Shown: one piece after another, positions 1-41,586 of the stretch
Layout: every line of letters begins with the position of its first letter
Numbering within the stretch: the stretch's first letter is position 1
Assembly (NCBI GenBank): GCA_017550445.1
Contig: JAFZOV010000021.1
Coordinates: 1-41,586 of the forward strand
From: Fibrobacter sp.
GTDB lineage: Bacteria; Fibrobacterota; Fibrobacteria; Fibrobacterales; Fibrobacteraceae
Reading direction: 5' to 3'
DNA length: 41,586 nucleotides
Made by a program: the position numbers and the translations under genes
Notes under the pieces: model-generated
The model's input: the letters and a program-made list of their open reading frames with translations, nothing else
Told to the model about the DNA's origin: nothing
Databases searched by the model: none

Positions 1-30
1 CAAAATGCAAAATGTAAATAAAGCATAGTT

Positions 31-312
31 GTTGTGAATTGCTTTCAGATTTTCTAGTTTTACTAGAGCAATAACAACCGGGGGAGTGAAGTATGGAGAA
101 GTAAGACGGTTGTGAATTGCTTTCAGATTTTCTAGTTTTACTAGAGCAATAACAACAAAAGATTAATTTTTCTTCTGATGATGTTCGTTGTGAATTGCTT
201 TCAGATTTTCTAGTTTTACTAGAGCAATAACAACTTTGGACAAGTTACCACAGCACTATCACACGTTGTGAATTGCTTTCAGATTTTCTAGTTTTACTAG
301 AGCAATAACAAC
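31..312 (+). CRISPR. Type II-C CRISPR array, 4 repeats visible
   Basis: Four identical 48-bp repeats (31-78, 109-156, 187-234, 265-312) are separated by three unrelated 30-bp spacers. Bases 1-30 are also exactly spacer length, so the array almost certainly continues to the left. Each repeat starts GTTGTGAATTGC and ends AGCAATAACAAC, and its middle has a TCTAG-TTTTA-CTAGA palindrome, so the whole repeat can fold. The tracrRNA anti-repeat at 6488-6504 pairs with the first part of the repeat as written. Plus-strand transcription is therefore expected, with the leader off the left edge and 265-312 the leader-distal repeat. Repeats of 46-48 bp are known for Bacteroidetes II-C systems. Confidence 0.97.
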
Positions 313-318
313 TGATTC

Positions 319-351
319 TGTCTAACAGATTGTCTTTCAATAGGTTAGACA
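319..351 (+). other. Hairpin just after the last CRISPR repeat
   Basis: TGTCTAAC (319-326) and GTTAGACA (344-351) form a perfect 8-bp inverted repeat with a 17-base loop, starting seven bases after the last repeat. It could help end or process the pre-crRNA. There is no T-tract directly behind it, so it is not a terminator alone. Confidence 0.4.
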
Positions 352-367
352 CCAGTTGTAGAAAATA

Positions 368-398
368 AAAAATCGACCTATTTGGGCCGATTTTTTTT
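368..398. terminator. Terminator between CRISPR array and cas2
   Basis: AATCG (371-375) and CGATT (388-392) flank a short GC-rich centre. There is an A-run on the left and an eight-base T-run on the right, so the element can work in both directions. It lies between the plus-strand array and the convergent cas operon and probably ends both transcripts. Confidence 0.7.
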
Positions 399-421
399 GA
401 TTTAAAATGAAAATTTCGTTT

Positions 422-754
422 CTAAAAAAGCTCCAGTTGAGGTGATGGTGGTGGTAGAGGCTTTTCTTTCCTCCCGTAGAAAACCTGGATTTTGCCGAAT
501 TGCTTGTCCGTGATACACAATATGCTCACTGATCCTTTGGGTGGCATAAAGGATTTAATTCGCGCGATATGAGTGTTGGCGTTTTCGACGGAAGCGCAAT
601 GCCTGACATAGATTGAAAGCTGAAAACGGGAGAATCCGTCTTTCAACAAATCCTTCCTGAATTGCGAATGCCTTTGCCGCTCAATTTTTGTTTCGGTAGG
701 CAGGTCAAAGAAACACAGGAGCCACATAATTCGATACTCACTAAATCGGTTCAT
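422..754 (-). CDS. cas2: CRISPR-associated endonuclease Cas2
   Basis: This is a 110-residue protein of normal length for type II Cas2. Cas2 dimers form the centre of the Cas1-Cas2 integrase that adds spacers to the array. The first beta strand ends with the conserved acidic residue (LLCFFDLPT, D17), followed by a ferredoxin-like pattern and the FRKDLLKDGF helix typical of the family. The start overlaps the end of cas1 by 14 bases, so translation is probably coupled. It is the last gene of the cas9-cas1-cas2 transcript and faces the array across a shared terminator. The C-terminus is proline-rich and ends in LELF. Confidence 0.96.
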   Translation of the reverse strand: MNRFSEYRIMWLLCFFDLPTETKIERQRHSQFRKDLLKDGFSRFQLSIYVRHCASVENANTHIARIKSFMPPKGSVSILCITDKQFGKIQVFYGRKEKPLPPPSPQLELF

Positions 755-1652
755 CCGGTACCTCTGGATAGAGTATCTTTCGCAGTTCGCCTTCGAAACA
801 TTTACTTAAGGATGCTGTTGTCGTCGCGACCGCATTCATTAAGGGACTGCGTCTACCATCAATTACGACATCTGCAACAGGAATTTTTAAAAGTTCTGTC
901 TTGATTTCTTTGGTGAGGTCTTTTGGGTAGGAATTAGTTTCCTGAACTATTGAAACGACTAATTTGTCTACAATAGGTCGGTATGGTTCCATAATATCGT
1001 CTGCTAGACAGTAAGCATTGTATCGATTGTGATGATGAATTCCGAATGTAGGGAGAAGTCCGCTTGCAACAAGGGCGCGCGCCACGACACCGCGTAAAAT
1101 GGCGTAACCATAATTCAGCATGTTATTCGGCGAAACACCATTTTTGTCGCGTGTGAAATCAGGAATGTTTGGAAACATTTCTTTCCAATAGTAGGCGGCG
1201 GCAACGGCTTCACGATTGTCGATATCACCGCTACGGACATCATTTGCCCAGGCAAGCATGTTTTTTACTTCAATGCTTCGATTCTGCTGTAAGACTTTTG
1301 CTTGATTGAGGATCTTCTGCTGTATGGTTTGCTGCCACAGTTGCTTCTTTAGCGGAATAGATGCTTCTATTTGGGCCTGGAATTTTTCGCTTTGCAGAAT
1401 ATTTCCCGAAAGTGGTAAAAGCAAACCAATTGGTAGGTGCGTTTTGCCACAATTAATTATAGCACAATTATTTTCAATCAACGCCTCTAGCAAAGCATTG
1501 GTGATTGTAATCTGTGGGTTGTCCAATATGATAAAACCGACATCCTCTATAGGGGCAGTCTTTTCTTCTTCGTCCTTCTTTTTGACAACTAGTTGGTTGT
1601 TTCGAAGGCTGAGATAGGCAGAATTGCCAAAATAAAGAGTCCGTTTTATCAT
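741..1652 (-). CDS. cas1: Type II CRISPR-associated integrase Cas1
   Basis: This is a 303-residue Cas1, the integrase subunit that inserts new spacers at the leader end of the array. The expected metal-binding residues can be placed at E148 (in DNREAVAAAYYW), one of H206-H208 (GIHHHN) and D219 (LADDIMEPYRP). The LADDIMEPYRP segment is a strong signature of type II Cas1. The gene starts 23 bases after the cas9 stop and overlaps cas2, so the three genes form one minus-strand operon. No csn2 or cas4 follows cas2, which supports subtype II-C. The protein appears intact. Confidence 0.97.
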   Translation of the reverse strand: MIKRTLYFGNSAYLSLRNNQLVVKKKDEEEKTAPIEDVGFIILDNPQITITNALLEALIENNCAIINCGKTHLPIGLLLPLSGNILQSEKFQAQIEASIPLKKQLWQQTIQQKILNQAKVLQQNRSIEVKNMLAWANDVRSGDIDNREAVAAAYYWKEMFPNIPDFTRDKNGVSPNNMLNYGYAILRGVVARALVASGLLPTFGIHHHNRYNAYCLADDIMEPYRPIVDKLVVSIVQETNSYPKDLTKEIKTELLKIPVADVVIDGRRSPLMNAVATTTASLSKCFEGELRKILYPEVPDEPI

Positions 1653-1675
1653 TGGAAAACCTCTATGATATAGGT

Positions 1676-4600
1676 TTATTCAATTTTATGCCCGTTTATT
1701 TCTATTACATTGCCGAGTCTATCGACTTTTATTGGAACACATGTTTCTTTAATCATTTCTCCTGTAATTGCTCGTTCCATTTTGTTTGATGTTGTAAATT
1801 CAACTTTGTTTACGATAGTATTAGATACGCATGCTTTAATGCAGAACATTTGATAACCACTAAAGCTTACAACTTTGTAGATTCTTTCTTGGTCGATCTT
1901 GTTAGTTCCGCTGATTGGCAAATACACTAAATCATTTGGAGTCAGCATAAATAGTAAATTTTTATCGCAGTAATCAGGATATATTCCTTTTAGGTGTTGT
2001 TCAATATTATCCTTCCATTTTGCTCCAAATTGCTTTTGACAATCAATCATTACATTTAATGGAATTGTCAAATAGGAACGAACTCCTTGCTCGTTGCAGA
2101 ATATGGCGAAGAACAAATTTGTTCCCTTTGCGGCCTCAACAAATTTTTTAGGCTTATTGCCGTTTTGACCAACTGCAAATTTGTCGCCTTTTTCGTACCA
2201 ACGAACCTTATATATAGGCTGATGGAACTTACCGTCATTAAGAGCCTTAATATTGCGGTTCATTTCATCAATTCCATCGGGAGAAAACGCCAATTCAGGA
2301 TTATTGTCTTTATTCGCTAAGTGTGCCAAAAGAATTTTCTGGATTCCCGTATCAGTTATCTCATTTTCAATTTTCTTTTTATCAAATGACGTATCTATTG
2401 GTTTTCTAGTTGCAAAATAGCGGTCATTTGTTTCGTTTGTGAAGTAGTAAATCTGAATTTTAGAAAGAGCGATTTCTTTCTTAATTTCTTTCGCAGTTTT
2501 TCCCCCGTTTTTCAAAGACAGTATTTTTTCTCTAAGTTCCCGATTTACTACACAAGTTGGATATTTTAATGCAGAGTCAATTGAAACATCTTTCGTCTTC
2601 TTTAAGTTCACCTCTCCAAAGACGGTGTCTTTGTGCATAGGTTTACGAATAGCCCAACTGTCGCCCTTTTCTTGTTTGACAAGAATCTTCTTGCCTTGAT
2701 CGTTAATATGTTGAATGTGGTTGGATGTTTTATTGATGACGCGTTGATTCTGTTTGAAACTGACAATGATGTTTTCAAGCGATGTCTTTGTGTCTGTCGT
2801 GAATGAATCCCAGGGCTTTATGAATTCCTTGGGGACTTCACGTTCTTTGCCGTCTATTATGACTTTTTCGTATTTGCGTAATTTCCGTTGGAGTTGAGCA
2901 CGGCTTAAGTTGAATTTTGAATGTGTGGTCTCATTATTCAACAAATTGACGTGATCGCGAGTTGTACATGCGATTACAATCGCATCCATTGCGTGGTGAC
3001 GGTGGTCAATACGCTTTTTGTTGAATCCTTTTTGCAATTCTATGGGCATTGCAGGGATGTCATGCCCTTCGGTATTTGTTGTTGTAAAACAGTCTTTCCC
3101 AGTAATTTGGTTTAATCTCTGGAATCGCGGAAGAACAATGCTGTTCCAAACATCGTTCATTCCCCAATCTTTTTTCAAACGGTCGGTAATTGCGCCATTA
3201 CAAGGAATTAAGTTCTTTGATATGGCATCTTGCTCATATTCATCATTAGAATCTTTTTCGCGAACAATGTTAGAAAGAAGCCCTTTGATCATTTTACTGA
3301 TGTATCGGCTGTCATTAAGCTGTCGTTCAATAAATTCATCAGGAATGTTTTCTAAGAGCAATTTTTTCATTTTTCCGCGATTATTGAAATAATGCTCTTT
3401 CACAAAACTTTCGTATGCGTCAACAGAAAGAATTTCTACAGTTTCGCCTTGACTAAGCTGAATCTTTTCACCATGGTGATTTTTTATGAATTCGAAGCCG
3501 AGCTGATTATCTTTCAGTTTGTTGACTTCAGATTCGCATATGACTTTGTTGCTGAAGGAATCGTCAAAGTACCGAGATTGAGGGATCACATGTTCAATTT
3601 CGTATGCCGAAGTGAAGAGCTTACTGAGGGATATCTGTTTGCCTGTATAGGGCGAGCGATATTTCTGTTCCAACCAACATTTATATTTGATAATCTCTGA
3701 TTTAGATGGCTGTGCCAATTTTGATATTTTAGAAATGTCTTGGTAATCTTTATCATCCTTCGATAGATTGTCTAGAGCATTTTCTTCGTAAATGCGTAAA
3801 ATGTCTTGTTGACTAGGCGAATGGGGGCGAACGTTTTCGATACCCATTTCAGGATTGGCGAATTCCATCAGTAAAGCCTTAATACGTAGATTAGTATTTT
3901 CGTTTTGCAGAATTCGTTCCGTCATTTTCTTGCGAACATCGGCTGGATTTTTCAATTCTCTACCGAGTTCAAGATGGATTTCATTTATGGAACCTTCCTG
4001 CTTCCAAATGTCGCGAACGGTACGCAATGTTTCGGTAACAACCTGCTCAACAATAGGATTGCGCAGAGAATGCTGCTTGAAATTTTTTAAATAGGTGTTG
4101 ATGTCTTCAGGGCTTTCCCATTTTTCAATTTCTTTAGCTTCTGAATGTCTGTCGTAAACGATATAGCAGGCAAGCCATATGGGTATATTTTTGAATTTAT
4201 TTATTTCATCAAGGTGGTATTCTGAGTTGAGTTCTTTTGACTTTTTTTCTTCGAATTCTTTTACTTGATTGCGGGTGCGGAAACTGATGTTTTTATCATC
4301 TTCTGCATTAATAATCTTATCAATACGATTCTTTGTATTTTCGTCAATATTCTCTTCTTTCCAGTATTTTCCCATTCGCATTAACGGGAGTAGTTTTTTG
4401 ATGGCTTTTTCTGAATATGAACCATAATCTTTGGCGAAAGGCTTAATTTTCTTAAAGACTTCAACAAAGTTTTCGTTTAAGGAATGCTTGCTAGCAAATG
4501 TATTTAGGGCCTGTTCAATTTCTTTTTTGTCATCGATAGAATACAAGAGATGCCACAAAGACATTTCCATATCAGGAGTTAAAAAGTTTTCGCTTATTCC

Positions 4601-6238
4601 GCTTTTCTTTAATCCTGCAAGAATTGCCGCTCGGGTCTCATTGCAAGGATACTCCTTGTCTTCCACATAATTCCAACGATAGGGGTATTGATCTTTTCCC
4701 TTTTCTTTTTTGACCTTGAAATAAGAATTCAGTAAAACATCTTGTTTGATGGAAGGTCTGTCATTGAGCCAATCAAATAATTGGACATAATCGTCGTCGT
4801 TTTTCAACCATTCGCTAGTTACATCTTTACCATCAATTTCTATTTCTCGTTGGTAAATGCGCAAATTCTGAATGAATTGCCACAAACGAAATTCCTGAAA
4901 ATATGGATTAGATTTGGCAACACACTTGAGGGGAGATTTTTTCATCTCTCCGTTTTCTTTATAAAGGTATTCCTCATAAGGACAGTTACTAATAAGCGAT
5001 TTTTTACTTTTTAGCGGTCGCTGATAGAAAAGGATATCGTTTAAAAAGAAGTTGACGAAATCAGGTTTGGAAATGTTTTTGCGATGAGCCTCGTTATTAG
5101 CATAAAGCTCCTCAATACATGCTTGATACAAGACTTCGTTCTGTAACTCTGGAATTAACGATTGCTGCTTTTCAAGGATTTTTTGTAACTCATCCTTATA
5201 GAATTTTCGTTCAACAGTTCGAACGAGCTTTCCGATGATTTTTTGATTGGGATTATTGAGAAGGGACTCGTAAATGTAGCAACCGATAGTTTTCTTGCTG
5301 TTAGTAATGTTGGTTTCTGTTCGTAATTTGATTTTTGCATACATTTTCCCTTTTCTTTGAGCGTCCATCTGCTCAATTTCATCGGGAGTAGGCAAAAAAG
5401 ATAGCTCTTCCTTTTTTGTACCATCTTTTAAAATCGTAGTCTTTAAAACAAATTCCTTTGTTTCATTTTTCCAAGAAGATACATCATTGTAAAATGCAGC
5501 TCTATAAGTCAGACCGTTATCAAGAGGCATTTCGTACCAATATTTGTCATATTTTTTGTCTTTTTCTTTTCTTTCTACAGACAATATTTTGGCGGCAATA
5601 ATTTCTATGGTTTCATTAGATTTTTCTTCCTCTTCTTCGCCCCTCAATTGGTTGTAGCCTCGTTTCTGGTTGAATTGCAACAACACCCACGCAAGCTCTT
5701 CTTTTGTGAGAGGTTCTTTTAGTGCCTTTTGACGCAGATAGTAAATAGTCCAATCATAGGGAACTTTCTTTTGCTCGTTCACTAGCTCTGGTTGGTGTTT
5801 TTTAAAGTCTTCCAGCATTTCATGGAATGAATCTTGGAAAACAAATTCCATTTTGCCATCAGCGTTTTTTCGCCATGCGATTTTAGGTTCACTGTCATCG
5901 GTAAATTTGCCATATCGGTTTATCTTATTGGCGAAATGCTTGGGCAGAAAGCCCATAAGATTTAGAACACGAAGTAACCTTTCGCGGCGGAGCAATGCTC
6001 GTTCATGCAAACGGCGGACCATTCGCAATCTTGAGCGTTCGGCGGTCTGAGAAATGGAGTTGCCTTTATCAAAATCGCCCAAAATATCGGCCGACATCGG
6101 AATGATTCGGCTTCCGGCGTTGCTTATGCCGGTGGGCTTTAGGTATTTAGATCCGTCCTCACGAATCTGTTCATCCGCATTCACCACTGCCCAGCCGATA
6201 CTGTTTGTTCCCAAATCAAGTCCAAGAATCTTTTTCAT
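1676..6238 (-). CDS. cas9: Type II-C CRISPR effector nuclease Cas9
   Basis: This is a large 1520-residue Cas9, the RNA-guided double-strand DNA nuclease of the locus. All nuclease signatures are present. RuvC-I has D8 in KKILGLDLGTNSIGWAV. RuvC-II has E757 in IHLELGREL. The HNH domain has H883 in EIEHVIPQS, with N897 and N906 at the same spacing as in SpCas9. RuvC-III has H1082 and D1085 in HRHHAMDAIVIA. An arginine-rich bridge helix lies near residues 68-90. The long C-terminal part after about residue 1110 should hold the wedge and PAM-interacting regions. It is longer than most II-C proteins but typical of Bacteroidetes/Fibrobacter forms. The tracrRNA is encoded divergently upstream. The PAM cannot be read from sequence. 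Confidence 0.98.
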   Translation of the reverse strand: MKKILGLDLGTNSIGWAVVNADEQIREDGSKYLKPTGISNAGSRIIPMSADILGDFDKGNSISQTAERSRLRMVRRLHERALLRRERLLRVLNLMGFLPKHFANKINRYGKFTDDSEPKIAWRKNADGKMEFVFQDSFHEMLEDFKKHQPELVNEQKKVPYDWTIYYLRQKALKEPLTKEELAWVLLQFNQKRGYNQLRGEEEEEKSNETIEIIAAKILSVERKEKDKKYDKYWYEMPLDNGLTYRAAFYNDVSSWKNETKEFVLKTTILKDGTKKEELSFLPTPDEIEQMDAQRKGKMYAKIKLRTETNITNSKKTIGCYIYESLLNNPNQKIIGKLVRTVERKFYKDELQKILEKQQSLIPELQNEVLYQACIEELYANNEAHRKNISKPDFVNFFLNDILFYQRPLKSKKSLISNCPYEEYLYKENGEMKKSPLKCVAKSNPYFQEFRLWQFIQNLRIYQREIEIDGKDVTSEWLKNDDDYVQLFDWLNDRPSIKQDVLLNSYFKVKKEKGKDQYPYRWNYVEDKEYPCNETRAAILAGLKKSGISENFLTPDMEMSLWHLLYSIDDKKEIEQALNTFASKHSLNENFVEVFKKIKPFAKDYGSYSEKAIKKLLPLMRMGKYWKEENIDENTKNRIDKIINAEDDKNISFRTRNQVKEFEEKKSKELNSEYHLDEINKFKNIPIWLACYIVYDRHSEAKEIEKWESPEDINTYLKNFKQHSLRNPIVEQVVTETLRTVRDIWKQEGSINEIHLELGRELKNPADVRKKMTERILQNENTNLRIKALLMEFANPEMGIENVRPHSPSQQDILRIYEENALDNLSKDDKDYQDISKISKLAQPSKSEIIKYKCWLEQKYRSPYTGKQISLSKLFTSAYEIEHVIPQSRYFDDSFSNKVICESEVNKLKDNQLGFEFIKNHHGEKIQLSQGETVEILSVDAYESFVKEHYFNNRGKMKKLLLENIPDEFIERQLNDSRYISKMIKGLLSNIVREKDSNDEYEQDAISKNLIPCNGAITDRLKKDWGMNDVWNSIVLPRFQRLNQITGKDCFTTTNTEGHDIPAMPIELQKGFNKKRIDHRHHAMDAIVIACTTRDHVNLLNNETTHSKFNLSRAQLQRKLRKYEKVIIDGKEREVPKEFIKPWDSFTTDTKTSLENIIVSFKQNQRVINKTSNHIQHINDQGKKILVKQEKGDSWAIRKPMHKDTVFGEVNLKKTKDVSIDSALKYPTCVVNRELREKILSLKNGGKTAKEIKKEIALSKIQIYYFTNETNDRYFATRKPIDTSFDKKKIENEITDTGIQKILLAHLANKDNNPELAFSPDGIDEMNRNIKALNDGKFHQPIYKVRWYEKGDKFAVGQNGNKPKKFVEAAKGTNLFFAIFCNEQGVRSYLTIPLNVMIDCQKQFGAKWKDNIEQHLKGIYPDYCDKNLLFMLTPNDLVYLPISGTNKIDQERIYKVVSFSGYQMFCIKACVSNTIVNKVEFTTSNKMERAITGEMIKETCVPIKVDRLGNVIEINGHKIE

Positions 6239-6293
6239 GTTAAAACCTTTTGTTTTTTTCTGTATTAATATACTCTTGTTTTGGCGGAAAATC

Positions 6294-6316
6294 TCAAAAA
6301 AAGTGGTTTTTTGAGC
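6294..6316. repeat. AT-rich inverted repeat upstream of cas9
   Basis: CTCAAAAAA (6294-6302) and TTTTTTGAG (6308-6316) form a perfect 9-bp inverted repeat about 55 bases upstream of the cas9 start. It could be an operator for the cas operon or part of its promoter region. A possible minus-strand -10 (TATATT) is the complement of 6268-6273, but no good -35 goes with it. Confidence 0.35.
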
Positions 6317-6449
6317 AAAAAACGCAGTTTTTTACCTAGAATGAGAAAACCATAAATCTATAAATATAGATTTTTTGTGTGTCATATATTGACATGTGTT
6401 CGTTTTTCTTCTTTTCGTAGAAAAATACTGTTTTTTTTATAAAAAGATA

Positions 6450-6478
6450 TTGCTCGTTATCAAAAAGAATTGTATATT
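6450..6478 (+). promoter_or_regulatory. Predicted tracrRNA promoter
   Basis: TTGCTC (6450-6455) and TATATT (6473-6478) are separated by 17 bases. They predict a start near 6485, just before the anti-repeat, which is where a short tracrRNA would be expected to begin. Confidence 0.55.
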
Positions 6479-6484
6479 ATGGTT

Positions 6485-6568
6485 AATCTGAAAGCAATTC
6501 ACAATAAGGATTATTCCGTTGTGAAAACATTTAGGGCGGCACTCCTCTGGGGTGTCGTTCTCTTTTTG
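6485..6568 (+). ncRNA. tracrRNA of the type II CRISPR system
   Basis: The anti-repeat CTGAAAGCAATTCACAA (6488-6504) is an exact complement of bases 2-18 of the CRISPR repeat. It is followed by AATAAGGATTATTCCGTT, which mirrors the nexus hairpin of known tracrRNAs such as that of SpCas9. Next is a strong hairpin whose arms are 6536-6545 and 6549-6558, with loop TCT, ending in a TCTCTTTTTG terminator run. The transcript of about 84 bases runs plus-strand, divergent from cas9, from a promoter predicted at 6450-6478. It would pair with the repeat-derived part of each crRNA, allow RNase III processing and load Cas9. The exact 5' end is inferred. Confidence 0.88.
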
Positions 6569-6622
6569 TATTGCTGAATACTATCGCGTCTATATATGTT
6601 TTTCGAAAAAACACTAAATTCC

Positions 6623-6650
6623 TTGACAAAATTTCAGAATAGTGTATATT
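6623..6650 (+). promoter_or_regulatory. Strong sigma-70-like promoter before the TA leader
   Basis: TTGACA (6623-6628) and TATATT (6645-6650) are 16 bases apart and predict a start near 6657. The first transcribed bases contain GCGG (6657-6660), which can pair with CCGC (6668-6671) followed by six Ts as a weak terminator. Alternatively CCGCC (6668-6672) can pair with GGCGG (6686-6690). The stretch 6570-6804 shows no convincing gene and is read here as the leader of the toxin-antitoxin operon. Confidence 0.5.
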
Positions 6651-6763
6651 TGTGCAGCGGTGTTTTGCCGCCTTTTTTGCTTGTAGGCGGAGGAGTTGAT
6701 GTGATAAGAATGAAATGTGCGTTGATAGTGGCTTTAAAGCTGGTTTCCCTTCACATTATGGTA

Positions 6764-6792
6764 TTGACAATTTGTAGCCGAATGGCTACATT
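6764..6792 (+). promoter_or_regulatory. Toxin-antitoxin proximal promoter with operator palindrome
   Basis: TTGACA (6764-6769), a 17-base spacer and TACATT (6787-6792) form a near-consensus promoter. Within it lies the perfect inverted repeat TGTAGCC-GAAT-GGCTACA (6773-6790), covering the spacer and most of the -10. That is where an autoregulating HTH antitoxin would bind. A start near 6799 would cut into the Shine-Dalgarno AGGAGG (6795-6800), so this may serve mainly as the operator for transcripts from 6623-6650. Confidence 0.5.
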
Positions 6793-6804
6793 GTAGGAGG
6801 GAGA

Positions 6805-7098
6805 ATGTTTCAAATCAAGAAGACGGAATATTTTTCCAAATGGCATGACAAACTTAAGGATGCTCGAGCCCGAGTGAAGATTCATTTAAGGATTGTTCAA
6901 GCTGAATTAGGAAATTTTGGAGATTTCAAGTTTGTTGGTGACGGAATATATGAAATGCGAATTCATTATGGGCCGGGATATCGTATCTACTATACGAAAG
7001 AAGACGATGTTGTTGTTCTTCTATTAGTTGGTGGCGATAAGTCAACGCAGCAAAAGGACATTGAAAAGGCGAAGGAGCTGAAAAATGAGAAAAAGTGA
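6805..7098 (+). CDS. RelE/ParE-family (HigB/Gp49-like) toxin
   Basis: This is a 97-residue protein of the Gp49/HigB-like branch of the RelE/ParE superfamily (TIGR02683-type addiction module killer). Such toxins are typically ribosome-dependent mRNA interferases. Family marks include the amphipathic N-terminal helix (FSKWHDKLKDARARVKIHLRI), the GDFKFVGDGIYEMRIHYGPGYR-type strands and the YRIYYT core, followed by the usual LLLVGGDKSTQQKDI tail. A good Shine-Dalgarno (AGGAGGGAG, 6795-6803) fixes the start. The reading frame overlaps the antitoxin by 14 bases. The toxin comes first, as in HigBA-type modules. It looks intact. Confidence 0.9.
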   Translation: MFQIKKTEYFSKWHDKLKDARARVKIHLRIVQAELGNFGDFKFVGDGIYEMRIHYGPGYRIYYTKEDDVVVLLLVGGDKSTQQKDIEKAKELKNEKK

Positions 7099-7411
7099 TG
7101 CTGAAGTTTCTGATTTGGACGTTGCGGACCTTCTTAAAACGGAAGAAGATGTGATTCTCTTGTTAGAAGAAGCGCTTGCTGAGAATGACCCTGTTTTGTG
7201 GCAGCGCTGCCTTGGGCATGCGGCTCGATCTGCGGGTATGGCAAAGATTGCCGAGAAATCGGGCTTAAATCGTGAAAGTCTTTATAAAGCTCTAAAAGAA
7301 GACGCTCATCCTAGATTTGACACTGTTATGCGTGTTCTCAAGGCTATGGGTTTGAAGCTTACTATAACGCCCTGCGTTGCGGAAAGACGGGTGAAGTATT
7401 CAGCGAAGTAA
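7085..7411 (+). CDS. HigA-type HTH antitoxin
   Basis: This is a 108-residue antidote matching the TIGR02684-type family that pairs with Gp49/HigB-like toxins. The N-terminal half contains SDLDVADLLKTEEDVILLLEEAL, the typical start of this family. The second half carries a Cro/C1-like helix-turn-helix (MAKIAEKSGLNRESLYKALKED, about residues 54-76) and the VMRVLKAMGLKLTITP ending. It should neutralise the toxin and repress the operon, probably through the palindrome at 6773-6790. It overlaps the toxin by 14 bases, which suggests coupled translation. The pair appears complete and functional. Confidence 0.9.
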   Translation: MRKSDAEVSDLDVADLLKTEEDVILLLEEALAENDPVLWQRCLGHAARSAGMAKIAEKSGLNRESLYKALKEDAHPRFDTVMRVLKAMGLKLTITPCVAERRVKYSAK

Positions 7412-7510
7412 GTTGGCGATGATGCCAAAAATGTTTTTGAAAATAGTGAAATGGCCGAAGAGTCAACTATTAAGAAATACTTAATAACTGCTCGTGGTGA
7501 AAAATCAGTT
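7412..7510 (+). pseudogene. Possible RhuM-like gene fragment
   Basis: Immediately after the antitoxin stop an open stretch encodes about 35 residues without a proper gene start, including AKNVFENSEMAEESTIKKYL and then ITARGEKSVLFY. The pattern resembles the segment after the HTH in RhuM-type proteins (N-I-F-E-x-G-E-L ... S-V-x-K-x-L-x-T-A-x-D-G-K ... Y). It runs straight into the 3' end of the opposite-strand phosphoesterase gene, with nothing recognisable either side. It is best read as a leftover of a larger gene. The similarity is from memory of the family and is short, so the assignment is weak. Confidence 0.3.
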
Positions 7511-7993
7511 TTATTCTACATCCACCACAAAATCTTCCCTTTTCAGCTCATGTTCCGCATAGGGATTTTCTTCAGGATATCCAACGGGGTTGCACAGGAG
7601 CAGGTGGCGTTTGCCTTTTGCATCGGTAAACACCCGCTTGATGGCTGTGTGCGTGTGGCCCGCCTGCCAGATGCTTCCGTCATCAAGGAAGTATGCAATC
7701 TTTTCTTCGGAGGTGGCGAACTCACGGTCAACTCCGTACCGCCCGCCAATTTCTGTGATGATGTCGTGGTTTCCAAGGCACACGTAAATGGCGCTGTATT
7801 TATCGGCGATAAACTTTAGAAATTCTACATAGGTGAAGTAATCGTTCGCGATGTCACCTGCGATGCAGCATGCATCCGCAGATAGGAAGTTCTGCTCAAA
7901 GAATCTCTCAAAATATTTCCGCAAGGTCGCGGTGTTGCGCGAGAGCGGCGCATAGAAATCGACGTGCAGGTCGCTGATAAAGAAATACTTCAT
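7511..7993 (-). CDS. Shortened calcineurin-like metallophosphoesterase
   Basis: This is a 160-residue protein with the family metal-binding motifs DLH (D8, H10), GDIAND (D47), GNHD (N75, H76) and GHTH (H113, H115), ending with the CNPVGYPEENPY-type tail common in this branch. Related proteins are usually 230-280 residues. Between GNHD and GHTH they have a long segment with another conserved histidine. Here that stretch is only about 35 residues, and FLDDGSI runs straight into WQAGHTH. The frame is open, so an in-frame internal deletion is likely and the enzyme may be inactive. It lies between decayed defence-type genes. The substrate is unknown. Confidence 0.75.
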   Translation of the reverse strand: MKYFFISDLHVDFYAPLSRNTATLRKYFERFFEQNFLSADACCIAGDIANDYFTYVEFLKFIADKYSAIYVCLGNHDIITEIGGRYGVDREFATSEEKIAYFLDDGSIWQAGHTHTAIKRVFTDAKGKRHLLLCNPVGYPEENPYAEHELKREDFVVDVE

Positions 7994-8066
7994 GCATGTA
8001 ATTTATATTCGCACAGTTCGTATGTCAAGGGCTTGAATAGCGAGGGAATTTGGGATAACAAACCTC

Positions 8067-8095
8067 TTGACATTCCCATCCCGTTTATATATATT
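8067..8095 (+). promoter_or_regulatory. Strong promoter for a candidate structured RNA
   Basis: TTGACA (8067-8072) and TATATT (8090-8095) are separated by exactly 17 bases, which is a near-ideal sigma-70 promoter. It predicts a start near 8102. No coding sequence follows for more than 300 bases, so it probably drives a non-coding RNA. Confidence 0.65.
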
Positions 8096-8101
8096 ACACC
8101 C

Positions 8102-8290
8102 GTAGTTCGAAAATCCCTGTGACTGCGGCATAGACCTTTTGGTCCGTACGAGCATCCGCGATGGGGCCCATCAACCTTCTTGTTGATGCTGTTGGGTTAG
8201 AATTTAGCCAGGGAAAGCCCCTGCCAACAGCACTGCAAGATCATCCCATAAAAAGAAATTGTTGAAACTGCAACATACCGTTGCTGTTTG
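8102..8290 (+). ncRNA. Candidate structured non-coding RNA
   Basis: This stretch has no credible reading frame but dense pairing potential. The hairpins are GACC-TTTT-GGTC (8133-8144) and CATCAAC-CTTCTT-GTTGATG (8169-8188). A nested element follows, with GCTGTTGG (8188-8195) pairing to CCAACAGC (8224-8231) around CAGGG-AAAGC-CCCTG (8209-8223). A last hairpin has GCAAC-ATACC-GTTGC at its core (8265-8289). It follows a near-consensus promoter. It does not match the conserved cores of SRP RNA, RNase P RNA or tmRNA that I can recall. A 6S-like RNA or a lineage-specific sRNA is possible. The 3' end is uncertain. Confidence 0.45.
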
Positions 8291-8324
8291 TCCTTAAATT
8301 TGAGAGGAATTTATGGTCATGGAC

Positions 8325-8353
8325 TTGACTTTTGGTACAATAAAATATATATT
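8325..8353 (+). promoter_or_regulatory. Promoter of the short RNA before the abi gene
   Basis: TTGACT (8325-8330) and TATATT (8348-8353) are 17 bases apart. The predicted start is near 8360, five bases before a terminator hairpin. The transcript would end before the abi reading frame unless the polymerase reads through. Confidence 0.6.
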
Positions 8354-8359
8354 AAGTAC

Positions 8360-8412
8360 AAGAAAACCTTGCACGCCTCTTAACAATGCGCACCCAGCGA
8401 GGTTCTTTTTTT
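8360..8412 (+). ncRNA. Short terminator-ended RNA upstream of abi (abiF-RNA-like)
   Basis: An 8-bp stem (8365-8372 with 8397-8404, one G-U pair) encloses a 24-base loop and is followed by TTCTTTTTTT. From the predicted start this gives an RNA of about 50 bases. It ends 13 bases before the abi start codon and its Shine-Dalgarno-like GGGGGT (8417-8422). AbiF-type Abi_2 genes are known to be accompanied by a conserved upstream small RNA that acts as antitoxin to the HEPN protein. Position and shape fit, but I cannot confirm membership of that RNA family from sequence alone. A plain attenuator is the alternative. Confidence 0.5.
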
Positions 8413-8425
8413 ATTTGGGGGTAAA

Positions 8426-8915
8426 ATGACCCCGATATTTTATAATAAACGTCCCCTAACACTGGAAAAACAGGCTGAGTTGCTTTTAGATAGAGGCTTG
8501 CAAGGGATTTCAAGAGAAAAATTGGTAGAAATCCTTTCTAGAGTTGGATATTATCGTTTGCGTGGTTATACATATCCGTATCAGGACAACTCCTTGAATG
8601 GATCCCCGTTTCTGAATGATGCGTGTTGGGCAAATATTAGGAGTGACTATATCTTTGATTCAAAGCTTCGCAACCTTGTTGTAGAAGCGCTAGGATATAT
8701 TGAGATTGCGGTAAGATCACAACTAGCATATCATTTGTCAATTGCGTATGGCTGTCGGTGGTACGAGGATCAGAGCATTTGTCATGACAAAAGGCTATTT
8801 AATGAAAACGATTATGAAGATGGTTCGGCTTGAACAACTTCCGTCATTGGGTTTTCCTAAGGATTGGCAAGAACAGAGATTGTTTAATGATGAAAACAGC
8901 AAATTCAAGAATTGA
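8426..8915 (+). pseudogene. Abi_2 (AbiD/AbiF-like) abortive infection gene, internally deleted
   Basis: The first 130 or so codons match the N-terminal half of Abi_2 proteins: YNKRPLTLEKQAELLLDRGL, then VGYYRLRGYTYPY, DSKLRNLVVEALGYIEIAVR, and SQLAYHLSIAYGCRWY. The frame then stops at 8833. In another frame (8820-8915) the sequence continues as MVRLEQLPSLGFPKDWQEQ, which is the typical C-terminal end of the same family. Full-length members are about 280-320 residues. Well over 100 codons are therefore missing between the two parts, including the region expected to carry the HEPN RNase motif (RN...H). The gene is a relic whose product should lack RNase activity. Confidence 0.8.
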
Positions 8916-8931
8916 GAGAAAGACTCAAGTA

Positions 8932-8962
8932 GCACTCCCGAGGCTGTGCGGCCTGGGAGTGC
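8932..8962. terminator. Hairpin between abi relic and the zinc cluster
   Basis: GCACTCCC (8932-8939) pairs with GGGAGTGC (8955-8962), and inside it AGGC (8941-8944) pairs with GCCT (8951-8954) around a six-base loop. It sits 14 bases beyond the stop of the minus-strand GTPase gene and probably ends that transcript. T-runs are weak on both sides. Confidence 0.55.
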
Positions 8963-8975
8963 GTGCTGTTTGTAG

Positions 8976-10118
8976 CTAGTCAAGGCATTTTTCGAGTTCA
9001 GTTCGGATGAGGTCCTTGTTGTAGCCCTTGCCGATGAAGACGACTTGGTTTTCGCGGTCGCCGTAGCGGGAATCCCAGTTTTCGCGGACTTCGGGATTTT
9101 CGGCGAGGAATGCCTGCTTCTGGTCTTCGCGCAGGGCGTCGATCCAATAAGAGACTGGCATGACCGAGGAATTTCTGCCGGCTTGTTCGAAAAGCTGAAC
9201 GTCTCTGCTGGCGTCAGAGAACCAGATGTAGCCTTTGGAGCGGATGAGTTCCGAGGGGTAGCGGTTATTGACGAAATCCATGAAGCGGGTTCTGTTGAAC
9301 GGTTGACGGGTTTCGAAAACGAATGACGAGATTCCGTATTCGTCAACGCAGCTGTCGCGCCTGCGGCCTGTTTGCAACAAGCTTGCCGTGGCTTTTTGAA
9401 TGGCCGAGGACGATTCGATTTGGCTGTAGTTGAAGGGTTTGGTTGTCATGATTTTGTCGATATCGATGTCGCCGTTGACCGAATGAATGATTGGTGCGCG
9501 GGGCTGGAAGTCGCGCACGATGGATTCGACTTCTTTGAGTTGGTCTCCGCTGAGTAGGTCGCACTTGTTCAAGACGATGAAGTTGCAGAACTCGATTTGA
9601 TCGACGATTAATGTGGAAATTTCTTCTTGCGAGAGGTCGTATTGATCGGCGAGGTGGTCGCGCTGCTCTTTTTTGTGCTTTAAATCGCTGAGGAATTCGC
9701 GGTAGATGCGGTCGGCGTCTACGACAGTGACGATGGATGTGAGGTAGACATTCGTTTTGGGATTGTCTTCTTCGTAGGCGAGGAAACTTGCGCTGACGGC
9801 GCCGGGATCGCTGATGCCGGAGGCTTCGACGAATACGACTTCGACGGAATCCAGTTTGGAGATTTTTTCGACTTGTTCGATGAATTCGTCGCGCAGCGTG
9901 CAGCAAATGCAACCGTTTTGCAGTTCGAACATGGGGCATTCGGCTACGTTGGAGCCGTTCTTTTTCAGGATTTCGGCATCGACGTTGATGCTGCCCATGT
10001 CGTTGACGATGAGTGCGACTTTCCGTTTCTCTTGCTTGAGGATGTTGTTCAAGAGGGTTGTTTTGCCGGAGCCCAGGTATCCGGTAATGAGGATGACGGG
10101 TTTCTTGCTCTTTTTCAT
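8976..10118 (-). CDS. COG0523 (CobW/ZNG1-like) metallochaperone GTPase
   Basis: This is a 380-residue G3E-family GTPase. It has a Walker A loop GYLGSGKTT (residues 13-21), the metal-binding CxCC motif in NGCICCTLR (C70, C72, C73), the base-recognition motif NKCD (in IVLNKCDLL) and a CobW C-terminal domain ending near ELEKCLD. Members of this family use GTP to move metal, often zinc, to client enzymes. The neighbours point to zinc: it is the last gene of a colinear cluster with ZnuABC, Zur and an outer-membrane receptor, 22 bases after the receptor gene. It probably supports key metalloproteins during zinc shortage. The client cannot be told from the sequence. Confidence 0.92.
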   Translation of the reverse strand: MKKSKKPVILITGYLGSGKTTLLNNILKQEKRKVALIVNDMGSINVDAEILKKNGSNVAECPMFELQNGCICCTLRDEFIEQVEKISKLDSVEVVFVEASGISDPGAVSASFLAYEEDNPKTNVYLTSIVTVVDADRIYREFLSDLKHKKEQRDHLADQYDLSQEEISTLIVDQIEFCNFIVLNKCDLLSGDQLKEVESIVRDFQPRAPIIHSVNGDIDIDKIMTTKPFNYSQIESSSAIQKATASLLQTGRRRDSCVDEYGISSFVFETRQPFNRTRFMDFVNNRYPSELIRSKGYIWFSDASRDVQLFEQAGRNSSVMPVSYWIDALREDQKQAFLAENPEVRENWDSRYGDRENQVVFIGKGYNKDLIRTELEKCLD

Positions 10119-10140
10119 AGTTCTCCTTTTGAGGATTGTG

Positions 10141-12207
10141 TTACCATTCGATTTTTGCGACTGCGCTGAAGTTGCGGCCCTTTTCGGGCATGACCGATTT
10201 TAGGCGAGAAAGGTGATTGCGTATGTCGGCGTCAAGCAGATTGTCGCCGCGGAATACGAGGCTATAGTGGGCGAGCGCGAGTTCCCAGCGAAATTCTAGC
10301 GAAAGTCCGAAGGTGATATAGCCGGGGGTTCGTTCCTCGTATTTGTCCACTTTGTGTTGGGTGAGGGCCATGTCGGTGTGGGCGCCTGTGCGTACGTGTT
10401 CCCAGATGTAGCCGAGTTCGCTGTGGAATTTGAGTGGCGGAATCTGCGGCATGTCGCCCCATTTGTCGCTGGAGCTGCTGCCTTTTGAATTGTTGCCGTT
10501 GCGATAAAAGCCGCGTACGTAGCTTGCCGAGGCGGCGGCACGGAAGCCCTGCTCGGCTGCGGTTTCTACCGAGGCGCTTGTGCCGTAGAGCAGGGCTTCA
10601 TCGCCCCGCACTTGGTAAATGGGGAGTAGCTGTGACCAGTTGGTGTCACCGCTGGCGCGCGGGGCGAGGTGGCTCAAGAACCACGTGCCGTAAGCCGAAC
10701 CGCGGACGTTCACATAATCACCGTAAGAGCGATATTCTACTTCGCCGCCGTAGCCGCTTTCGGCATCCAGATGACTGTTGCCGCGTTCATAGGTGTAGGC
10801 GGCAAGATGTGGCCCCTGGTTGTAAAGTTCTTCGATTGTGGGTGCCCGTGTCGTTCGGAATACATCCAGCGTCAAGAATTTTCCGACACCGACGCGTTGC
10901 GAAAATTCCGCATCAAGTGCCCACAAGGCAAAGTTGCGGTCTTCAATCGCATCCTTGTCGGCCACCACGCTTTCGTGGGGCCTAAAGAATGCTCCGCCGA
11001 ACCGCCCCGAAAGCGTGATTTCAAGCCCACGCCACCCACTCGTGCTGGCGACTGCAAACGCAGACGCTGCATATGACTGAGTCGGTGGCGTGAATACGTA
11101 GCCGCCCATTTCAATCCAGCGGCTTTCCAGTTCGGTTCCCAAACGCACTCCGAAAAGGGGGCACAGTTTCGCCATGTATTTTTCTATAAGGAGCATTCTT
11201 TGATTTACGGCGAACTCGGCCCCCACGGCTTCTCCTTCGTATTCTTTATGGTGGTAGTGATTGCTACGGAAGGTCGCGCTTAATGTATCGCTCGATGCAT
11301 TGGCCGGCAAATAAAGCCCGCGCAGTGTCAAGTCGCGTTTCCACATTTCAATGTCCACGCCGTTCGGGTGCCCGCCAATGAATCCGCCGGGAATCCCATA
11401 GTCGCTATTGAACCAACGGTAAGACACTCCGAAACGGAAACGCCCCAAGGCGTACGCGGCGCCAACGGCCCCGCTTCCATTTTCAACATCGGTATTCTTA
11501 AGTGTGCCATCGGGCGTTTCCATGTCGCCCATCTTGCGCGCCGAAAGTTCCCCTTTCAGGGCAACTCCCGCAACTTGCGTGTTTGCGCCTATCGCCGTTG
11601 CGTACCCGGGCTGCGTTGTCTCTGCATAATCTGCAATGTACCCATGGAACGGCACTCCGTTAAAAGAAGAACCGTTAAAAGACGAGTCGTCGACAGATTC
11701 GCCGCTAAAGGGAATGTCGTTGCGTTCCACTTGCACGACGCCGCCCGCCGCCGAAAATGAATGTGCCAAAATGTGTGGCCCCCGCAACACGCGCAGCCGA
11801 TGCGCTGTTAATACTTCCGATGCTACCGCATGGTCGGGCGATGTGGCGCTCATGTCGCCGCTAAAAATTCCGTCTTCCGTGATTTCGACATGGCTCCCCG
11901 AAAGACCCTTGATTACTGGCCGCGCCGCTGCGGGCCCCATCGAACGAATCGCTACATCGGGTTCATTTTTGATAGTCTCTGCAATCGTCGTCGAAATTTC
12001 GCGTTCAAGCTTGTCCTTCTTTAAGTCATCATCTTCTCGCAAACCATCCAAAATTGCATGCGTTGGCCCTTCCGCTTGCACGACCGAACTTCCCAAATCC
12101 TGAACAAAATCTTGCGCCGAACCTTGCGCCGTTTCTTGTGCAAAAGAATGAAGGAAGCCTCCTAAAAGGAGGCTCCCCATGGCAGCCCTAATAAGGCTAG
12201 TCTTCAT
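10141..12207 (-). CDS. TonB-dependent outer-membrane receptor, probably for zinc
   Basis: This is a 688-residue receptor when started at the ATG at 12207 (MKTSLIRAAMGSLLLGGFLH, a signal peptide). The upstream in-frame ATGs lie inside the His/Asp-rich tail of the preceding gene and are unlikely. A plug domain spans about residues 55-180 with IKGLSGSHVEITEDGI and the typical LRVLRGPHIL near its end, followed by SAAGGVVQVE. A beta-barrel rich in alternating aromatic residues follows and ends with FSAVAKIEW, a C-terminal aromatic as barrel assembly requires. The best known parallel is ZnuD of Neisseria. The gene overlaps the upstream lipoprotein gene by 11 bases. Zinc is inferred from context. 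Confidence 0.88.
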   Translation of the reverse strand: MKTSLIRAAMGSLLLGGFLHSFAQETAQGSAQDFVQDLGSSVVQAEGPTHAILDGLREDDDLKKDKLEREISTTIAETIKNEPDVAIRSMGPAAARPVIKGLSGSHVEITEDGIFSGDMSATSPDHAVASEVLTAHRLRVLRGPHILAHSFSAAGGVVQVERNDIPFSGESVDDSSFNGSSFNGVPFHGYIADYAETTQPGYATAIGANTQVAGVALKGELSARKMGDMETPDGTLKNTDVENGSGAVGAAYALGRFRFGVSYRWFNSDYGIPGGFIGGHPNGVDIEMWKRDLTLRGLYLPANASSDTLSATFRSNHYHHKEYEGEAVGAEFAVNQRMLLIEKYMAKLCPLFGVRLGTELESRWIEMGGYVFTPPTQSYAASAFAVASTSGWRGLEITLSGRFGGAFFRPHESVVADKDAIEDRNFALWALDAEFSQRVGVGKFLTLDVFRTTRAPTIEELYNQGPHLAAYTYERGNSHLDAESGYGGEVEYRSYGDYVNVRGSAYGTWFLSHLAPRASGDTNWSQLLPIYQVRGDEALLYGTSASVETAAEQGFRAAASASYVRGFYRNGNNSKGSSSSDKWGDMPQIPPLKFHSELGYIWEHVRTGAHTDMALTQHKVDKYEERTPGYITFGLSLEFRWELALAHYSLVFRGDNLLDADIRNHLSRLKSVMPEKGRNFSAVAKIEW

Positions 12208-12748
12208 GTTCGTGCTCGTGGTCATGATCGTCATCGTCGTCATCATCGTGGTCGTGGAACGGGCATTCGTCTTCTGCCAAAGCCTTGTCTACGACAACGC
12301 GAATCGCAGGCGTACGTACGTCAGCATGATCATGATGGTTTACTTTGAGAATCAATGTCGTTTCGCCTTCCTTGACGCCCTTCAGGTGAAAACCCCAACT
12401 GCCGCAGGAGTGCAAATCAAGAATTTTTTCGTCGCCAATTTCCCAGCTCAAGGAATGTTCGTCATCGGTCGGAGGCTCCACTTCTTTCTTATTGTCGTCG
12501 AGGAATTTTACGTGGATATGTTCGCTCATGCAGTTGGCGTTCACATGCATCTCTTTGATAGAAGAATCGGCCTTGCCGCGGTAAACGCTGTAGGCGAGCT
12601 GCCAGTCGTCCCAGTAAAGGTTCCAGCCTTCGGCTTCAAAATGTTCGTGCTGGTCGGTAGAGGCACTGTTGTTATCGCCGCAGGCGGCAAAGAATACGCT
12701 AAGGATCATGCCCAGAAGGGCGATGGAAATGACTTTAATAGATTTCAT
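12197..12748 (-). CDS. His/Asp-rich lipoprotein of the zinc cluster
   Basis: This is a 183-residue protein starting at the ATG at 12748 (MKSIKVISIALLGMILS, lipobox FAAC), preceded by a GAGAG Shine-Dalgarno. A more upstream ATG at 12784 would put twelve extra residues before the signal and is less likely. The mature part contains HEHFEAEGWNLYWDDWQLAY, a paired ADSSIKEMHVNANCMSEHIHV stretch, HSCGSWGFH, and a strongly metal-binding tail of alternating H and D/E. The tail suggests a periplasmic or surface zinc buffer or donor that passes metal between the receptor and ZnuA. I do not recognise a named family. It overlaps the receptor gene by 11 bases. Confidence 0.85.
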   Translation of the reverse strand: MKSIKVISIALLGMILSVFFAACGDNNSASTDQHEHFEAEGWNLYWDDWQLAYSVYRGKADSSIKEMHVNANCMSEHIHVKFLDDNKKEVEPPTDDEHSLSWEIGDEKILDLHSCGSWGFHLKGVKEGETTLILKVNHHDHADVRTPAIRVVVDKALAEDECPFHDHDDDDDDDHDHEHEHED

Positions 12749-12870
12749 GTTTCTCTCGTTTGAAAACAACATTCCTATCCGCAAAGAGAATTGCGGACAA
12801 CATGCTCCAAAACACCTGGCGATTTTTCGCGAGGCAAAAAGCAGGATGTTGCGTTTAAAGTTTTAGCGGA
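12749..12870 (-). promoter_or_regulatory. Structured leader before the His-rich lipoprotein gene
   Basis: The gap of 122 bases is longer than the others in this cluster. It holds a perfect TCCGCAA-N6-TTGCGGA inverted repeat (12778-12797) and a longer-range CAACAT/ATGTTG pair enclosing an AT-rich hairpin. It may be an mRNA leader structure or a processing site. No Zur-like palindrome was seen in it. Confidence 0.35.
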
Positions 12871-13137
12871 TTATGCCGAGAAACAAGGGGGCCCGCGGGG
12901 CCTGTAAAAATGAACGTACGGATTCGATTTGCTTGTGCATTTTTGAATCGTCAGTTCACTAATAACCACCAAAAATACGACGACATCCGGGACGTCGCCA
13001 GCGATATCAAGACCATGCTGCACCAACGCGCAAACCGGGCAATCGTCATGCTCGTCAAAGTCATCGTGATGGTGCTGGGCGATTGAGAGCAAGCCCGCCA
13101 TCACTAGCGCAACGATTATGGTCTTGAAAAGCTTCAC
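12871..13137 (-). CDS. Small membrane protein with HHH...CPVC metal motif
   Basis: This is an 88-residue protein with an N-terminal hydrophobic segment (TIIVALVMAGLLSIA). A short metal-ligand region follows, HHHDDFDEHDDCPVCALVQHG (residues about 22-42), then a second hydrophobic stretch (VVVFLVVI) and a C-terminal RPRGPPCFSA. The layout of an early His cluster, a CPxC pair and a terminal GPP motif resembles DUF2946-like small proteins that sit beside metal-transport genes. Its position within the zinc cluster suggests a role in metal sensing or hand-over at the membrane. No specific function can be assigned. Confidence 0.75.
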   Translation of the reverse strand: MKLFKTIIVALVMAGLLSIAQHHHDDFDEHDDCPVCALVQHGLDIAGDVPDVVVFLVVISELTIQKCTSKSNPYVHFYRPRGPPCFSA

Positions 13138-13171
13138 AGGATAAACTTTGCTTAATTGATTTCGTTAAAGA

Positions 13172-13606
13172 TTACTGTTTCAAAAATTCCGCGTTGCGAA
13201 TAATCGGGAACACTCCACCGCCTTCGTCTTTTTCGTAATCGAAATCGCCTTCAATTACGATAGTTGCGCCTTCTTCGGGGTATTCCTTCGGGTATTCGCG
13301 AGGCTTGGATAGTTCAAAGGCGAGTCCTTGCGAGCAGCAGGCGAGAGCGTCTTGAATGACGCAACCGTAAAAGCGGCGTTCCACTTCTTCGTCGTAGTAG
13401 CTTGAAAAGAAACCCTTCATCTTGATGTGTTTCCCCTTGAACTTCCTGGGCTCCGTGACCATCTGGTTCACCATGGCGTAAACGACGGTGCCACTCATTT
13501 GGGTCAAATCCACATCGATTTTGCGCGGTGCAGGGGAGTCTGCAAAACTGGGTGATGCAAATGCAAATAGTATTGCAAAAAACAATGTGAATGCAAATGG
13601 TTTCAT
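13172..13606 (-). CDS. Secreted protein of unknown function with ACCSQG motif
   Basis: This is a 144-residue protein with a clear signal peptide (MKPFAFTLFFAILFAFASPS, cut near SFA|DSP). The mature part has a predicted small beta fold with MVTEPRKFKGKHIKMKGFF, a central RFYGCVIQDALACCSQGLAF segment and a TIVIEGDFDYEKDE strand pair. The layout of a chain described as being moved, then CVI...CC, then an edge strand, recalls OB-fold domains such as the C-terminal part of the DUF1980/YcgQ-like family. The three cysteines could bind metal. It starts seven bases after znuB, so it belongs to the zinc transcript. The function is unknown. Confidence 0.8.
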   Translation of the reverse strand: MKPFAFTLFFAILFAFASPSFADSPAPRKIDVDLTQMSGTVVYAMVNQMVTEPRKFKGKHIKMKGFFSSYYDEEVERRFYGCVIQDALACCSQGLAFELSKPREYPKEYPEEGATIVIEGDFDYEKDEGGGVFPIIRNAEFLKQ

Positions 13607-13613
13607 TGCTTCG

Positions 13614-14465
13614 CTATGCTCTCTTGTCGCGGATTAAGCTGATGAGGCTGATAATTGCGAAGACCACGATATCCATCGCTACGATGGTCGAACCCACGGG
13701 AGTTCCTGCAAGGATTGCGATCAAGATTCCGAGGAGCGAGCATAGTACCGATATCACGGCTGCGGCAACTGTCACCGAGAAAAAGCTTTTGAAAAGTCGC
13801 ATGGCGGAAAGTGCCGGAAATACCACCAGGGCGGACACGAGCAAGGCTCCGACCAGATTCATGGCAAGCACGATGATGACGGCGATGATGACGGCGACGA
13901 GGAAGTTGTAAAATACCACGCGGACGCCTGTTGCCTGCGCAAAGTTTTCGTCAAAGGTAATAGCGAAAATCTTGTGGTAGAAAATCACGAATACGGCGAG
14001 CACTGCGACGGAAAGGGCGATGCATAGATAGACTTCTTCAACCTTAAGCGTTAAAATGGAGGTAGAGCCGAAAAGAGTGGTGCACACGTCACCGGAAATG
14101 TTTGCCGATGTGGAGAATATATTCATGAGCAAATAACCGATGGCGAGTGCGCCAACCGATACCATGGCGATGGCGGCATCGCCCTTGACTTTTGCCTTTT
14201 TGCCCGAGCACAGAAGCAGCACGGCGACTGCGATGGTAATCGGGAGGATGATCAGCATGTTGTTGGTGATTTTCAGGACTGCGGCAATCGAAAGCGCACC
14301 GAAGGCCACGTGAGAAAGGCCATCGCCAATGTAGGAGTAGCGTTTGAGTACAAGGGTCACGCCCAAGAGCGACGAACACAGCGACACGAGAACGCCCACG
14401 ATAATCGCATAGCGTACAAACGGGAAGTCGAGATAGAAGAAGAGTTTATCAAGTAATTCTGGCAT
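13614..14465 (-). CDS. znuB: Zinc ABC transporter permease ZnuB
   Basis: This is a 283-residue integral membrane protein of the ABC-3 family (ZnuB/MntB type) that forms the channel for zinc entering from ZnuA. It shows about eight hydrophobic helices, the early VGVLVSLCSSLLGVTLVLKR segment, the YSYIGDGLSHVAFGALSIA stretch typical of the family, and the MNLVGALLVSALVVFPALSA coupling region near residues 205-224. The gene follows znuC after an 87-base gap that holds an inverted-repeat element and precedes the unknown secreted protein by seven bases. It has normal length and no visible defects. Confidence 0.94.
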   Translation of the reverse strand: MPELLDKLFFYLDFPFVRYAIIVGVLVSLCSSLLGVTLVLKRYSYIGDGLSHVAFGALSIAAVLKITNNMLIILPITIAVAVLLLCSGKKAKVKGDAAIAMVSVGALAIGYLLMNIFSTSANISGDVCTTLFGSTSILTLKVEEVYLCIALSVAVLAVFVIFYHKIFAITFDENFAQATGVRVVFYNFLVAVIIAVIIVLAMNLVGALLVSALVVFPALSAMRLFKSFFSVTVAAAVISVLCSLLGILIAILAGTPVGSTIVAMDIVVFAIISLISLIRDKRA

Positions 14466-14487
14466 AATAATATAGTCTAAAGTTAAT

Positions 14488-14554
14488 AGTTACTAGTTAC
14501 TAGTGTTTTTTTTAGTTAAAAAGTCTAGTAACTCAGAACTTGGAACTAGTAACT
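14488..14554. repeat. Inverted-repeat element between znuC and znuB
   Basis: AGTTACTAGT occurs twice in overlap (14488-14497 and 14495-14504), and its complement ACTAGTAACT is at 14545-14554, with a partial copy at 14525-14533. The element fits a small intergenic repeat that folds into a hairpin. It may lower expression of znuB relative to znuC or stabilise the upstream mRNA. Confidence 0.5.
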
Positions 14555-15197
14555 AATTTCTCCTATCTTCAATCGGGTTAAAGTCCAATATGCGGCTAGA
14601 TTCTTTCTGAGCGGCTTCAAGGTCGTGAGTCACCATGACGACAGTCATGCCACTCTTGTGCAAGTCGCTAATGATTCTGTACATGGATTCCGTAGATTCC
14701 GGGTCGAGGCCGGTAACGGGCTCGTCGAGCAGCAGCAGGCGTTCGGCGGCGCAGAGGGCGCGGGCCAAGAGCACACGCTGCCTTTGGCCCCCCGAAAGTT
14801 CGCGGAAGCAGGCCTTGCGCAAACTTTCGGTCCGCGTAAGCGCCATGCATTCCATGGCGCGTTCGCGGTGCGCCCGTTTGTAAAACGGCAGCAGCCCCTT
14901 TTTGCCTTGGAATGCAGAGAGTACGATTTCTTCAACCGATGCAGGAAAATCTTTCTGCACCGTGGTCATTTGCGGCAAGTAGCCAATCTGGTTTCGCGTA
15001 AGTCCGTCGCAGAGTTCGATGCTTCCGCTCTTGGGCGAGAGCAGCCCCGAAATGCCGCGCAAGAGCGTGGTTTTTCCGGAACCGTTGCGGCCTACAATGC
15101 AGAGATAGTCGCCGGAGTTAATATCGTAATCGAAATCGCTTACGATATCCTTGTTCCCGTACCCAAGTGTCAGCTGACGGCACTTAATTAAAACCAT
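14553..15197 (-). CDS. znuC: Zinc ABC transporter ATPase ZnuC
   Basis: This is a 214-residue ABC ATPase that powers zinc uptake with ZnuB. All motifs are present: Walker A GRNGSGKTT (about residues 37-45), Q-loop region IGYLPQM, signature LSGGQRQRVLLARAL, Walker B LLLLDEP, D-loop GLDPES and switch histidine in VTHD. The protein is short but within the range for ZnuC, which often lacks the C-terminal extension found in other ATPases. It starts seven bases after znuA, so the two are cotranscribed and likely coupled. The C-terminal end overlaps the start of the inverted-repeat element at 14488-14554. Confidence 0.95.
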   Translation of the reverse strand: MVLIKCRQLTLGYGNKDIVSDFDYDINSGDYLCIVGRNGSGKTTLLRGISGLLSPKSGSIELCDGLTRNQIGYLPQMTTVQKDFPASVEEIVLSAFQGKKGLLPFYKRAHRERAMECMALTRTESLRKACFRELSGGQRQRVLLARALCAAERLLLLDEPVTGLDPESTESMYRIISDLHKSGMTVVMVTHDLEAAQKESSRILDFNPIEDRRN

Positions 15198-15204
15198 AAT
15201 AAAC

Positions 15205-16278
15205 CTATTTCAAAGCCTTCTTTAAAACTTCCAAGTTTTCGCGCATCATGCCGAGGTAATCGAGCGAATCCATTTGAGCTGCCTTAATCGACTGCATCGA
15301 ATTGAGCGTAAGCACTTCGGCGTTCTTGGACTTTTTGCTTGCGGCAAGGATTGCTTTTGCAATCTTGGCGTCGCTTCCGTCAATCGTAAAGATGGCGGGT
15401 AGTGCTAAGGAATCCATTTTGTTTGCGAGGAACGCAACCGTTTCAAAGCTTGCTTCGCTTTCGGCGGAACAGCCAACAAACGCGGCATAATACTTAATGC
15501 CATAATCATCCACCAGATAACGAAAAGGAAAGCGATCGCCGAACAGAACCGTTTTGTGGTTGGCTTCTGCGGCCATGGCGTTGTAGGCTTCGTCCAGTTC
15601 CTTGAGCTTTGCTGTGTAGGCGGCAGCGTTTGCGCTGTATTCGTTGGCGTTGACCGTGTCCAGTTTCGATACGGTCTGTGCCAAGGCATTCACCAGAATT
15701 TCAGCATTCTTCAGCGAGAGCCAAACATGTTCGTCATTTTCGTCTTCTTCTTCATGGTGGTGATGCTCGTGTCCTTCATTTTGGATTGCTTCGCCGTCGG
15801 CTCGCAATGACGTGGATGTGGAATCACTTTGTTCCTCTTTCGTCTCTTCCTCTGCCTGCATGCCTTCGACGATTTCTTCTTCCTTGACGCGGTCGCCCAG
15901 GGCTTCCATCAGGTTCACGGCCACGCGGCTTTCGTTGGGCGTTGCTTCCAGGGCCTTTTCAATCCATTCGTCGGATTCTCCGCCTACATAAACGACCATG
16001 TCTGCTTTTGCAATTGTCGCGATGTCCTGAGCGGAGGGCTTGTAACTGTGCAAGTCCATGCCGTTCTTGATCAGGAGAGTAAGTCCCATGGATTCGGCGT
16101 GGTTGCCCAGGATTTCTTTAAGCCATGCGTACTGCGGGTAGATGGTTGCCACGACAGAAACTTTTTTGGCGCTGTTGGCAGCCACTTTTTCGGCGCCTTT
16201 CTGTTCGTTATCCGAACCGCAGGCGGTAAACAGGGCGAGTAAAATAAAGACAGATATTATAGAAGCGATTTTTTTCAT
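15205..16278 (-). CDS. znuA: Zinc-binding lipoprotein ZnuA
   Basis: This is a 357-residue cluster A-I (TroA-like) binding protein. The lipobox LFTAC gives a lipid anchor after a signal of about 19 residues. The first His ligand is in MDLHSYKPSAQD. A long acidic and His-rich loop (HEHHHHEEEDENDEHVW, about residues 172-188) marks zinc specificity and supplies the second ligand. At the usual third-His position it reads FGDRFPFRYLVDDYGI, with aspartate in place of histidine, as in a branch also seen in Clostridia. GCSAESEAS follows as in that branch. It lies between zur (11 bases) and znuC (7 bases) and delivers zinc to ZnuB. Confidence 0.94.
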   Translation of the reverse strand: MKKIASIISVFILLALFTACGSDNEQKGAEKVAANSAKKVSVVATIYPQYAWLKEILGNHAESMGLTLLIKNGMDLHSYKPSAQDIATIAKADMVVYVGGESDEWIEKALEATPNESRVAVNLMEALGDRVKEEEIVEGMQAEEETKEEQSDSTSTSLRADGEAIQNEGHEHHHHEEEDENDEHVWLSLKNAEILVNALAQTVSKLDTVNANEYSANAAAYTAKLKELDEAYNAMAAEANHKTVLFGDRFPFRYLVDDYGIKYYAAFVGCSAESEASFETVAFLANKMDSLALPAIFTIDGSDAKIAKAILAASKKSKNAEVLTLNSMQSIKAAQMDSLDYLGMMRENLEVLKKALK

Positions 16279-16289
16279 GGATTAACCTC

Positions 16290-16694
16290 CTATTTAGTTG
16301 TACGTCGATTGTTGCTAGAGCACATGGCGCAGCGTCCTAGCAGCACCGATTGCTTTTGGTCCAGCACGAAACCGTTCAGGCGTTGAATCGAAAGCATGAG
16401 CATTTTAAGCGCGGGACCAGCCAGGTGGAAGAACTTGCCGCAGTCTTTGCAGACCAGGTGCATTTTCTCTTCGCAGCGGCCGGGGCCCGTGTAGCGGTAT
16501 TGCAGTTCGTTGTTGTCGTCGGCGCCCACGATCTGCACGATGCCGGCCTTTTCCAGTCTTGAAATGTTCCTATAGATAGTGCTTAACGAAACATCGGTTA
16601 GATTCTGGGCGATTTCGGATGCCTTGAAAATCCGGTCCGGATTTTCGGCCATGTAATCCATGATCTTTTGCCGTGTTTGTGTCTTGTATTCCAT
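16290..16694 (-). CDS. zur: Fur-family zinc regulator (Zur-like)
   Basis: This is a 134-residue Fur-family repressor. The winged helix spans about residues 5-75, with recognition helix VSLSTIYRNISRLEKAGIV. Metal sites are indicated by EEKMHLVCKDCGKFFHL (CxxC with flanking His) and a second CAMC pair near the C-terminus. I chose the ATG at 16694 because GGAAGG lies seven bases upstream. The ATG at 16709 has no such site and would add five residues. It is the first gene of the zinc cluster and is preceded by two Fur-type palindromes on its own promoter, so it should repress itself and znuACB when zinc is sufficient. Zinc over iron is inferred from the neighbours. Confidence 0.9.
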   Translation of the reverse strand: MEYKTQTRQKIMDYMAENPDRIFKASEIAQNLTDVSLSTIYRNISRLEKAGIVQIVGADDNNELQYRYTGPGRCEEKMHLVCKDCGKFFHLAGPALKMLMLSIQRLNGFVLDQKQSVLLGRCAMCSSNNRRTTK

Positions 16695-16717
16695 GTTTCG
16701 ACCTTCCATAGGCTAAA

Positions 16718-16767
16718 TTTGCGAATGGTTCGCAAAATATAGTAAATTTGCGAATGATTTGCAAATT
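16718..16767 (-). promoter_or_regulatory. zur promoter with two tandem Zur-type operators
   Basis: On the minus strand TTGCAA (complement of 16759-16764) and TATATT (complement of 16736-16741) are 17 bases apart. Two palindromes cover this promoter. TTTGCGAA-TGG-TTCGCAAA (16718-16736) is perfect and sits at the -10 and start site. AATTTGCgAATgATTtGCAAATT (16745-16767) has one mismatched pair and covers the -35 and spacer. Their centres are 29 bp apart. Binding of metal-loaded Zur to either should block the polymerase. Confidence 0.8.
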
Positions 16768-16796
16768 GCATTTTGTTATACGGTCGAATCCCCTTT

Positions 16797-16843
16797 TTGG
16801 CCGAATTAGGCCAATTTTGCCCCTTTTGTGACCGGCGTCACAA
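16797..16843. promoter_or_regulatory. Two palindromes upstream of the TIGR02147 gene
   Basis: TTGGCC-GAATTA-GGCCAA (16797-16814) and TTGTGAC-CGGC-GTCACAA (16826-16843) are both perfect inverted repeats about 100 bases before the next gene. The second has the TTGTGA-N6-TCACAA form known for Rex-like or CRP-like sites. They sit between divergent transcripts, so they could act on either side. Assignment to a regulator is a guess. Confidence 0.4.
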
Positions 16844-16941
16844 TGCACTTGGATAAAACGTCCATGCGAATTTCACCCTCGGTATATGTTTCTTTACCTG
16901 CAAAGTCTATTTTATTATTGTAAATATACGGGTAAAAAATT

Positions 16942-17805
16942 ATGGTTACGTTTTCTGACATATCGGATTACCGCGACTTCCTAAAGGAGTACTACGACCG
17001 CAGGAAGGCTGAAATGCCTTTCTACTCGTACCGTATGATGGGGGATAAGCTGGGGTTGGATTCCAGCTACCTTTATCGCGTGCTACAGAAAAAGCAACAT
17101 TTGCCGGCGCACGCACTCCCTGCCGCGAAGGAAATCCTGAATCTGTCCGGTCGCGAGGCCGAATACTTTGACCTGCTCTTCTCCGCTGCTGTAACCAAGG
17201 ACAAGAGCAAACGTGAAGAATTGATGGCGAAGGCCCTCGATCTTCGTGACGTGGACCGCCACAGCCTGCAGGCTGCCGAGCTCAAACTGCTCGAGAACTG
17301 GTGGATTCCTGCCGTGCGCGCCTACCTGGAACTGAACGGTGGCGTGGTGAACGTGAAGCAGATTTCCAGAGACCTGTGCCCCCCGATTACCGAGGCTCAG
17401 GCACAAGAAGCTATCGATACCTTGCTCGAAGTTGGCCTGGTGAAGAAGATGGCTTCGGGTAAACTTGCTGTTACAGACGCTCATTTGACGGCTGGCGGCC
17501 CCGAAAAGAAACTTGCAGTGCGTCATTTCCAGAAAGAAGTGCTCTCTTTGGCGAGCGATGCACTTGACAATATTCCTGTTGAAGAACGAAATATTTCTAC
17601 TCTTACATTGTCCGTGGACCAGTCCTGCTTCGATGACTTGGGAGAGATGCTTAGGGAATTTAGGCGACTAGTCCAAAAGAGGGTGGACAGTGCCAAGAAC
17701 CCCGACCGGGTAATGCAGCTTTCCATGGCTTTTTATCCGATTGCGCGCAAGGGCGGTGTCCGTACCGTTGATTCTGTGGAGGGCGACAAAAGGGAGTCCA
17801 AATGA
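16942..17805 (+). CDS. TIGR02147 / DUF4423 family protein, probable regulator
   Basis: This is a 287-residue protein of the TIGR02147 family, a paralogous group best known from Fibrobacter. It starts in typical fashion with FSDISDYRDFLKEYYDRRK, followed by an N-terminal helix-turn-helix-like region (YRMMGDKLGLDSSYLYRVLQ, about residues 31-50) and a second possible winged helix (PITEAQAQEAIDTLLEVGLV). The C-terminal part holds the DUF4423 pattern ending VMQLSMAFYPIA. The DNA-binding layout suggests a transcription factor. Its stop overlaps the start of the next gene in ATGA, so the two are coupled. It faces away from zur and lies just before the hemicellulase cluster. Confidence 0.85.
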   Translation: MVTFSDISDYRDFLKEYYDRRKAEMPFYSYRMMGDKLGLDSSYLYRVLQKKQHLPAHALPAAKEILNLSGREAEYFDLLFSAAVTKDKSKREELMAKALDLRDVDRHSLQAAELKLLENWWIPAVRAYLELNGGVVNVKQISRDLCPPITEAQAQEAIDTLLEVGLVKKMASGKLAVTDAHLTAGGPEKKLAVRHFQKEVLSLASDALDNIPVEERNISTLTLSVDQSCFDDLGEMLREFRRLVQKRVDSAKNPDRVMQLSMAFYPIARKGGVRTVDSVEGDKRESK

Positions 17806-19124
17806 AGAAATGGGTGTGGCATATAGGTTTGGTTGCTGCGATGGGCACGCTCATTGCAGCATGCACTAGCAGTGAGACTGCGGGTACTTCGCTTGAAACG
17901 GAGAACTCGGTTGCTGTTGTACTTGCTGTGCAGAAGGACGATGGCTTGCCCGCTGCCCGTACCAAGGTTTATGTGCGTCCGTCCGAATTTTTGGCGGGTG
18001 CAAACAATATGGCATTTAGTAAGGATTATGACGGACCGGAATCGCCGGTTGTCGAATCCGATTCTTCTGTTGGCGTCTTGAACCTGGAAACCGACGACCA
18101 GGGCCAGTTGAACCTTCCGAGGCTTAAACCCGGTAGCTATACCGTGGAAGCCCGTGATGATTCCTTTAAGGCATTTAAGCCCGTGGTTGTTGGCGACAGC
18201 ACGCACGATACGTTGTCTATGCAGATGACGCCGACGGGTTCGATTTCGGGCCAGGTCTATTTGCCTGAGAACGTGTCGTCCGTGACGGTGGCTATTAAGG
18301 GTCTTGATTACTTTGTTGAAACTGATTCTGCCGGTAAGTTTAAATTCCCCAGTGTTCCTGAAGGTACCTTGAACGTGGTGGGATTTGTATACCGCACTTA
18401 TCAGGTCCCCGATATGGACGGTGAAACCTCGACTATCAGCAACTTCATGTCGGTAGGCTCCCGCAATACGAGAGTTGAATCCGACAAGACGTCTGAGAAT
18501 GTGAAGATCGGTCAGAAGAAGATTGTGATTGTCCAGCCGGATACGACTCCGGAAGATACGACTCCGGTGTACCCTGTAACCTTGTTCGAAAACTTTGAAG
18601 ATAGCCTTAGTGGCTGGTACAAGTCTGTATCTCGCTATGCCGATGCCGAACTCGATGCCGTAAGGAATGTCGGTGGTCGTAAGGGTATGGTCGCTCACTT
18701 TGTGTACACCAACGATTCCAATGCCAACTGGGCTTTGATGGGCCATGACCTGAACGGAATGAAGGACTTTAGCGATCTTGATTCCGTGGTGTTCTGGGCC
18801 CGCGCCGAATATGGCGATTCTACCCAGTGGATTAGCCTCTCCTTCGATGTGCTCCTGGATTCTGCCGCGCTTGACAGTACCGGTCTCGAAAACGGTAAGG
18901 CCTGGGTGCATCTCAGTCTCGATACTGCTTGGCAGCGTTTTGTGGTAACGCCTGAAGATTTGATCGAACCTGACGAACACCATACCGGAGGCAACATCGG
19001 CTGGGACGAAGTCAAGGAACATGTCACGAACCTGAACTTCTTCGGCGGCGGCGTAACTGAAGGCTCCCCGTACGAATTCTGGCTCGACGATATCACGATC
19101 TACGGCGTTAAGGGTCTAGAATAG
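17802..19124 (+). CDS. Lipoprotein with CBM11-like domain, probable sensor
   Basis: This is a 440-residue lipoprotein with signal MKKWVWHIGLVAAMGTLIAA and a lipobox at AAC. Two beta-sandwich repeats of the carboxypeptidase-regulatory type follow (LNLPRLKPGSYTVEARD at about residue 105 and ISGQVYLPENVSSVTV at about 148). After a linker rich in TTPEDTTP there is a C-terminal CBM11/CIA30-like jelly roll from about 262 (FENFEDSLSGWYKS to EFWLDDITIYG). No enzyme motif is visible. It is translationally coupled to the TIGR02147 protein. The sugar-binding-like domain suggests an envelope sensor that reports polysaccharide to its partner. This is inference only. Confidence 0.75.
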   Translation: MKKWVWHIGLVAAMGTLIAACTSSETAGTSLETENSVAVVLAVQKDDGLPAARTKVYVRPSEFLAGANNMAFSKDYDGPESPVVESDSSVGVLNLETDDQGQLNLPRLKPGSYTVEARDDSFKAFKPVVVGDSTHDTLSMQMTPTGSISGQVYLPENVSSVTVAIKGLDYFVETDSAGKFKFPSVPEGTLNVVGFVYRTYQVPDMDGETSTISNFMSVGSRNTRVESDKTSENVKIGQKKIVIVQPDTTPEDTTPVYPVTLFENFEDSLSGWYKSVSRYADAELDAVRNVGGRKGMVAHFVYTNDSNANWALMGHDLNGMKDFSDLDSVVFWARAEYGDSTQWISLSFDVLLDSAALDSTGLENGKAWVHLSLDTAWQRFVVTPEDLIEPDEHHTGGNIGWDEVKEHVTNLNFFGGGVTEGSPYEFWLDDITIYGVKGLE

Positions 19125-19157
19125 TTTCCATCTAAAATGATTGCACCGAGTGCAACA

Positions 19158-19196
19158 ACGAGCATTATGGCGGGCTTTGGCCCGCCATTCTCGTTT
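19158..19196 (+). terminator. Terminator after the lipoprotein gene
   Basis: ATGGCGGGC (19167-19175) pairs perfectly with GCCCGCCAT (19180-19188) around TTTG. The stem is extended by AACGA/TCGTT on the outside and followed by TTTTG. It separates the regulator pair from the hemicellulase cluster. Confidence 0.75.
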
Positions 19197-19212
19197 TGAA
19201 CATTGCCTGTCA

Positions 19213-19278
19213 TGGACAATGTGTCAATGGAAACCTCTTTTGGGGGTGTCCAAAAGCGCAAGAATGTGGGTAATTTTA
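19213..19278 (+). promoter_or_regulatory. Hemicellulase operator and promoter 1
   Basis: TGGACAATGTGTCAA (19213-19227) is a slightly degenerate copy of the TTGACAANTTGTCAA palindrome. Its centre is 51 bp before TAATTTTA (19271-19278), the -10 shared across the cluster. The -35 position (GTCCAA) is poor, which fits an activator-dependent promoter. It drives the first GH43 gene. Confidence 0.65.
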
Positions 19279-19319
19279 GTCTGTGAAGGTTTGGTGTGTT
19301 TACCTTCTAAGGAGTCCCT

Positions 19320-21590
19320 ATGGCGTTTAGGAATGTTTGGAAATTTTCCGGCCTGAAAAAGGCTACCTGTCTGGTTGCTGGCCTTGCCGCGTTTGGTTTG
19401 GCCGATAACCCTATCTCCACTTACCATTATCTGGCAGACCCGGGTGCTGCCGCCGACGATGATTACTTCTACATCATCACGGACTCCGATGACCCGGCAC
19501 CGGCAAATTCTGACGGTTACAAGATTTATGCGCTCTATGCATTCCGCAGTAAGGATATGCAGAACTGGACCGACTACGGCGTTATTTACGATGCCCGTAA
19601 GGTGAACGGCATTAATGACATTTGGGCTTCTGGTATCGCTGTGCATGACGGCACGTTCTACATCGTGTTCCCCGATGGCGGTGGCGGCGGTATCGGCTAC
19701 ATCAAGGCCCCGGCTATTGACGGTCCGTGGGAAAACGCTGTAGGCAACGGCAAGAGCAAGCTGGTTGGCGGCGCAGGCATTATTGGCTGCGATGGCGTGT
19801 CTTGGTGCTTTGACCCGGGTATCTTTATCGATGATGATGGCACGACCTATGTGACATGGGGTGGTGGCGAAAGCACTAGCCGCCCGAACACCGACAACTT
19901 CGACATCGTGAAGCTGAACGATGCGAAGAACGCCCCTGTGGGTAACGGTTCTCATGTGAAGGTGAACAACTTGCCGACCCGCAAGATGCTCGAAGCGTCT
20001 TACATTCATAAGCATAAGGGTACTTACTACTTCTCGTATAGTACCGGTTGGCAGCAGGGCGCTCCGACGATTGACTACGGTGTTTCTGATAATGTGATGG
20101 GCCCCTACACTTGGAAGGGTACCATTCTCGGAGACCCGAGTATGGACGGCAAGAGCATCAACGGCAACAACAACCACCATGGTATTGCCGAATTCAAGGG
20201 CCATTCCTACGTGGTGTATCATGACCGCCGTATTGCCAAGGGGTACAACGGCCTGGAAGTTATTCCTGCCGATGACGGTAAACCGAACCCGAACGAAGGC
20301 TACCACCGCAGTGTTTCTGTAGACGAAATGTTCTACAATTCTGACGGAACCATTAAGCAGGTGGTTTGCACCAACGAAGGCCCGAAGCAGATCGAAAATT
20401 TTGATCCGTACGATTGGTATCCGGCTCTCACGAGCTCCAAGCAGAAGGGTATCCGTAGCCGCTCTAACTTTGTTCAGGGCAAGAAGGCTGAACATGTGTT
20501 GCTACCGCTTTCTTCTAAGGAAGCGTGGCTCCGCGTGAGTGGTGTTGACTTCGGTACGGCTGCAACGGGATTCACGGTTGAAGCTGCCAGTGTGGCCGAC
20601 GGCAACAAGATTGAAATCCGTACCGGTTCTGCAACGGGAACTCTCGCTGGTACTTGTACCCTCAAGAAAACAGGCAGCAAGAGCTCTTATGTTGAAAACA
20701 AGTGCGAAGTCGAAGGCCTCAAGGGTATTGTAAACCAGTTGTTCCTGGTGTTCAAGGGTTCTCAGGATTCTACCATGGTTATCAAGGCCTGGGGTTTCGA
20801 AGGCAGCGGCACAACTCCGCCTGAACCGCAGAAACCATTCAAGGGTACCGCATTCGCTATTCCGGGTAAGATCGAAATGGAAGACTTCGATATTCCGGGT
20901 ACGGGTCGCGGCGCAGGAATGGATTCCTATAGCGACAACGATTCCGAAGACCATGGTGCCGAAAGCAATGGCGGCAAGAGCTATCGCGAAGGTACAGGTG
21001 TCGATATCTACAAGAAGGCTAGTGGCTATGTAGTGGGTTACAACCAGACTGGCGAATGGCTGGAATATACGGTAAATGTGGCTGCTGCTGGCGATTATAC
21101 GATGTATGCCGCCGTTGCCTCTGCCAATGCGACCTCTAGCTTCCAGCTTTCCATTGATGGTGACAACATTACCGAAGAGGTTGCTGTTCCGCAGGCCACC
21201 TCCGGTGAAGACAACTACGACGAGTACAACAAGGTGAAGGCGAATGTCACGCTCCCTGCCGGTGAACATATTCTCCGCTTTACGGTGACTGGCGACTGGA
21301 TGGACATCGACTATATCAACTTTGTGGCCGGCAAGGACGCCGCTGATTCTGAACCGATCGGTACAACGGCTGTTTCTGCTGACGTAAAGCTGGGTGTTCC
21401 CATGGTTACGAAATTTGACGTGTTTAGCTTAAACGGCAAAAAAATCGCAAGTTTTGTGGCTCATAACATGGCTGAAGCTTCCAAGATTTGGCAGAGCGGA
21501 TCGGTCAAGGGTGCAGAAAAGGTGGAAGGCGTTTGCCTGATCCGTAGCCGAAGTACCGGTGCCGTTGCGAAGGTCCGCTCTATTCGTTAA
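19320..21590 (+). CDS. GH43 glycosidase with two CBM6 modules and FPm-1-type tail (copy 1)
   Basis: This is a 756-residue exported enzyme, signal peptide about residues 1-28. The GH43 five-bladed propeller (to about 360) has the expected triad: base D40 in HYLADPGA, pKa modulator D165 in CFDPGIF and acid E225 in LEASYIHK. Arabinofuranosidase or xylosidase activity on arabinoxylan is likely. A first CBM6 covers about 375-495 (TGFTVEAASVADGNKIEIR) and a second about 513-668 (IPGKIEMEDFDIPG to MDIDYINF). The last 80 residues form a Fibrobacter paralogous tail (FPm-1-type: FDVFSLNGKKIASFVAHNM). It is a tandem paralogue of the next gene. Shine-Dalgarno AAGGAG precedes the start. Confidence 0.93.
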   Translation: MAFRNVWKFSGLKKATCLVAGLAAFGLADNPISTYHYLADPGAAADDDYFYIITDSDDPAPANSDGYKIYALYAFRSKDMQNWTDYGVIYDARKVNGINDIWASGIAVHDGTFYIVFPDGGGGGIGYIKAPAIDGPWENAVGNGKSKLVGGAGIIGCDGVSWCFDPGIFIDDDGTTYVTWGGGESTSRPNTDNFDIVKLNDAKNAPVGNGSHVKVNNLPTRKMLEASYIHKHKGTYYFSYSTGWQQGAPTIDYGVSDNVMGPYTWKGTILGDPSMDGKSINGNNNHHGIAEFKGHSYVVYHDRRIAKGYNGLEVIPADDGKPNPNEGYHRSVSVDEMFYNSDGTIKQVVCTNEGPKQIENFDPYDWYPALTSSKQKGIRSRSNFVQGKKAEHVLLPLSSKEAWLRVSGVDFGTAATGFTVEAASVADGNKIEIRTGSATGTLAGTCTLKKTGSKSSYVENKCEVEGLKGIVNQLFLVFKGSQDSTMVIKAWGFEGSGTTPPEPQKPFKGTAFAIPGKIEMEDFDIPGTGRGAGMDSYSDNDSEDHGAESNGGKSYREGTGVDIYKKASGYVVGYNQTGEWLEYTVNVAAAGDYTMYAAVASANATSSFQLSIDGDNITEEVAVPQATSGEDNYDEYNKVKANVTLPAGEHILRFTVTGDWMDIDYINFVAGKDAADSEPIGTTAVSADVKLGVPMVTKFDVFSLNGKKIASFVAHNMAEASKIWQSGSVKGAEKVEGVCLIRSRSTGAVAKVRSIR

Positions 21591-21607
21591 TTTTTCTAGA
21601 TAAACCA

Positions 21608-21673
21608 TGGACAAATAGTCAATAAAAAGTGCCCCGATGGGCGCTTTTTTGACGTTTTTTGAGGATAGTTTAT
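21608..21673 (+). promoter_or_regulatory. Hemicellulase operator and promoter 2
   Basis: TGGACAAATAGTCAA (21608-21622) is a degenerate palindrome whose centre lies 51 bp before the TAGTTTAT -10 (21666-21673). Between them sits a terminator hairpin (AGTGCCC 21628-21634 with GGGCGCT 21639-21645, then Ts) that probably ends the upstream GH43 transcript. It drives the second GH43 gene and possibly the GH30 gene. Confidence 0.6.
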
Positions 21674-21716
21674 TCCTAAGAAGGTTTGGTGTGTTTTGTC
21701 CTTCTGAGGAGTCCTT

Positions 21717-23978
21717 ATGGATTACAGGAATGTTTGGAAACGTTTCGGTCTTAAAAAGGCTGTTTGTATGGTTGCGGGGCTTGCCGCGTTTGGCTTGGCC
21801 GACAACCCGATTTCTGCTTATCACTACCTGGCTGACCCGGGTGCCGCTTCTGACGACACGTATTTCTACGTGATTACCGACTCTGATGATCCGGCAGTAG
21901 CAAATGCCACCGGCTATGATATTAAGGCCTTGTACGGATTCCGTACAAAGGATATGAAGAACTGGACCGACTTCGGCATTATTTATGATGCCCGCAAGGT
22001 TGACGGTATCGGTGATATCTGGGCTTCCGGTATTGCGGTGAACCCCAAGGACGGCAGACTCTATATAGTGTTCCCCGATGGCGGTGGTGGCGGTATCGGC
22101 CTCATTGGCGCCGACAGCATTGCCGGCCCCTGGACAAACCCTGTTACGGGTAACAAGAAGCTCATCAACAACTGGGGTGGCGGTCTCGCGGACTGCGACG
22201 GCATCGGTTGGTGCTTTGACCCGGCAATTTTCTTTGATGACGATGGTCAGGGCTACTTCACTTTTGGTGGCGGTAGCAGCGATAGCCGTCCGGCAGCCGA
22301 CAATAACAACAACATCTTCAATATCTATAAGCTTAACGCCGATATGAAGGGCTTCGATGTAAGCTCCAAGACTGCACTTAAGATTGGCGGTCCGAAGGCG
22401 ATGGAAGCCTCTTATATCCACAAGTACAAAAACAACTACTATCTCTCTTATAGTACTGCTGATTTGCGTATCGCTTACGGTATGTCGAGTAACCCCATGG
22501 GTCCCTATACCTATAAGGGTATCTTTATGGGTAACCCCAACATTGGCGGCCAGAACATCAATGCGAACAACAATAACCACCATGGCATTGCAGAATTCAA
22601 GGGCCACTGGTATGTCGCTTACCATGATCGCCGCATCGCGAATGGTTACGATGGCCTCGAAAAGATTCCTGCCGAAGACGGCCAGGCGAATCCGAATCCA
22701 GCTTATCACCGTAGCGTGAGCGTCGATGAATTTACTTACGCTGCCGATGGTTCCATGAACTCGCTGACCTTCACCAAGGAAGGCCCGAAGCAGATTGAAA
22801 ACTTCGATCCGTATGACTGGTATCCGGCACTCACGAGTTCCAAGCAGCTGCATATCCGCAGCCGTTCCAACTGGGCTCCGGGCAAGGTTGCCGAACACTT
22901 ACTGCTCCCGCTTTCGACCAAGGAATCCTGGATTCGCGTGAGTGGCGTGGACTTCGGTACTGCAGCGACTGGCTTTACCGTGCAGGCTGCAAGCGCTGCC
23001 GACGGCAACAAGATTGAAATCCGCACCGGTTCTGCAAGCGGTACTTTGGCTGGTACTTGTACCCTCAAGAATACCGGTAACAAGTCGACGTTTGCAGAAA
23101 CTTCTTGCGAAGTCACGGGACTCAAGGGCATTGTGGAACAGGTGTTCCTGGTGTTCAAGGGCTCTCAGGATTCTACCATGGCAATCAAGGCCTGGGGCTT
23201 CGAAGGCAGCGGTACCACTCCGCCGACTCCGCAGACTCCTTATGGCGGCAAGGCATGGGCTATTCCTGGTGCAATTCAGGCTGAAAACTTTGACGAACCG
23301 GGTACGGGCCGCGGTGGCGATGTCGATTCCTATAACGACAGCGATTCTGAAAACCGTGGCGATAGCGACTACCGCGAAGGTACCGGCGTAGACCTTTACA
23401 AGAAGGCTTCGGGAGTTGCCGTGGGTTACAACACCGAAGGTGAATGGCTTGAATACACCATTAACGTGGCCGAAGCGGGCGATTACACGATTTATGCAGC
23501 TGTGGCTGCTGCGGGTTCTACCTCCAGCTTCAAGTTCAGCGTCGGTGGCAAGGACATTACCGAAGAAATCTCGGTTTCGGCAGCATCTTCCGGCGAAGAC
23601 AACTATGATGACTTTAACAAGGTGAAGGCTAATGTGACGCTCGCTGCGGGCGAACAGGTCTTGAGACTCACCGTTGTCGGCTCCTGGTTCGATATCGACT
23701 ACTTCAATATCGAAAAGGGCAAGGATGCCGCAGATTCTTACCCGATTGGCACGACTGCTGTTTCTGGCAAGATTAAGTTGAATACGACAATGGTTTCGAA
23801 GTATGACGTGTTCAGCCTAGATGGCAAGAAGGTTGCAAGCTTTGTTGCTCATAGCATGGACGAAGCAAGCAAGCTTTGGAAGAGTGGTTCTGTTAAGGGT
23901 ACAGAAAAGGCAAGTGGAGTTTGCCTGATCCGTAACCGTAGCAACGGCATGGTTGCAAAGGTGCGTGCAAACCGATAG
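21717..23978 (+). CDS. GH43 glycosidase with two CBM6 modules and FPm-1-type tail (copy 2)
   Basis: This is a 753-residue exported enzyme, close in sequence along its length to the preceding GH43. Its signal peptide ends near LAAFGLA. Catalytic residues line up at D40 (HYLADPGA), D168 (CFDPAIF) and E230 (MEASYIHK). CBM6 modules lie at about 378-500 and 514-665, with a Fibrobacter tail from about 675 (YDVFSLDGKKVASFVAHSM). The second CBM6 differs from that of copy 1 and is nearer to the one in the third GH43 gene, which suggests domain exchange. A tandem duplication with split substrate preference on arabinoxylan is the simplest reading. Confidence 0.93.
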   Translation: MDYRNVWKRFGLKKAVCMVAGLAAFGLADNPISAYHYLADPGAASDDTYFYVITDSDDPAVANATGYDIKALYGFRTKDMKNWTDFGIIYDARKVDGIGDIWASGIAVNPKDGRLYIVFPDGGGGGIGLIGADSIAGPWTNPVTGNKKLINNWGGGLADCDGIGWCFDPAIFFDDDGQGYFTFGGGSSDSRPAADNNNNIFNIYKLNADMKGFDVSSKTALKIGGPKAMEASYIHKYKNNYYLSYSTADLRIAYGMSSNPMGPYTYKGIFMGNPNIGGQNINANNNNHHGIAEFKGHWYVAYHDRRIANGYDGLEKIPAEDGQANPNPAYHRSVSVDEFTYAADGSMNSLTFTKEGPKQIENFDPYDWYPALTSSKQLHIRSRSNWAPGKVAEHLLLPLSTKESWIRVSGVDFGTAATGFTVQAASAADGNKIEIRTGSASGTLAGTCTLKNTGNKSTFAETSCEVTGLKGIVEQVFLVFKGSQDSTMAIKAWGFEGSGTTPPTPQTPYGGKAWAIPGAIQAENFDEPGTGRGGDVDSYNDSDSENRGDSDYREGTGVDLYKKASGVAVGYNTEGEWLEYTINVAEAGDYTIYAAVAAAGSTSSFKFSVGGKDITEEISVSAASSGEDNYDDFNKVKANVTLAAGEQVLRLTVVGSWFDIDYFNIEKGKDAADSYPIGTTAVSGKIKLNTTMVSKYDVFSLDGKKVASFVAHSMDEASKLWKSGSVKGTEKASGVCLIRNRSNGMVAKVRANR

Positions 23979-24080
23979 GTTTCCCATAAACACATCCAAC
24001 CAGGAGGACACCCTCGAGTGGGGGTGCCCTTCCTTTGGGAAAGAGCTCTGGTGGAGAACAGAGATCATAAGGAGTTAAAG

Positions 24081-26165
24081 ATGAGTGTAAAATTGGTGAA
24101 GGGATTAGGTGTCGCCATTGGGATGGCCGGCATCTGGAGCATGGTTTCTGCGTCGACAGTGAATGTCGATGTGACCGATGAACACCAGGTCATCCGTGGT
24201 TTCGGTGGCATGGTGCATAACCAGTGGCAGGGCGGTGGGGGCCTTTCTGAAGCCGATGCCAAGCTTGCCTTTGGTACGGGCGATGGCCAGATTGGCCTGA
24301 ATACGCTGCGTATTCCGGTGTATGCGAATTCTAGCGACTTCAATAAGGAAGTGCAGGCGGCAAAGTATGCGAAGGCTGTTGCCGGTGATGACTTTATTCT
24401 GTATGCAACGCCGTGGACTTCGCAGTATGCGGGCGCGAACCAGCACATCGCTGCGTCTAATTACCAGAAATATGTGGACCACTTGAACGAATTCACTGCA
24501 TACATGAAAAACCAGGGTGTTCCCCTGTATGCAATTTCTATCAGTAACGAACCGGACTGGTGCCACGAATGGGCTTGCTGGACTGCCGATGAAATCTATA
24601 GCTTTACTAAGAATTACGCCGATCAGATGCGCAAGAACGGCACCAAGGTGATTTCGACGGAATCGTTCGCTTATCAAAAGAACCTTTATGACAAAGTGCT
24701 GAACGATGCGAATGCCCTCAAGAACTGGGATATTCTCGGTGCGCACTTCTATGCAAGCGACAGGAACACTGCCGATAGCTGGTTCCAGTATTCTCTTGCA
24801 GACCAGAAGAAAGTGGAACGTTGGATGACGGAACACTATACTGAAAGTCAGGGTAGCGGTAACGACTGGCGTACGATTCGCAATACGGGTGACCAAGCGA
24901 ATCAGAACAAGCGCGATACCGTGAACGCTATGGATGTTGGTTATGAAATTCACCGTGCCATGGTGGTGGGTAACTTCAATCAGTATACCTGGTGGTATAT
25001 TCGTCGTTGCTACGGCCTGATTATGGAAAAGGACTTCGGCAACAAGCTTTCTATTCCGCAGAACGAAATCGGCAAGGTTTCCAAGCGCGGTTACGTGCTT
25101 TCCCAGTTCGCCCGCTTTGTCCGTCCGGGTGCAGTCCGCGTGGGTGCAACGGCAAAACCCGAAGCAAACCTTTTCGCTTCTGCCTACAAGAGTGCTGGTG
25201 GCGACTCCGTGATCGTGGTGCTCGTGAACCGTGACTACAAAAACGACAAGGAAGTGACTATCAAGGTGCAGGGCGCCGATGTTCAGACCTTCCACATGTA
25301 CACCACTAGCGAAACGAAGAATGCCAAGGACGAAGGCGAAGTCGAAGTCAAGAATGGCTCCGTGACGATTAAGATGACGTCTGGTGGTACTAATTTCAAG
25401 GACTGCATCGTGACTCTCGTGGGTGTTGGCACTCCTGCTGAACCTATTCCGCGCGAACCGTTCGGCGGCAAGGTTGCCGAAATTCCGGGCAAGATTGAAG
25501 CCGAAAACTTCGATGTTCCGGGTACGGGTAAGGAAAACAAGACTTACAGCGATGCTGATTCTGATAACCATTCTTGCACCGACGAAGGCAAGGAAGCTGA
25601 ATGCACTGATTACCGCGAAGGTACGGGTGTCGACATTTACAAGAAGGCAACCGGGTATGTTGTGGGCCATAACCAGGCTGGTGAATGGCTGGAATACACC
25701 GTGAACGTGAAGGCTGCCGGTGAATACACGATGACCGCTTCTGTCGCGACGAGTAATACCGATGCGGGCTTTACGCTTTCCGTGGATGGCGACGCCGTTG
25801 CTGAAGTTCCTGTTTCGGGAACGAGCTGGAATGATTTCAAGGATGTAACTGCCAAGGTGAAGCTCCCTGTCGGCGAACATATTCTCCGCTTGGAAGTGAC
25901 GGGCTCCTGGTTCGATATTGACTATATGAAATTCGAAGGCAATTGCGCCAATTGCGCTACAACGATTGCTGGTGTCCGTATGAATATGCCGACTGAAGCG
26001 GAAAACTACCGCATTTTCGACATGAACGGTAGCTACCTCGGTATGGTGCGTGCTACGGGTATGCAGGAACTCCGCAAGAATGCGGCTGGTCTTGTGCAGC
26101 GTGGCGGTGTTTATCTCGCCAAGTCTGTTGCCGGCAAGACCATGCGCCTGCAGGTGATCAAATAA
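24081..26165 (+). CDS. GH30 (subfamily 8-like) endoxylanase with CBM6 and FPm-1-type tail
   Basis: This is a 694-residue exported enzyme starting at the ATG at 24081, which has AAGGAG upstream and begins a signal peptide (MSVKLVKGLGVAIGMAGIWS). The (beta/alpha)8 barrel has the acid/base E157 in YAISISNEPDW and the nucleophile E251 in WMTEHYT. The opening GFGGMVHNQW and the LNTLRIPVY strand match GH30_8 endoxylanases, which often need a 4-O-methyl-glucuronic acid branch. A small beta-sandwich follows, then CBM6 at about 463-618 (IPGKIEAENFDVPG) and a Fibrobacter tail from about 625 (YRIFDMNGSYLGMVRATGM). No palindrome precedes it, so it may share the transcript of the second GH43. Confidence 0.92.
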   Translation: MSVKLVKGLGVAIGMAGIWSMVSASTVNVDVTDEHQVIRGFGGMVHNQWQGGGGLSEADAKLAFGTGDGQIGLNTLRIPVYANSSDFNKEVQAAKYAKAVAGDDFILYATPWTSQYAGANQHIAASNYQKYVDHLNEFTAYMKNQGVPLYAISISNEPDWCHEWACWTADEIYSFTKNYADQMRKNGTKVISTESFAYQKNLYDKVLNDANALKNWDILGAHFYASDRNTADSWFQYSLADQKKVERWMTEHYTESQGSGNDWRTIRNTGDQANQNKRDTVNAMDVGYEIHRAMVVGNFNQYTWWYIRRCYGLIMEKDFGNKLSIPQNEIGKVSKRGYVLSQFARFVRPGAVRVGATAKPEANLFASAYKSAGGDSVIVVLVNRDYKNDKEVTIKVQGADVQTFHMYTTSETKNAKDEGEVEVKNGSVTIKMTSGGTNFKDCIVTLVGVGTPAEPIPREPFGGKVAEIPGKIEAENFDVPGTGKENKTYSDADSDNHSCTDEGKEAECTDYREGTGVDIYKKATGYVVGHNQAGEWLEYTVNVKAAGEYTMTASVATSNTDAGFTLSVDGDAVAEVPVSGTSWNDFKDVTAKVKLPVGEHILRLEVTGSWFDIDYMKFEGNCANCATTIAGVRMNMPTEAENYRIFDMNGSYLGMVRATGMQELRKNAAGLVQRGGVYLAKSVAGKTMRLQVIK

Positions 26166-26182
26166 GTTAAAACTGTGGAGTG

Positions 26183-26212
26183 AGCCCGCATAAAAAGCGG
26201 GCTACTTTTATC
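26183..26212 (+). terminator. Terminator after the GH30 gene
   Basis: AGCCCGC (26183-26189) pairs with GCGGGCT (26197-26203) around an A-rich loop and is followed by a T-rich run. It separates the GH30 gene from the first esterase gene, which must then have its own promoter. Confidence 0.75.
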
Positions 26213-26275
26213 TTATTTTACGTATAAAAGTAAAAACAATTGTGTATTTTTGAACTATGCAAAAAGGAGTGGATT

Positions 26276-27832
26276 ATGGACTTTAAAAAAGTTTCTGGGG
26301 TGTTGACCCTCGCAGGCGGACTGATGATGCTTGCATCGGTTGCAAATGCGGCGCCGGACCCGAACTTTCACGTATATATCGCTTACGGCCAGTCCAACAT
26401 GGCGGGTGCCGGTGATATCCGCAAGGGCACCGACGACAAGGAACATCCGCGCTACAAGATGTTCGCGACTACCTCGTGCACGAAGTATCCTACGGTGGGC
26501 GAAATTTACCCGGCAGTGCCGCCGATGTTCCACTGCGGCGAAGGCCTTTCTGTGGCCGACTGGTTTGGCCGCTACTTGGCCGACAGCCTCCCGGACGTGA
26601 CTGTGGGCGTGATTCCCGTGGCCGTGGGCGGTACAAAGATTGAATTGTTCGACAAGGACAAGTACGCCTCCTACCTTTCTACTGCCGAAAGCTGGCTCGT
26701 GAATTGGGCCAAGGATTACGGCAGTGAAGGCAACGCGCATGCCCGTATCGTGGAAGTCGCGAAGAAGGCGCAGCAAGTTGGCGTCATCAAGGGCTTCATT
26801 TTCCATCAGGGCGAATCGGGGGCCATGAACGGCAACAACTGGCAGCAAGAAGTCAAGAAGACCCGTGACGATATTTTGAAGGCGTTGGACTTGAGTTCTG
26901 ACACGGTTCCGTTCCTTGCGGGCGGCCTGGAAGACCGCGCTGCGGGTGGCTGCTGCTGGAGCTTCACCGACAACAATATCAAGACGCTTCCGAACGTGAT
27001 GGACAATACCTACTTCGTCTCGTCCGAAGGACTCAAGGGCAACGGCAAGGATAGCTATCACTTCAGCAGCGAATCGTACCAGGAGTTCGGTCGCCGCTAT
27101 GCCGCAGAAATGCTCAAGCACATCAGCACGGTTCCCGTTGAACCCGAACCGCAGACCCCGTTTGGCGGCAAGGCTGCTGAAATTCCGGGCAAGATCGAGG
27201 CCGAAAACTTCGATGTTCCAGGCAAGGGCGCTGGCAACAACTCTTACTCTGTGAGCGGTTCGTGTGACGATACCTGGAATACGGAATATAGAAAGGACGA
27301 ATCTGTAAAGATTGGCGAAAAGAACGGCGGTCTCGTTCTCGGCTGCAATCCTACAGGAAATTCTTTCCAGTACACCATAAACGTTGCTGAAGCCGGAACG
27401 TTTGATATAAGTGCAACTGTTGCTGCAAATGGTAGTGGTGCATTGGTATTCAAGGTCGGCGACAAAGTTGTATCCGATACACTGAAATACACAGGAACTT
27501 CTTGGACCACTTTTGAACAAGCTGCTGGTTCCATTACGCTTGATAAGGGTGAACAGATACTTACGATGGAAGTTGCCCAGGGCTATATCGATATCGATTG
27601 GTTCCAGATTTCAAAAGACGGTACTATCTCAATTGGCCAAAACATGAAGTTGCAGAACAACACTCTTCAGGACTACCGCATTTTTGACATGAACGGCGGC
27701 TATATCGGCTTTGTTCGTGCTTTGGGAATGTCGGAACTCCGTTCCAAGGCGGCAAACCTTGTAAAGTGCGGTGGAGCCTATCTGGCAAGGTCCCAGGCTG
27801 GCGAAACCCTGCGTATTCAGGTAGCAAAGTAA
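26276..27832 (+). CDS. CE6 acetyl xylan esterase with CBM6 and FPm-1-type tail (first)
   Basis: This is a 518-residue exported esterase starting at the ATG at 26276 (Shine-Dalgarno AAAGGAG), signal to about residue 25. The SGNH-like CE6 fold has nucleophile S40 in AYGQSNMAG, H177/E180 in FHQGES and catalytic D259/H262 in GKDSYHF. It removes acetyl groups from xylan so that xylanases can act. A CBM6 (about 298-460, IPGKIEAENFDVPG) and a Fibrobacter tail (YRIFDMNGGYIGFVRALGM) complete it. The CBM6 part is less like the other copies. No copy of the cluster operator was found in front, so control may differ from its neighbours. Confidence 0.92.
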   Translation: MDFKKVSGVLTLAGGLMMLASVANAAPDPNFHVYIAYGQSNMAGAGDIRKGTDDKEHPRYKMFATTSCTKYPTVGEIYPAVPPMFHCGEGLSVADWFGRYLADSLPDVTVGVIPVAVGGTKIELFDKDKYASYLSTAESWLVNWAKDYGSEGNAHARIVEVAKKAQQVGVIKGFIFHQGESGAMNGNNWQQEVKKTRDDILKALDLSSDTVPFLAGGLEDRAAGGCCWSFTDNNIKTLPNVMDNTYFVSSEGLKGNGKDSYHFSSESYQEFGRRYAAEMLKHISTVPVEPEPQTPFGGKAAEIPGKIEAENFDVPGKGAGNNSYSVSGSCDDTWNTEYRKDESVKIGEKNGGLVLGCNPTGNSFQYTINVAEAGTFDISATVAANGSGALVFKVGDKVVSDTLKYTGTSWTTFEQAAGSITLDKGEQILTMEVAQGYIDIDWFQISKDGTISIGQNMKLQNNTLQDYRIFDMNGGYIGFVRALGMSELRSKAANLVKCGGAYLARSQAGETLRIQVAK

Positions 27833-27866
27833 ACCCTAAAAGCTAAAGTAAATTTTAATTAACAAG

Positions 27867-27890
27867 AACCCGCTTTTTGGGCGGGTTTTT
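27867..27890 (+). terminator. Terminator after the first CE6 gene
   Basis: AACCCGC (27867-27873) pairs with GCGGGTT (27881-27887) and runs into TTTTT. It lies 34 bases after the stop codon. Confidence 0.8.
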
Positions 27891-27913
27891 CGCTTATTTT
27901 GGCATAACTCCTA

Positions 27914-27979
27914 TTGACTATTTATCCATAAGTTTCGGCTTTTTTTACATAAAAAAGCCAGTTTTTTTGGATAACTTTA
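27914..27979 (+). promoter_or_regulatory. Hemicellulase operator and promoter 3
   Basis: TTGACTATTTATCCA (27914-27928) is a degenerate palindrome. Its reverse complement differs from the copy at 21608-21622 at one position. Its centre is 51 bp before TAACTTTA (27972-27979), and the -35 region is poor. A start near 27984 leaves room for the AAGGAG before the ATG at 28000. Confidence 0.6.
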
Positions 27980-27999
27980 AGGTACAAAAGGAGTGTGTT

Positions 28000-29661
28000 A
28001 TGGATCTCAAAAAAGTATCGGAATTTTTGACCCCGGCTTTGTGGCTGGTTGGCGGGCTGATGATGCTCGCGACAATCGCCAATGCGGCGCCGAACCCCAA
28101 TTTCCATATTTATATTGCTTATGGCCAGTCGAATATGGCCGGTAACGGTGAAATCGTCCCTTCTGTGGACCAGGCTAAGGATCCCAAGAATTTCTTGATG
28201 ATAGCCTCCCATACGGCAAATGCCAGCAGCCGTAGCGGCAGCACCACCCAGTCGATCAAGACTGGCGAATGGTATCCTGCAATTCCGCCGATGTTCCATC
28301 CTTTCGAAAACCTCTCCCCGGCGGACTACTTCGGCCGTGCCATGGTAGATTCCCTGCCGGGCGTTACCGTGGGTATTATCCCGGTGGCTATCGGTGCTGT
28401 AAGTATCAAGGCTTTCGACAAGGACCAGTACCAGGCTTACTTCAGCACTGCAGCAAGCTATATTCAGAACTGGGCTAAGGATTACGATTCCAACCCGTAC
28501 CAGAGAATTGTGGACTTGGGCAAAAAGGCTAAGGAAGTTGGCGTCATCAAGGGTGTTATTTTCCACCAGGGTGAAACCGATGGATCTGGCACCGAATGGC
28601 AGAACAATGTGTACAAGACCTACAAGGACATTATTAACGCCCTTGACTTGGACGAAAACGAAGTGCCTTTTGTAGCCGGCGAAATGATGAATGACCCCAC
28701 GGGTAACTCCAGCCAGGGTAGCTGCTGCAGCTCCAAGAACGGCGGTATTGCCCAGCTTAAGAGCAAGTTCAAGAAGTTTGGTTTGGCCTCTTCTCAGGGC
28801 TTGAAGGGTAACGGCAAGGACCCCTACCACTTTGGCCGTGATGGTGTGATTGAACTTGGCCGTCGTTATTGTTCCGAAATGCTCAAGCTGATTGACAAGA
28901 CTATTGACCCCAATGCTCCGGAAGTGAACTTGGTTGATCCGAGCCAGTCTACCGTTCCCGATGAACCGCCTGAGGAATATGGCCCGTATGGCGAAGGCCC
29001 TGCAAAGATTCCTGGCACTATTGAAGTCGAGGAATACAACAAGGGCGGTGCTGACAAGGCCTATTACGATTTGAGCAAGGGCAACGAAGGCGGCAAGTTC
29101 CGCAAGAACGATGTGGACATTTATCAGCCGAACATGGGCTTGGTCGTTGGCCACTGCCAGAAGGGCGAATGGCTCAAGTACACCGTGAATGTGGTGACCG
29201 ATGGCGAGTATGAAATTTCTGCACTCGTGGCTAGTGACAATACGACCGGTAGCTTTGTCCTCTATATGGATGACGAACGTATCGGTGACGAAATGGCAAG
29301 CGAAGGCAAAGGATTTACCACGTTCACCGAAGTGAGCGGCGGCAAGGCCACCCTGAAGGCTGGCAAACATGAACTCAAGCTCGAAATTACCAATGACTGG
29401 ATCGATATCGACAATATTGTATTCAAGGCTTCTTCTACGATGTCTGTTGCTCAGGGCTTGAACCTGATGACCGAAGCTGAAAGCAACTTCAACTTGTTCG
29501 ATATGCAGGGCAAGCATGTGGCGAGCTTCAAGGCTGCTAGCATGGAGGCGGCAGTCCGTATGGTCAAGGATGGCGTCAAGGGTATCCGTCAGGGAGTGTA
29601 TTTGGTTCGCTCTGCCGGCAAGATGGGCGTCAAGCAGAAGGTGGTGACCTATGAAAAGTAA
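28000..29661 (+). CDS. CE6 acetyl xylan esterase with CBM6 and FPm-1-type tail (second)
   Basis: This is a 553-residue exported esterase starting at the ATG at 28000, which is supported by AAGGAG, a signal peptide to about residue 29 and the upstream promoter. Upstream in-frame starts lie before the -10 and are rejected. Active-site residues are S44 in AYGQSNMAG, H189/E192 in FHQGET and D274/H277 in GKDPYHF. A divergent CBM6-like module spans about 335-477 (IPGTIEVEEYNKGG), followed by a Fibrobacter tail (FNLFDMQGKHVASFKAASM). The architecture matches the F. succinogenes FSUAxe6B type of CE6 enzyme, from which the tail module FPm-1 was named. It deacetylates xylan. Confidence 0.93.
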   Translation: MDLKKVSEFLTPALWLVGGLMMLATIANAAPNPNFHIYIAYGQSNMAGNGEIVPSVDQAKDPKNFLMIASHTANASSRSGSTTQSIKTGEWYPAIPPMFHPFENLSPADYFGRAMVDSLPGVTVGIIPVAIGAVSIKAFDKDQYQAYFSTAASYIQNWAKDYDSNPYQRIVDLGKKAKEVGVIKGVIFHQGETDGSGTEWQNNVYKTYKDIINALDLDENEVPFVAGEMMNDPTGNSSQGSCCSSKNGGIAQLKSKFKKFGLASSQGLKGNGKDPYHFGRDGVIELGRRYCSEMLKLIDKTIDPNAPEVNLVDPSQSTVPDEPPEEYGPYGEGPAKIPGTIEVEEYNKGGADKAYYDLSKGNEGGKFRKNDVDIYQPNMGLVVGHCQKGEWLKYTVNVVTDGEYEISALVASDNTTGSFVLYMDDERIGDEMASEGKGFTTFTEVSGGKATLKAGKHELKLEITNDWIDIDNIVFKASSTMSVAQGLNLMTEAESNFNLFDMQGKHVASFKAASMEAAVRMVKDGVKGIRQGVYLVRSAGKMGVKQKVVTYEK

Positions 29662-29734
29662 CGAAATTACGATTATTAAGCAGATTGCGTTCTTCTCGGT
29701 AGTCGTGGTCGTGCTTGGATTTCTGTACGGTTAA
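29651..29734 (+). CDS. Possible 27-residue single-helix membrane peptide
   Basis: An ATG inside the last codons of the CE6 gene opens a 27-codon frame that ends at TAA (29732-29734). The product has a short charged start (MKSNEITIIKQ), then a continuous hydrophobic segment IAFFSVVVVVLGFLYG long enough to cross a membrane. It overlaps the esterase stop by 11 bases, so translation could be coupled. AGGTGG lies upstream at moderate spacing. It is too short for normal gene callers. Chance is possible, but the clean lysine-then-hydrophobic layout and position before the terminator favour a real small protein. The role is unknown. Confidence 0.4.
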   Translation: MKSNEITIIKQIAFFSVVVVVLGFLYG

Positions 29735-29759
29735 AATTTAAACTCTCTCTCCTTGTTTT

Positions 29760-29786
29760 GCACCCCTGGATCAGGGGTGCTTTTTT
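29760..29786 (+). terminator. Terminator after the second CE6 gene
   Basis: GCACCCCTG (29760-29768) and CAGGGGTGC (29772-29780) form a perfect 9-bp stem with a three-base loop and are followed by six Ts. It is the strongest terminator in the cluster. Confidence 0.9.
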
Positions 29787-29807
29787 GTGCTTTGATTGGC
29801 AGCCTTC

Positions 29808-29873
29808 TTGACAATTTGTCAAAAGAACTTGGGACCCATTGGGGCTTTTTTGCCCATTTTTAGGGTAATTTTA
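29808..29873 (+). promoter_or_regulatory. Hemicellulase operator and promoter 4
   Basis: TTGACAATTTGTCAA (29808-29822) is a perfect copy of the palindrome. Its centre is 51 bp before TAATTTTA (29866-29873). A short C/G-rich hairpin with a T-run lies between them and the -35 region is poor. It drives the third GH43 gene and perhaps GH27 beyond it. Confidence 0.75.
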
Positions 29874-29924
29874 AGATGAAGAATTATGCATGGGCGGTGG
29901 TGCGCCCTCAAAAGGAGTATAATC

Positions 29925-32246
29925 ATGGGATGGCTTAAAGGTTTGGGCATAGCCCTCGTCAGTTCCTGCGCCGTTTACGCAGCAACCGTCAACAATCCGA
30001 TTATGTATGTCGATAGCCCGGACCCTTCGATTGTCCGCGTTGACGATGCGTATTACATGGTAACGACCACGATGCATTTTGCGCCGGGTGTGCCTGTTTT
30101 CAAGAGCACCGATTTGGCCCAGTGGCGCACGGTGGGTTATGCCTACCAGACGCTCACCAATAACGACAACATGAACTTGAATGGCGGCAAGGATGCCTAC
30201 GGTAAGGGCTCGTGGGCTTCGAGCATTCGTTACCACAAGGGTAACTTCTACGTGCTGACGCCGTCTTACACCACCAACAAGACTCACCTTTACAAGACCG
30301 CCGACGTCGAAAACGGCCCGTGGTCCGAAGTGCAGCTCCCGTTCTATCACGACCCGTCGCTGTTCTTTGACGATGACGGTACCGTGTGGGTGTTCTACGG
30401 TTCTGGCGACCAGATTAGCTACGTGCAGCTCAATGACGATGCTAGTGGCGTGAAGGCCGGTGGCAAGAGCGGCAAAGTCGGCGGCGTAAGCGTGAACCAG
30501 GTGACCGGAACATCCAACTACTACGTGCAGCAGGAAGGCTCTCACATGGAAAAGGTGAACGGCGAATATTACCTGTTCACGATTTCTTGGCCGGCTGGCA
30601 AGAGCCGTAGCGAAATTGTTTACCGTTCCAAGAGCCTGCTCTCCGGATATACCGGAAAGTACTTCCTCTCTGATAACGGCGTTGCACAGGGCGGCATCTT
30701 TGATACTCCCGATGGCAAGTGGTATGCACTTTTGTTCCGCGATTCCGGCCCGGTAGGCCGTATGTCGCACTTGGTTCCGATGGAATGGAAGGACGGTTGG
30801 CCGGTTCCCACAAGCGGAAGCAAGGCTCCTTCGACGATTGACTTGCCCGAAACTCCGCTGCCGGGCTACGGCATGGTGACTAGCGACGATTTTGAAAATA
30901 GTGAACTTGCGCTCGAATGGCAGTTCAACCATAACCCCGACAACAAGAACTGGAGCCTCTCTGCAAATCCGGGTTATTACCGCATTACCACGAGTCGCAC
31001 CGATAGCCGCGTGGTGACTGCAAAGAATACTCTGACCCAGCGTTCCTTTGGTCCCAAGTGCTCTGGCCGTACGCTTGTCGATGGTACCGGCATGAAGGAT
31101 GGCGATATCGCTGGCCTTGTTGCCCTGCAAGATGACAAGGGCTTTGTTGCGCTTACTAAGGATGGCGGCAGCTACAAGGTGGTGATGTACACCGGAACCA
31201 AGGACGGCGAAAGCTTGAAGGAGTCTGCAGCTCTTTCGGATTCCAAGGTTTATCTGCGAATTGATTTCAATCTGCCGATTGACGGCGGTACCGCATACTT
31301 CTACTACAGCACCGATGGTACTACCTGGAAAAAGATCGGTAGCGATGTGAAGCTCAATTATGACCTGCACATGTTCGTGGGCGTGCGCTGGGGCCTCTTC
31401 AACTTTGCAACAAAGACTGCTGGAGGTTATGCAGACTTTGACTGGTTCAAGGTCGGTACCGACGTGAACGATGAAATTTACCTCGATGGTCCCGCTTCGG
31501 AACCTGTACCGCAGACTCCGTTCTGTGCTGCTGGCGAAAACTGCCCCGCATTTGCGATTCCGGGCAAGATCGAAGCCGAAGACTTCGACGTGCCGGGCAA
31601 GGGCAAGGATGGTTCCTCGTACTATGATGGCGATTCCGAAAATAAAGGTGATAGTGACTACCGTAAGGGCACGAGTGTTGACCTCTACAAGAAGGCGACC
31701 GGTGTCGTTGTGGGTTACAATAGCGAAGGTGACTGGCTCGAATACACTGTGAATGTGAAGGATGCTGGCGACTACACCATGTTTGCGTCGGTTGCAGCAG
31801 CAGGTTCTACCTCTAGCTTCAAACTCTCCTTGGACGGCAAGGACATTACCGAAGAAATTTCTGTGCCGGCGGCAACTTCCGGTGAAGACAACTACGATGA
31901 ATACAACTTGGTAAAGTCAAATGTGACGCTCCCCGCGGGCGAACATGTGCTGCGCTTCACGGTTGTTGGCTCTTGGCTCGATATTGACTACTTCACGTTC
32001 GTGAAGGGTAAAAATGCAACGGACCCGAACCCGGGACCGACTGGCATTGCGCATAAGGTGCGCTATGATATGCAGACTTCGCAGATTTATCGCGTGTACG
32101 GTTTGAACGGTACGTTTATGGGTGTAGTGGATGCCATGAACGTGTCCGATGCCCAGGCCAAGGTGCGCTCGATGGTTTCGGAGAAGGGCGTGTACATGCT
32201 TAAGGCGAAAAACGGGACTGCTCACCGCTTTATGGTGACGAAGTAA
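29925..32246 (+). CDS. GH43 beta-xylosidase-like enzyme with C2 domain, CBM6 and FPm-1-type tail
   Basis: This is a 773-residue exported enzyme. The ATG at 29925 (AAAGGAG upstream, signal to about residue 19) is chosen over an ATG 39 bases earlier. GH43 residues: D33 in DSPDPSIVR, D143 in YHDPSLF and E204 in QQEGSHM. The pattern HFAPGVPVFKSTDLAQW is typical of beta-xylosidase and arabinofuranosidase subfamilies. A beta-sandwich (GH43_C2-like, about 320-515) completes the active site in such enzymes. CBM6 spans about 541-695 (IPGKIEAEDFDVPG) and the Fibrobacter tail about 705-773 (YRVYGLNGTFMGVVDAMNV). The gene is in the group with a perfect copy of the cluster operator upstream. Confidence 0.93.
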   Translation: MGWLKGLGIALVSSCAVYAATVNNPIMYVDSPDPSIVRVDDAYYMVTTTMHFAPGVPVFKSTDLAQWRTVGYAYQTLTNNDNMNLNGGKDAYGKGSWASSIRYHKGNFYVLTPSYTTNKTHLYKTADVENGPWSEVQLPFYHDPSLFFDDDGTVWVFYGSGDQISYVQLNDDASGVKAGGKSGKVGGVSVNQVTGTSNYYVQQEGSHMEKVNGEYYLFTISWPAGKSRSEIVYRSKSLLSGYTGKYFLSDNGVAQGGIFDTPDGKWYALLFRDSGPVGRMSHLVPMEWKDGWPVPTSGSKAPSTIDLPETPLPGYGMVTSDDFENSELALEWQFNHNPDNKNWSLSANPGYYRITTSRTDSRVVTAKNTLTQRSFGPKCSGRTLVDGTGMKDGDIAGLVALQDDKGFVALTKDGGSYKVVMYTGTKDGESLKESAALSDSKVYLRIDFNLPIDGGTAYFYYSTDGTTWKKIGSDVKLNYDLHMFVGVRWGLFNFATKTAGGYADFDWFKVGTDVNDEIYLDGPASEPVPQTPFCAAGENCPAFAIPGKIEAEDFDVPGKGKDGSSYYDGDSENKGDSDYRKGTSVDLYKKATGVVVGYNSEGDWLEYTVNVKDAGDYTMFASVAAAGSTSSFKLSLDGKDITEEISVPAATSGEDNYDEYNLVKSNVTLPAGEHVLRFTVVGSWLDIDYFTFVKGKNATDPNPGPTGIAHKVRYDMQTSQIYRVYGLNGTFMGVVDAMNVSDAQAKVRSMVSEKGVYMLKAKNGTAHRFMVTK

Positions 32247-32272
32247 ATGGTGTAGAATGTGAAATGTGGAAT

Positions 32273-32328
32273 GTGTAATGATGAATTTGTAATTAGTCAT
32301 TACACACTACACATTGCGGCGTAGCCGC
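32273..32328 (+). repeat. Hairpins in the gap before the GH27 gene
   Basis: GTGTAATGA (32273-32281) pairs with TCATTACAC (32297-32305), and GCGGC-GTA-GCCGC (32316-32328) forms a second tight hairpin just before the Shine-Dalgarno (AAGGAG 32335-32340). The first looks like a small intergenic repeat. The second has no T-run and could shield or stabilise the mRNA. Confidence 0.5.
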
Positions 32329-32347
32329 TATTATAAGGAGTCATGAG

Positions 32348-34174
32348 ATGAAGGTTTCGTTTACAAAGCTTGCTATGGTGACAACGCTCTCGCTTTCGGC
32401 GATGAGCTTTGCGCACCCTGATAGTTTGGTGCTTACGCCCCCGTTGGGTTGGAACAGCTGGAATGTGTTCCACGAAAACATCAATGAAAAGCAGATTCAG
32501 GAAATTGCCGATGCAATGGTGTCCTCCGGTTTGAAGGATGCCGGCTACATTTACCTGAACCTTGACGATAACTGGATGGATACCAAGCGCGATGCCAATG
32601 GCGACCTCCAGAACAATCCGAAGACATTCCCCAGCGGTATGAAGGCCATTGCCGATTACGTGCATGCAAAGGGCCTCAAGTTTGGCCTTTACGGCGACCG
32701 CGGCAAACGTACCTGCCACCATTACAACAGCAACTGGGATAGTCAAAGCGGTTCCAATGGTCACGAAGAACAGGATGCCAAGAAACTTGCCTCATGGGGC
32801 GTTGACTACTGGAAGTATGATAACTGCGATTCCGACCCGACCACCCAGGAAAAAGATTATACCGCCATGTCCAAGGCGCTCCGCAATTCCGGACGCGACA
32901 TCGTGTTCAGTATTTGTATGTGGGAATACAAGGAATGGATGCCTAAGATTGCTAACCTCTGGCGCACCACTTTCGATATCGGCCCCGAATGGATTTCTAC
33001 TTCCTGGTACCGAGGCGTTTATGAAATTATCGACGCCAACAATAAGTACTGGCAAATTGCAAAGCCCGGCCACTGGAATGACCCGGACATGCTCGAAGTG
33101 GGCAACAAGGGCCTCTCTTACGAAGAACAGAGATCCCAGATGACGATGTGGTCTATCATGGCCGCCCCCATCATGATCAGTTCCGACGTGCGCAATATGA
33201 GCAATGAGACCAAGGAACTCTACCTGAACAAGGACATGATTGCCATTAACCAGGACTCCTTGGGTGTTCAGGGTCACCGCATTTCTGACAAGAACGGCAA
33301 GCAGGTTTGGACTAAACCCTTGCAGAACGGCGATTTGGCCGTGGCTCTCCTCAACAACAATTCCTCTACCCAGACGGTTGAATGCAACTTTGCAGACCTT
33401 GGCGTAGAAGGCGAAGTGGAAGTTCGCGATGCCTGGAAAAAGAAGGACCTGGGCCCCGTTTCCCATGTTTCTATCGAACTCCCGGCTCACGGCTCGGCGC
33501 TGCTCCGCTTGGTTCTTAAGCCGGTTCCGCGTGAACCGTTCAAGGGTGAGCCTCTCGCCATTCCGGGTAAAATCGAAATGGAAGATTTCGACATTAGTGG
33601 GATAGGTCAGGGCAATGTCAGCTACAGCGAAAACGATTCCGAAGACCATGGCGCCGAAAGCAATGATGGCAAGAGCTATCGCGAAGGCACCGGAGTCGAT
33701 ATCTACAAGAAAGCGAACGGCTATATCGTCGGTTACAACCAGGCGGGCGAATGGCTCGAATACACCGTGAAGGTGGCAAAGACTGGTACTTACACCATGA
33801 AGGCCGCGGTGGCTTCTGCTAACAGTACCTCTAGTTTCAAACTTTCCATGGATGGTAAAGACATTACCGAAGAAATTTCTGTTCCGCAGGCAACCTCTGG
33901 CGAAGACAACTATGACGAATACAACGAAGTTGAAGCCAAGGTGGATTTGACCGAGGGCGAACATATTCTCCGCTTTACGGTAACCGGCGACTGGATGGAC
34001 ATTGACTACATCAAGTTCTGCGAAGGTGGAAGTTGTGAAACGACCGGAATCCGCCCGGCAGTAGCCGCAACGGTTCGTAGCGCTTCTTCTCCGCGCCTGC
34101 TCAAGAAGGGTAACGCACTCTTTATCGAGAAGAACGGTCTGCGCTTTGACCTCACGGGTCACCGTATCAAGTAA
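32348..34174 (+). CDS. GH27 alpha-galactosidase with CBM6
   Basis: This is a 608-residue exported enzyme, signal to about residue 22, with AAGGAG before the start. The GH27 barrel has PPLGWNSWN at the beginning, nucleophile D158 in DYWKYDNC and the acid/base region D245/D247 in HWNDPDMLE. It removes alpha-galactose from hemicelluloses such as galactomannan or decorated xylan. A C-terminal beta domain ends near residue 395. CBM6 spans about 398-558 and is nearly the same as the second CBM6 of the first GH43 (DHGAESN, GTGVDIYKKA, MDIDYIKF). The tail ends IEKNGLRFDLTGHRIK, shared with the GH5 enzyme rather than the FPm-1 type. Confidence 0.92.
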   Translation: MKVSFTKLAMVTTLSLSAMSFAHPDSLVLTPPLGWNSWNVFHENINEKQIQEIADAMVSSGLKDAGYIYLNLDDNWMDTKRDANGDLQNNPKTFPSGMKAIADYVHAKGLKFGLYGDRGKRTCHHYNSNWDSQSGSNGHEEQDAKKLASWGVDYWKYDNCDSDPTTQEKDYTAMSKALRNSGRDIVFSICMWEYKEWMPKIANLWRTTFDIGPEWISTSWYRGVYEIIDANNKYWQIAKPGHWNDPDMLEVGNKGLSYEEQRSQMTMWSIMAAPIMISSDVRNMSNETKELYLNKDMIAINQDSLGVQGHRISDKNGKQVWTKPLQNGDLAVALLNNNSSTQTVECNFADLGVEGEVEVRDAWKKKDLGPVSHVSIELPAHGSALLRLVLKPVPREPFKGEPLAIPGKIEMEDFDISGIGQGNVSYSENDSEDHGAESNDGKSYREGTGVDIYKKANGYIVGYNQAGEWLEYTVKVAKTGTYTMKAAVASANSTSSFKLSMDGKDITEEISVPQATSGEDNYDEYNEVEAKVDLTEGEHILRFTVTGDWMDIDYIKFCEGGSCETTGIRPAVAATVRSASSPRLLKKGNALFIEKNGLRFDLTGHRIK

Positions 34175-34218
34175 TAACGTTAAGTAATTCTCTCTAAAAA
34201 TTCTCCTAAGAAAAAGAG

Positions 34219-34248
34219 GCTCCGCTAGCGATAGCGGGGCTTTTTTTT
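34219..34248 (+). terminator. Terminator after the GH27 gene
   Basis: GCTCCGCTA (34219-34227) pairs with TAGCGGGGC (34232-34240), including one G-U pair, around GCGA, followed by eight Ts. Confidence 0.85.
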
Positions 34249-34272
34249 GTACGAAAATCGCGCTTTCAGCTT

Positions 34273-34342
34273 TTGAAATTTCTGCAAAAGTATTTGGTTT
34301 TGTAGGGGGTATTTTTCGCATTGCGGGATTTATCTTTATAAT
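34273..34342 (+). promoter_or_regulatory. Degenerate operator and promoter of the GH127 gene
   Basis: TTGAAATTTCTGCAA (34273-34287) matches the perfect operator at 11 of 15 positions. Its centre is 51 bp before TATCTTTA (34331-34338), the same spacing as in the clear cases. A separate TATAAT lies at 34337-34342. The spacing match is the main support, so this is a weaker case. Confidence 0.4.
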
Positions 34343-34376
34343 GGTGAACTGAGTGTTGGAAAAAGGATGGTATAAG

Positions 34377-37055
34377 ATGTTTGGAATCAATAAAAAACGG
34401 TTGGCTTGCGTGGCCCTTGCTGTGGTTGGAGGTCTTGCCACTCAAGGGTTTACGCAAGACCTGCTTTACCCTGATATGTTTTCGCTGGGCGATGTCCAGT
34501 TGCTTGGCGGCCCGCTTAAGGACCGTCAGGATTTGAACGTAGAAACGTTGCTTGCCTACGATACAGACAAATTAATTGCTCCGTTCTACGAAGAAGCGGG
34601 CATGAAGCCTAAAGCCAGCAAGTTTTCGAACTGGGCGGGCCTCGATGGCCACGTTTTAGGCCATTACTTGAGTGCGCTTGCCATGCAATATGCGGCAACG
34701 GGCGACGAAGAAATCAAGCAACGCCTGGAATATGTTTTGAGTGAACTCAAGACGATTCAAGACCAGAATTCCAAAGACAACAACTTCAAGGGCTACCTGA
34801 GTGGCGTACCGAACGGAAAGCAGATGTGGCTCAAGTTCAAGAGCGGAAACGCTGGCGCACAGAATGGTTATTGGGTGCCTTGGTATAACATTCACAAGAC
34901 TTTTGCAGGCCTTCGCGACGCTTACATTTATGCAGGCTACGAACAGGCAAAAACGATGTTCCTCGCCCTTTGCGACTGGGGCCTCACTATTACGGGTGGC
35001 CTCAATGACAACGCTATGGAATCCATGCTCGGCACGGAACACGGTGGCATGGCCGAAGTCTATGCCGATGCTTATGCGCTTACCAAACAAGACAAGTATT
35101 TGAAAGAGGCTAAGCGCTGGTCGCACAAGTGGCTTTTGAATGCCATGGCGGCAAGCAACGATAACCTCACCAATGTGCACGCCAATACGCAGGTGCCTAA
35201 AGTGGTGGGCTTTGCTCGTATTGCAGAACTCACCAACGATGCAACTTATGTGAAGGGCTCCGAGTACTTCTGGGACCGCGTGGTGAATAAGCGCAGCATT
35301 GCTATCGGTGGCAATAGCATTTCGGAACATTTCCCCTCTTTTGATAACCATAAGAAGTACGTGGAAGAACGTGAAGGACCGGAATCTTGCAACACGTACA
35401 ATATGCTTAAGCTGACCGAGCGCCTGTTCAATATGGATCATAGCGCCAAGCAGGCAGATTTCTACGAACGCGCTCTCTTTAACCATATTCTTTCGACGAT
35501 TCACCCCAAGCACGGTGGCTACGTGTACTTTACGCCTGCGCGCCCGCGCCATTACCGCGTGTATTCTAAGGTGAATGCGGCCATGTGGTGCTGCGTGGGT
35601 TCGGGCATGGAAAACCCCACCAAGTATTCGCAGTTTATTTATACCAAAGATGGTGACAATTTGTACGTAAACCTCTTTGCGGCATCAAGCTTGAACTGGC
35701 GCGACAAAAAGGTTCAAATCAAGCAAGAAACCGCATTCCCCAAGGGTGAATCGGCAAAGTTCACCGTGACAGGTAGCGGCAGCTTTGATTTCAAGGTACG
35801 TCACCCGTACTGGGTAAAAGAAGGCGAATTCAAGGTAATTGTAAACGGCGATACCGTCGTGAAAAAGTCTGACCCTTCGAGCTATGTTTCTGCAGGTAAA
35901 TCTTGGAAGACCGGTGACGTAATCGAGGTGCTGTTCCCCATGTACACGCATGTGGAAGAACTCCCGAATGTGTCTGATTATGTGGCGCTTTTGCATGGCC
36001 CGATTGTGCTCTCTGCGAAAACGGGAACCGCTAACTTGAACGGCCTCGTGGCCGATGATGGCCGCTGGAGTCATATTGCCTCGGGTGCGCTCGAATCGCT
36101 TGATCAGGCCCCTATGCTTGCGAGCAAGAAAGAAGATATTCCCTCAAAGGTGACTCCTGTAGCAGGCGAGCCCATGCACTTTAAGGCTCCGTACCTGTTC
36201 GCAAATCAGAAGGATGCGAACCTGCTGCTGGAACCCTTCTACGAAGTACACGATGCCCGCTACATGATGTACTGGATGGTGCTTACGGACCCCACGATTC
36301 TGGAGCGCCTGAAAAAGGAACAAGAAGAAGCCTTGGCGCTTGACGAAAAGACCATCGACAAGGTGGCCCCCGGCGAGCAGCAGCCTGAAGCAGACCATAA
36401 GATGCAGGAACGCAATTCTACCTCGGGCACGCACCAGGGCGAATTCTACCGCGATGCTGGCAAGTGCAGCGACGGTGATGGTGGTCTCATTAGCTACGAA
36501 TTCGAAACCAACAGCGAAGATTCCTTGAGTCTCATGGTTCGCTACTGGGGCAACGAAGGCTGCACACGCGTATTTGATATCAAGATCGACGACGAAAAGC
36601 TTGTGACTGAGACGATCTCGAACCGCTGGAAAAAGGACGAATTCGTGAATGTGACTTACCCGATTCCAGATAATATGGTAAAGGGCAAGAAGCTTGTGCG
36701 GATTTCGTTTACGGCAAATTCCGGCATGGTCGGCGGCATTTACAGCGTGCGCTTGCTGCGTAACAAGCCAAAGCCCGAAACGACGACGATTGCCACGAAG
36801 ACTGTCGCACGGCCCGATTTGCGGGCGCGAGTTTACGGCGGTGAATTGCAGATCGAGGCCGGTGCAGCACTTTCGCAGGGCTATACCGCACGAATCTACG
36901 GCATGAACGGTCGCTTGGTCAAGTCGCAGCCGCTTGCGGCGGGGCAGTCGAGTTTCAGCATCGGCCTTGGCGACATGCATGACGGAATGTACATCTTGAA
37001 AATCCAGCATGGCGGCTTTAGCTACGCGTCAACGATTTTCCGGAAGTCTGAATAG
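34377..37055 (+). CDS. GH127 beta-L-arabinofuranosidase-like enzyme with secretion-type tail
   Basis: This is an 892-residue exported protein starting at the ATG at 34377 (signal to about residue 26), with the DUF1680 / GH127 fold. The (alpha/alpha)6 barrel opens with MFSLGDVQLLGGPL. The Zn-Cys site is present: E336 and C338 in REGPESCNTYN, and C405/C406 in MWCCVGSGMENP, where the second cysteine pair supplies the nucleophile in HypBA1. A C-terminal beta domain (about 675-796) holds an extra disulfide-like pair. The last 85 residues (IYGMNGRLVKSQ, GMYILKIQHGG) resemble the type IX secretion sorting domain and are unlike the FPm-1 tails nearby. It releases L-arabinose. Confidence 0.92.
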   Translation: MFGINKKRLACVALAVVGGLATQGFTQDLLYPDMFSLGDVQLLGGPLKDRQDLNVETLLAYDTDKLIAPFYEEAGMKPKASKFSNWAGLDGHVLGHYLSALAMQYAATGDEEIKQRLEYVLSELKTIQDQNSKDNNFKGYLSGVPNGKQMWLKFKSGNAGAQNGYWVPWYNIHKTFAGLRDAYIYAGYEQAKTMFLALCDWGLTITGGLNDNAMESMLGTEHGGMAEVYADAYALTKQDKYLKEAKRWSHKWLLNAMAASNDNLTNVHANTQVPKVVGFARIAELTNDATYVKGSEYFWDRVVNKRSIAIGGNSISEHFPSFDNHKKYVEEREGPESCNTYNMLKLTERLFNMDHSAKQADFYERALFNHILSTIHPKHGGYVYFTPARPRHYRVYSKVNAAMWCCVGSGMENPTKYSQFIYTKDGDNLYVNLFAASSLNWRDKKVQIKQETAFPKGESAKFTVTGSGSFDFKVRHPYWVKEGEFKVIVNGDTVVKKSDPSSYVSAGKSWKTGDVIEVLFPMYTHVEELPNVSDYVALLHGPIVLSAKTGTANLNGLVADDGRWSHIASGALESLDQAPMLASKKEDIPSKVTPVAGEPMHFKAPYLFANQKDANLLLEPFYEVHDARYMMYWMVLTDPTILERLKKEQEEALALDEKTIDKVAPGEQQPEADHKMQERNSTSGTHQGEFYRDAGKCSDGDGGLISYEFETNSEDSLSLMVRYWGNEGCTRVFDIKIDDEKLVTETISNRWKKDEFVNVTYPIPDNMVKGKKLVRISFTANSGMVGGIYSVRLLRNKPKPETTTIATKTVARPDLRARVYGGELQIEAGAALSQGYTARIYGMNGRLVKSQPLAAGQSSFSIGLGDMHDGMYILKIQHGGFSYASTIFRKSE

Positions 37056-37153
37056 TCGTGTCATCCTGAGTGGAACGCAGTGGAATCTCTTTGACCACTT
37101 GGCAACTTGTTGCCTTAGTGGGCATGATCCTCGAATGGGGAGAAGGATCTCCC

Positions 37154-37218
37154 TTGACAACTTGTCAATGGAAACACTCTCTAGTGCGTTCCTTTTAGGG
37201 CGGCAAAAGGTAATTTTA
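37154..37218 (+). promoter_or_regulatory. Hemicellulase operator and promoter 5
   Basis: TTGACAACTTGTCAA (37154-37168) is a perfect palindrome with its centre 50 bp before TAATTTTA (37211-37218). A weak hairpin (CACT/AGTG) followed by TTTT lies in between. It drives the GH5 gene. Confidence 0.75.
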
Positions 37219-37254
37219 AATTGGTGTGAGTGGTGGTTTAAAGGTAGGTTTTTT

Positions 37255-38397
37255 ATGGTGTTTGGTTCTAAGGTCAGGCGCATTGCCTGTATCGCGTTGG
37301 CTGCTACAGTCTTTTCTGCGGTGAATTCGTTCGCCGTTACCAGTCAGTTCCGTGGCGTCAACTGGGCCGACAAGCGCGACAATTTCGTCTCTGACGTGCT
37401 CGTGCTTTCGGGCCTCAGCCTCTCTGACAATTATCAGTCTGCATCGGTTGTGGCAGAGCGCGTTATTGGGCAGTTTCAGGAACTGCTTGGCACGAACAGC
37501 GTGCGTATGCCGGTAAACGAGCCCACTGTTCTCAATGCTTTCGATATGTATTCGGGTGCGCTTGACGTTGCGCTCAAGCATGGCCGCTTGGTCATGGGCT
37601 ATTGGGGCCCCTCGCAGCCTTCGGGCCCGAGTAATATGGACAACTGGTGGAAAATGTGGGCCCAACTCGTCGAAAAATACGGTGAACATCCGAACGCCTA
37701 CTTTGAAATCATGAACGAACCGCACATGTACAACAAGGACCAGCTGCGCAATCTGTACGCAACTTGGCTGGAAAAGTTCCCGAATGTGCCGCGCGACCAT
37801 ATTTTGCTCGACGGTTCGGGAATGGCGCAGAACGTGCCCGACATTGCCGATGACCCGCGTTTTGAAGGTTGCCTGTTTGCCGTTCACGAATACACCTTCT
37901 GGAACATGAGTATCAATACCGAAGAAGGCTGGCGTAATAGCTTCAAGTATAAGGTGGGCAAGTATGTTGACCGTACTGTGTGTACAGAATGGGGTGGCGC
38001 AATGAGCCCTGGCGAAAAGGCAGGCGTTCGCTACGACTACATGGATTACAACTCTACTCCGACCAATTACTTTATGGCCTACATTCGCGGTATGTCTGAC
38101 CAGTTGCGCGAATGGGAAATGGGTAGCTTTTACTGGCCGGGCCTGCGCGATGGCGACTGGTACAGCATGACCAAGCGTTCGGGAGAAGGAGCGGACATTA
38201 AGCTCGAAGTCGTGAACCAGTCGGGCCTTGATCGCATGCAACATTCGTGGGCCGACACGGTTGCCGAACCCCAATCAATAAAAAGTGTTCGCAAAAATGT
38301 TCTCAAAAATTCGCAGTACTTGCGCGTCAAAGGAAGCAGGGCCTATATCGAAAAGAACGGCATGCGCTTTGATTTGACCGGACACCGCATTAAATAA
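37255..38397 (+). CDS. GH5 glycoside hydrolase, subfamily uncertain
   Basis: This is a 380-residue exported enzyme. The ATG at 37255 follows the promoter and opens a signal peptide (FGSKVRRIACIALAATVFS). Earlier in-frame starts lie upstream of the promoter and are rejected. Catalytic residues: acid/base E155 in YFEIMNEPHMY and nucleophile E245 in VCTEWGGAMSPG. The opening FRGVNWADKRDN and the VRMPVNEPTV segment are GH5-like, but I cannot place the subfamily. Candidates are enzymes acting on xylan, mannan or arabinoxylan. It has no CBM6 and ends with IEKNGMRFDLTGHRIK, shared with GH27. Confidence 0.88.
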   Translation: MVFGSKVRRIACIALAATVFSAVNSFAVTSQFRGVNWADKRDNFVSDVLVLSGLSLSDNYQSASVVAERVIGQFQELLGTNSVRMPVNEPTVLNAFDMYSGALDVALKHGRLVMGYWGPSQPSGPSNMDNWWKMWAQLVEKYGEHPNAYFEIMNEPHMYNKDQLRNLYATWLEKFPNVPRDHILLDGSGMAQNVPDIADDPRFEGCLFAVHEYTFWNMSINTEEGWRNSFKYKVGKYVDRTVCTEWGGAMSPGEKAGVRYDYMDYNSTPTNYFMAYIRGMSDQLREWEMGSFYWPGLRDGDWYSMTKRSGEGADIKLEVVNQSGLDRMQHSWADTVAEPQSIKSVRKNVLKNSQYLRVKGSRAYIEKNGMRFDLTGHRIK

Positions 38398-38408
38398 GCT
38401 ATTTGCTA

Positions 38409-38474
38409 TTGATAACTTGTCAATGCGAACTCCCTAAATGGGGGTTCATTTTTTATGCATAAAAGGTAATTTTC
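38409..38474 (+). promoter_or_regulatory. Hemicellulase operator and promoter 6
   Basis: TTGATAACTTGTCAA (38409-38423) has one mismatch to the palindrome. Its centre is 51 bp before TAATTTTC (38467-38474). A terminator hairpin (AACTCCC 38428-38434 with GGGGGTT 38440-38446, then Ts) lies in between and ends the GH5 transcript. Confidence 0.7.
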
Positions 38475-38505
38475 TTATTGGTGTGGAAAAAAAGTGAGGT
38501 TTCTT

Positions 38506-41136
38506 ATGGGTATTTCTAAAATACTTTCAAAAGTGGGTATCTGCTCCCTGGCTTTTGCCGGAGCGTCTCTGGCCGCGACTCAGGCAACATTTTATGTAGC
38601 TCCGGATGGAAGCGATTCTAATAAGGGTACCAAGGAGGCTCCCTTCAAAACCATTACGCAGGCGCAGAAGGCTGTGCGTGCCATTAATGGTTCTATGACC
38701 GGTGACATTGAAGTCATTCTTCGTGAAGGCACTTACGCGCTCCCCTCGACGGTGAATTTTACCGAGGCCGATGGCGGTAAAGATGGCCATTATGTGCGCT
38801 ATAAAGCTTACGAAGGCGAAATGCCTCTCATCACGGGCGGCATGGGCGTTACTGGTTGGACCATTCACGATGAAAAGAACAACATCTGGAAAGCCGAAGG
38901 CGTCGATGGTCGATTCCGTCAGCTGTATGTGAACGGCAAGAAGGCTGTTCGCGCTTGCTTCCCCAACGTGGTTGCTGCAGATGAGAAAGGCTCGGGCTCC
39001 TTTGACCACGATTTCGTGCGTCTTACGAAAGTGGACTCTACGGGTCGTGCCTTTGATGTTTCTGCGGACTACGTCAAGAATATCAAGAACATTGAAGATG
39101 TCGAAATCCACCTGATGATTGCCTGGTCCGAAAACATCTTGCGTTTGGAAAAGGCCGAGGTGAACGGTGGTACTGCAAAGCTCATTCCCAAGGATCCTGA
39201 ACGTACCAAACTATTCCACCGCGCATACCCCATGCTCGGTACAGCCTTCATGAGCGATCCCCCCAAGCAGCAGGTTTTCTATCTGGAAAACTCCTACGAT
39301 TTGCTTGACGCTCCGGGTGAATGGTACCTGGATGAAAAGAATCAAACGCTTTACTACAAGCCCCGTTCCGGCGAAAGCATGGGCACGGCCAATGTGGTTG
39401 CTCCCCGCCTCAATACCTTGTTCAATGTCTTAGGTAAAGATACCAAGAACAAAGTGGGCTATATGTCTTTCGAAGGCCTGAACTTTGCTCATTCCAACTA
39501 TACTCGCCCCAGCGAAGAAGGTTTCCTGGATTTGCAGGCAGGGAACTTTAATGTGGATGTCCTTCCGGATCCTGGTCGCGGAAACTGGGAAAAGCTGAAT
39601 AGTAACCAGTATTTGCTTTGGCGCCCCGATGCAGGTTTCCGTGTCGAAAACGCTCACCATTTCTTGGTCAAGAACTGCACCTTTACGCAGATGGCGGCAA
39701 CTGGTCTTGACTTTGTGTCGGGCACGAATGACGACGTCATCGAAGGCAACGTGTTCTATGAAAATGGCGCTGCAGGCATTATGCTTGGCAAGTTCTATCA
39801 GGACTCCACAACCGAAATTCATATCGCCTATAATCCGAGCGACAAGGAAGAAATCAGTACCCGCGATACCATTCGCAACAACCTCGTGACCAACGTGACC
39901 AACGAACACCAGGGTGCTGTGGGTATCGGTGCTGGCTATCCGCGTTATGTGGTGATTGAAAATAACGAAATTTCATACACTTATTATTCCGGTATTTCGG
40001 TGGGCTTTGGCTGGACCAAAGATCAAACAGCCATGACTAACAACCATATCAACAAAAATAACATTCACCATATTTCTCGCTTGCTTTGCGATTCCGGCCC
40101 GATCTATACGCTTTCGAACCAGGGTACCGGTAGCGAAATCAAGGAAAACTACATGCACGATTACGGTGCCTCCAAGTGGTCTGACTACTGGGTATTGCCC
40201 ATTTACTTGGATGAAGGCTCTAGCGGTTTCACGGTTGAAAATAATTCTTTTAGGAATTCTCCGAGTGGCGTAGGCCGCAATGCGGCGGGGCAGTACACTG
40301 AACGCAACAACGGCGGCTATATCGAATCTGTCGCGCAGGCTGCAGGACTCCAGGGTGAATTCAAAAATATCGGTGAAAAAATCAACAGCATTCCGCTGCC
40401 TGACTTTAATGGTGCTGTGACCCAGGAACCGTTCAAGGTTGGCTTCAGCATTCCGGGTGCCATTCAGGCCGAAGACTACGATGTGGGCGGACAGAGCGTC
40501 TCGTTCTATGACAAGGACTTCGTGAATGAAGGTAACGTCTATCGCGAAGACGGCGTGGATGTCGTTGGCCTCGGCTGCTCTGATACGCTCAATACTCAGG
40601 ACTGCAAGGGCTACGCTATCGGTTACACGCAGGCCGGTGAATGGGTGGAATACTCAGTGAACGTAATTCTCGCTAGCAAGTACGTGTTCCGTGCCAATGT
40701 GGCTAACGGACTTGAAGGCGGCAGCTTCCAGCTGTTCCTCGATGGCAAGGCAATCACCGATACTATCGTGGTGCCGCAGGGCGAAGACTGGAGTACTTAT
40801 GGATTTGTAGAAGGTGAGACTGAAAAAATTGAAAAGGGAGACCATGTGCTGCGCATCCTGTTTATAGGCAGCTACACGAACCTTGACTGGATTCAGTTCG
40901 CGCTCACCAAGGAAGAACTTACCGGAATTCGCAATGTAGCGTATAACGTGAACTTTATGCCGACGGCGGATCGTTCGCTTAAGGTGTACAACGCAAGCGG
41001 ACGCTTTATGGGTGGCGTCGAGCAGCGTGCAGGTCTCGCTCTCACCGAAACGCTGAAGGCCGCCGGATTCGCCCGCGGAATCTACATCGTGCGCGGATCC
41101 AGCCTCGCCAAAACCATCCGCGTGCAGCTTAAGTAG
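38506..41136 (+). CDS. Right-handed beta-helix glycosidase with CBM6 and FPm-1-type tail
   Basis: This is an 876-residue exported protein. The ATG at 38506 has GTGAGG upstream. An in-frame GTG twelve bases earlier is less likely. After the signal (to about residue 23) comes FYVAPDGSDSNKGTKEAPF, the usual opening of parallel beta-helix enzymes of the GH141 and GH120 kind, then repeated helix coils with N- and G-rich turns (NNDVIEGNVFYENGAAGIM-like). GH141 members include fucosidases and a xylanase, GH120 are beta-xylosidases, so the activity is open. A CBM6 lies at about 646-798 (IPGAIQAEDYDVGG) and an FPm-1-type tail at about 805-876 (LKVYNASGRFMGGVEQ). Confidence 0.87.
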   Translation: MGISKILSKVGICSLAFAGASLAATQATFYVAPDGSDSNKGTKEAPFKTITQAQKAVRAINGSMTGDIEVILREGTYALPSTVNFTEADGGKDGHYVRYKAYEGEMPLITGGMGVTGWTIHDEKNNIWKAEGVDGRFRQLYVNGKKAVRACFPNVVAADEKGSGSFDHDFVRLTKVDSTGRAFDVSADYVKNIKNIEDVEIHLMIAWSENILRLEKAEVNGGTAKLIPKDPERTKLFHRAYPMLGTAFMSDPPKQQVFYLENSYDLLDAPGEWYLDEKNQTLYYKPRSGESMGTANVVAPRLNTLFNVLGKDTKNKVGYMSFEGLNFAHSNYTRPSEEGFLDLQAGNFNVDVLPDPGRGNWEKLNSNQYLLWRPDAGFRVENAHHFLVKNCTFTQMAATGLDFVSGTNDDVIEGNVFYENGAAGIMLGKFYQDSTTEIHIAYNPSDKEEISTRDTIRNNLVTNVTNEHQGAVGIGAGYPRYVVIENNEISYTYYSGISVGFGWTKDQTAMTNNHINKNNIHHISRLLCDSGPIYTLSNQGTGSEIKENYMHDYGASKWSDYWVLPIYLDEGSSGFTVENNSFRNSPSGVGRNAAGQYTERNNGGYIESVAQAAGLQGEFKNIGEKINSIPLPDFNGAVTQEPFKVGFSIPGAIQAEDYDVGGQSVSFYDKDFVNEGNVYREDGVDVVGLGCSDTLNTQDCKGYAIGYTQAGEWVEYSVNVILASKYVFRANVANGLEGGSFQLFLDGKAITDTIVVPQGEDWSTYGFVEGETEKIEKGDHVLRILFIGSYTNLDWIQFALTKEELTGIRNVAYNVNFMPTADRSLKVYNASGRFMGGVEQRAGLALTETLKAAGFARGIYIVRGSSLAKTIRVQLK

Positions 41137-41160
41137 AAGATTACCTCTTTGTTAAAACCG

Positions 41161-41190
41161 AAAAACTCCACCAAGCTGGTGGAGTTTTTT
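41161..41190 (+). terminator. Terminator after the beta-helix gene
   Basis: AAAAACTCCACCA (41161-41173) and TGGTGGAGTTTTT (41177-41189) form a perfect 13-bp inverted repeat that ends in a T-run. Confidence 0.9.
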
Positions 41191-41204
41191 CGTTATCTAA
41201 TTCA

Positions 41205-41270
41205 TTGATAAAATGACAACACAAAATGCCCCCAAAGGCGGTTTTTTGCCTGTTTTGGGGGTTAATTTTA
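41205..41270 (+). promoter_or_regulatory. Hemicellulase operator and promoter 7
   Basis: TTGATAAAATGACAA (41205-41219) is a degenerate palindrome centred 51 bp before TAATTTTA (41263-41270). GCC-CCCAAA-GGC followed by six Ts lies between them. It drives the GH95 gene. Confidence 0.6.
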
Positions 41271-41301
41271 TAGTGGATGGTTTTAAAATTTAGGAGTTCT
41301 T

Positions 41302-41586
41302 ATGAGATTAGGTGCTGTGTTTGGTTCTTTGGCGTGTGCGGCGACGCTGCTTGCGCCGGTGGCTTTTGCCACGACAGATAACCCCCTCAAGCTTTGGTAC
41401 AACAGCGATGCTGGTACCGAATTTACGAACGCCTTGCCGATTGGTAACGGCTACATGGGTGGTATCGTTTACGGTGGTGTCGCAAAAGACATTATCGGCC
41501 TGAACGAAAGCACCGTGTGGTCGGGCGGCCCCGGCGACAACAACAAGCAGGGCGCTGCAAACTACCTGAAAGATGCTCGCGACGCC
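41302..41586 (+). CDS. GH95 family enzyme, 5' part only
   Basis: The first 95 codons of a gene that runs off the right edge. A signal peptide (MRLGAVFGSLACAATLLAPV, cut near AFA) is followed by the standard start of GH95: KLWYNSDAGTEFTNALPIGN, then GYMGGIVYGGVAKDIIGLNE and STVWSGGPGDNN. GH95 enzymes are alpha-L-fucosidases or alpha-L-galactosidases that act on side chains, for example of xyloglucan or xylan. The catalytic residues lie outside the window. The start is fixed by TAGGAG eight bases upstream and by the promoter. Confidence 0.92.
   Translation, partial: MRLGAVFGSLACAATLLAPVAFATTDNPLKLWYNSDAGTEFTNALPIGNGYMGGIVYGGVAKDIIGLNESTVWSGGPGDNNKQGAANYLKDARDA

Follow-up and report, generated by a model that had tools for sequence, protein, structure and literature searches.

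E. coli CRP at lac is a class I activator promoter, and promoters of this class share with those described here a palindrome centred near -61.5, a fixed spacing and a weak or absent -35 element. They differ in that another protein family and another operator are concerned here, and in that the position is reckoned from predicted starts. Moreover, the -10 element of our promoters resembles TANNTTTG, the -10 of Bacteroidota, and not TATAAT. The polysaccharide utilisation loci of Bacteroidetes are controlled by SusR, hybrid two-component systems and ECF sigma factors. As in our locus, a regulator is linked there to a hemicellulase cluster, and so is a lipoprotein with a glycan-binding fold. The regulator proposed here, on the other hand, would be a soluble protein, modelled with HTH-like and winged-helix-like parts, and scans of the window (the whole 41.6-kb stretch of Fibrobacter DNA that was analysed) gave no match to a membrane sensor, an ECF factor or a SusC/D pair in the cluster. 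This protein matches the library entries TIGR02147 and DUF4423, which give no function, whereas here it is assigned a predicted operator and predicted targets, and its probable mode of action is proposed.

Fibrobacter is a major rumen cellulose degrader, and how its cellulase genes are controlled at the level of transcription was called an unanswered question in the available part of the genome paper (PMC3079729). What the present evidence provides is a single gene with a single operator, together with predicted targets and a CRP-type input acting upstream. The regulon had been suspected to be undescribed, and no account of the operator, or of DUF4423/TIGR02147 as a regulator, was met in the literature searched, which was available in part (including PMC3079729, PMC6851124, PMC12546842, PMC8406330 and PMC6204037). 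The term "transcriptional regulator" does not occur in the accessible text of PMC6204037.

Proposed operator sites in the hemicellulase cluster

The cluster in the window encodes three GH43-CBM6 proteins, a XynC-like (GH30-type) xylanase and two CE6-like SASA esterases, together with GH27, GH127, GH5-like and GH141-type proteins; the CE6 and GH30 labels are in part our own assumption. The first-pass annotation of this DNA had described 15-bp palindromes in front of seven enzyme genes, with perfect copies at 29808 and 37154. All seven were found at their positions (Table 1), and the two perfect copies were borne out by sequence match. A position weight matrix was built from 189 sites outside the window. 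The seven sites (scores 29.8-43.5) and a site at 16850-16864 were the top eight of the window and stood above all of 15 Markov shuffles of it, the best of which reached 11.4 with the same matrix. The ninth-ranked score, 13.4, was the reverse reading of the site at 27914. The additional strong site lies outside the interval covered by the annotation and was missed there; nor did the annotation put a name to the regulator. When palindrome matches with at most three mismatches were counted, the window gave 10, where 2.6 would be expected. Of these 10, those at 6623, 6764 and 37091 fall outside the seven.

A degenerate eighth copy had also been proposed at 34273. It does keep the spacing to the -10 element, but it is not significant in the window because its score is below the shuffle maximum. 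A better operator copy (score 24.2) is present at the probable GH127 gene of a relative (L228). The GH30, first CE6 and GH27 genes of the window lack a site, as had been stated, their best scores being -12, -21 and -18. The operator is present at the first-CE6 and GH27 genes of the relative G013 (L165:1062 and 8757) and at probable GH30 genes of other relatives, for example G008 (L237:9211). The second CE6 gene has its start near 28000, and the ORF listed from 27877 opens 5' of the operator.

Table 1. Positions of the proposed regulator locus and of the putative operator sites in the window
Feature	Position	Strand	Remarks
CRP-type palindrome TGTGACCGGCGTCACA 5' of regulator gene	16827..16842	+	exact TGTGAN6TCACA
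Putative autoregulatory operator TGGATAAAACGTCCA of DUF4423 gene	16850..16864	+	matrix score 26.9
-10 element TATTTTA of regulator promoter	16908..16914	+	43 nt past operator
DUF4423/TIGR02147 protein P0001, proposed regulator	16942..17805	+	TIGR02147 197.6 bits, DUF4423 99.5 bits
Lipoprotein gene (P0002), overlaps regulator gene	17802..19124	+	CarboxypepD_reg match; predicted CBM11-like C-terminal domain
Operator before GH43-CBM6 gene 19320	19213..19227	+	matrix score 43.5; -10 at 19271
Operator before GH43-CBM6 gene 21717	21608..21622	+	matrix score 39.2; -10 at 21666
Operator before second CE6 gene	27914..27928	+	matrix score 36.1; -10 at 27972
Perfect operator before GH43-CBM6 gene 29886	29808..29822	+	matrix score 42.1; -10 at 29866
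Degenerate operator before GH127 gene 34353	34273..34287	+	matrix score 8.1 (below shuffle maximum 11.4); -10 spacing kept
Perfect operator before GH5-like gene (start near 37255)	37154..37168	+	matrix score 42.0; spacing 42; -10 at 37211
Operator before GH141-type gene 38494	38409..38423	+	matrix score 38.9; -10 at 38467
Operator before gene truncated by window end	41205..41219	+	matrix score 29.8; -10 at 41263

Promoter architecture

The palindrome centre had been placed 50-51 nt before the -10 element. This agrees with the window sequence, where the first T of TANNTTW lies 43 nt past the last base of the palindrome at six of the seven sites and 42 nt past it at 37154. The arrangement was followed in 77 loci (61 from Fibrobacter, 16 from Bacteroidota) that were picked solely as encoding a relative of the GH43 enzyme 29886, and mismatches in the 61 Fibrobacter loci were counted against TKGACAANTTGTCMA. 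Among the distinct palindromes of these 61 loci, a count that uses solely loci chosen by protein, TANNTTW was found at 42-44 nt on one side of 19/19 with no mismatch, 50/50 with one, 91/110 with two and 61/198 with three. Counted by orientation, the values were 20/38, 48/96, 87/208 and 58/366 for zero to three mismatches, where other offsets predict about 0.5, 0.8, 2.5 and 2.9; this count tops out at about half because the palindrome is read in both orientations. Offset 43 is the main spacing class, and 42 and 44 are minor ones. The 16 Bacteroidota loci were without the arrangement, with 0/0, 0/2, 2/19 and 1/111 oriented matches at zero to three mismatches.

Sites that had been selected for a correctly spaced TANNTTW, 194 in all, yielded an extended consensus. 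In it, CYATTGACAANTTGTCAATRG is followed by an A-rich extension, which is weak, and by GRTANNTTW; taken from the palindrome's first base, the first T of this element is at +58. The 189-194 matrix sites are not independent because they include orthologous promoters of close relatives and because 30 loci were found via the spaced pattern itself. The -35 positions had been called poor, and TTGACA was indeed matched at five or six positions in none of the 194 sites, compared with 4 after spacer shuffling (spacers 16-18). Among 46 other TIGR02147 promoters, 13 had at least five -35 matches, a comparison that favours those others because the best of several candidate -10 elements was taken. Terminator-like hairpins were present in 22 of the 194 spacers and in 1% of shuffles, indicating that the operator in places lies within the 3' end of the upstream gene. 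A hemicellulase regulon with a class I activator position near -62, as first suggested, is supported by the genus-wide fixed spacing, the missing -35 element and the mostly secreted polysaccharide-degrading enzymes encoded downstream in the loci scored; the figure of -62 assumes a predicted start about 12 nt past the first T of the -10 element.

The occurrence of the motif was compared at genome scale. In 10 Fibrobacter genomes, the one-mismatch palindrome TTGACAANTTGTCAA has 2-7 copies per genome, whereas its reversed control has 0-2. The spaced pattern with at most three mismatches was present in 60 of 61 genomes of the genus, each strand carrying 0 to 15 matches; the control gave 0 to 3. 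G047, the sole one of the 61 without a spaced site, is also the sole one of them without an ortholog of the proposed regulator. An equal frequency of the motif before unrelated genes had been named as grounds for refutation; in the 53 TIGR02147 promoters of two genomes, matches within one mismatch were found solely at the two regulator orthologs, and the claim was not refuted by this comparison. The regulon is real.

The DUF4423 gene and its neighbourhood

The gene for P0001 sits just 5' of the hemicellulase cluster and leads it, overlapping the lipoprotein gene. P0001 passes the curated cut-offs of both library entries (50 bits for TIGR02147 and 30 bits for DUF4423). Its predicted model contains an HTH-like (HigA-like) and a winged-helix-like (ArsR-like) part, and neither the regulator profile nor the lipoprotein had a significant match in sequence searches of the PDB. 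The operator was found in 71 of 71 regulator promoters examined, 69-117 nt ahead of the gene start. Compared with TKGAYAANNNRTCMA, 67 of these were exact, 3 had one mismatch and 1 had two, and TANNTTW followed at 42-44 nt in 67 of 71 (57/57 nearer and 10/14 distant promoters). This consensus was drawn after 49 promoters had been seen, and it was then borne out by 21 more orthologs, at protein identities as low as 53%.

Orthologs of P0001 at 81-99% identity were present in 61 of 63 Fibrobacter genomes searched (18/19 and 43/44), and the next paralogs in those genomes reached at most 49% identity. Across the wider family, a best match at 53-99% identity was found in 44 of 61 genomes. There, the bare 15-mer failed to separate genomes with and without the ortholog; the 15-mer together with the -10 spacing, scored on one locus per genome, was present in 4/8 with the ortholog and 0/13 without it, or 1/14 if G010 is counted. 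G010 has operator sites and its regulator ortholog was not found, which counts against the proposed regulator. The lipoprotein was not found in G010 either, and its GH43 matches were weak or partial. The 13 genomes for which sites were listed contain 14 ortholog copies, and 13 of these have a site 3' of them on the same strand, 1.3-6.3 kb from the lower coordinate of the ortholog gene.

The gene order around the regulator is also conserved. A relative of the lipoprotein stands 3' of the regulator in 17 of 17 loci compared, and the order regulator, lipoprotein and at least one GH43 is kept in 6/6 long loci, a second GH43 being next in 5/6. At 14 distant loci, a lipoprotein match was found 3' of the regulator in all 14 and a GH43 in 9. 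The lipoprotein match in L278 and L279 is partial and lies about 1 kb on from the regulator. The predicted model of the P0002 C-terminal domain resembles CBM11 1v0a (Foldseek E 6e-8, TM 0.77 by target).

A CRP-type site upstream of the proposed regulator gene

The palindrome at 16827-16842 is the sole match in the window to TGTGAN6TCACA with at most one mismatch, where about 1 is expected by chance, and it is exact. At the same threshold the site was found in 36 of 71 regulator promoters, 12 of them exact, and was absent from 35; Markov controls gave 0.7%. A second count with at most one mismatch found it in 12/17 regulator promoters, 6/171 enzyme promoters and 2/285 other upstream regions. 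In the 44 promoters with a site at up to two mismatches, the offset to the operator was -23 in 28 and -34 in 5, with -44, -32, -64 and -136 in 2 each and -53, -18 and -8 in 1 each. The offsets -23, -34, -44, -53 and -64 (38 of 44) differ from one another by nearly whole helical turns, unlike the remaining 6. A Crp-type HTH was detected in 8/8 genomes searched, all of them other than that of the window, and the Crp proteins read from two genomes contain RETVSR, presumably the CRP recognition motif. A CRP input to the regulator gene is probable.

Predicted targets and published expression

Ten groups of loci, which are not whole genomes, contained 104 places with scores of at least 20, a few of them reverse readings. 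The genes downstream encode GH43, CE6, GH27, GH141, GH10, GH2, GH95, GH5 and probable GH30 and GH127 proteins, as well as esterase-CBM and pectate lyase-CBM6 proteins, the regulator itself, one CotH protein and one protein without a Pfam match. For these labels, 10 proteins were scanned and the rest were recognised through the window homolog or N-terminal letters.

Published expression data for S85, as far as the available parts of the two papers go, fit the proposed regulon. FSU_2263, 2264, 2269, 2272, 2274, 2288, 2292 and 2293/4, which were matched to the window cluster by family and printed order and not by sequence, were 1.35-1.95 fold up on cellulose versus glucose, a rise ascribed to catabolite repression (PMC6851124). 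By RNA-seq, hemicellulase genes were under tight coordinate control with a joint response to growth rate; the CBM6, CE6, GH10 and GH43 families were enriched in shared expression clusters, and many CBM6 hemicellulases rose at the slowest growth rate (PMC6204037). As regards the inducing condition, the accessible parts of PMC6851124 and PMC6204037 disagree.

Proposed mechanism and alternatives

We hold it to be quite probable that the DUF4423 protein is a self-regulated activator which acts near -62 of promoters without a -35 element, stands under a CRP-type protein and drives a regulon of CBM6-hemicellulases. The palindrome (CYATTGACAANTTGTCAATRG) would be the operator to which the product of gene 16942-17805, the DUF4423/TIGR02147 protein and very probably the regulator, binds as a homodimer, about 62 bp ahead of the transcript start. 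Once bound, the regulator would activate, in class I fashion, promoters with a good -10 (GRTANNTTW) and no -35. Dependence on an activator is argued from the single fixed position upstream of the usual polymerase footprint together with the missing -35 element, and activation from about -62 is likely. By activating its own gene as well, the regulator would create a positive feedback, and a CRP-type protein bound further 5' of the regulator gene would relay a global growth-state signal. The output would be a block of secreted, mostly CBM6-bearing hemicellulases, and the CBM11-like lipoprotein may serve on the cell surface in sensing or binding glucans.

It is unlikely that the palindrome is bound by some other transcription factor and that the DUF4423 gene is merely one target heading the cluster. 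A gene that is no more than a target may also keep its place at the front of a cluster, and G010 fits such a factor in having sites where the ortholog was not found. However, the operator precedes the DUF4423 gene in every regulator promoter examined, including those of the most distant orthologs, the modelled protein has two DNA-binding-like parts, and the promoters of other TIGR02147 genes have half-site repeats of their own, with different sequences. The DUF4423 protein might instead bind the operator and repress, for example through RNA polymerase contact or looping, with induction by a signal. Autoregulators are often repressors, and the sign of regulation is not readable from sequence; the position of the site, fixed and upstream of the usual polymerase footprint at promoters without a -35 element, makes repression improbable in our judgement.

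The neighbouring Fur-family protein (16290-16709) is very improbable as the controller of the cluster. Its gene adjoins the regulator gene in the window and lies beside zinc-transport genes, which speaks against a role in hemicellulase control. The palindrome has 7-1-7 symmetry, as Fur boxes do. A Fur-type regulator would also fit the remark, in the available part of the S85 genome paper, that a (hemi)cellulase cluster (Fisuc_1762-1804) is likely under two metal-dependent response regulators (PMC3079729). Conservation of the Fur gene with the operator-bearing cluster, which membership in a Fur/Zur regulon would entail, was nevertheless confined to 4 of 17 loci, all with regulators 96-98% identical. 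In the remaining 13 loci, 5 of them long (2.5-8 kb of upstream sequence) and 8 short (1.5 kb), no Fur gene adjoining the regulator was found, and the operator stays.

The TIGR02147 family

The evidence on the hemicellulase regulon also points to a function of the wider protein family, of which Fibrobacter genomes carry dozens of copies and whose role is so far undescribed. Six Fibrobacter genomes searched contain 19-35 TIGR02147 copies each. We lean, at slightly better than even confidence, towards the view that the whole TIGR02147/DUF4423 family is an unrecognised group of transcription factors that regulate their own genes, with operators that have diverged from one paralog to the next. The hemicellulase member would be the first with an assigned regulon and would couple a CBM11-like lipoprotein and a positive feedback loop with a growth signal of CRP type.

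Around the TIGR02147 genes in G013 and G037, a general rule of a palindrome 50 nt before TANNTTT was tried and showed no enrichment. A dyad-only statistic on 53 TIGR02147 promoters versus 288 other upstream regions likewise gave no enrichment (P 0.86), which we think is because the controls hold terminators. The proximal half-site was repeated upstream in its own promoter in 18 of 24 cases, against a permutation mean of 9.3 (P ~1e-4); the starting word was present in 24 of 53 promoters and was chosen after looking. These repeats support, but do not prove, that the family members are self-regulated transcription factors. Judged by eye, many promoters of the other paralogs have repeated half-sites that differ by paralog and agree between the orthologs of two genomes, and the recognition-helix residues seem to change alongside the half-sites.

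Palindromes and Half-Sites in TIGR02147 Promoters

The promoter of a second TIGR02147 paralog (MLNINEISDYRD) was found to contain a related palindrome, TTGACATTTTTTCAA, in four comparison loci (L007, L004, L028, and L228), and hemicellulase genes lie near the paralog in each of them. Other TIGR02147 genes (L148-L187) carried paralog-specific half-sites, such as GTTGCAT, GTATAAT, and GTGTTCT, which were repeated within one promoter, often with a separation of ~70 nt. The recurrence of these half-sites in the promoter sequences suggests that the other paralogs may be autoregulated with looping.

Context of the Operator Sites

Terminator-like hairpins between the operator and the -10 were present in 22 of the 194 regulon-site spacers, for example in L004 and L077, indicating that the operator can precede the terminator of the upstream gene. 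In the window, a further palindrome-like copy with two mismatches (TTGACCACTTGGCAA) was observed at 37091-37105, and the perfect operator at 37154 lies 63 nt downstream of it. This copy was absent from the top matrix hits when the window was scanned.

Other Genes in the Window

The hemicellulase cluster is adjoined by a zinc-uptake-like block, which is listed below together with cas and toxin-antitoxin-like genes.

Additional features of the window
Position	Strand	Feature	Remarks
422-6238	minus	cas2, cas1, Cas9-like 1520-aa protein	RuvC_III and HNH domains in the 1520-aa protein
6805-7411		Gp49-like and HI1420-type gene pair	toxin-antitoxin-like
8426-8833		Abi_2 domain match	
8976-16709		CobW protein, TonB-plug receptor, ABC-3 permease, ABC ATPase, ZnuA-like binding protein, Fur-family regulator	zinc-uptake-like
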